Below, one piece after another: positions 1-36,561 of a stretch of 36,561 bases of DNA. Source of the stretch: an uncultured Lysobacteraceae bacterium (GTDB lineage: Bacteria; Pseudomonadota; Gammaproteobacteria; Xanthomonadales; Rhodanobacteraceae); contig CAMLSI010000004.1 in NCBI GenBank assembly GCA_946482585.1, positions 1 through 36,561 on the forward strand, given 5' to 3'. How positions within the stretch are numbered: the stretch's first letter is position 1; every line of letters starts with the position of its first letter. The notes below the pieces were generated by a model. The model was not told the origin of the DNA, ran no database searches, and saw nothing but the letters and a program-made list of their open reading frames with translations. A program made the position numbers and the translations under genes.

Positions 1-37
1 GGAAGGCGGCGCGGGGCCGAATTACCAGAACCTCTGA
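1..37 (+). CDS. C-terminal end of an upstream gene (partial)
   Basis: Reading from base 2, an open frame gives EGGAGPNYQNL and stops at TGA 35-37, four bases before the GTG of the next gene. The fragment is too short to identify. The close spacing suggests the next gene may be co-transcribed with it. Confidence 0.35.
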   Translation, partial: EGGAGPNYQNL

Positions 38-41
38 CGCC

Positions 42-758
42 GTGACGTCTCACAGCCCTTTGTGCTGGCCATGCATTGCGACGATGGCGGCGGCGCTGAT
101 CGCCGGCGCCGCCGGCTTGGCTGTCGTGCAGCAACCGACGCGCGCAGCTGCGGTACCGGCGGCGCCCATCCCGCCGCGGGCGGACGTGGATCTCTCCGAC
201 GCCGAAACCCGGGGCTGGCTCGCGCTCGTCAGCAGTCCCGAACGTCATCGCGGCGCCGATCTGCCGGATACGCTGTTCCAGCGCTGCGACACAGGCCTCG
301 AAGACAGCTATGCCGTCACGCGGGAATTTTCGTTCGAACGGCCGACGTACGCCGAACTGCGACGCGGCAACGACGGTACCTGGACGGCGTTGGCCTGGCA
401 GAACGGCGGCGTCGGCTTTCCGTCGCCGTCGCCGCCTCCTCCGCGTAGCGAGGCGTCGCCTCCCGAGCCCGGGATTCCTTCCTATTCGAGGGGGTGGAAG
501 CGGGCTGTCGCCGACAGCGAGGCAGAATTCTTCACACGCGAGTTCGACCAGCTATCCCAGGACGGTGTCGCACCGGTACGCGGCGAGCGCTATGCGCTCG
601 ACGGCGGATCGATCACGCTCGAGGGCTGCGTGAGCGGCCGATATCGCCTGTTCCTGCGCGCCAACGTCGCTGACAACGACCAGCGCATTCACGCGCTGGC
701 AAACCAGCTGCTCGCCTTCGCCGGTGTCGCATCGGACGACCTACCTGCACCTTACTAG
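42..758 (+). CDS. Hypothetical secreted protein
   Basis: This 238-residue protein belongs to no family I recognise. It starts at GTG 42, or possibly at the in-frame ATG 84. Both starts leave a hydrophobic Ala/Gly-rich N-terminus ending near TRAAAVPAAP, which looks like a signal peptide, so export is likely. The mature part is acidic and polar. It has a proline-rich stretch near residues 127-142 and three cysteines after the signal region. Neither start has a clear Shine-Dalgarno sequence. Closeness to the stop at 37 suggests translational coupling. It converges on the VOC gene with a 9-base gap. It does not carry the C-terminal IF-x-DG motif seen in other exported proteins here. Confidence 0.75.
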   Translation: MTSHSPLCWPCIATMAAALIAGAAGLAVVQQPTRAAAVPAAPIPPRADVDLSDAETRGWLALVSSPERHRGADLPDTLFQRCDTGLEDSYAVTREFSFERPTYAELRRGNDGTWTALAWQNGGVGFPSPSPPPPRSEASPPEPGIPSYSRGWKRAVADSEAEFFTREFDQLSQDGVAPVRGERYALDGGSITLEGCVSGRYRLFLRANVADNDQRIHALANQLLAFAGVASDDLPAPY

Positions 759-767
759 CCACATCGC

Positions 768-1151
768 TCAACGTTCGTAGAGCTCCAGCGGCAGCCCGTC
801 CGGATCGCTGAAGAATACGAAGCGCTTGCCCGTGTATTCATCGACGCGAACGTCCTGCACGGCGACGCCGCGCGCTTCGAGTTCGCGCTTGCAGGCCTCG
901 ACGTCGTCGACGGCGAAACACAGGTGACGCAAGCCGCGCGCCTCGGGATACGAAGGACGCGGCGGCGGAGCGGGAAAACTAAACAATTCCACCTGCCCAC
1001 CATCGGGCAGCGCGAGATCGAGCTTCCAGGAGTCGCGTTCCGCCCGGTAGTTCTCGGCGACGATGCGCAGCCCCAGCGTTCCCGCGTAGAAGCGCTTCGA
1101 AACGGCGTAGTCCGAGCAGATGATCGCGGCATGGTGGAGGCGCAGCAGCAT
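768..1151 (-). CDS. yaeR: YaeR-type VOC (glyoxalase I-like) metalloprotein
   Basis: This is a 127-residue single-domain vicinal-oxygen-chelate protein, very similar in pattern to E. coli YaeR: ATDYAVSK-like N-terminus, YRAERDSWK, ELFSFP, GLRHLCFAVDD, and a C-terminal DPDGLPLELYE. The expected metal ligands are visible as H6/H7, E55, H76 and E123. I chose ATG 1151 because the protein then matches the family's usual length of about 129 residues; the frame is open further upstream to 1229, but that extension is Arg/Ala-rich and not family-like. Known members are glyoxalase I-like metalloproteins. The substrate cannot be read from the sequence, so lactoylglutathione lyase activity is not implied. 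Confidence 0.93.
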   Translation of the reverse strand: MLLRLHHAAIICSDYAVSKRFYAGTLGLRIVAENYRAERDSWKLDLALPDGGQVELFSFPAPPPRPSYPEARGLRHLCFAVDDVEACKRELEARGVAVQDVRVDEYTGKRFVFFSDPDGLPLELYER

Positions 1152-1308
1152 GCGCCATCTTGTCGCGGAAAGCCGTGGTGCGGCAAGACTGCAGCCACCG
1201 GCGCGCCATCCGGCGCTGCGCCTCTGCATCCCTCCTGCGCGAATCGCCGCATCGACCGCCGCGCCGCACGGAATAACGTTTTCCGAACGCGCTCCCGCAT
1301 GGCGGACC

Positions 1309-1327
1309 GCATTTTTGCAAAAAATGC
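1309..1327. promoter_or_regulatory. A/T-rich palindrome upstream of the PHP-domain gene
   Basis: GCATTTTT-GCA-AAAAATGC is a perfect 8-bp inverted repeat with a 3-bp centre, in an A/T-rich island inside very GC-rich DNA about 90 bp upstream of ATG 1415. It overlaps a possible -35 (TTGCAA, 1315-1320). It could be an operator or simply the A/T-rich part of a promoter. Confidence 0.35.
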
Positions 1328-1414
1328 TAAATGTGTGATGTTTTCCGGCGCGCGCTTCCGTCTCCCGGATGTGCCGCGGCCATTTTCCGCCGCGGCCCTA
1401 CCAGGAGAAGCCCT

Positions 1415-3418
1415 ATGTTTCCGTCGTTACGCTGCCTCAATCCCGTCGCGCTGTGCCTGAGCCTTGCGCTCGCGCACGCCGCTTCGGCGCAAGAGTCGAG
1501 CGCTCACATCAACACCGCACGCATGCTGCCGGATCCGGCCGCCCGCGTGACCAACCGCACGACGTTCGCCTACGAACTCGGCGGCTGGAACGTCTACACC
1601 GGGCAATTGCATTCCCATACCCGCGGTCACGACGACCCGTCGGCCGTGCTGGCCTGGCCCCGCGTACAGAACATGGCCTGGGCCTACGGCTACGACTTCT
1701 TTTCGCGCAACAACCACTCGACGTCCTGGGCGAACTACGACGCCAACCGGCCGTTCCTGGAATACATCAACGCCGCCGACGGCGGCCTCGTGCTGATCAA
1801 CGGGCAGGAAAACTACTACGACGGCGGCAATCATCCGCCGGGCTCTCACGACCATCCGAATCACTACAACACCGTCAACGGTTGGCCCACGCAGAACAGC
1901 GGCGACCTCAACGAGTTCTACGGCAAGATCCTGCCGGGCTTCCGCAGCGATCCGCACCAATCCGTCCACGTGCAGCTCAATCACGTGCTGCCGGCCACCG
2001 CCGACTACACCCGCCTGCCTGCGGATCAAGCCAGGCGCGACACGCTGCGCCGTATCGTCAACACCGTCGAGATCAACAACGACGATCCCGCCCAACAGAT
2101 GGACAGCTTGGGCAGTTTCATGACGCTGCTGCGCAACGGCTGGCGTGTATCGCCTACCGCCCACTACGACAGGCATGCGGAACGCCACGACAACGCCTAC
2201 TGGGGCGCACGCAAGGCCGACGGAAGCTTCGTGAGGCCTTGGGTTCACTATCCCGGCCAGCCGTATGAAGTGGTGCAGCGCGCCAACGGCGAAACAGACT
2301 TCTCGCCGCGCGGCCGCACCGGCATGGTGGTGCCGGCCGCACTGGGCTGGAGCCCGGCCACCTTCCTGACCGGTCTCGACGGGCGACGCACCTTCCGCAC
2401 GACCATGGACCGCAGCGTAGGCATGTACGCCGCCGGCGGCCATGTCATGGGCGACGAATTTGCGCTCGCCGACAACCAGGCGCCGTTGACCTTCAAAGTC
2501 TGGGGAAAGAGCTTTCCGCAGCAACACGACGGCAGCGTGGAGCCATTCGAATACGCCGAACTCTGGTCGCCGTCACGGCCGGACGCGCCGATCAAGACCG
2601 TGGCGCTCCATAGCGCGACCGACTTCGGCGCCGAGCTGTTCTCGGTGACGCCCTACGAAGCAATCTATTTCGTTCGTCTCAAAGGGCCCTGGGACGACCA
2701 TGACGTCGTCATGGCGCCCGTCTGGATCACGAATCCGGCGACGAAGCCGAATTCCGCGAACTTCCTGTTCCCGACCGCGGCCGGCAATCAGCTGCTGCTC
2801 TGGAGCGGCGGCGGCCGACGCGTCCAGATACAGCGCGCCCGCGTGATTGCGCCTCACTTCCCGAAGCACTGGGAACCGGTGGCCGAAGTCGACAACATCG
2901 GCCGCTTCGTCTACGACGTCAGCAACGAATCCGTCTTCAGCTACTGGCGCGTCGTCGACCCGACCGATTCCAGCGTCGCGAGCAACGAGGTGTTGTTCAC
3001 GCGGCCCAATCAGTCGCCGCTGGGTTCGTTCGACGCGATCGACGTCGTCAACGGCAAGCTTCGGGGTTGGAGCTTCGACCCGGACCATCCGGACTCGACC
3101 CTGACCGTGCACGTGTATTCCGGCAGCACCTTCGTCACGAGTGGCGCGACGGGCGTAACGCGTCCGGACGTGCAGCAGGTCTACGGCAGGGGCGCCAACA
3201 GCGGCTTCGAGATCACCTTACCGAGTGCGTTCCGCGCCGGCACGCGCAGCTTCTCGGTGTACGCGCTGGACCTCGATGCGGAACCGAATCCGTTGCTCAA
3301 CGGCAGTCCGCGCACCGGCACGTTCGGCAGCAGCGGTGGCGGAGGCGGCGACGATGGCGGCGACGGCTCCGATCCGCTCTGCGAGGCCAAGCCGTGGATG
3401 CCGCAATGCAATCCGTGA
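1415..3418 (+). CDS. Secreted PHP-type metallo-phosphoesterase-like protein
   Basis: This is a 667-residue exported protein. ATG 1415 was chosen because it follows a good Shine-Dalgarno (AGGAGAA, 1403-1409) and gives a clear signal peptide with cleavage after A25 (AHAASA/Q). The mature N-terminus carries a PHP-like signature: GQLHSHTRGHDD with H66 and H68, NNHSTSW with H101, then INGQEN, QLNHVLP and SPTAHYDRH. These are typical of the CehA/McbA-type metal-dependent phosphoesterase group. Residues about 536-636 form a separate domain with GWSFDPDHPDSTLTVHVY, resembling small beta domains of cell-surface proteins. A Gly/Asp linker (638-652) and a tail with two cysteines (CEAKPWMPQC) follow. The substrate is unknown. 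The terminal motif shared by other exported proteins here is absent. Confidence 0.82.
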   Translation: MFPSLRCLNPVALCLSLALAHAASAQESSAHINTARMLPDPAARVTNRTTFAYELGGWNVYTGQLHSHTRGHDDPSAVLAWPRVQNMAWAYGYDFFSRNNHSTSWANYDANRPFLEYINAADGGLVLINGQENYYDGGNHPPGSHDHPNHYNTVNGWPTQNSGDLNEFYGKILPGFRSDPHQSVHVQLNHVLPATADYTRLPADQARRDTLRRIVNTVEINNDDPAQQMDSLGSFMTLLRNGWRVSPTAHYDRHAERHDNAYWGARKADGSFVRPWVHYPGQPYEVVQRANGETDFSPRGRTGMVVPAALGWSPATFLTGLDGRRTFRTTMDRSVGMYAAGGHVMGDEFALADNQAPLTFKVWGKSFPQQHDGSVEPFEYAELWSPSRPDAPIKTVALHSATDFGAELFSVTPYEAIYFVRLKGPWDDHDVVMAPVWITNPATKPNSANFLFPTAAGNQLLLWSGGGRRVQIQRARVIAPHFPKHWEPVAEVDNIGRFVYDVSNESVFSYWRVVDPTDSSVASNEVLFTRPNQSPLGSFDAIDVVNGKLRGWSFDPDHPDSTLTVHVYSGSTFVTSGATGVTRPDVQQVYGRGANSGFEITLPSAFRAGTRSFSVYALDLDAEPNPLLNGSPRTGTFGSSGGGGGDDGGDGSDPLCEAKPWMPQCNP

Positions 3419-3427
3419 GGCTCATCG

Positions 3428-3490
3428 CGGCGGGAGCGTTTGCGCTCCCGCCGTTCCGGTTCGCTCGCCGGCCGCGCAGCGCGGCCGGCG
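3428..3490. terminator. Two tandem strong hairpins between convergent genes
   Basis: Two perfect 11-bp stems sit side by side: 3428-3438 with 3443-3453 (loop TTTG), and 3466-3476 with 3480-3490 (loop CAG). They lie in the 112-bp gap between convergent genes. There is no long T tract, so they are likely structural or bidirectional terminators rather than textbook ones. Confidence 0.6.
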
Positions 3491-3530
3491 TCGTCGCGTC
3501 AGGGCGAAGGCTTCGCGAAAGCCGCCTGCA

Positions 3531-6428
3531 TCAGGGCTGGAACCCGTTCCGGAAAATCACGTCGGCCATGCTGTAGCTGCCCGTGATCGACTGATTGGTC
3601 AGTGCCGAATAGGCCAGCACGATGACGAGGTAGTTGCCCGCGGCCGGCGGGTTCGCGATGTTGCAGGTTTCGTCAGCGGTCGCACCGGCGGATTCGCAGA
3701 TCGTTTCGCCGTTGAGCTGGACCGTGAGGTCGGCATCTTCGCCGGCCGCACCGTTCGTCACGAAACTCAGGTTCGTCGCGCCCGTCGGCACGAGCAGCGA
3801 ATAGCGCAGCTCGTCGTTCTGCGGCGCGCTCTGGCCCGACACGGTCACGCCGTTGGTCAGCGGAACCGGCGGCGCGAAGAGGCGCACGACGCGCGAGAAG
3901 CTGGCGCTCGCGCCGTCGTCGTCGGTCACGGTCAGCACGACCGTCTTAGCGCCGTAGGTCGCATACGTGTGGCTCGGACTCGCGAGCGTCGATGCCGGAC
4001 TGCCGTCGCCGAAGTTCCAACTGTACGACGCGATGGTGCCGTCGAAATCGATCGCGCTGCTCGTGAAGCTCGCGGTCAGGTTGTTGACGGTCGCGCTGAA
4101 ATCCGGCGTCGGCGGCGCATTGCTCGCGCTCGCGCTCAGCACCACGCGCCAGGCGCCGCGGCTGTAGCTGCCCGCGGTCAGCACGTGCGGCGTGTCGTCG
4201 ATCTCGAGATCGCTGATCACGATGCCGAGCGGCAGGCCGGCGGAGAACGGGCTGAAGTTGTCGCCGCCGTCGGTACTCTCGTACACGCCGACGTCGGTGC
4301 CGACGAAGATGCGATTGGTGTTGAACGGATCGACCGCGACGCTGTTGGCCGGCACGTTCGGCAGACCCGCGCCGACTGCGATCCAGTTCGTGCCGCCCGT
4401 GGTCGAGCGGTACAGCCGCGACGCGCCGAAGCCCGCGCGCGTGATGAACACGCGCTGCGCGTTGGTCGGATCCATCGCGATGTCGGAGACGTTGCCGCCC
4501 GGATAGTCGCCGGTGACGTTCGTGAACGTCGGTGACGGCACCGACGCGTCGGGACTGAAATAGATGCGGCCGCCCGAAGTGCCTGCATAGGTCGGCATCA
4601 GCACGCCGATCAGCTGTGGCGTGACCACGCTCGCGGCACTGGCCATGTTCGGCGACACGGCCGTCCAGCTGTTGCCGTCGGTCGTCGTGCGGTAGAGCGT
4701 GTTCGACGCGACGAACAGCTGGTTGCCGGCGACGGCCAGTGGCGTGACCCAGGGGAATTGCGCCGACGCGACGAGGCCGGTGCGCGGCACGAGCTCGAAA
4801 CTGCCGAGACTGCCGCTGGCGTTCGAGCGCACGATGGTCGGGAAATTGCTGCTCGGATAACTGGTCTGGAACACGCGCGACGGCTGGGTCGGATCGACCG
4901 CATTCATGAACCCGTCGCCGCTCGCGAAGGTGAGCCCCCACTGCAGGCTGGTGCGGCGTCCCGACGAACCGTTGTCCTGTGCGCCGCCGAACACGATGTT
5001 GACGTCGGTCGGATGCACGGCGATGTCGTAGAACTGCATGATGTTGAGATTGGCGTTCATGTTGACGTACGACAGGCCGCCGTCGTCGGTGCGCCAGAGG
5101 CCGCCGTCGGTGCCGACCCAGAAGCGGTTCGGATTGGTCGCCGAATAGCGCACGACGTGCGTGTCCTGATGCACTTTCTGCGACGTGCCCCAGGTGCTCG
5201 TCAGCGCGGTCAGTTGCGTGCCGCCGTTGGTCGACCGTGCATGGCGGATCGTGCCGACGAGGATCGTCGACGGATCGGTCGGATGCACCGCGATCGTCAG
5301 GTTGTACGTGCACTGGCCTTCGCAGGCGTCGGCCTGGGTCTGGGTCCAGTTCGTGCCGCCGTTGGTCGTCTGATACAGGCGGTCGCCGATCAGTGCATAG
5401 AGCGTGTTGCTGTCGCTGGGCGACATCGCCAGGCGCAGGCGCGAGCCGCTCGGATTGAGGCCGGTATTGACCGGCGTCCAGTTCGCGCCGCCGTCGGTCG
5501 ATTTCGACACGCCGCTGTTGATGAGTCCCGCGTACACCGTATTCGTGCCGGGCACGAACACGATGTCCTCGACGTTGGTGCTGAGCACGCGCGTCCAGGT
5601 CAGTCCGCGGTCGGTCGAACGGAACACGCCGGCGCCGTTGAGCGTGCCGCTCGCGCTGCAGTTGCCCGCCCCGCCGGCGAGGATCACGTTGCTGTCGGTC
5701 GGCTGCACCGCCACCGCGTTGACGATGGACAGCGGCATCGCGGTCGCGCCTGCGCCGTTGCGCGCGTTCCAGGTCGCGCCCGCGTCGGTGCTGAGGAACA
5801 CGCCCTGACCGAAATAGCCGGCGCAGCCGCCGCCGTTCTTGTCGCCGGTGCCGACCCAGACCGAATTCGAATCGTTCGGATCGAGCGTCACCGCGCCGAT
5901 CGGCAGGGTGCCGACCTGATCGAACACCGGTGTCCAGCTCGTGCCCGCGTTCGTCGTCTTCCAGACGCCGCCCGCCGCCGAGCCGATGTAGACCGTATCC
6001 TCGTTGCCCGGCACCGGCGTCACGGCGTTGAGGCGCCCGGCGACGCGGCCCATGATCCAGTCCGTCATCGTCATCGACGAAGGACCGACGGGTTCCCAGC
6101 TTTCTCCGGCCGCCTGCTGGATCGGATCCTTGCTGCGGCGCAGTGCCTTCAGCGTCTCGACGGCCGCCGCGCGTTCGCGTCCGGCATCGGCATTCCCGCG
6201 CAGGCCGCGGGAGCGTTCGAACCAGAGTTGCCGCTGCTCGATCTGCCAGGACTCTTCGCGGCCTTGGCCCTCCTCGTGGTCGCGGCCCTTTTCATGGCCT
6301 TCGCCCTGTTCGAGCAATTCCTCGATGTGCTTGGCCTCGTCGTGCGAAGCCAGGACCGGCGGCGCCGGCAACACCACAAGACCGGCCAGCGCGCCCAACG
6401 CGCGCCAGCCGCGAATCGACTTCCGCAT
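3531..6428 (-). CDS. Secreted BNR/sortilin-like beta-propeller with PKD and PPC domains
   Basis: This is a 965-residue exported protein. It starts at ATG 6428 behind GGGGAG and has a signal peptide cleaved near A27. Residues 28-95 are highly charged (Glu/His/Arg-rich). Residues about 100-765 contain many BNR/VPS10-like blades with STDGGxxW-type motifs (KSTDGGANW, TTNGGTNW, ESTDGGDNF), as in exported glycoside-binding and sialidase-like propellers. A PKD domain follows (about 772-850; SYSWNFGDG, HTYATYGAKTVVLTVTDDDG), then a pre-peptidase C-terminal (PPC) domain (about 855-955). The last residues, ADVIFRNGFQP, match the C-terminal motif found in four other exported proteins in this window. No protease or hydrolase active site was recognised; binding or scaffolding is a reasonable guess. 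Confidence 0.9.
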   Translation of the reverse strand: MRKSIRGWRALGALAGLVVLPAPPVLASHDEAKHIEELLEQGEGHEKGRDHEEGQGREESWQIEQRQLWFERSRGLRGNADAGRERAAAVETLKALRRSKDPIQQAAGESWEPVGPSSMTMTDWIMGRVAGRLNAVTPVPGNEDTVYIGSAAGGVWKTTNAGTSWTPVFDQVGTLPIGAVTLDPNDSNSVWVGTGDKNGGGCAGYFGQGVFLSTDAGATWNARNGAGATAMPLSIVNAVAVQPTDSNVILAGGAGNCSASGTLNGAGVFRSTDRGLTWTRVLSTNVEDIVFVPGTNTVYAGLINSGVSKSTDGGANWTPVNTGLNPSGSRLRLAMSPSDSNTLYALIGDRLYQTTNGGTNWTQTQADACEGQCTYNLTIAVHPTDPSTILVGTIRHARSTNGGTQLTALTSTWGTSQKVHQDTHVVRYSATNPNRFWVGTDGGLWRTDDGGLSYVNMNANLNIMQFYDIAVHPTDVNIVFGGAQDNGSSGRRTSLQWGLTFASGDGFMNAVDPTQPSRVFQTSYPSSNFPTIVRSNASGSLGSFELVPRTGLVASAQFPWVTPLAVAGNQLFVASNTLYRTTTDGNSWTAVSPNMASAASVVTPQLIGVLMPTYAGTSGGRIYFSPDASVPSPTFTNVTGDYPGGNVSDIAMDPTNAQRVFITRAGFGASRLYRSTTGGTNWIAVGAGLPNVPANSVAVDPFNTNRIFVGTDVGVYESTDGGDNFSPFSAGLPLGIVISDLEIDDTPHVLTAGSYSRGAWRVVLSASASNAPPTPDFSATVNNLTASFTSSAIDFDGTIASYSWNFGDGSPASTLASPSHTYATYGAKTVVLTVTDDDGASASFSRVVRLFAPPVPLTNGVTVSGQSAPQNDELRYSLLVPTGATNLSFVTNGAAGEDADLTVQLNGETICESAGATADETCNIANPPAAGNYLVIVLAYSALTNQSITGSYSMADVIFRNGFQP

Positions 6429-6586
6429 ACGAATCTCCCCAAGTCGTCGTACAGACCTGCCGGACGCAAGCCGCAGAGAGGCCGATCCTAAGGCGGATCC
6501 GCAGACGGCTCATAGGCCGAAAATCACGGACCCATAGTCCGATTCGCCATACCGGTGAAGGCGGCGCGGATTCGCCGCCGTACGGT

Positions 6587-7009
6587 TCAGCGCTGCAGTC
6601 GCAGCGCAGGCCAGTTACCAACGCCGAACGCGATCAGCAGCAACAGGCTCCAGCCGTTGAACAGGCGGGGCAGCGACGGCAGCGTGGCGTGCAGGTCGGC
6701 GAGCCAGGTCTGTCCGTGCAGGAACAGGCCGCCGACCGCGAGCAGCAGGAGCGCGAGCAGCAATGCGGCGACGCCGCGCCGCTCCCAGCGCGCATCGAGC
6801 AAGGTGTCGCGCTCGGCGCGCCGCGCGATCGCAGCGGCGAATCCGGTCGGCGGCGCAGAGGACAGCGGCGTGCGCAGCGCGCGCGCGAGCAGGCGATACG
6901 CGCCGGCGTCGTCGCGGCTCGCGTCGCCGCGACGCTCCGCCTCGAACGCGCGTTCTTGTTTCGCCCACTCCTGTTCCTGATCCGGGGTCAGCGGCGGCAA
7001 GGTATTCAT
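6587..7009 (-). CDS. Membrane partner of ECF sigma factor (putative anti-sigma)
   Basis: This 140-residue protein has a polar, charged N-terminal half (residues 1-77) and two hydrophobic segments (about 80-97 and 118-136). Its ATG overlaps the sigma factor stop codon by four bases (ATGA), with a GGGAGAAA ribosome binding site inside the sigma gene. The position and topology fit an anti-sigma factor holding the sigma factor at the inner membrane. No zinc-binding HxxxCxxC motif is present, so it is not a classical ZAS-type anti-sigma. The assignment rests on gene order. A hairpin at 6560-6579 (7-bp GC stem) lies just past the stop and may end the transcript. Confidence 0.8.
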   Translation of the reverse strand: MNTLPPLTPDQEQEWAKQERAFEAERRGDASRDDAGAYRLLARALRTPLSSAPPTGFAAAIARRAERDTLLDARWERRGVAALLLALLLLAVGGLFLHGQTWLADLHATLPSLPRLFNGWSLLLLIAFGVGNWPALRLQR

Positions 7010-7569
7010 GGCGTTTCTCCCAGACGGTTCTGCAGCAGCTCTCGCAGGCGCAGGCGGCTGCGGAACAGATGACTCTTGATCGTGCCGGCCGGCAATCCGC
7101 TGATCTGCGCGATCTCGGGTATCGCGAGTTCGTCGAGGTGGTACAGGGTCAGCAGCATGCGCGGCAGCGGCGGCAATGCATCGATCGCCGCGTGCAGATG
7201 ACCGCGCAGCTCGGTGTCGGCCCAGGCCGATTCCAGATCGAAGCCGTCGCTTTCCTGCAGCAGCGGATCCGCCTCGCCGTCGGCAGCGCTGTCGACGAGC
7301 GGCACCTGTTTCTTCTCGAGATGACGCAGCGCGACCGCATAGGCGACGCGGCCTATCCACGACTTCAGCGTGCTCTCGTAGCGGAACTGGTGCAGGTACT
7401 GGTGCACGCGCAAGAATGCCTCCTGACACAACTCGCGCGTGTCCTCCGGATGCCGCACGAGCCGCTGGATGATGTGCCAGCACAGGCCCTGATGGTCGGC
7501 CACGAGACGCTCGAACGCGCCCGCGCGCCGTGCGAGCACGGCATCTACCAGCACGCGGTCCGGGTTCAT
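7006..7569 (-). CDS. ECF-type RNA polymerase sigma factor (module 1)
   Basis: This is a 187-residue sigma-70 family protein of ECF size with regions 2 and 4 only. Region 2.2 reads RELCQEAFLRVHQYLHQF (residues about 45-62), with the usual acidic residue before LxQE, followed by TLKSWIGRVAYAVALRHLEKK. Region 4 is at about 125-182 (ALPPLPRMLLTLYHLDELAIPE, then the helix-turn-helix GLPAGTIKSHLFRSRLRLRE). ATG 7569 gives the family's usual N-terminus; the frame stays open upstream but is not family-like. It is transcribed with its membrane partner through a 4-bp overlap and is divergent from the gene at 7726, leaving 156 bp for both promoters. Autoregulation is common in ECF systems but no promoter motif is certain here. 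Confidence 0.93.
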   Translation of the reverse strand: MNPDRVLVDAVLARRAGAFERLVADHQGLCWHIIQRLVRHPEDTRELCQEAFLRVHQYLHQFRYESTLKSWIGRVAYAVALRHLEKKQVPLVDSAADGEADPLLQESDGFDLESAWADTELRGHLHAAIDALPPLPRMLLTLYHLDELAIPEIAQISGLPAGTIKSHLFRSRLRLRELLQNRLGETP

Positions 7570-7725
7570 GGTCGGCGTCGCTCCATGCGCCGCAAGATAC
7601 GGAATCGGCGGCGGCGGTTGCAGGACGCGACGCCGCAGCGCGGCCGCAACGGCTTGCAACCGCCCGGCCCGCGCGCGTATCCATTGCCGCGACCGGCCCA
7701 GATGCCGACGGTTTGCGGAGCGCCC

Positions 7726-8049
7726 ATGTCCACTCAGTTCCTGGTTCCCGTTGCGCTGTTCGGCAGCATCGCCTACGTGATCAAGCTGCTCATCGACGCG
7801 CGCATGCGCATCCTGATGATGCGCGCCGGCAGCTCCGACGAGCTGATCCGCTCCATCCTCGACGGCGAGGCCCTGCAGCGGCGCTACGCGTCGCTGCGTT
7901 CGGGCATCACGCTGATCGCACTGGCCGGCGGCTTCGCACTGATCCAGGTGATCGGCTGGAACGACATCACGCCGGGCGCGATCGCCGTGATCGCCGCGGC
8001 CGTCGGCGTCGGCAACCTGACCTATTTCGCGCTGACGAACCGGCGCTAG
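7726..8049 (+). CDS. Small two-helix membrane protein, DUF6249-like
   Basis: This 107-residue protein starts at ATG 7726 behind GCGGAG. The first hydrophobic segment (about 4-24) is followed by a charged cytoplasmic-type stretch (RMRILMMRAGSSDELIRSIL, then DGEALQRRYASLR) and a helical hairpin-like hydrophobic region (about 60-102). The arrangement and the SSDELIRSIL stretch remind me of DUF6249 membrane proteins, but I cannot confirm the family from memory. Function is unknown. It sits divergent to ECF module 1, so it could be part of that sigma factor's regulon, which is only an inference. Confidence 0.82.
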   Translation: MSTQFLVPVALFGSIAYVIKLLIDARMRILMMRAGSSDELIRSILDGEALQRRYASLRSGITLIALAGGFALIQVIGWNDITPGAIAVIAAAVGVGNLTYFALTNRR

Positions 8050-8123
8050 CACGGTTGGCCGGCGAGCCCCAAGGCGGGCCGCTCGACGGCAATCAACATT
8101 TACCACAAAACAAGGATTACACC

Positions 8124-8651
8124 ATGCCGCAACGCCTGATGGCCGTCGCGCTGGGCGCGCTCGTCTTCGTCGCGTCCGCCCGCGCCGAAAAACCGCGACT
8201 CGCGCCGTCGCGACCGGGCTCGCCCGAGCTCCGCGCCACGATCCGGGACAAAGATGCCGCGCTGTTCGCAGCCGTGTTCGACCGCTGCGATTTCGATGCG
8301 ATCGCCGCGCTGGTCACGCCGGACTTCGAGTTCTATCACGACCAATGGGGCCAGACCGCCGATTCCGGTGCCGCGTTCGTCGAGTCGATCCGCAACCTGT
8401 GCGCGCGGCAGGCGCGCGGCGAAGATCCGAAATCGCGGCGCGAACTCGTCGCCGACAGCGTGTTCGTGCAGCCGCTGGGCGACTACGGCGCGATCGAGAC
8501 CGGCGTGCACCGGTTCTATCGCCTCGCGCCGGGCGAGGCCGACACGCTCGCCGGCGAGGCGCGGTTCGCGCACGTGTGGAAGAAGGACGGCACGCAATGG
8601 CGGCTCGCGCGCGTGCTGAGTTACGAGCATGCCGCAGCGGTCGAGCCCTAG
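8124..8651 (+). CDS. Exported SnoaL/DUF4440-like protein (NTF2 fold)
   Basis: This is a 175-residue protein. ATG 8124 follows AAGGA at 8112-8116 and gives a signal peptide ending in ASARA/EKP (cleavage near residue 21). The mature part has the pattern of the NTF2-like SnoaL/DUF4440 fold: a helix with DKDAALFAAVFDRCDFDAIAALV, then PDFEFYHDQWG, a long helix FVESIRNLCARQ, and C-terminal strands ending RFAHVWKKDGTQWRLARVLSYEH. Such proteins bind small molecules or are isomerase/cyclase-like; no particular activity can be given. The last base of its stop codon (TAG 8649-8651) is also the first base of the MITE-like element that follows. Confidence 0.87.
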   Translation: MPQRLMAVALGALVFVASARAEKPRLAPSRPGSPELRATIRDKDAALFAAVFDRCDFDAIAALVTPDFEFYHDQWGQTADSGAAFVESIRNLCARQARGEDPKSRRELVADSVFVQPLGDYGAIETGVHRFYRLAPGEADTLAGEARFAHVWKKDGTQWRLARVLSYEHAAAVEP

Positions 8652-8858
8652 CAGGCTGTTGAGATACTGTCTGCCAGGGCGATCCCGGCAGGGATCGCAC
8701 GAGGGTCGATCGCGCAAGCGATTGATTCTCAGGGAACGCGCGCACGCTTCGATTGCGCCGCTCGATGGAGAAATCGGCGTTCGCCCGTTTCTCCACATCC
8801 TGCCGGACGCGTCGCTGCAGCGCGCCTTGCGGGCGGCGCGGCCGCTGCAACAGACTGC
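8651..8858. mobile_element. MITE-like element with imperfect terminal inverted repeats
   Basis: The left end GCAGGCTGTTG (8651-8661) and the right end CAACAGACTGC (8848-8858) are inverted copies matching at 10 of 11 positions. Between them lie four hairpins: 8679-8698 (8-bp perfect stem, GGCA loop), about 8708-8727 (stem closed by a GCAA tetraloop), one built on GGAGAAA/TTTCTCC, and one built on TGCAGCG/CGCTGCA. There is no full transposase gene, though the minus strand is open across the element. No convincing target duplication was seen. It could be a non-autonomous insertion or a palindromic intergenic repeat. Confidence 0.45.
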
Positions 8859-8883
8859 GATCCCGCCCCAGCCGCTGCGTGCC

Positions 8884-9657
8884 ATGGCCAAAGACATTCC
8901 AGCCGCAGTCCGCGAAATCTGCCTGTCGTTTCCGGAATCCGAAGAGTACGTGTCACACGGCTCGCCGAATTTCCGTGTGCGCGGCGGCAAGACTTACGCG
9001 AGCTTCGCGCTCAATCATCACGGCGACGGCCGCGTCGCGCTCTGGCTCGGCTCCCCGCCGGGCGCCCAGGAGCAGCACGTGCGCGACGAACCGGAATACT
9101 TCTTCGTGCCGCCCTATGTCGGGCCGCGCGGCTGGCTCGGCGTGGAACTCGACAAGGGGCTCGACTGGAAGCGCGTCGCCGGTCTCGTGCGCGACGCCTA
9201 CGAAAAAGTCGCCCCCGCCGCGCTGAGCAAGCAGATCGGCAAGACCATCGTCATCGTTCCGCCGAAGGCGCAGATGAGCCCCGAAGAGCGCGACCCCATG
9301 CTCGCGTCGGCCGTGCAGAAGCTCGTCGAACCGCTGCGCGAGTTCTGTCTGTCGTTGCCCGAAGTCGTCGAGGACCCGCGCTTCGGCGCGCCGTCATGGC
9401 AGGCAGGCAAGCGCACGTTCGCGATGGCGTATCGCTACGACGAGACGCTGACCTTCGGCTTCTGGGTCGGCGTCGAGCAGCAAGGGCTCTACACCGGCGA
9501 CAAGCGCTATTCGATACCGCCGTACATGGGCCACAACGGCTGGATCGCGCTCAGGGTCGGCGCGAAGCCGAACTGGAAGGAAATCCGCGGTCTCGCGCTC
9601 CACAGCTATCGCCACTTCGCGCTCAAACGCATGCTCGCGAAGCTCGGCGCCGGATGA
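8884..9657 (+). CDS. Tandem MmcQ/YjbR-fold protein (DUF419 duplication)
   Basis: This 257-residue protein contains two copies of the MmcQ/YjbR fold, normally found singly in proteins of about 115 residues. Copy 1 spans about 5-110 and copy 2 about 146-252. The copies align directly: VREICLSFPE with LREFCLSLPE, PPYVGPRGWLGVEL (76-89) with PPYMGHNGWIALRV (212-225), and LDWKRVAGLVRDAY (93-106) with PNWKEIRGLALHSY (229-242). ATG 8884 puts the first domain at the N-terminus, as in single-domain relatives; upstream in-frame sequence runs into the MITE-like element. The fold resembles CyaY-like DNA-binding proteins, but the function of the family is not settled. No signal peptide, so cytoplasmic. 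Confidence 0.88.
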   Translation: MAKDIPAAVREICLSFPESEEYVSHGSPNFRVRGGKTYASFALNHHGDGRVALWLGSPPGAQEQHVRDEPEYFFVPPYVGPRGWLGVELDKGLDWKRVAGLVRDAYEKVAPAALSKQIGKTIVIVPPKAQMSPEERDPMLASAVQKLVEPLREFCLSLPEVVEDPRFGAPSWQAGKRTFAMAYRYDETLTFGFWVGVEQQGLYTGDKRYSIPPYMGHNGWIALRVGAKPNWKEIRGLALHSYRHFALKRMLAKLGAG

Positions 9658-9667
9658 CGCGATCGCG

Positions 9668-9687
9668 TCGCGCGCGGCAGCGCGCGA
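9668..9687. terminator. GC hairpin between convergent genes
   Basis: TCGCGCGC (9668-9675) pairs with GCGCGCGA (9680-9687) around a GGCA loop; wobble pairing extends the stem by about two bases. It lies in the 67-bp gap between the convergent MmcQ/YjbR and kinase genes. There is no T tract, so termination is inferred from position and stability. Confidence 0.45.
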
Positions 9688-9724
9688 TGCGGCGATTCAC
9701 AGTGACCGCGGGCGCCGCGATGAT

Positions 9725-12445
9725 TCACGGGGTCGCGGGCCGTCCCAGCGCTCGCTCCGCATTGGCGTATACGCGGCTGCGGCCGCCGTCGGCCTTGGCC
9801 AGCCCATCCACCGCGGCGGCGAGCGACGGCAGCGCCGCAGCGCGATCGCCGCGCTGTGCGGCGATCAGTCCCTGCAGCGCATCGACGCGCAGTTTCCAGA
9901 AACCGTCGGCGCCGCCGGCTTCGAGCGCTGCCGGATCCAGCACCGCGGCGAGCCGCGCGGCCTCGTCGGGTTTGCGCCGTTCGAGCGAGATCGCGCAGAG
10001 CCAGTACGTGGCCATCTGGCTTTGCGGATTCATTTCGCCGAACTGCGCGACGAGGTGTGCGCGGGACGGGCGCACTTTGCCGTCGGCGGCGTCGGCGTCG
10101 CCGCTCTCGAACAAGGCCTGGCCCCAATTGATGGCCGTGACCGCGCTGATGTTGTGCTCGGGGCCGAATTTCGCGAGCGCGCCTTCGTGCACGCGCTGCG
10201 CGTAGTCGAGCGCCTTGGGCCAGTCGGCCCGGCGCACCGCGATATCGAACAGATCGCTGAGCACCATGATGTTGCGCGTGTGCGCGGCGCCGAGCAGCGT
10301 AACGATGGTCTGCTGCGCGTCGACGAGCTGCGTTTCGGCGGTCGCGAGATCGCCCTCGAGCGTGTACGTGCGCGCGACCGCTGCCTTGGCGAACGCGACG
10401 ACGAGACCGTTGTCGTCGTCGCGCGCGGCGATCTCGGCAATGAGCGCGGCGCCTTCGGCCCGCGCGCCGGCCAGGTCGCCGGTCTGTGTCAGCGCATTGA
10501 TCAGATCCATGCGCAGCGAATCGCGCTGCGTGACGTTGTCGGGTTCGGTTTCGCGCACGATCGGTATCGCGACGCGGAGTTCCGCCAGCCCCTTGGCGTA
10601 TTCGCCCTGATTCATCAGGTAGACGCTCCAGGCCGACGCGCGCACGTATTTCGCGTAGGCGTCGCTGGTCTTCGCGGTCAGCGCATCGAGCGTCCGGAGT
10701 TCCTTCAGCGCCTCGTCGAACTTGCTGGTGCGCGCGAGTATTCGCGCGACAAAACTGCGCGCCTTGAGCGCGCCGCGGCTCGTGGCGCCTTCGCTGTCTT
10801 CGTAGAGCGCCAGTGCGCGCCGCGCTTCGTCCTCGGCCTCCGGCAACAGCTCGAGCATGTTGAACAGGGTCACCAGGCTCATGCGGATCGAGGCCTCGGT
10901 CAGCGGCTGCGCGCCGAACCGCCGCGACACGCGCTCGCGCGCGCCGAGCAGGATGTCCTTGAGCGACGCGCTCTGGCCCTTGGCGACCACGAGCGGATTG
11001 GAGCGGCCGATCAGATCTTCGTTGAGGAAGCGGTTGATCGCGGTGGCGCGATCGAGCTCCTGCTGCGCAAGGTTGCGTGCGCGCAGCGCGGCGCCGTAGA
11101 GACCGAGCACGACGGCGACGCCCGCCGCGAGCGCGACGACGAGTGCGACCAGATACGGCCGCCGCGCGCGATTGCGCGCGAGCGATTCGCGCACGCTGCG
11201 CGCCTGTTCCTCGCTGCGCCGCGCCGACTCGATCCGCACGCGGCGCGGCTCGCGGTCGCGCAGACGCGCGGCGAGTTCGGCGACCGTCGCAAGGCGCCGC
11301 TCGGGATCGCCGTCGGTCGCGAGACGAATGTCCTCGCGCAGCAGTTCGTCGGCGACGTCCTGCTCCCAGCTCGACACCATGGGCTTGTCGAGCCGGCCAG
11401 CCAGCAGCTGATACAGCAGGATGCCGAGCGCGAACACGTCGCTCTGCACCGTCGGGGCGTGACCGGCGAACACTTCGGGCGCGACGTACAGCGGCGTACC
11501 CGCCGACGAATCGGTCGCGATGCTCTGGGTGACGGTGAGACCTAGCTGCGTGATGCCGAGCGATTCGAGACGCTCGGGGTCGAGCAGGCGGCCGCTGCCG
11601 AAATCGGTCAGGCGGATATGCCAGCCGGAATCGGCCTGCGCGATCAGCACGTTGGCCGGCTTGAGGTCCTTGTGCAGCACGCCGACGCCGTGCGCCGCGG
11701 CGACCGCATCGGCGATCTGCAGGAACAGCGCGACGCGCTCGTCGCTGCCGAGCGCGGACAGATGCTGCTCCGACCACGCGAGCAGGCTTTCGCCGCCGTA
11801 GTGGCATTCGAGGAAAAACGGCGGGTTCTCGAAGTTCCAGTCGATGATGTCGACGAAGTGCGCGCGGTCGTCGAGGCTTTCCTGCAGTACGCGCGACAGC
11901 GTGGCTTCGCGCTTGAGCGAACGCAGGCGTTCGCCGTCGGCGCCGAACTTGTAGACGCGCTTCTCGCGCGTCTTGGCGTGCTCGGCCAGCCAGACCTCGC
12001 TCCCGCGGTTGCTGCCGAGCTGGCGTCGCAGCTGGAAATTCTCGCGCCCCGGCACGGGCTGGCCCGCCGAGAGATCGAGCCGGCTCGCGAGCCGGCGCCC
12101 GACCGCGATGCGTTCGATCGCACCGTCGAGGCGATAGCCGATGCGGGCCTGGGTCTGCACGCGCTCGGCATTCGCCTCGCCGAGCGCGCGGCGCAGCTTG
12201 TTGATCGCGTTCGGCAGCACCTTGTCGACCGTGATGCGCCCGGCCCAGACCTCGCGCAGCAGTTCTTCCTTGGTCACGACCTCGCCGGCATGGCGCAGCA
12301 GGTAGGCCAGCACCTCGAGCGCGCGCCGTTCGACGTCGACCGGCAGACCGGCCACGCGCAGTTCGAAGCGCGCCTCATCGAATTCGGCAGTGCCGAAGCG
12401 GTAGCTGTAGGAATTCCGTTCGGGGGCGTCTTGTTCGGTCTTCAT
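9725..12445 (-). CDS. Winged-helix / Ser-Thr kinase / TM / TPR sensor regulator
   Basis: Four modules follow in one chain (numbered from the longer start at 12526): an OmpR/PhoB-type winged helix (about 40-135; TKEELLREVWAGRITVDKVL, GYRLDG), a protein kinase domain (about 168-425) with K193, HKD 285-287 in LHKDLKPANVL, DFG 308-310 and APE 349-351, one transmembrane helix (about 457-479), and a C-terminal TPR-like helical region of about 450 residues, probably periplasmic. All core catalytic residues are present, so it should be an active kinase. ATG 12445 is preferred because ATG 12526 lies inside the upstream direct repeats; neither has a Shine-Dalgarno, so the longer form cannot be excluded. 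The DNA-binding domain on a membrane kinase suggests direct one-component transcription control with phosphorylation. Confidence 0.92.
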   Translation of the reverse strand: MKTEQDAPERNSYSYRFGTAEFDEARFELRVAGLPVDVERRALEVLAYLLRHAGEVVTKEELLREVWAGRITVDKVLPNAINKLRRALGEANAERVQTQARIGYRLDGAIERIAVGRRLASRLDLSAGQPVPGRENFQLRRQLGSNRGSEVWLAEHAKTREKRVYKFGADGERLRSLKREATLSRVLQESLDDRAHFVDIIDWNFENPPFFLECHYGGESLLAWSEQHLSALGSDERVALFLQIADAVAAAHGVGVLHKDLKPANVLIAQADSGWHIRLTDFGSGRLLDPERLESLGITQLGLTVTQSIATDSSAGTPLYVAPEVFAGHAPTVQSDVFALGILLYQLLAGRLDKPMVSSWEQDVADELLREDIRLATDGDPERRLATVAELAARLRDREPRRVRIESARRSEEQARSVRESLARNRARRPYLVALVVALAAGVAVVLGLYGAALRARNLAQQELDRATAINRFLNEDLIGRSNPLVVAKGQSASLKDILLGARERVSRRFGAQPLTEASIRMSLVTLFNMLELLPEAEDEARRALALYEDSEGATSRGALKARSFVARILARTSKFDEALKELRTLDALTAKTSDAYAKYVRASAWSVYLMNQGEYAKGLAELRVAIPIVRETEPDNVTQRDSLRMDLINALTQTGDLAGARAEGAALIAEIAARDDDNGLVVAFAKAAVARTYTLEGDLATAETQLVDAQQTIVTLLGAAHTRNIMVLSDLFDIAVRRADWPKALDYAQRVHEGALAKFGPEHNISAVTAINWGQALFESGDADAADGKVRPSRAHLVAQFGEMNPQSQMATYWLCAISLERRKPDEAARLAAVLDPAALEAGGADGFWKLRVDALQGLIAAQRGDRAAALPSLAAAVDGLAKADGGRSRVYANAERALGRPATP

Positions 12446-12516
12446 CTGTGCTGAAGGGGCGGCGCCGGCGCCGTCATGCGCCGGTTCTCCGGGGAGGAAA
12501 TCGTCGCAGATCGCGG

Positions 12517-12552
12517 CGTTACCCATCCGTTACCGCACCGTTATCCATCCGT
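12517..12552. promoter_or_regulatory. Three tandem 11-bp direct repeats, putative winged-helix operator
   Basis: CGTTACCCATC (12517), CGTTACCGCAC (12528) and CGTTATCCATC (12539) follow each other with an exact 11-bp period, and a fourth unit keeps only CGT. On the kinase strand the core is GGTAACG, GGTAACG, GATAACG. Eleven-base spacing is that of PhoB-type tandem winged-helix sites. It lies between the divergent winged-helix kinase and the secreted protein gene at 12683. Confidence 0.55.
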
Positions 12553-12682
12553 GCCTACGAAGTTCGTCGTGAACACTAGCATGCGTCCCCTGCGCCGGCC
12601 CATGGCATGTCCATGACCCGCACGGAAACGGCTTCGAACAGCACGGACGCCGGCGCAGGTTCCCCTGAATTCGGAGAGACTC

Positions 12683-14299
12683 ATGTCGAACGCGAAACTG
12701 GGCGCCGCGCTTGCTGCGGCGCTGCTCTACGCGCCGCTCGCCGCGGCGCAGACCGCCTCCTGGCGGGTCGTCGCCGGCGAAGACGGCCGTGTCATCACCG
12801 CCGGCCTGCCCAACGGCACCAGCCGCAGCTTCTACGACGAGATCCTCGGCGATGCCGGCGGCGACCTCGTCGGACTGCGCATATCGAGCCCGGACAGCCT
12901 CGCCGGCTACTGGGCGCGCCAGCTCGGCGCGCTCGTCCGCTATGCCCAGCTCGGCGTCGCCGGCACGACCGGTCCCGGCCGCAGCGGCGCCGAGGCGGCG
13001 CACGTGTTCCAGACCATCTATTCCGGCGAAGGCGCTGCGTCGCCCGACGGCCGGCGCCTGCTGACGGCGCGTGCCGGCGAAGCCGGTTCGTCCACGAATT
13101 CGAGCTACGGCATGTGGCTCTGGGACGGCACGCGCAACCTCGAGATCGCCCGCGCGCAGACCGAGGGCCTGCTCGGGCCGGGCTTCGGTCCCGGCTGGCG
13201 CTTCGCCGATTCCTCGACGTTCGCGACCGGCCGCGCGCTGACCGGCGGCAGTGCCCTGCTCGATGCAAGCGTGCTGAGCCCGACCAACGGCAGCAGTCAT
13301 GCCATCGTCAAATACGTGCCCGGCATCGGCAACAAGCCGTGCCTGCGCGCCGGCACCGCCGACGCCGCGCTCGCGCCGGGGCTCGCCGCCGGCGATACCT
13401 TCCAGACCAACTGGGACATGTACGCCGATCTCAGCGTCACGCGCGACGGCCGTGTCTATGGCGTCTTCGACGCGAGCGGCTCGCGCGGCGGTATCTGGGA
13501 AATCTGCAGCGGCGCGCCGCGCGCGATCGCAGTCGACGACGAAACCGGCGCACGCGGTCCCGACCTCGGCATCGCCACGGCGACCTTCACCAACGAATTC
13601 GAGCCGGCCTATCCCGGCATCGGCAATCAGTTCTACTTCTTCAATTACTTCCGCCGCACGTCCGGCGCAGTCAGCGAATACGGCCTGTTCTGGCACGACG
13701 GCGCGCGCAACCGCCCGCTGGCTTACGGGGACGTGTCGGGCTACTACGGCCCGAACTGGGGCGACGCGACCTGGGCCAATTTCAATCCCGATTCGCTGAG
13801 CGCCAACGGCGCCTACGCCGCATTCAACGCACGGGTGCAGACGGCCGACAGCAGCCCCACGGGCTTCTGGCGCGTCCGCACGGGGCAGCGGCCCGAGCTC
13901 GTCGCGGTGATCGGCATACCCGGCACCTACGGCCCCGAGCCGAACCGCACCTGGAGCCATTTCGGGGCCAGCGCCGTACTCGCCAACGGCGGCCTCGTAC
14001 TCGAGGCGCGTACGAATCCCGGCGACGTCAACGGACTCTGGCTGCTCGAACCCGGTCGCGCGCCGCGCAAGCTGCTCGAACCGGGCCAGACGATTTCGAT
14101 CGCGACCACGACCGGTACCGTGCAGACCACCGTGTCCGCTTTCGACCTGCCGGGCGAAGGCTCCGACAACAGCCGAGGACGCGACCGCTGGATCGGCATG
14201 GACGGCACCGTGCTCGTCTCGGTGATCGTACCGATCTACGGCGAAGTGCTGCTCGCGACGCAGGCCTCGGACCGGATCTTCAGGGGCGGCATGGAATAG
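12683..14299 (+). CDS. Secreted protein with repeats and C-terminal IFRGGME motif
   Basis: This is a 538-residue exported protein. ATG 12683 follows CGGAGAG and gives a signal peptide cleaved near APLAAA/QTAS. The body consists of repeated stretches of the kind TNGSSHAIVKY, SVTRDGRVYGVFDAS, SANGAYAAFNARV, LANGGLVLEARTN and GMDGTVLVSVIV, each followed by a description-like strand. This recalls the NxxGxxxAR tandem repeats (DUF7453-like) of surface-anchored propellers, but I am not certain of the family. There is no visible catalytic motif. The last residues, ASDRIFRGGME, match the C-terminal motif shared with four other exported proteins here. It is transcribed away from the winged-helix kinase and may be its target. 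Confidence 0.88.
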   Translation: MSNAKLGAALAAALLYAPLAAAQTASWRVVAGEDGRVITAGLPNGTSRSFYDEILGDAGGDLVGLRISSPDSLAGYWARQLGALVRYAQLGVAGTTGPGRSGAEAAHVFQTIYSGEGAASPDGRRLLTARAGEAGSSTNSSYGMWLWDGTRNLEIARAQTEGLLGPGFGPGWRFADSSTFATGRALTGGSALLDASVLSPTNGSSHAIVKYVPGIGNKPCLRAGTADAALAPGLAAGDTFQTNWDMYADLSVTRDGRVYGVFDASGSRGGIWEICSGAPRAIAVDDETGARGPDLGIATATFTNEFEPAYPGIGNQFYFFNYFRRTSGAVSEYGLFWHDGARNRPLAYGDVSGYYGPNWGDATWANFNPDSLSANGAYAAFNARVQTADSSPTGFWRVRTGQRPELVAVIGIPGTYGPEPNRTWSHFGASAVLANGGLVLEARTNPGDVNGLWLLEPGRAPRKLLEPGQTISIATTTGTVQTTVSAFDLPGEGSDNSRGRDRWIGMDGTVLVSVIVPIYGEVLLATQASDRIFRGGME

Positions 14300-14483
14300 G
14301 CCATTGACCGGATGGCCGCGGGACACCGGTGGGCCGGCCGAGCATCGATGACCCGGCGACGGGCAGGCCCGGCGGTGACCGACGTGCGCCTCGGCGGCCT
14401 CGCACCGCTTGCCGGCGCGTACCTCTCCTCCTCAGCCGTCGCGGTTCCGGCCCAGTGCTCGGTTGCCCATTCCCGCAACCTCG

Positions 14484-14504
14484 CCGCCTGCCCCTGGCAG
14501 GCGG
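14484..14504 (+). terminator. Hairpin downstream of the secreted protein gene
   Basis: CCGCCTGCC pairs with GGCAGGCGG around a CCT loop (9-bp stem), about 185 bp past the stop at 14299 and 65 bp before the next gene. There is no T tract. It may end the upstream transcript or structure the leader of the next gene. Confidence 0.35.
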
Positions 14505-14569
14505 GGGCTTCCGGCGCAACGCGGTCCGCCTCGCCCCTTCACCCTCCAGACACCATCAAGGATTCCGCA

Positions 14570-15484
14570 ATGCGCCGTTTCTCCCCTGCCGGCCTGACAT
14601 CGAACCCTCGCTCGAACGCCGCACCGTCGCGACGCCCTCGCGCTATTCGCTCGATATGGGCGCTGATCGTGTGCGCCGGCGGCGCGGCGGGCGCACAGAC
14701 GTCCGCGGCCGGTACATGCGAAGCCAATTTCGCCAAGAGCGGCAGCCCGTTCAGCAGCACGCAGTACACGAGCAGCGTCACGGTCGACGACCTCGGCCCC
14801 GCCGAGGCACTGAGCCAGGTGCGCGGCATCATGATCGCGGAAAAGATGGACGTGATCACGGAAGACTCCGAGGGCGGAACCATGCTGGTGGAACAGCGCG
14901 CGACCGCGACCACACGTGCGATTCCGACGCTGGTTTCCGTCACCGGAAAGGGTACGGCGACCCGGATCGACATGATGGTCAAGATCGACAGGGGCGTGCT
15001 GGCCAAGCAGGAAGACATCAAGCGCTACATGTGCGAACTGCTGGCAAAAGCGCGAGGCGGCGAAGCCGGCCGGCTGGCCGCGGCACAGGGGGCCAAGGCA
15101 CAGAACGCCGAGTTCTCGGCCAAAAAAGACGCGTACGTGTTTTCGATGGAGATCGCCAACGAAGCGAAGGCCAACGTCGTCGCCCTGAATGCACGCCACA
15201 AAGGACGCACGTACACGCTCAGCGGCAAGGTCGACTACATCCAGCAGGACGGCGACGACTACAACCTGTCGTTCGAGATTCCCGAGATGCGCGACCGCGC
15301 GCTGGGCCCTCTGCCCGGTCAAGCCAACTTCCGCGTCGGCTTGGCGTGTCTGTTCCGGCCCAATCAGCTAGCCACGGTGCTCACGCTGCGCGCGAAGCAA
15401 CGCGTCACGCTTACCGGCACCTTCTATCGCTACGACGATTTCAAGAAAGTCGCGTGGCTGGAGAACTGCAAGCAGGTGCGGTGA
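14570..15484 (+). CDS. Exported protein with C-terminal OB-fold (tRNA_anti-like)
   Basis: This 304-residue protein has an Arg-rich N-terminus followed by a hydrophobic segment ending GGAAGAQTSA, a likely signal peptide (cleavage near residue 43). ATG 14570 was chosen because AAGGA lies 8 bases before it. Residues about 50-150 are an uncharacterised alpha/beta region. The C-terminal part (about 205-300) has the pattern of the tRNA_anti-like OB-fold (PF12869): RTYTLSGKVDYI, a VGLACLF strand, LRAKQRVTLTGTFYRYDDF. In this family the fold occurs in exported or lipid-anchored proteins and does not imply tRNA binding. The two cysteines CLF and ENCK could form a disulfide. Function is unknown. Confidence 0.83.
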   Translation: MRRFSPAGLTSNPRSNAAPSRRPRAIRSIWALIVCAGGAAGAQTSAAGTCEANFAKSGSPFSSTQYTSSVTVDDLGPAEALSQVRGIMIAEKMDVITEDSEGGTMLVEQRATATTRAIPTLVSVTGKGTATRIDMMVKIDRGVLAKQEDIKRYMCELLAKARGGEAGRLAAAQGAKAQNAEFSAKKDAYVFSMEIANEAKANVVALNARHKGRTYTLSGKVDYIQQDGDDYNLSFEIPEMRDRALGPLPGQANFRVGLACLFRPNQLATVLTLRAKQRVTLTGTFYRYDDFKKVAWLENCKQVR

Positions 15485-15590
15485 GCGTTCTCAGGATTCT
15501 CGCAGTACTCATCGACGGCGACGTCCGTCGGCCAGGCGCGCACAGCCCCGCCGGCGGCCGCCGCGGACGGCGAGTCCGCCGGTCACCTCC

Positions 15591-15654
15591 CTCGAAGACC
15601 GCGACCGCAAGGACGCCAGGGATCGCTCTCGGCAGGAATGTCGCGGTCTTCGAG
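15591..15654. repeat. Perfect 15-bp inverted repeat with 34-nt loop
   Basis: CTCGAAGACCGCGAC (15591-15605) and GTCGCGGTCTTCGAG (15640-15654) are exact reverse complements around a 34-base loop and are followed by ACCTTTT. It lies between the convergent OB-fold and EamA genes. A bidirectional terminator is most likely; a structured RNA or short mobile remnant is possible. Confidence 0.6.
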
Positions 15655-15726
15655 ACCTTTTGCCCCGGCCGCCCGCCCCCCTCTTCGACGCGGCCGCGAG
15701 CCCCGCCCCAAGGGGCCTTCCGGCAA

Positions 15727-15760
15727 CGGGCGGCAACGGCGAGACGCCGCCCGGTTTTTT
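15727..15760 (+). terminator. Rho-independent terminator
   Basis: CGGGCGGC (15727-15734) pairs with GCCGCCCG (15746-15753), followed by a run of six T (15755-15760). This is the clearest intrinsic terminator in the window. It serves transcription from the OB-fold gene and abuts the stop codon of the convergent EamA gene. Confidence 0.75.
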
Positions 15761-15761
15761 C

Positions 15762-16676
15762 CTATCGCCGCCTCGCGAGCAGCGGGTGCACGATGACCGC
15801 CGCGACGATGATGACGACGCCGAGATAGAACGCCGCGTCGAGCTGGCGCTGCTCGCCGAACAGCAGCGCCGCGATCGCGATTGCGTAGACCGGCTCGAGA
15901 TTGATCGCGAGCTGCGCCGTGAAGGCGCTGATCTGGCGCAGCGCGACCAGCGACAGCGCAAACGGCAGCAAGGTGCAGCCGTAGGCGAGCACGACGAGCA
16001 GCGACGCGTCGCGCCAGCCCGGCAGCACGAACGCCGCCGCATCGCCGGCCAGGAGTGGCGCGACGCCCGTCAGCAGCACGGTGCCGGCGCCGAGTTCGAT
16101 CGCCGTGACCGTGAGTGCGTCGGATTGCCCGGCATGGCGCTTGTTCAGCGCCGAAAAAACCGATGCGAGAAACGCCGAGATCACGCCGACGAACAGGCCG
16201 AGCTGCATGCCCGGCGGCGTGCCGCCGACGACGAGCAGAACGCCGGGAACGACGGCGAGACCCAGACCGAGTTCGCGCGGATCGAACGGCCGCCGTGCGA
16301 TCCACGGCTCGACGAGCGCGAGAAAGATCGGGCAAAGCCCCATCGCGATCACGGCGACGGAAGCGTTCGCGAGCTTGATCGCGCCGTAGAACGCGAGCCA
16401 GTGCAGCGCGACGACGACGCCGATGCCCGCATAGATCGCGAGCTGTCGCCGCGGCATCGCGCGCAGGTTGCGCCAGACGCGCGGCAGCAACAGTGCCGTC
16501 GCGCTGACCAGCAGCATGCGCCACCAGACCAGCGCCGTGGCCGGCAGGCTGATCAGCTTGCCGAGGATCGCGGTGAGTCCCCAGAGCACGACGCAGAAAT
16601 GGATCTGCAACAGCGCGCGGGTCGAAGCGGAAACGGGCAAGGGACACCGGCGGACGGGAGAAAGAGCCACAAGCAT
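15762..16676 (-). CDS. EamA-family (DMT superfamily) transporter
   Basis: This 304-residue polytopic membrane protein has about ten hydrophobic helices arranged as two EamA halves (about 22-145 and 165-300). Typical DMT features are visible: LLQIHFCVVLWGLTAILGKL near the first helix, LHWLAFYGAIKLANASVAVI in the first repeat, and LEPVYAIAIAALLFGEQRQL in the second. ATG 16676 follows GGAGCAGGC. Members export amino acids or other small metabolites across the inner membrane. The substrate cannot be told from the sequence. It converges on the OB-fold gene and is followed, in the same orientation, by the PQQ-type propeller gene lying upstream at 16723, 46 bp away, so the two may share a transcript. 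Confidence 0.93.
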   Translation of the reverse strand: MLVALSPVRRCPLPVSASTRALLQIHFCVVLWGLTAILGKLISLPATALVWWRMLLVSATALLLPRVWRNLRAMPRRQLAIYAGIGVVVALHWLAFYGAIKLANASVAVIAMGLCPIFLALVEPWIARRPFDPRELGLGLAVVPGVLLVVGGTPPGMQLGLFVGVISAFLASVFSALNKRHAGQSDALTVTAIELGAGTVLLTGVAPLLAGDAAAFVLPGWRDASLLVVLAYGCTLLPFALSLVALRQISAFTAQLAINLEPVYAIAIAALLFGEQRQLDAAFYLGVVIIVAAVIVHPLLARRR

Positions 16677-16722
16677 GCCTGCTCCGCGCCGCGGCTGCAG
16701 GCCGCGGCGACATGGCGAATCG

Positions 16723-18189
16723 CTATGGCATCAGCGGAAAGCCGATGAGCGATCCGGCGATCGTCGCGACGACGACCGTATCGCCCGCGAGCGCCGGCGA
16801 TCCGGCGATGCCCCACTGATGCCCGCCGGTGTCGGCCAGCGCACGTCGTGCGACGAGCCTGCCCGTGCGCCGGTCGAGGACGCTGAAGCTCGCCGCATGG
16901 CGGATGAAGTACGGCGTGCCGCCGGCGACGCCGGCATAAATATACTTTTCCGTGACCAGCGGCGTGCCCCAGGTCCAGCCGTAGACGTCGCTGCGCCAGT
17001 GCACGCGGCCGTCGGCCGGATCGATCGCGCTGACGCGGCGCAGGTCGGACGAGCCGACATAGATCACACCGTCGCGCACGACCGGCGTGGACTCGACCCA
17101 CGATCCCCAGAAGAACAGTCGCCATTTCGTTTCGCCGTTCGCCGCATCGAGCGACAGCAGACCCGCGCCGCGATTGCCGACGAGCACACGCCCTTCGTGC
17201 ACGACGGGTGCCGCGTCGACCGCCGCACCGGTGTCGCTGCGCCAGCGTTCGCGGCCGTCGGCGCGCGCCAGCGCATACACGTGGTGATCCAGGCTGCCGA
17301 CGTAGACCGTATCCCCGGCGACCGCGGCGGCGTTGCGGATCGCACCGCGCGTGTCGAAACGCCAGCGCCGCTTGCCGGTATCCGCAGCGACCGCGTGAAA
17401 GCCGCCGTCGCCGGCACCGACATAGACCGTATCGTCGGCAACGACCGGCTGCGCGCCCTGCCAGTCCCAGTCGAACACCTGCGGATGCGGCAGCACCCGC
17501 GCGACGCCCGCATCGCCGAGCGCACAGCGCCAGCGCTCCTTGCCGTCGGCCCGGTCGAGCCGATACAGGAACCCGTTGTCGGCGACGACGTAGACCGCGT
17601 CGCCCGCGACCGCCACGCTGCCGTAGATCGGCGCGCCCGCGGCGAACGCCCAGCGCAGCGTGCCGTCGCGCGTGTCGACCGCGTTGACGACGCCGCCCGT
17701 CGTGCCGAGGTAGGCCGTGGCGTCGGCGACCACGGGCGCCGGACCTTGCGGCAGTGCCGGCGGCGGCGCCTCGACCGGCAGCCGCTTCGCGCGCGTGAAC
17801 GTCGCAGGACTGTTCGGTCCGGGATACGTGCCGCGCAAGGTGTCGCCGTCGAGCTGCAGCGACAGGAACAACCCGTCGTGCACGACGCGATCGCCCTCGC
17901 GCTTCACTTCGCCGCCGACGTCCGCGCCGAAATAGTTCGATATCGGCTGCGTGAGGCGCAGCGCGAGCTTGCCGTCGTCGCCGCGCACGACGTGCAGGCC
18001 GACCTCGATCTTCTCGCGCACGGAACCCGCGGTGCCCCACCAATACCCTTCGACCGGATCCCGCGACGCCGTTCCGGCCGCCGCCGCGACGAAGGCGCAG
18101 GCCTGCAGCACCAGCATCGCGATAGCCGCGATCACGCGTATTCCTGCGCCGCGCGGGCGCACAGCCGCCGCCGATGACATGCCAGGCAT
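16723..18189 (-). CDS. Exported PQQ-like beta-propeller repeat protein
   Basis: This 488-residue protein starts at ATG 18189 behind AGGAG with a 7-base spacer. The N-terminus has a hydrophobic segment with LQAC (Cys31), a possible lipobox, so it may be a lipoprotein; cleavage by signal peptidase I near AAAAG/TAS is the alternative. Residues about 45-130 form an N-terminal beta domain. From about 150 on, several PQQ-type propeller blades repeat the pattern DTVYVGxxDxxxYAxDxxxGxxxWR, for example VYVGSLDHHVYAL and LLSLDAANGETKWRL. The Trp-docking pattern fits BamB-like or quinoprotein-type propellers, but no PQQ-binding active site was seen. A binding or scaffold role in the envelope is the modest inference. 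It is divergent from the M23 peptidase gene. Confidence 0.9.
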   Translation of the reverse strand: MPGMSSAAAVRPRGAGIRVIAAIAMLVLQACAFVAAAAGTASRDPVEGYWWGTAGSVREKIEVGLHVVRGDDGKLALRLTQPISNYFGADVGGEVKREGDRVVHDGLFLSLQLDGDTLRGTYPGPNSPATFTRAKRLPVEAPPPALPQGPAPVVADATAYLGTTGGVVNAVDTRDGTLRWAFAAGAPIYGSVAVAGDAVYVVADNGFLYRLDRADGKERWRCALGDAGVARVLPHPQVFDWDWQGAQPVVADDTVYVGAGDGGFHAVAADTGKRRWRFDTRGAIRNAAAVAGDTVYVGSLDHHVYALARADGRERWRSDTGAAVDAAPVVHEGRVLVGNRGAGLLSLDAANGETKWRLFFWGSWVESTPVVRDGVIYVGSSDLRRVSAIDPADGRVHWRSDVYGWTWGTPLVTEKYIYAGVAGGTPYFIRHAASFSVLDRRTGRLVARRALADTGGHQWGIAGSPALAGDTVVVATIAGSLIGFPLMP

Positions 18190-18392
18190 GATCGTTCTCC
18201 TCGTTCGTCGATGATGGGCCGCGGCGCGAATGGCACGGCGTCTCCGGGCTCAGAGGCTAGTGCCGGCACCGCGCGGCGGCCGCGTGCTCATGTACACACG
18301 AAGTTTGCGGAAATCGCGCGAAGATGCGGCAGCGCTTGTCGCGCGCAGGCGTGCTGCGGCATGCCAGCGCAGAAGCGAGGGGGGACACGACG

Positions 18393-19607
18393 ATGAAACG
18401 ATTGGCTGGTTCGATGGCGGTCGCGGCGGCGCTCTTCGCGGCGGCCGCGGCCGCGCAGACTCCTGCAGTACGCTGGGTCTCGACGGAAAACACCGCGCGC
18501 GACGAGCTCTCCCCGGCGCGCCGCCTGCAGATCCAGCAGCAGATTGCGGCGACCCTGAACTCGCCGGCGCTGCGCGCCACACTGGAACGCCGCAAGGCGT
18601 CGCCCGTCCCGCTGCAATGGCCTCTGCGCGCGCAACGCGGCGGCGATGCGGGCTACCACGGCATTTCGAACTACGTCGATCACGATCCTGCGTTTCCGGA
18701 CCGGCTGCGCGACTACGCCTGCGGTGCGCGCACTTACGACACCGGCAACGGCTACAACCATGCGGGGACGGACTATTTCCTCTGGCCGTTCCCGTGGCGC
18801 GCGATGGACGAGGAAGCCGTCGCCGTCGTCGCGGCGGCGCCCGGCGTGATCGCCGGGCGCAACGACGGTCATCCGGATCGCTCGTGCGCGATGGGTGACC
18901 TGCCGTGGAACGCCGTCTACCTGCGCCACGACGACGGCAGTATCACCTGGTACGGCCATCTCAAGCGCGGCAGCCTCACGCCCAAGCAGCCGGGCGACAC
19001 CGTCGAAGCCGGCGAGTATCTCGGCCTCGTCGGCAGCTCAGGCTCGTCCACGGGTCCACACCTGCATTTCGAACTGCACGATGCGGCCGGCCGCGTCGTC
19101 GACCCGCGTCACGGCGACTGCAACGCCGATGCGGAACGCTGGTCGCCGCCGCAACCGTATGAAGACCCTGCCATCAACACCTTGTCGCTGCACAGGCAGG
19201 AGCCCGAGTTCATCGGCTGCGGCGTCGCCGGCGGCTTCGCGGTGCATGAGGAGACCTTTGCGACCGATACCGTCGCGCCGGGCGCGAGCTTCCATGCGTT
19301 CGCCGCATTCCGCGATCACCGCAACGGCGACATCGCGACGTTCAGGCTGAAGCGCCCCGATGGCAGCGAGTTCGCGCGCTGGGATTTCGATCTCGCGGCG
19401 CAAGGCCTGCCCCGACCGTTCTACGCCGCCACGGGCTGGTCCTGGGTCTACGCGCTGCCGGCCGACGCGCTGCGCGGATACTGGCGCTTCACCGCCGATT
19501 TCCACGGGCAAGCCTACGCGCGCGAATTCTTCGTCGGCAGCGAAGCCGAAGCGCGCACCGCCGCCGCGGATCGCGAGCGCGCCGCGATCGGCGCCCTGCG
19601 CGACTGA
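18393..19607 (+). CDS. Exported M23 (LytM) family metallopeptidase
   Basis: This 404-residue protein starts at ATG 18393 behind GAGGGGGGA and has a signal peptide (cleavage near AAAAA/QTP, residues about 21-22). The peptidase domain spans about 115-235. The zinc ligands of the family are visible: H123 and D127 in NHAGTDYF, H225 in GPHLHFELHD, with H189 (YGHL) and H223 as further catalytic histidines. So it should be an active peptidoglycan endopeptidase acting in the periplasm. A roughly 150-residue C-terminal region (about 250-404) looks like a beta domain with DRDHRNGDIATFRLKRPDGS-like strands and ends in a charged helix. It lacks the IF-x-DG C-terminal motif. Confidence 0.93.
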   Translation: MKRLAGSMAVAAALFAAAAAAQTPAVRWVSTENTARDELSPARRLQIQQQIAATLNSPALRATLERRKASPVPLQWPLRAQRGGDAGYHGISNYVDHDPAFPDRLRDYACGARTYDTGNGYNHAGTDYFLWPFPWRAMDEEAVAVVAAAPGVIAGRNDGHPDRSCAMGDLPWNAVYLRHDDGSITWYGHLKRGSLTPKQPGDTVEAGEYLGLVGSSGSSTGPHLHFELHDAAGRVVDPRHGDCNADAERWSPPQPYEDPAINTLSLHRQEPEFIGCGVAGGFAVHEETFATDTVAPGASFHAFAAFRDHRNGDIATFRLKRPDGSEFARWDFDLAAQGLPRPFYAATGWSWVYALPADALRGYWRFTADFHGQAYAREFFVGSEAEARTAAADRERAAIGALRD

Positions 19608-19712
19608 GCCGGCGTCCTCGCGATCGGCGTGTGCACGCCGTGACGAATCGGTCCGCCGCGACGAATAGGTGATTCGAGCCTCGCGCTCGCCCCACCCAAG
19701 CGGACCTTTCCT

Positions 19713-20939
19713 ATGAACCCGACCTCACTACCGGCCGCGGCGGCCGGCGCGCGCCTGCACGCTCTCGATGCGCTGCGCGCCGGCGCGCTGCTCGCCGGCC
19801 TCGCGCTCCACGGCGCGCTGTCGTACCTGCCCGGCGCCGAACGCTTCTGGATCGTCACGGACTCGACGAGCGACACGCTGTCGCTGCTGTTCTATCTCGT
19901 GCATTGCTGCCGCATGCCGATCTTCTTCCTGCTCGCCGGGTTCTTCGCCGCGGCGAACGTCGAGCGGCTCGGCACAGCCGCGTTCGCGCGCGACCGGCTG
20001 CGCCGCATCGTGCTGCCGCTCGCGATGTTCTGGCCGATCGTGATGACTGGCATCGTCGCCGCCGTCGTCGCGGCGGTCGCGATCAGGAACGGCGGCGCGC
20101 TGCCGGCCGAATCGCCGCCGGGACCGCGCTTCACGCCCGACGATTTTCCGCTGACGCATCTGTGGTTTCTCTACGTGCTCGCGCTGTTCTACGCCGTGGC
20201 GCTGGCGGGACGCGCGCTTCTCGCGCGCACCGACCGCGAGGACCGGCTCGGTCGCGCGGCGCGTTCGCTGCTGCGGGCGCTCGCGCGGCCCGCCCTCGCC
20301 GGCCTGTTCGGTGTGCCGCTCGCGCTGCTGCTCTGGCGGCACGCGGACTGGATGCCATGGTTCGGCGTGCCGACGCCGGACCGGTCGCTGTATCCGAATC
20401 TCGCGGCAACGGTCGGCTTCGGTCTCGCGTTCGTCGCCGGCTGGCAGCTGCGGCGCGCCGACGATCTGCTGCCGCGGCTCGCGCGCGATTGGCCGAAACA
20501 TCTGCTCGCCGGTCTGGCACTGATCGCGTTCTGCCTCTATCGCGCCGGACTGCGTCCGCAGCTCGTCACGGTGACGCAGGATGCGGCCTGGCTCGCCTAT
20601 GCGCTTTGCTATGCGGCCGCGGGCTGGTGCCTCACGCTCGCCGCGACCGGCGCGGCGCTGCGCCATGCCGGCGCCTACGACGCCCGCACGCGCTATGTCG
20701 CCGATGCCTCGTACTGGATCTACCTGATGCATCTGCCCGTGCTGATGGCGCTGCAGGTCGTCGCGACGCAAGTGCAGGCACCGTGGTGGGTCGAATATCC
20801 GCTGCTGCTCGGCGTGTGCCTCGTATTGCTGCTGGCGACGTACCACGTCGGCGTGCGCGGCCGCTGGCTCGGCGCGTTGCTCGGCGGCCGTCGGCGCACG
20901 CGCGCCGTCGCGCCGGCGGCGGCGGAGGCCGTGCCGTGA
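19713..20939 (+). CDS. Acyltransferase family 3 (OpgC-like) membrane protein
   Basis: This 408-residue protein has about ten transmembrane helices. It opens with RLHALDALRAGALLAGLALHGAL, in which the D/R pair and the following His are the hallmark of acyltransferase 3 proteins, followed by FYLVHCCRMPIFFLLAGFFAA and RRIVLPLAMFWP. Late motifs SYWIYLMHLPVLMALQ are also typical. Members add acyl groups to periplasmic glucans or envelope polysaccharides. The true acceptor here is unknown. ATG 19713 lacks a strong Shine-Dalgarno. Its stop overlaps a GTG (GTGA, 20936-20939) that could start the sigma factor, so the acyltransferase and ECF module 2 are probably one operon. Confidence 0.93.
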   Translation: MNPTSLPAAAAGARLHALDALRAGALLAGLALHGALSYLPGAERFWIVTDSTSDTLSLLFYLVHCCRMPIFFLLAGFFAAANVERLGTAAFARDRLRRIVLPLAMFWPIVMTGIVAAVVAAVAIRNGGALPAESPPGPRFTPDDFPLTHLWFLYVLALFYAVALAGRALLARTDREDRLGRAARSLLRALARPALAGLFGVPLALLLWRHADWMPWFGVPTPDRSLYPNLAATVGFGLAFVAGWQLRRADDLLPRLARDWPKHLLAGLALIAFCLYRAGLRPQLVTVTQDAAWLAYALCYAAAGWCLTLAATGAALRHAGAYDARTRYVADASYWIYLMHLPVLMALQVVATQVQAPWWVEYPLLLGVCLVLLLATYHVGVRGRWLGALLGGRRRTRAVAPAAAEAVP

Positions 20940-21007
20940 CATTTCTCCTCGTCCCGGCGAATAAGCTAGCCGGAGCCAGCCCGGCTCCGCTGCATTCCCC
21001 GCCCCGC

Positions 21008-21526
21008 ATGAGCGCACGACCCAGCGACGACGCGTTTCTCGCCGAGCTACGGCAGCACAGGGCCATCCTCTACAAGGTGGCCAATGCCTACTGCAGCCGG
21101 CGCGAAGACCGCGGTGACCTGATCCAGGACATCACCATGGAACTCTGGCGCGCGTGGCCGCGCTTCGATCGCACGCAGGCGTTCTCGGCCTGGATGCAGC
21201 GCATCGCGATCAACGTCGCGATCTCGTTCTTCCGCGGCGAGAGCCGGCGCATCCGCGATGCGCTGCCGCTCGAGGATTTCGGCATGGACCTCGCCGCCGC
21301 GGACCGCGTGCTCGACGCCGAGGGCGACGACCTGCGCGCGCTGCATCAGCTCATCGCGCGGCTCGACGACGTCAACCGCGCGCTGATCCTGCTCTACCTC
21401 GAAGGCTATTCGCAGGAAGAAACCGCCACGATGCTCGGACTGAGTCCGACCAACGTCGCCACGCGCATCAACCGCATCAAGCAGAAATTGCAGCGCGACT
21501 ACGCCGCTGCGGAGGACTCCGTATGA
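21008..21526 (+). CDS. ECF-type sigma factor (module 2)
   Basis: This is a 172-residue ECF sigma factor. Region 2.2 reads GDLIQDITMELWRAW with the normal acidic residues, then AFSAWMQRIAINVAISFFR. Region 4 is at about 113-168 (LDDVNRALILLYLEGYSQEE, helix-turn-helix TMLGLSPTNVATRINRIKQK). ATG 21008 gives the usual N-terminus; the in-frame GTG 20936 has a good GGAGG seven bases upstream and overlaps the acyltransferase stop, so a 24-residue longer form is possible. The stop overlaps the next ATG by four bases. The gene lies between an acyltransferase and a polytopic membrane protein, which suggests envelope-related regulation; this is inferred from order only. Confidence 0.9.
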   Translation: MSARPSDDAFLAELRQHRAILYKVANAYCSRREDRGDLIQDITMELWRAWPRFDRTQAFSAWMQRIAINVAISFFRGESRRIRDALPLEDFGMDLAAADRVLDAEGDDLRALHQLIARLDDVNRALILLYLEGYSQEETATMLGLSPTNVATRINRIKQKLQRDYAAAEDSV

Positions 21527-22821
21527 CCACGCTCGATCTCGACCGCCTGAAGCAGCGCTGGTCGGCGCAGAGCCGCGACATCGATGCGCAGCTCGAACTC
21601 GACGTCGACGCCGTGCGCCGGCGCCTGACGGCCCAGACCGTGACCGCACTCGCGCGCCAGCGCAACCGCCGCCTGCGCGCGCTCTGCATCGGCGGCGGCG
21701 TGTTCGCCGCCTTCGTCGCCTTCATGGCCGCGCACGTCGCCGACCTGCCCTACCTGCTGTTCGCACTGCCGTTCGCGCTCGTCGCGCTCGCGCAGGGCGT
21801 CGTCGACTGGCGCGAATGGCAGACCCTGCGCCGACTGGATTTCGGCAGCACGCTGACGCAACTGCGCGCCGAATACGACGTGCTGCGCGCGCGCCGGCTG
21901 CAGATGGCGCGCGTCATCGCGCAGCTGTCCGTGCTGCTCTGGCTGCCGCTGGTCTTCATCGTCGTGAAGACCGTGTCCGGCGTGGACCTGCTGGACCGGC
22001 TGCCGTTCAGCGTGACCGCGGTCAACGTCGGACTCGGCGTCGTGCTGGTGCCGCTGATCGCGGGCATCCTGCGCGGGATCGCGCGGCTGCGGCCCGACTC
22101 CGCGGCGCTGCGCCGTTTCGCCGACGAAGCCGCCGGCACCGACTGGCTGCGCACGCGCGACCATCTCGATCGCCAGCTCGATTTCGAACGCGAACTCGCC
22201 GACGACGACGGCCGCGCCGCCGTGCGCCGTCACGCGGCCGCGGCATCCGCTCCGGCGCTCGAACAGGCGCGGATCGCAGCGCGCCGTCGCGTCGATCTCG
22301 GCATCGCGCTGATCACGGCGGCGCTCCTGCTCAGCGGCACGTTCAACGCGCTGCACGGCGGCGACGCGGCGGCGCTGATTCCGGGCGTGTTCCAGCATCT
22401 GATCGCGGTGGGCTGGCTGATCGGCGCGATCCTGCAGTTCGATGCGCTCGCGCGGCCCCGTGACGACGCAGCCGGTTCGTGGCGCGCACGGCTGCAGCGC
22501 GCAGTCCGCCTGCGCACCGTGTTGCTGCAGTCCTATGTCGTCGCTTCGCCGCTGATCGCGCTCGCGCTGCTGCAGACGCTGGGGCTGGCCGCGGCCGGTA
22601 TCGATCTGTGGCAGACGCTCGGCATGGCGGTCTGGCTCGGTCTCGGGCTCGTCGCGCTGTTCGCGATGGCGCTGCTCCATCGGCGCTGGCGCCGGGAGCG
22701 CGGCGCGTTCGCGGCCGGATTCGTCGACGCGCTGAGCCTCGGCAGCCTGTCGCGCGCGCAACGCGCGATCGAGATCGCCGCTGCGACCGCCGACGAGGAC
22801 GATCGGCGCGAGGCCGCCTGA
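21523..22821 (+). CDS. Polytopic membrane protein, partner of ECF module 2
   Basis: This 432-residue protein starts at ATG 21523 (ATGA overlap with the sigma gene) behind GGAGG. The first 50 residues are charged and cytoplasmic-like, followed by about eight hydrophobic helices with long polar loops between them (residues about 95-120, 190-265 and 325-340). I do not recognise the family. The overlap and position are those of an anti-sigma or sensor for the upstream ECF factor, but no zinc-binding anti-sigma domain is present. Pfam-type searching with HMMs would be needed for a family. The last 60 residues are charged and probably cytoplasmic. Confidence 0.87.
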   Translation: MTTLDLDRLKQRWSAQSRDIDAQLELDVDAVRRRLTAQTVTALARQRNRRLRALCIGGGVFAAFVAFMAAHVADLPYLLFALPFALVALAQGVVDWREWQTLRRLDFGSTLTQLRAEYDVLRARRLQMARVIAQLSVLLWLPLVFIVVKTVSGVDLLDRLPFSVTAVNVGLGVVLVPLIAGILRGIARLRPDSAALRRFADEAAGTDWLRTRDHLDRQLDFERELADDDGRAAVRRHAAAASAPALEQARIAARRRVDLGIALITAALLLSGTFNALHGGDAAALIPGVFQHLIAVGWLIGAILQFDALARPRDDAAGSWRARLQRAVRLRTVLLQSYVVASPLIALALLQTLGLAAAGIDLWQTLGMAVWLGLGLVALFAMALLHRRWRRERGAFAAGFVDALSLGSLSRAQRAIEIAAATADEDDRREAA

Positions 22822-22956
22822 AACACCGGGGTCGTGCCGAGCCGCGCGACACGACCAAAGTCGCAGTGATTCGCCGCGGGCCGGCCCCAGCTCGATCGCC
22901 CGCGGCGACGCTTCATCGCGCCGCGTGGCTTTTCGTCCCGCTCTGGAGGTTTCACC

Positions 22957-23985
22957 ATGGAATACCGCTATCTCGGCCGCTCCGGCTTCCGCGTTCCCGC
23001 CCTGAGCTTCGGCACGGGCACTTTCGGCGGCGAGGGCGCGCTGTTCAGCGCCTGGGGCTCGACCGACGTCGCGCAGGCGCGGCGTCTCGTCGACATCTGC
23101 CTCGAGGCCGGCCTGACGATGTTCGACAGTGCCGACATCTATTCCAAAGGCGCGGCCGAATCGATACTCGGCGAGGCGATCAAGGGTCGTCCGCGCGACC
23201 AGCTGATCCTTTCCACGAAAGCGACGTTCCGCTTCGGCGACGGCGAGAACGAAGTCGGTTCGTCGCGCCATCACCTGATCCGCGCGATCGACGGTTCGCT
23301 GAAGCGGCTCGGCACCGACTACATCGATCTGTTCCAGCTGCACGGCTTCGATGCGCGCACACCGCTGGAGGAAACCCTGTCCACGCTCGACGATCTCGTG
23401 CGCGCCGGCAAGCTGCGCTATCTCGGCGTGTCGAACTTCAGCGGCTGGCACCTGATGAAATCGCTCGCGCTCGCCGATCGCCACGGCTGGTCGCGCTACG
23501 TCGCGCACCAGGCCTACTACTCGCTGACCGGCCGCGACTACGAATGGGAGCTGATGCCGCTCGCGGCCGATCAGGGCGTCGGCGCGGTGGTCTGGAGCCC
23601 GCTGGGCTGGGGCCGCCTGACCGGCAAGCTGCGCCGCGGGGCGCCGCTGCCGGAGACCAGCCGCCTGCACGCGACCGCCGACTACGGCCCGCCGGTAGAC
23701 AATGAGTATTTGTACAACGTCGTCGACGCACTCGACGACGTCGCCGCGGAAACCGGCAAGACCGTGGCGCAGATCGCGCTGAACTGGCTGCTGCAGCGTC
23801 CGACCGTGAGCACCGTCGTGATCGGCGCGCGCAACGAGGAACAGCTGAGGCAGAACCTCGGCGCGGTCGGCTGGAATCTCACGCCGGAACAGGTCGCGAA
23901 ACTCGACGCCGCGAGTGCGACGACGAAGCCGTATCCGTACTGGCACCAGGCCGCGTTCGCGTATCGCAATCCGACGCCGGTCTGA
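22957..23985 (+). CDS. Aldo/keto reductase (Kv-beta/YghZ-like)
   Basis: This 342-residue oxidoreductase has the full catalytic tetrad D57, Y62, K88 and H129 in FDSADIYSKG, STKAT and FQLHG, and a C-terminal NADP-binding pattern (STVVIGARNEEQLRQNL). The long form with GRSGFRVPALSFGTGTFGG at the start and NFSGWHLMK, HQAYYSLTGRDYEWELMP in the middle is typical of the Kv-beta/YghZ group. ATG 22957 follows GGAGG with an ideal spacing. It is cytoplasmic and NADPH-dependent, reducing aldehydes or ketones; the natural substrate is not known. It converges on the kinase gene with one base between the stop codons. Confidence 0.95.
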   Translation: MEYRYLGRSGFRVPALSFGTGTFGGEGALFSAWGSTDVAQARRLVDICLEAGLTMFDSADIYSKGAAESILGEAIKGRPRDQLILSTKATFRFGDGENEVGSSRHHLIRAIDGSLKRLGTDYIDLFQLHGFDARTPLEETLSTLDDLVRAGKLRYLGVSNFSGWHLMKSLALADRHGWSRYVAHQAYYSLTGRDYEWELMPLAADQGVGAVVWSPLGWGRLTGKLRRGAPLPETSRLHATADYGPPVDNEYLYNVVDALDDVAAETGKTVAQIALNWLLQRPTVSTVVIGARNEEQLRQNLGAVGWNLTPEQVAKLDAASATTKPYPYWHQAAFAYRNPTPV

Positions 23986-23986
23986 A

Positions 23987-26176
23987 TCAGCGCACGGCCG
24001 GCGGCGGCTCCGTCGCCGCCAGCCGCGAGCGCAGTTCGGCCAGCCGTTCCGGCGGAGTCTGCGCGATGGCCGCGAACGCGAGGAGCGCGCGCGCGTACGC
24101 GGCATGCGCGTCGCTCTCGCGGCCGAGCGCGCGCAACGCGTCGCCGAGGTCCAGCTGCACCTCGGCCGTGTCCGCGTGCGCGGCGCCGATCAGACGCATC
24201 CGCTGCTTCTCGACCTCGGCCAGCAGGTCGGCAGCGGCCTGGGCCTCGCCGAGCAGCAGGCGCTGCCGGCCGAGGTTGTGCAGCGGATGCAGCGGCGCCG
24301 GGTGATCGGGCCCGAGCGCGCGGCGCCAGATCATCGCCGAGCGCTCGAACTCGGCGACGGCTTCGGCATGGAGCGCCCGGTCCGCGAAGATGCCGCCGAG
24401 CACGTTCAGGTCGTTGGCGAATTCGGCGCTCTGCTCGCCGTATAGTTTTTCCGAAATGCGCAATCTGCGCCGGATCAGCACGATCGCCGCGTCGAATTCC
24501 TTGAGCTCGCCGAGCACCCAGCTCAGGTTCGAGGCGGCACCGCTCCATAGCGGATGGTCCTCGCCGTAGCGGCGCGCGTAGATGTCCAGCGCGCGCTCGA
24601 AATCCTCGCGCGCGGCCGGCAGGCGTCTGACCTGCATCGTGGCCAGACCGCGGTTGTTGTACAGGCGAGCCAGCGTATCGGTTTCGCCGCCGGCCTCCCG
24701 GGCCAGCGCGATGGATGCATCGAACTCCGCCATCGCGTCGTCGAGACGACCGAGCGCCTTGAGCGCATTGCCGCGGCGGCTGCCGAGATCGGCACGCAGC
24801 AGCGCATCGTCGCTCTGCGCGCTCGCGGCGATACCCGCCTCGGCCGCCTGCAGCGCTTCGGCAAAGCGGCCCTGGCGATGGCGCAACAGGGCCTGGACTT
24901 CCAGCGTGCGTGCGAGCGCCACCGCATCGCCGTCGCGGCGCAGCGACAGCGCCTGCTGCACCAGCGATTCGGCCGCTTCGGTCCGGCCCAGCTGCAGATA
25001 GGCTTCGGCCATGGCCAGCGACAGGTCCGCTTTCAGGCGCGGCTGACCGGACAGATCCTGGGCGATGCGCTCCGCGCCGCGGCGCAGGATTTCCTCGGCG
25101 TCCACGCGACGGCCGCCGTTCTCGTTCGGATTCGCGGCACGGAACAGGCTGCCCATGAAGGCGCTCACTTCGCGCGAACTGCGCGCCTCCTGCACCAGAC
25201 GTTCGCGCGCATAGCAGTAGTGCGCCCACTGCTGTGCGGCGATCACGCCCGACAGCGCGAGCAGTACGAGCGCGAGCGCTGCCGCGCGGCGATGCCGGCG
25301 CAGGAACAGCGCGAGCCGCGACGCGCGTGCCGCCGGCACATGTCGCGGCGCGCGCGCGGCGCGTATCCGTTCCAGATCTTCGCGGAGATCGCCGAGCTGC
25401 GCATGGCGTTGCACCGGCTCCTCGGCCGTCGCCCGCGCGACCACGCGTTGGAGCAGTCGTCGAGCCCAGCGCGGCGGCGGCGTTCCGCGCGCTTGCAGCA
25501 GCCAGCGCCGCACGAGCAGGCCGAGCTGATAGATGTCCGAGGCCGTCGTCAGCGCCTGGCCCGCGCGCTGTTCCGGACTCGCGAAGCCCGGCGTGAACAG
25601 CACGTCGCCGCCCGACTCCGCATCGTCCAGGCGACGGGCGATGCCGAAGTCCAGCAATCGCGGCGTACCGTCGGCGGCGACGAGCAGGTTGCCCGGTGTC
25701 AGGTCGCCATGGACGACCAGATGGCGATGCGCGTGTTCCACCGCCTGCGCCACTGCAATGAGTACGGCCAGGCCGGCGCGCCAGTCGTGCAGCGCGGCGA
25801 AATGGCGCTCCGCGGGCTCGCCCGTCACATGTTCCATCGCAAACCAGAGCAGTCCGTCCGCGCGTTCGCCTGCGTCGACGATGCGCGCGATGTGTGCGTG
25901 CCGCAGCTGACCGAGCACGGCGCGTTCGCGCAGGAAGCGCGCGCGCAGGCCGGCACCGGCTTTGACGATCTTGATCGCGACGGTCTGGGCGAACGCGCGA
26001 TCGTCGCGTTCGGCGCGCCAGACCACGCCATGCCCTCCGCGACCGATCTCGCCGACCAGCACGAAAGGTCCGAGCCGCTCGCCCGCGGCCAGCGGCGGCA
26101 GTTCCTGCGTCGCGACGAGATCGGCAGCGAGCGCGCCGGCGAGTGCGCCGCCCGTGACGAGGAACGAGGCACTCAT
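23987..26176 (-). CDS. Ser/Thr kinase with TPR region, partner of ECF module 3
   Basis: This 729-residue protein has a kinase domain at about 35-270, one transmembrane helix (about 298-315) and a TPR-rich C-terminal region of about 400 residues. The glycine loop is GRGGHG (46-50), the ATP lysine K69 (VAIKIVK), and DFG 176-178. The catalytic loop reads VVHGDLTPGNLLV: HGD in place of HRD (156-158) and Thr160 where most Ser/Thr kinases have Lys, so activity may be altered but D158, N163 and D176 are kept. ATG 26176 is 8 bases past the sigma stop. The pair fits the ECF43-like arrangement, in which a kinase phosphorylates its sigma factor (EcfP/PknT in Vibrio parahaemolyticus). No strong Shine-Dalgarno. 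Confidence 0.92.
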   Translation of the reverse strand: MSASFLVTGGALAGALAADLVATQELPPLAAGERLGPFVLVGEIGRGGHGVVWRAERDDRAFAQTVAIKIVKAGAGLRARFLRERAVLGQLRHAHIARIVDAGERADGLLWFAMEHVTGEPAERHFAALHDWRAGLAVLIAVAQAVEHAHRHLVVHGDLTPGNLLVAADGTPRLLDFGIARRLDDAESGGDVLFTPGFASPEQRAGQALTTASDIYQLGLLVRRWLLQARGTPPPRWARRLLQRVVARATAEEPVQRHAQLGDLREDLERIRAARAPRHVPAARASRLALFLRRHRRAAALALVLLALSGVIAAQQWAHYCYARERLVQEARSSREVSAFMGSLFRAANPNENGGRRVDAEEILRRGAERIAQDLSGQPRLKADLSLAMAEAYLQLGRTEAAESLVQQALSLRRDGDAVALARTLEVQALLRHRQGRFAEALQAAEAGIAASAQSDDALLRADLGSRRGNALKALGRLDDAMAEFDASIALAREAGGETDTLARLYNNRGLATMQVRRLPAAREDFERALDIYARRYGEDHPLWSGAASNLSWVLGELKEFDAAIVLIRRRLRISEKLYGEQSAEFANDLNVLGGIFADRALHAEAVAEFERSAMIWRRALGPDHPAPLHPLHNLGRQRLLLGEAQAAADLLAEVEKQRMRLIGAAHADTAEVQLDLGDALRALGRESDAHAAYARALLAFAAIAQTPPERLAELRSRLAATEPPPAVR

Positions 26177-26184
26177 GCGAACAC

Positions 26185-26730
26185 TCAGGCCGCCTCGAGC
26201 TGCGACGCGAGCCAGCGCCGCGCGTCGGCCCAGTCCCGTTCCACGGTGCGCTCGGAAACGTCGAGCGCGAGCGCGGTTTCGCTCAGCGACAGACCGGTGA
26301 AGAAACGGCATTCAACCACGCTCGCCTGTCGCGGCTCGACGCGCGCGAGATCGCGCAGCGCGTCATCGAGCGCCGCGATGCGGCGCGCCTCGGCGAGCAG
26401 CGCGGCATCGTCGTCGGGCGCCATCGGCAGCTGTTCCTGCTGACGCAGACGACGCCGCGCATGATCGCAGACCACGCGGCGCATCGCGCGCGAGGCGACG
26501 TTCAACAGATGCGCGCGCGAGGCGAGCGGCAGGTCCGAGGCATTGCCCAGTCGCAGGTAGGACTCGTGCAGCAGCGAAGTCGTGTCCAGCGTGTTGATCC
26601 AGCGGCTGCGGTTCATATGACGCCGCGCGATGTGCTTGAGATCCGCATAGACCAGCACGGCCAGCGCGTGCTGCGCGTGCGCCTCGCCGTTGCGGCAGCG
26701 CTCGAGCAGCGCCAGGAAATCGTCGTCCAT
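26185..26730 (-). CDS. ECF sigma factor of the kinase-linked type (module 3)
   Basis: This is a 181-residue sigma factor of the TIGR02999 / Sig-70_X6 type, close to ECF43. The region 2.2 stretch reads NTLDTTSLLHESYLRLG (residues about 46-62): where the other two ECF factors in this window have E/D-L-x-Q-E/D, this one has T50, T51 and S52 before LLHE. Region 4 is at about 128-178 (RDLARVEPRQASVVECRFFTGLS, then ETALALDVSERTVERDW). In Vibrio EcfP a threonine in the same region is phosphorylated to create the missing negative charge, so phospho-activation by the adjacent kinase is a fair inference. ATG 26730 is divergent from the heparinase-like gene, and that operon may be a target. Confidence 0.93.
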   Translation of the reverse strand: MDDDFLALLERCRNGEAHAQHALAVLVYADLKHIARRHMNRSRWINTLDTTSLLHESYLRLGNASDLPLASRAHLLNVASRAMRRVVCDHARRRLRQQEQLPMAPDDDAALLAEARRIAALDDALRDLARVEPRQASVVECRFFTGLSLSETALALDVSERTVERDWADARRWLASQLEAA

Positions 26731-26940
26731 CCTGCCTTACCTCATCGACCAGAACCGCGCTTGCGCTGCAAGCCATGTGCCCTCGCCGCCGCGGCGCGCT
26801 GCCGTCCGTCGGCCCGCTGCGGCAGACCAACGGCAGTGGGACCGCTCACGCGGCGGATACGACCGCCGGTCGGTCCGATGGCGGACGCCGCATCGCGGCG
26901 ACGCAACCGCGAGCGTCGATTCCGTCCTGAGGGAGCTTTC

Positions 26941-29900
26941 ATGAAACGCGTGCTGGGCTGTGTGTTGATGCTGGCGTTCGGCGTGCTAACGGCCGGCAGG
27001 GGACAAACCGAACCTTTGACGACGCATCCGCGCCTGTGGATCACCGCCGCCGACCTGCCCTCGTTGCGGCAGTGGGCCGCGAACGGCAATCCGGTCTATG
27101 CCAATGGCCTGCGCCAGCTCGCGCAATCCTCGGCGCAGGCCATGGACAGCGGCGAGATTCCGGACGAGGACAACGGCGGATCGACCTGGAGCCCGGTCAA
27201 TACCGAGGAATATGCCGCGCTGTTCGCGTTCATGAGCCTCGTCGATCCGGATGCGGCCGCGCGCGCGCAGTGGGCGCAGCGCGGACGCCTCTTGCTCATG
27301 CACGTGATCGACCGCGTCGACGCCTGCATGCGCGCGTCGCCGCCGACGCAGCAGGGCAGTTTCTGTTCGCTGTCCTTCAGCGTGTCGGACCGCTCGCGCT
27401 GGACCGGCGCGGCATTCCCGCTGGCGGCGGACTGGCTGCAGGGCGCGACCACCGCGTCGGGACAGCCCGTGCTCACCGCGCAGGACAAGGCCACCTTGCG
27501 CCGCGTATTCCTGATCTGGTCGCGACTGAGCCTCGAAGCCTATCCGAATCCGTACAACAACCCGCCGGAATTCAGCCTGCCGGTCGGCACCATCGGCGAA
27601 CCGCTGCTGCGTCTTTCCACCGACCTGCGCCGGCATCGTCTGCGCTTCGCCGGCAACAATTACTTCGCAGGCCACATGCGCAACATCGGCCTGCGCGCGA
27701 TCGCGATCGATGCGGCCGACGACGTGCCCGACGCACAGACGCCCGCCAGCTATCTGCGCCTGAATGCGAACGGTCAGGCCGTGGTCGCGCCGCTCGACGC
27801 GTCGCCCGGCGCGCTGCGCAACCTGCGCCGCGACGTGCTGCAGGGCTGGCTGTTCGTGCAGGACTATCTGCTGCGCCACGACAGCCGTGGCGGCCTGCCG
27901 CAGGAAGGCATGGAATACGCGCCCACGTCGATCGGCATTCCGGCGCAATTCCTCTACGGACTCCAAACCGCGGGCTACGCCGATCTCGCCGGCCAGAACC
28001 AGTGGGGCGCGCAGGTCGCCGGCCTGGCCACGAATCCGTTCTATCGCGCGATCGCCTATGGACTCGTGCATTCGCAGAGTCCGCGCACCGCGGCCAGTCC
28101 GTTCGGCACGGTCCACAAACCGGCGTGGTACGGCGACGGCGAGCACTACTACCAGAACGACCCCATCGACATCCTCGGTCCGGTCGGCCTGCATGCGATG
28201 CGTGTCGGCGACACGGAGACGGCGAATCTCGTGCGCTGGGTGCAGCGCCACATGCCGCCCGACGGTGCGGCCGGTTTCGCGTCGCGCACGCGCGCCAACG
28301 GCAGCAGCGGCGACGTGCTGTCGAGCCTCATGTATTTCCTGCTGTTCGATCCTGCGGCGCCGGGCAGCGCGGCGAACGCGCCCGATCCGCGGCCGTCGCT
28401 CGCGCTGTCGTTCTGGTCCGAGGGCATGGGCCGCCTGCTCTCGCGCACCGACTGGGGCGCGGACGCGCGCTGGTTCAACTACCGGCTGAGCTACAACGCC
28501 GTCGACCACCAGCACGGCGACGGCAACCTGTTCGAGTTCTATCGCAACGGCGAATGGCTGACCAAGGCCACGATCGGCTACGGCAACGACGGCGGCGCGA
28601 CCGACTACAAGAACGGCGTCACCGTGCAGAACGTGCTCGGCGCGTCGGTCGATCCCGAAAGCTATCTCGGCAATCGCCTGCGTCGCGGCGCGCAGATGCC
28701 GCAGGCGCGCAGCGCAGCCGATCCCCGGGTGCTCGCGCGCAGCGAGACGACGCGCTACAGCTTCGCGAGCGGCGATGCGACGAATCTGTACAACGCCTAC
28801 TACGAACCCGGCGATGCGACCCCGGCCGCACAGCGCGCGCTGGACGTGCAGCACGTGAGCCGCGCGGCGCTCTGGCTCAAACCCGATCACGTCATCGTCT
28901 ACGACCGCGTGCAATCGGCCACGGCGCAGCGCGCCAAGCGCTTCTGGCTCAACCTGCCCGATCAGTTGCCCGCCGTGCCGCAGATCGCCGGCAACCGCGT
29001 GACCTCGGTCACGCCCGGCGGCCAGCGCCTGCACGTGGCGAGTCTGCTGCCCGCCGCAAAGACCCTTGCGATCGTGACCGACGATCCGATCATGTCGCCC
29101 AGCGTCAACGGCTGGGCACTGGGCGACGAGGACAGCTTCATCCAGGAACGCAGCATTGCCGGCGGCCCGCAGAAATTCGCGACGCGCCTGCGCGTGGAGG
29201 CCGACGGTGCGCCGCTGCAGACGCGCTTCCTGCATGTGCTGCAGGGAGCCACGGGCACCACCGCGCCGGATCCCGCGGCCGTCGCCGCCTCGGAAACCGC
29301 GGCGAACTGCCCGACGCCGGCCGGCGCGTTCGACGGTGCGATCGTCGGCACGAACAGCGTCTGGTTCGCACGCGACGTCAGTCCCGTCTACGGCTGTTTC
29401 GCGCTACGCACGCCGATCGGCACGACGCAGCACCTCGTCACCGGCCTCGCACCGTACGCGAGCTTCCAGGTGACGCGCACGACGGCCGGCGCCGACCAGA
29501 CCCTGACCGTACAACCGGGCGGTCCCTGGCTCGCCGACGCCGGCGGCGTGCTGCGCATCGACATCGGCATCACGCCGCCGGCACGCGGGCTCGCCGTCGT
29601 CGATGGCACACAACTGGATTTTGGCAATACGGCAATCGGCACGGCACCGACGCTGACGGTCACGCTGACCAATCGCGGCACGGCGACGTTGACTGGCATC
29701 GCGTTCGGGCTCGCGGGCGCGCCGGAATTTGGCCTGGTGCCGGGCGGCTGCCAAGCGACGCTCGCCGTCGGCGCGAGCTGCACGCAGCCGGTGCGCTTCG
29801 CGCCGGCCGCGTACGGCTATCGCAGCGGCACGCTCGGCATCGCCTCGGATTCGTCCGAACCGCTCGCGCCGCTGCCGCTGCACGGGATCGGCCTCGATGG

Positions 29901-29943
29901 CGATCGCCTCTTCGCCGACGCCTTCCAGGCGGTGTCGCCATGA
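26941..29943 (+). CDS. Secreted heparinase II/III-like protein with choice-of-anchor D domain
   Basis: This is a 1000-residue exported protein. ATG 26941 follows GAGGGAGC; the signal peptide ends near LTAGRGQ. The central part resembles the heparinase II/III fold: a long helical (alpha/alpha toroid) N-terminal region, then YNAVDHQHGDGNLFEFYRNG (residues about 518-537; D522, H523, H525, D527), the typical C-terminal beta-domain signature of polysaccharide lyases. A choice-of-anchor D/ASH-type domain follows at about 888-990 (LDFGNTAIGTAPTLTVTLTN). The protein ends GDRLFADAFQAVSP, matching the C-terminal motif of four other exported proteins. Uronic-acid-containing polysaccharide is the likely substrate class; the exact glycan is not known. 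It overlaps the next gene by four bases. Confidence 0.88.
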   Translation: MKRVLGCVLMLAFGVLTAGRGQTEPLTTHPRLWITAADLPSLRQWAANGNPVYANGLRQLAQSSAQAMDSGEIPDEDNGGSTWSPVNTEEYAALFAFMSLVDPDAAARAQWAQRGRLLLMHVIDRVDACMRASPPTQQGSFCSLSFSVSDRSRWTGAAFPLAADWLQGATTASGQPVLTAQDKATLRRVFLIWSRLSLEAYPNPYNNPPEFSLPVGTIGEPLLRLSTDLRRHRLRFAGNNYFAGHMRNIGLRAIAIDAADDVPDAQTPASYLRLNANGQAVVAPLDASPGALRNLRRDVLQGWLFVQDYLLRHDSRGGLPQEGMEYAPTSIGIPAQFLYGLQTAGYADLAGQNQWGAQVAGLATNPFYRAIAYGLVHSQSPRTAASPFGTVHKPAWYGDGEHYYQNDPIDILGPVGLHAMRVGDTETANLVRWVQRHMPPDGAAGFASRTRANGSSGDVLSSLMYFLLFDPAAPGSAANAPDPRPSLALSFWSEGMGRLLSRTDWGADARWFNYRLSYNAVDHQHGDGNLFEFYRNGEWLTKATIGYGNDGGATDYKNGVTVQNVLGASVDPESYLGNRLRRGAQMPQARSAADPRVLARSETTRYSFASGDATNLYNAYYEPGDATPAAQRALDVQHVSRAALWLKPDHVIVYDRVQSATAQRAKRFWLNLPDQLPAVPQIAGNRVTSVTPGGQRLHVASLLPAAKTLAIVTDDPIMSPSVNGWALGDEDSFIQERSIAGGPQKFATRLRVEADGAPLQTRFLHVLQGATGTTAPDPAAVAASETAANCPTPAGAFDGAIVGTNSVWFARDVSPVYGCFALRTPIGTTQHLVTGLAPYASFQVTRTTAGADQTLTVQPGGPWLADAGGVLRIDIGITPPARGLAVVDGTQLDFGNTAIGTAPTLTVTLTNRGTATLTGIAFGLAGAPEFGLVPGGCQATLAVGASCTQPVRFAPAAYGYRSGTLGIASDSSEPLAPLPLHGIGLDGDRLFADAFQAVSP

Positions 29944-31100
29944 GGTGCGCGCGGCATTTCTTCCGCACGGTCGCGCTCATTGCGGCGACGTCGGCCGGCG
30001 CGGCGATCCCCCCGGATTTCTCGCTGCAGACTTATGCGACCGGACTCGACCGGCCGGTCGCGCTGGCCGCGGCCGGCGACGGTTCCGGCCGCCTGTTCGC
30101 CGCGGAAATCGGCGGCCGCGTGCGCGTGATCCGCAACGGCGCCGTTCTGCCCGCGCCGCTGCTCGATCTCGGCGCGCTCGTCAGCACCGGCGGTTGCAGC
30201 GGCGAATGCGGACTGCTGGGCCTGGCTTTCGCACCGGATTTCGCGGCGACCGGCCATGTATTCACCCTGCACACTGATCCACAACGCAACAATGTGATTC
30301 TGCGACACCGGGTTCCGCCCGGCAGCGACGTGGCCGATCCGGCCAGCCGCGTCGCGGTCATGACCATCGGCGACGGCAGCGGCCAGCACAACGGCGGCGA
30401 TCTGAGGTTCGGCCCCGACGGCATGCTCTACATCAGCGTCGGCGACGCGGCCGGCGGCGGCGCGCCGGCGCAGCAGCTGTCGTCCCTGCGCGGAAAGATC
30501 CTGCGCATCGACGTGCGCAACCTGCCCTACGCGATACCGCCCGGCAATCCTTTTGCCGGCGATGCGCCGGGCGCCGGCACTCGCGACGAAATCTGGCACT
30601 ACGGGCTGCGCAATCCGTGGCGCATGAGCTTCGACCGGCGCAGCGGCGAGCTGTGGATCGCCGATGTCGGCGGCAACGGCGGCGCGTTCGAGGAAATCAA
30701 TCGCGCACCGGCCGGCGCGAGCGGACTCAACTTCGGCTGGTACTGCTATTCCGGCACGCAGCAGGTCAATTGCTCGCTGCCGGCCCAGCACGCGCCGTTC
30801 ATCGCGGTCCAGACGTCTACCCTGGGTTGTGCGGCGGTCGGCGGCTTCGTCTTCAACGGCCCGGTCGCGATGCTGCGCGGCACCTATCTGTATGGCGACT
30901 ACTGCAGCGGCGGGATCTGGGCCAGCGGCACCGGCGCGACCGCGACGCCGCAGGCGCTGTTCAACAACAACCGGCCGCTGACCACGTTCGGCGAAGACGA
31001 CGCCGGCTGGGTCTACATCGCCGAACAGGCCGCCAACGCCCGTGTGCTGCGCCTGTATTCCGAGCGCATTTTCGCCGACGGCCTGCAGCCGACGCAGTAA
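29940..31100 (+). CDS. Secreted GSDH-type (PQQ-dependent-like) sugar dehydrogenase
   Basis: This is a 386-residue exported six-bladed propeller of the glucose/sorbosone dehydrogenase family. ATG 29940 overlaps the upstream TGA (ATGA), so the two genes are translationally coupled. Visible family motifs are GQHNGGDLRFGPDGMLYISVGD with H150, LRGKILRIDV, YGLRNPWRMSFD, LWIADVGGN, and FGWYCYSG. The signal peptide ends near SAGAA/IPPD. It should bind PQQ in the periplasm or outside and oxidise sugars or aldoses; the exact substrate is unknown. It ends YSERIFADGLQPTQ, again the shared C-terminal motif. Four cysteine-containing segments (GGCSGEC, YCYSG, NCSL, YCSGG) suggest disulfides. Confidence 0.92.
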   Translation: MRCARHFFRTVALIAATSAGAAIPPDFSLQTYATGLDRPVALAAAGDGSGRLFAAEIGGRVRVIRNGAVLPAPLLDLGALVSTGGCSGECGLLGLAFAPDFAATGHVFTLHTDPQRNNVILRHRVPPGSDVADPASRVAVMTIGDGSGQHNGGDLRFGPDGMLYISVGDAAGGGAPAQQLSSLRGKILRIDVRNLPYAIPPGNPFAGDAPGAGTRDEIWHYGLRNPWRMSFDRRSGELWIADVGGNGGAFEEINRAPAGASGLNFGWYCYSGTQQVNCSLPAQHAPFIAVQTSTLGCAAVGGFVFNGPVAMLRGTYLYGDYCSGGIWASGTGATATPQALFNNNRPLTTFGEDDAGWVYIAEQAANARVLRLYSERIFADGLQPTQ

Positions 31101-31129
31101 TCTCTCCCCGACTCCGCGAGGAACGTCCC

Positions 31130-32206
31130 ATGAAACACCCGCTCATCTGTACGTTGTTGGCCGCCGCGGCCACGACCGCCGCCGCCGAACCGCTGCCGCG
31201 CTTTCCGCCGGGCGCGGTCTGGAACCGCAACATCTCGACCGCGCCGGCGCATGCGCAATCGGCCAGCATGATCTCGACCCTGAACGGGCTCGGCGGTTTC
31301 GGCTTCGGCCGCATGCAGATCGATTTCGGCATGAATGTCGTGCGTGCCGCCGCCGGCAGTCCGACGCGCACCATCGTCGACTATCCGTACGACGACTACT
31401 ACTCGCCCGATTGCGAACCGCTCGGCTCGTCGATGCCGGTGCCGGCCAACGCGGCGATCGAGGGTACGAACGGCCTGACCTGCGCCAACGACAGCGAAGA
31501 CTGTCATCTGCTCGTCGTCCAGGGCGACACCTTGTACGAGGCCTATCACGTGACCGCGAGCGGCGCGAACGCGCTCGAAGCGCAATGCCTCGTGAAGTGG
31601 CACCTGAAGGCGGTCTATCCGGGCCAGGGCCGCGGCGAGCACTGCACCAGCGGCGATGCGGCCGGCTTTCCGATCGCGCCGCTGCTGTTCAACGCGGACG
31701 AAGTCTTCGCCGCGATGCAACCCAATGCCAGCGGCGATCTCGGCCACGCGATCCGCTTCATCCTGCCGAACCCGCGCATGGCCACCGACGCATCGCTCGG
31801 TGGCGACGAGGGCAAGCTCTACGTGCGTCCCGCGACGCACGCGGGCGGACCGTCGGGACCGTCCGGCACTGTCCCCTACGGCGCCCGCCTGCGTCTGCGC
31901 GCCGATTTTCCGATGGCGAACTATTCGCCCGCGGCGCAGGTGATCCTGCGCACGATGCAGCGCTACGGCATCGTGCTCGCGGACGGCGGCAACGTCGCCC
32001 TGACCGCCGAAAGCGATCGCTACACCACGCATACCTGGGCCGAACTCGGCATCGACTCGCGCGAGTTCGATCAGACCGCGGGCGCGACCGACGTCATGGT
32101 CACGGACTTCCAGGTGCTCGACACCGGCGCGCGCATCGGCGAGACCTATCAGTGTGCGCGCACGACCGTCGTGGCCGACACGATCTTCGTCGACGGCTAC
32201 GAGTGA
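31130..32206 (+). CDS. Secreted protein of unknown family with IFVDGYE C-terminus
   Basis: This 358-residue protein starts at ATG 31130 behind GCGAGGAA and has a signal peptide ending near TTAAA/EPL. I do not recognise the family. The mature part has six cysteines (SPDC, LTC, EDC, AQC, EHC, YQC), consistent with three disulfides in an exported protein, and aromatic-rich strands such as DYPYDDYYSPDCEPLG. There is a run LRLRADFPMANYSPAAQVIL typical of a beta/alpha fold. Its end, ADTIFVDGYE, is the shared C-terminal motif. It lies 29 bp after the sugar dehydrogenase and 4 bp before an aldo/keto reductase, so it probably belongs to the same operon; a role in carbohydrate binding or breakdown is a guess. 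Confidence 0.85.
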   Translation: MKHPLICTLLAAAATTAAAEPLPRFPPGAVWNRNISTAPAHAQSASMISTLNGLGGFGFGRMQIDFGMNVVRAAAGSPTRTIVDYPYDDYYSPDCEPLGSSMPVPANAAIEGTNGLTCANDSEDCHLLVVQGDTLYEAYHVTASGANALEAQCLVKWHLKAVYPGQGRGEHCTSGDAAGFPIAPLLFNADEVFAAMQPNASGDLGHAIRFILPNPRMATDASLGGDEGKLYVRPATHAGGPSGPSGTVPYGARLRLRADFPMANYSPAAQVILRTMQRYGIVLADGGNVALTAESDRYTTHTWAELGIDSREFDQTAGATDVMVTDFQVLDTGARIGETYQCARTTVVADTIFVDGYE

Positions 32207-32210
32207 ACGC

Positions 32211-33068
32211 ATGAGCGCGCCCGCCACGCTGCCGCCCGACGCGCGCCACCTCGTCACGCGCGACGGCGTGCGCATGCCGCGCCTGCTCTACGGCACGGCG
32301 TGGAAGAAGGAGCGCACGGCCTATTGGGTCGAAACCGCGCTGCATCACGGCTTTGACGGTATCGACACCGCGTGCCAGCCCAAGCACTACGACGAAGCCG
32401 GCGCCGGCGCCGGCGTGGCCGCTTCGCAGCGGCTGCGCGACGACGTGTATCTGCAGACCAAGTTCACGCCGCTGTCGGGTCAGGACCCGGCACGCGTGCC
32501 CTACGATCCGGCCGCGCCGCTCGCGACTCAAGTCGCGCAGTCGTTCGCGGTGTCGCAGCGCCATTTCGGCAGCGAGCGCATCGACGCGCTGTTGCTGCAT
32601 TCGCCGCTGCGCAGCCGCACCGACCTGCGCGCGGTCTGGCTGGCCATGGAAGCGCTGGTCGACGCAGGCCTGGTCTCCCTCATCGGCATCAGCAACTGCT
32701 ACGACCCGGCGCAGCTCGAAATGCTCTGGGACCAGGCGCGCATCAAGCCCGCGATCGTGCAGAACCGCTTCTACGCCGAGACCGGGTACGACGCCGAGGT
32801 CCGTGCCTTCTGCCGCGCGCATGCGCTGATCTACCAGAGCTTCTGGACGCTCAGCGCGAATCCGCACCTGCTCGGCAGCGCGACGGTGCTCGCGCTCGCG
32901 GCGGCCTACGAACGCACGCCGGCGCAGATCCTGTTCCGCTATCTGATGCAGCGCGAGGTCGTGCCGCTGACCGGAACGACCTCGCTGCGGCACTTGCGCG
33001 ACGGGCTCGACGTGTTCGCGTTCGCGCTCGAGGAACGTGATGCTCGGGCGGTCGACGCACTGATTTGA
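32211..33068 (+). CDS. Aldo/keto reductase (short form)
   Basis: This 285-residue oxidoreductase has the tetrad residues D52, Y60, K84 and H130 in GIDTACQPKHYDE, LQTKFTP and LLLHSPL, and later GISNCYDPAQLEML. It differs from the AKR at 22957 in length and in its catalytic-loop neighbourhood, so the two are distinct family members. It is cytoplasmic with no signal peptide. ATG 32211 is four bases after the preceding stop, indicating the same transcript as the three exported proteins upstream. In this setting it may reduce an aldehyde or uronate-derived ketone produced by the operon's extracellular enzymes, which is an inference. The TGA of the preceding gene lies at 32204-32206. Confidence 0.93.
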   Translation: MSAPATLPPDARHLVTRDGVRMPRLLYGTAWKKERTAYWVETALHHGFDGIDTACQPKHYDEAGAGAGVAASQRLRDDVYLQTKFTPLSGQDPARVPYDPAAPLATQVAQSFAVSQRHFGSERIDALLLHSPLRSRTDLRAVWLAMEALVDAGLVSLIGISNCYDPAQLEMLWDQARIKPAIVQNRFYAETGYDAEVRAFCRAHALIYQSFWTLSANPHLLGSATVLALAAAYERTPAQILFRYLMQREVVPLTGTTSLRHLRDGLDVFAFALEERDARAVDALI

Positions 33069-33224
33069 ACCGCCGTCCGCGAGGTTGCCGGCAGCACCGG
33101 TCGGATACCTGACAGGACCTTCCCCGGTTTCGCGCTTGCCGTCATGAAATCGAGGGTCGAACACCCGGCTCGCGCGAGTTCGGAAGGGCCGCCGGCGGCG
33201 AAGGCAGTCTTCACAAATTCGCGC

Positions 33225-33253
33225 TCGACAGGTCGCCCGCGAAAATCTAACGT
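33225..33253 (+). promoter_or_regulatory. Possible sigma-70-like promoter for the giant exoprotein
   Basis: TCGACA (33225-33230) and TAACGT (33248-33253) are separated by 17 bases in the 321-bp gap before the gene at 33390. Both boxes match the consensus only in part. Nothing else was recognised in 33069-33389: no ORF of interest and no repeat. Confidence 0.25.
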
Positions 33254-33389
33254 CCGCGAACGGAAGCCGATCCGCGGGGAGCGTGCGGCGACTGCAACGC
33301 GCATGGGTGGTCGGTCCGGAAACGGCGATACCTCGCCGGCCTCGAATCGACACTCCGGGAATGTCTACAAGCAGACAAGGGGAATTGTC

Positions 33390-36300
33390 GTGAATCGATT
33401 GGCTAGGGCGGTAGCGCAGGCCGGCGCCGCGATGGTGCTGGTGCTCTGCGCCGGTATCGGACCGGTCACGGCGGCGGGCAAATCTCAGACCGAACTCGCG
33501 CGGCTCGCGCCAAAGGCGCTGAACGGCGAGGTCCGGTTCGACACGGTCCAGCCCGGTGACGAACCGGTCAAGGGCGCCGTGCCGGCGCGCGCGCCGTCAG
33601 CGGCACCGCCGCCCGCGTCGCGCTACGCGCCGGTCCCGCACGGCCAGGGCTACAGCGGTGAAACCGAACCCAACGGCACGACCGCCACGGCCACGCCGAT
33701 CGCCGGCACCAACACCGTGATTCGCGCGCCCCTGTTCCCGAACGGCGACATCGACTTCTACTCGTTCCAGGCCAACGCCGGCGACCGCGTCTATGCGGCG
33801 ACGATGACCTCGGCCTCTGCCGGCAGCAGCACCGACAGCCAGCTCACGCTGCTCGCCAGCGACGGCACGACGGTGCTGGAGTTCGACGACGACAACGGCA
33901 CGTTTGCGGCCCTGTCCTCCTCGATCGCCGGCACGACGATACCGACGACCGGGACGTACTATCTCCGGGTCAACGACTTCACCGCCGGCACGACCTCGGA
34001 GCGCAGCTATGAGCTGCATTTCCGCATCCAGTCGGGCGCGCCGACGCCGGAAGTGGAAAGCAACGACACGCCGGCCACGGCCAATCCGCTACCGGCCAAC
34101 GGCTGGGTCAGCGGCACGCGCAACCCGGCTGCCGCGACCGAGCAGGACTGGTTCAGCCTCGCGCTCAATGCCGGCGACACCGTATATCTGTCGCTGGACC
34201 TCGACCCCGAGCGCGACGGCGTGGTCTGGAACGGCCGCCTCGGCTTCGCCCTGTTCGGCGACGCCGCCAACCAGATTCTTCCGGTCGACGATGCCGGCAC
34301 CGGCGACGTGTCGCCGAATCCGAACATCCCCTCCGAAGCGATGTTCATCACGGTCAAGGAAGCCGGCACCTACTTCGCGTTCATCGATTCCGCGAGCGCC
34401 GCGGTCGGCGGACCGACCTCCACGTATCACCTCAGTGTCAGCGTGCATCCGGCGACTGACGAAGGCGTCAACTGCACGACCTACACGAGCACCGACGTGC
34501 CCAGGACCATCGGCCCCGGCACCGGACTGGTCAGCTCGACGATTACGGTACCGGGCAATCCGGTGATCGCCGACGTCGACGTCATCCTCAATCTCAACCA
34601 TGCGCTGATGCAGGACATCGACGCGCATCTGCGCTCGCCGGCCGGCAACAACAACGGTCTGTTCGCCGACATCGGCGCCGCCGCCGTCGGCGGCCAGCAG
34701 CAGATGGACACGGTGTTCGACGACGAGGCCGGCATTCCGCCGGGGTACACCGCGTTCCGCGGCCTGCAGTACAAGCCCGAGAACAACTCCACCGCAGGTA
34801 CGGCCAGCACCTCGGGCGCGTTCCGCCTCGCGTCGTTCGACGGCGAGAATGCCGGCGGCACCTGGACGCTGGACCTGTACGACGACACGGCCGGTGCCAA
34901 CGGCGGCACGCTGAACTCGTGGGCGCTGCGCATCTGCGAAGCGCCGCCGCCGCCGGCCTGCCCGCCGGGCTTCGCGCAGACGAACGTCTTCACGACCGAC
35001 TTCGAGTCCGGCGCCGCCGGCTTCACGCATACGGGCGCGCAGGACGAGTGGGAACTCGGACTGCCCGCGACCGTGGCGACCACGACGGCCAATCCGGTCG
35101 CCGCGTTCAACACCTGCAACAGCGGCGTCAACTGCTGGAAGACCGATCTCGATAACACCTACAACGCATCGTCGAACCAGGATCTCCTGTCGCCCAACAT
35201 CAACCTCGCCGGCCTGGTTCCGCCGATCGTCGTGACCTGGGCGCAGCGCCATCAGGTCGAGACGGCGAACTTCGACCATTTCTTCGTCGACTTCCAGCAG
35301 GCCGGCGGCGCAACACCGGTGCGTCTGTACGAATGGCTCGACCCGACACCGATCAGTGCCTCGGCGGGTACCGGCAACCCGCAGAACAACATCGGCGGCA
35401 GCTACGGCTGGGGCGTGTTCTCGCGCCGCGCCGACAGCCTCGCGGGTCTCAATACTGAACTGCGTTTCCACCTCGACAGCGACACGACCGTCAACTTCGG
35501 AGGCCTCGCCATCGACGACGTCAGCGTGACCGCCTGCCGCGCACAGTCGGCCGATGCGAGCATCACGAAGACCGACGGCGTCACGACCGCGACGGCGGGC
35601 GGCAGCGTCACCTACACGATCACGGCCAGCAATGCCGGTCCCGATGCGGCCACCGGCGCGACCGTCGCCGATACGTTCCCGGCGGTCGAAACCTGCACCT
35701 GGACCTGCGTCGGCGCGGGCGGCGGCACGTGTACCGCATCGGGCAGCGGCAACATCGCCGACACGGTGAACCTGCCCGCAGGCGGCAGCGTCACGCACAC
35801 CGCGTCGTGCACGATCGCCGGCAGCGCGAGCGGATCGCTGAGCAACACGGCCACCGTCGCGGCACCGGCCGGCGTGACCGACCCGACGCCCGGCAACAAC
35901 TCGGCGACCGACACCGACACGCTCGCCGCGAGTGCGGACCTGTCGATCACGAAGACCGACGGCGTGACCTCGGCCACGCCGGGCGGCAGCGTCACGTACA
36001 CGATCACCGCGAGCAACGCGGGGCCGAGCGCGGCACCGGGCAGCACCGTGAACGACACGTTCCCGGCGAGCCTGACCTGCACCTGGACCTGCGTCGGATC
36101 GGGCGGCGGCACGTGTACCGCGTCGGGCAGCGGCAACGTCGCCGACACGGTGAACCTGCCGAGCGGCGGCAGCGTGACCTACACGGCGTCCTGCGCGATC
36201 TCCGCGAGCGCGACCGGATCGCTGACCAACACCGCGACCGTGGCGGCCGCGGCCGGCGTCACCGATCCGGTGCCGGGCAACAACAGCGCGACCGACGTCG

Positions 36301-36561
36301 ACGCGCTCGGCGCGAGTGCGGATCTGTCGATCACGAAGACCGACGGCGTCACGTCGGCCACACCGGGAGGCAGCGTCACGTACACGATCACCTCGAGCAA
36401 CGCGGGTCCGAGCAACGCGACCGGCGCGACCGTCGCCGACACGTTCCCGGCCAGCCTGACCTGCACCTGGACCTGCGTCGGCGCGGGCGGCGGCACGTGT
36501 ACCGCGTCGGGCAGCGGCAACATCGCCGACACGGTGAACCTGCCCGCAGGCGGCAGCGTCA
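33390..36561 (+). CDS. Giant secreted multidomain protein (partial, runs off window)
   Basis: An uninterrupted frame of at least 1057 codons starts at GTG 33390 behind AAGGGGA and is still open at the window edge. After a signal peptide (MVLVLCAGIGPVTAA-like, near residue 30) and a Pro/Ala linker come two pre-peptidase C-terminal-like (PPC) domains (about 91-210 and 221-350; GDIDFYSFQANAGDRVY and EQDWFSLALNAGDTVYL), a proprotein convertase P domain (about 355-510; MQDIDAHLRSP, GTWTLDLYDDTAG), a MAM/immune-inhibitor-like beta domain (about 520-717; TTDFESGAAGF) and tandem DUF11-type repeats from 721. No protease domain is seen, so it is probably an adhesive or structural surface protein. The frame was checked at several points and shows no shift. 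Confidence 0.9.
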   Translation, partial: MNRLARAVAQAGAAMVLVLCAGIGPVTAAGKSQTELARLAPKALNGEVRFDTVQPGDEPVKGAVPARAPSAAPPPASRYAPVPHGQGYSGETEPNGTTATATPIAGTNTVIRAPLFPNGDIDFYSFQANAGDRVYAATMTSASAGSSTDSQLTLLASDGTTVLEFDDDNGTFAALSSSIAGTTIPTTGTYYLRVNDFTAGTTSERSYELHFRIQSGAPTPEVESNDTPATANPLPANGWVSGTRNPAAATEQDWFSLALNAGDTVYLSLDLDPERDGVVWNGRLGFALFGDAANQILPVDDAGTGDVSPNPNIPSEAMFITVKEAGTYFAFIDSASAAVGGPTSTYHLSVSVHPATDEGVNCTTYTSTDVPRTIGPGTGLVSSTITVPGNPVIADVDVILNLNHALMQDIDAHLRSPAGNNNGLFADIGAAAVGGQQQMDTVFDDEAGIPPGYTAFRGLQYKPENNSTAGTASTSGAFRLASFDGENAGGTWTLDLYDDTAGANGGTLNSWALRICEAPPPPACPPGFAQTNVFTTDFESGAAGFTHTGAQDEWELGLPATVATTTANPVAAFNTCNSGVNCWKTDLDNTYNASSNQDLLSPNINLAGLVPPIVVTWAQRHQVETANFDHFFVDFQQAGGATPVRLYEWLDPTPISASAGTGNPQNNIGGSYGWGVFSRRADSLAGLNTELRFHLDSDTTVNFGGLAIDDVSVTACRAQSADASITKTDGVTTATAGGSVTYTITASNAGPDAATGATVADTFPAVETCTWTCVGAGGGTCTASGSGNIADTVNLPAGGSVTHTASCTIAGSASGSLSNTATVAAPAGVTDPTPGNNSATDTDTLAASADLSITKTDGVTSATPGGSVTYTITASNAGPSAAPGSTVNDTFPASLTCTWTCVGSGGGTCTASGSGNVADTVNLPSGGSVTYTASCAISASATGSLTNTATVAAAAGVTDPVPGNNSATDVDALGASADLSITKTDGVTSATPGGSVTYTITSSNAGPSNATGATVADTFPASLTCTWTCVGAGGGTCTASGSGNIADTVNLPAGGSV
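35550..36561 (+). repeat. Tandem 384-bp coding repeats (DUF11-type)
   Basis: Units start at 35550, 35934 and 36318, exactly 384 bp (128 codons) apart, and the third is cut by the window edge. Each has SxxASxTKTDGV, GGSVTYTIT, then TCTWTCVGxGGGTCTASGSG and ADTVNLPxGG. DNA identity is high, and a shared 9-base anchor ATCACGAAG recurs at 35562, 35946 and 36330. Copy number beyond the window is unknown. Confidence 0.92.

What the first reader, a model, noticed from the sequence alone, without database searches (positions are those of the whole stretch)
3531..32206. Five unrelated exported proteins share a C-terminal IF-x-DG-(F/Y)-(E/Q) motif
Seen directly: the ends are ADVIFRNGFQP (3534-3566, minus), SDRIFRGGME (14267-14296), GDRLFADAFQAVSP (29899-29940), SERIFADGLQPTQ (31059-31097) and ADTIFVDGYE (32174-32203). 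Consensus [DEA]-x-[IL]-F-x-[DNG]-[GA]-[FYLM]-[EQ] within 5 residues of the stop or at it. All five proteins have signal peptides but differ in architecture (BNR propeller, repeat protein, heparinase-like, GSDH, unknown). Exported proteins here without it (M23 peptidase, PHP protein, PQQ propeller) and all cytoplasmic proteins lack it. No transmembrane helix or basic tail follows, unlike PEP-CTERM, GlyGly-CTERM or LPXTG. I know of no named family for it. It may be a sorting, secretion or processing signal.
Basis: partly seen in the sequence, partly recalled or inferred. Interest (0 to 1): 0.85.

Follow-up and report, generated by a model that had tools for sequence, protein, structure and literature searches.

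The report
Portable address tag on exported proteins
Dozens of unrelated exported proteins in one order of bacteria end (or, less often, begin) with nearly the same short peptide, which sits where relatives carry membrane or surface anchors, so it looks like an undescribed protein-addressing tag whose reader is still unknown.

Summary
Five unrelated signal-peptide proteins in the window end in the motif; a six-frame scan finds five hits, all 0-4 residues from a stop, against 0.055 expected.

It is a lineage-wide system. I-F-x-[DNSG]-G-F-E occurs up to 75 times per genome in the window's order (116 of 299 genomes with a hit, 63 with ten or more). In a Pseudomonadota sample only 3 of 398 genomes exceed two hits. 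In fetched order loci 175 of 193 readable hits lie within 15 residues of the stop.

A longer form, FxDGFESG[DN]xxxW, is a C-terminal tag in Acidobacteriota. And the tag can sit just behind the signal peptide, where untagged DUF1800 relatives carry a lipoprotein cysteine.

Best reading: a portable, non-covalent localisation tag. A second type II secretion system with PDZ-bearing GspC is the leading reader candidate (60 of 63 tag-rich genomes), but it is neither sufficient nor strictly necessary. Rhombosortase does not fit; exosortase is found in half.

The parts
3534..3566 (-). C-terminal tag ADVIFRNGFQP of a BNR/sortilin-type propeller + PKD protein (gene 3531-6428)
14267..14296 (+). C-terminal tag SDRIFRGGME of an exported protein without Pfam match (gene 12683-14299)
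29899..29940 (+). C-terminal tag GDRLFADAFQAVSP following a choice-of-anchor D domain (gene 26941-29943)
   Evidence: NCBIfam choice_anch_D at residues 879-974 of the frame given
31059..31097 (+). C-terminal tag SERIFADGLQPTQ of a GSDH propeller (gene 29940-31100); unpaired coil after the last strand (367-373), mean pLDDT 55 in the last six residues
32174..32203 (+). C-terminal tag ADTIFVDGYE of a secreted family without Pfam match (gene 31130-32206); last nine residues pLDDT below 50
26941..32206 (+). three consecutive tagged genes on one strand

Best explanation
The motif is a portable linear localisation tag of exported proteins. Shown: it is conserved as a peptide, is added to bodies that end without it in relatives, is enriched on signal-peptide proteins, is carried by many unrelated proteins per genome, and sits either at the C-terminus or just behind the signal peptide, at slots where homologues carry a lipid, transmembrane, SLH or type IX anchor. 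Modelled: in two window proteins it is a flexible extension. Inferred: after Sec export and folding the tag stays exposed in the periplasm and is bound, without covalent processing, by an envelope receptor that sends the protein to or across the outer membrane or holds it there. Leading reader candidate (inferred, about 0.3): the periplasmic part of a second type II secretion system, 'type A', with PDZ-bearing GspC and its own GspD clade.
For: Window: 5 of 5 hits at stops, 0.055 expected in six frames. Order: 116 of 299 genomes with a hit, 63 with ten or more, up to 75; reversed-pattern control 0-2 per genome. Family sample: 13 of 59, eleven with 10-46, two with one, 46 with none. Pseudomonadota sample: 70 of 398 have a match but only three, all seen in the family sample, have more than two. 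Position: 175 of 193 readable non-redundant hits within 15 residues of the stop, 154 within 5. Peptide-level conservation: all four Gly codons used, A/T-rich codons in G092, G110, G144, core 83% identical against 33% and 32% in 60 bases upstream and after the stop between 19 copies in G005. Signal peptides: 38 of 52 against 134 of 711 by the lenient rule, 27 of 52 against 110 of 711 by the strict one. Anchor slot, C-terminus: choice-of-anchor Q (9), D (3), J (2) and myxosortase- or rhombosortase-dependent M36 families (7, 6; may overlap) among 146 tailed C-termini; GSDH relatives end plain, tagged, with a Por tail, SLH domains or helix+Arg. Anchor slot, N-terminus: of 120 listed DUF1800 homologues a loose pattern finds the tag in 82, a lipobox in 21, both in 3, neither in 14 (a few false calls); none has the tag at the C-terminus by the stricter pattern. 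Flexible tail. Type A GspD in 60 of 63 tag-rich genomes against 58 of 236 others.
Against: No experiment; no receptor identified. 14 of 52 tailed genes failed even the lenient signal-peptide rule, several by the look of them through missed starts or a missing basic residue. Outside the three rich genomes the Pseudomonadota sample has about 74 single hits against about 29 of the reversed pattern (hand count), so the motif is not unknown to ordinary proteins. For the type II reader: 29 type A genomes have no strict tag; G160, G165 and G220 are tag-rich without type A; G102, G115, G143 and G216 have 17-38 loose hits without type A (positions of most of these hits not checked). The Fisher test is not corrected for kinship; on the type A GspD tree the tag label is strongly clustered (6 changes, shuffled mean 15.3). 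GspC with a PDZ-like end is found in both tag-rich and tag-free type A loci. The tagged Thermoanaerobaculia genome G748 shows no GspD over the cut-off; its best secretin hit (L357) groups with that of G326 (L358), which by eye lies in a pilus (PilQ) operon.
Confidence: 0.66

Rival explanations
1. Linear type II secretion signal: the tag is read by GspC/GspD of the type A system and decides which exported proteins cross the outer membrane, in genomes that also hold an Xps-like type B system.
For: 60 of 63 tag-rich genomes have type A GspD against 58 of 236 others. Among 60 chosen genomes most tag-rich ones have two GspD over cut-off, while G084, G097, G107, G109, G125, G155, G242 (0-3 strict tags) have one. 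Type A GspC has T2SSC + PDZ; the EpsC PDZ directs one substrate in Vibrio (PMC12369372, abstract and discussion read). Tailed proteins include families that are type II cargo elsewhere (ExeM/NucH 3, CpaA 2 of 146; cargo status recalled). A flexible exposed position suits folded cargo.
Against: Not sufficient (29 tag-free type A genomes) and not strictly necessary (G102, G115, G143, G216, G160, G165, G220). PDZ-type GspC in both groups. No type II system shown in tagged G748. PMC12369372 stresses the lack of a universal linear signal.
Confidence: 0.3
2. Surface-retention tag: proteins are exported by any route and the tag docks non-covalently to a surface structure (outer-membrane receptor, S-layer, polysaccharide), replacing lipid or CTERM anchors.
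For: The tag exchanges with lipoprotein cysteines at the N-terminus and with CTERM-, SLH- and Por-type ends at the C-terminus; it occurs at either end and inside proteins.
Against: No receptor or structure identified; the exchange fits an export signal equally well.
Confidence: 0.3
3. Processing signal: a protease or transpeptidase cleaves at the motif and attaches or releases the protein, as with LPXTG, PEP-CTERM or GlyGly-CTERM.
For: Mostly C-terminal, one lineage, many unrelated substrates. Exosortase-like proteins in 31 of 63 tag-rich genomes.
Against: Rhombosortase over cut-off in 1 of 63 tag-rich genomes, seven more within 12 bits below it; exosortase missing in 32 of 63 and mostly a partial match where present. 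No hydrophobic helix or basic end in the tails. Motif also directly behind the signal peptide, where cleavage would remove almost nothing.
Confidence: 0.12
4. No localisation role: a structural cap, or a short stretch spread by recombination.
For: Short; often follows beta-rich domains; the long form resembles the first strand of lectin-like domains (recalled).
Against: Low-confidence coil in two models; same peptide on unrelated folds and at either end; flanks unalike while codons vary.
Confidence: 0.08

Closest known systems
PEP-CTERM, GlyGly-CTERM, MYXO-CTERM and LPXTG sorting signals (PMC3237569, abstract read)
   Same: short C-terminal sequence on many otherwise unrelated signal-peptide proteins of one genome; sporadic distribution; same bodies carry different tails in other lineages
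   Different: no transmembrane helix, no basic cluster; can also sit behind the signal peptide; no matching protease found
Type IX secretion C-terminal domain (Por tail)
   Same: C-terminal export/attachment determinant; a GSDH relative (P0220) carries it behind the same body
   Different: that is a folded domain of about 80 residues (recalled); this is a flexible peptide of about nine residues
Type II secretion substrate recognition (GspC PDZ, VesB Ig fold: PMC12369372, abstract and discussion read; Pel3 loops: PMC7949064, abstract read)
   Same: exported folded proteins; flexible stretches contacted by GspC/GspD; genome co-occurrence in this order
   Different: known determinants are structural and composite; no shared linear tag described there
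Lipoprotein export signal of Bacteroidota surface lipoproteins (recalled)
   Same: short linear motif next to the mature N-terminus
   Different: needs a lipidated cysteine; here the tag replaces it

Membership tests
GlyGly-CTERM / rhombosortase | motif + transmembrane helix + basic tail at the C-terminus | tested here: not met
   in 126 of 152 tails the chain ends 0-4 residues after GFE; no helix before it in the logo
GlyGly-CTERM / rhombosortase | genome encodes rhombosortase (TIGR03902 over cut-off) | tested here: not met
   1 of 63 tag-rich genomes; seven more at 72-83 bits, cut-off 84
PEP-CTERM / exosortase | tripartite PEP-motif tail | tested here: not met
   no NCBIfam tail model on the window proteins at E 1
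PEP-CTERM / exosortase | co-occurring exosortase (PF09721) | tested here: inconclusive
   31 of 63 tag-rich genomes, mostly about 150 of 254 positions; tag-free genomes not tested
LPXTG / sortase | LPXTG-type motif and sortase | not tested
   motif plainly different; sortase not searched
Type IX secretion CTD | folded C-terminal domain matching Por_Secre_tail | tested here: inconclusive
   not among the 25 NCBIfam and 25 Pfam families shown for 146 tailed C-termini; 92 and 98 families matched in all, the rest not shown
Type II secretion substrate | Sec/Tat signal peptide | tested here: met
   38 of 52 tailed called genes by a crude rule; all five in the window
Type II secretion substrate | genome has a type II system | tested here: inconclusive
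   GspD over cut-off in 51 of 60 chosen genomes; type A GspD in 60 of 63 tag-rich genomes; exceptions
Type II secretion substrate | secretion lost in a gsp mutant | not testable with these tools
   needs an experiment

The most novel reading that the evidence does not exclude
The peptide D-x-I-F-x-D-G-F-E is a transferable linear secretion signal for a type II secretion system: read by the type A GspC/GspD periplasmic domains, working from the N-terminus, a linker or the C-terminus of folded cargo, and sorting cargo between two type II systems of one cell; the long Acidobacteriota form is its relative.
Probability: 0.27. Interest if true: 0.93.

Novelty: new variant of a known kind. Interest (0 to 1): 0.82.

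Why it matters
It would add an abundant, undescribed class of protein address to a bacterial order and to part of Acidobacteriota, make much of the surface or secreted proteome of these organisms predictable from sequence, and offer a transferable handle.

Tried and rejected
T2SSK (PF03934) as a type II marker was useless: it matched 281 of 299 genomes and rang in B. subtilis, probably through its helix-hairpin-helix part. PDZ presence in GspC does not separate tag-rich from tag-free type A genomes. Rhombosortase and exosortase as partners. A DNA repeat as the source: rejected by flanks and codons. Literature: literal searches for IFADGFE and similar strings gave 18 papers, none relevant by title; for GFESGD and similar 2, not relevant by title; wider searches listed nothing that, by title and start of abstract, describes this tag. 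So I found no description; these searches cover open PMC text only. Limits: the GspD survey used 60 chosen genomes; the order loci used for position statistics were fetched because they hold a hit, and the logo includes a few hits from outside the order; the gene caller, signal-peptide rule and tail classes are home-made regular expressions; 146 of 166 non-redundant tailed C-termini were scanned; the lists are the best 120 of thousands each.
Full report
Observation. A motif scan of all six frames finds those five and nothing else, each 0-4 residues from a stop; a Markov null of the window gives 0.055 hits and 0.005 near a stop. The five bodies are unrelated by BLASTP (best E 0.36) and pass a crude signal-peptide rule; Pfam and NCBIfam give different domains or none. 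NCBIfam finds a choice-of-anchor D domain just before the tail of the heparinase-like protein. The organism seems near Tahibacter: the fifth protein is 98% identical to an unnamed P0001 and 78% to one of Tahibacter aquaticus.

Scale. No genome is held for the window, so I used G001, the genome of the best GSDH relative L001, a Rhodanobacteraceae MAG. Its 11 pattern hits, against none for the reversed pattern, include nine near a stop, one just behind a signal peptide and one inside an Rhs-like protein. In 59 genomes of its family 13 have hits: eleven have 10-46, two have one, 46 have none. In 299 genomes of the order 116 have at least one hit and 63 have ten or more, with a maximum of 75 in G169; the reversed control is 0-2 per genome. 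In 398 Pseudomonadota genomes 70 have a match, but only G001, G005 and G015 have more than two; the other 67 hold about 74 hits against about 29 of the reversed pattern in the whole sample (hand count), so single chance or unrelated matches are common. Of 46 genomes behind named loci, 12 had a match: the Lysobacterales/Lysobacteraceae genomes G063 and G082 had 53 and 12, ten others had 1-2, and the Lysobacterales genome G214 had none. In these samples, then, the strict short form in bulk is a trait of this order, with strong contrast between genomes.

Anatomy. From fetched order loci I collected 197 non-redundant hits; four had no stop in the stretch. Of 193 readable, 154 lie within 5 residues of the stop, 21 at 6-15, 3 at 16-40 and 15 further away. 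Of 28 hits read from the Pseudomonadota loci 7 were within 15 residues of a stop, mostly in short frames. The logo of 152 tails reads D(71%)-x-I-F-x-[D 55%, N 34%]-G-F-E with 0-4 more residues in 126 (I, F, G, F/Y and E are set by the search pattern). Codons vary synonymously, and G092, G110 and G144 use A/T-rich ones; in G005 the core is 83% identical between 19 copies while 60 bases upstream and after the stop are 33% and 32% identical. So the peptide is what is kept. In AlphaFold models of two window proteins the tail is low-confidence coil behind a confident body. With a home-made gene caller, 38 of 52 tailed genes had a signal peptide by a lenient rule against 134 of 711 others (27 and 110 by the strict rule); 22% of signal-peptide genes and 2.4% of the rest were tailed (the stretches were chosen for holding hits, so absolute rates are inflated).

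Not only C-terminal. Several hits sit directly behind the signal peptide (L088, L121, L125, L171, L175, L187, L231, L279, L280, L287) or well inside the protein (L139, L158, L163 twice, L168, L178, L288, L085). Six complete N-terminally tagged proteins have no C-terminal tag. DUF1800 is the clearest case: in two complete proteins the domain runs to within three residues of the end. Among the 120 nearest homologues listed, none has the tag at the C-terminus; a strict pattern finds it near the N-terminus in 39 and a loose one in 82, with a lipobox in 21 others, both in 3 and neither in 14. The loose pattern has false calls (P0259, P0275 and P0294 match outside the slot) and the lipobox rule misses some (for example P0317). 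Tag and lipid anchor thus almost exclude each other at this slot.

Exchange at the C-terminus. The fifth window protein belongs to a family that reaches Acidobacteriota. Of the 120 best listed relatives a regular expression called 48 short-tagged, 44 long-tagged and 28 neither; at least two of the 28 (P0079, P0082) are short-tagged by eye. The long form is [IL]FxDGFESG[DN]xxxWSxxxP; the long-tagged rows that carry a name are Acidobacteriota. In the Thermoanaerobaculia genome G748 the pattern for GFESG[DN] has 25 hits against one for the control, while the 47 other genomes of that search have 0-5; of 22 hits that I read in G748, 20 are within 25 residues of the stop. GSDH relatives end plainly, with the short or long tag, or carry a Por tail, SLH domains, a TIGR03437-type extension or a helix with arginines; by regular expression 9 short, 6 long and 105 neither, with several tags missed. 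Among 146 tailed C-terminal pieces (of 166 non-redundant), NCBIfam matched choice-of-anchor Q in 9, myxosortase- and rhombosortase-dependent M36 peptidases in 7 and 6 (these may be the same members), choice-of-anchor D in 3 and J in 2, and ExeM/NucH in 3. Homologues with other functional tails are also what the GlyGly-CTERM authors reported for their signal (PMC3237569, abstract read).

Reader. Rhombosortase passes its cut-off in 1 of 63 tag-rich genomes; exosortase in 31 of 63, mostly as partial matches. GspD was surveyed in 60 chosen genomes; 51 pass the cut-off, and most tag-rich ones show two. The two kinds are separate clades, 22-27% identical between them. Type A lies next to GspC with T2SSC and PDZ domains, in three of four loci read also before E; type B has an Xps-like order with D last (names partly by eye). 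A type A GspD query over the 299 order genomes, set against tag counts, gives 60 of 63 tag-rich genomes with type A and 58 of 236 others (the set was read off by hand, identity about 44% or more, fragments counted; 20 further genomes with weaker relatives were kept apart, and counting them gives 60 of 63 against 78 of 236). This is not corrected for kinship. On the tree of 47 type A GspDs the tag label needs 6 changes against 15.3 when shuffled, so few independent events underlie the count. Against the idea: 29 type A genomes have no strict tag; G160, G165 and G220 have 23-49 tags without type A; with a looser pattern G102, G143, G115, G216 and G084 (38, 23, 20, 17, 12 hits, positions mostly unchecked) have tags without type A, while G065 and G075 (14, 11) are type A genomes with the loose form only. 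GspC with a PDZ-like end is present in 27 tagged and 20 untagged type A loci alike. G748 has no GspD over the cut-off; its best secretin hit (L357) groups with that of G326 (L358), which by eye sits in a pilus operon. The type II reader is therefore a lead, not a result.

Known work. PMC12369372 (abstract and discussion read) shows that the EpsC PDZ domain is needed for one substrate and notes the lack of a linear universal signal; PMC7949064 (abstract read) describes flexible loops as a composite signal; PMC13393428 (abstract read) treats GlyGly-CTERM as an independent targeting motif that needs a second secretion signal. PMC10765051 (passages read) places a surface-layer protein NpdA beside 12 gsp genes, with orthologues in Tahibacter amnicola and Dokdonella; the signal-peptide protein just behind type B gspD in L340 and L349 may be that protein, and it has no tag (inference).

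Verdict.

Noticed in passing
L290, L315, L319-L338 (G748); P0023-P0120: A longer C-terminal tag, FxDGFESG[DN]xxxW(S), abundant in a Thermoanaerobaculia genome and in Acidobacteriota homologues.
   Followed up: partly
L085:1501 region; L337: The motif lies inside large proteins (L085 Rhs-like, L337 a 1197-residue frame); no explanation.
   Followed up: no
L193, L201, L287: Two copies of the motif in tandem, at the C-terminus (L193, L201) or behind the signal peptide (L287, short then long form).
   Followed up: no
L340:12409-13872, L349:11625-13295: Proteins of 488 and 557 aa with signal-peptide-like starts and no Pfam match just behind type B gspD, the kind of place described for the surface-layer protein NpdA; untagged.
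   Followed up: partly
31 of 63 tag-rich genomes: About half of tag-rich genomes encode an exosortase-like protein, often about 185 residues, matching mostly the second half of PF09721.
   Followed up: no
window 35612-36532, minus: Two neighbouring open frames repeat the same long stretch (..LPLPDAVHVPPP..QVQVQV..), an internal repeat near the window end.
   Followed up: no
G065, G075, G084, G102, G115, G143, G216: Genomes that prefer a first residue other than Ile in the motif (xFxDGFE), which the strict pattern undercounts.
   Followed up: partly
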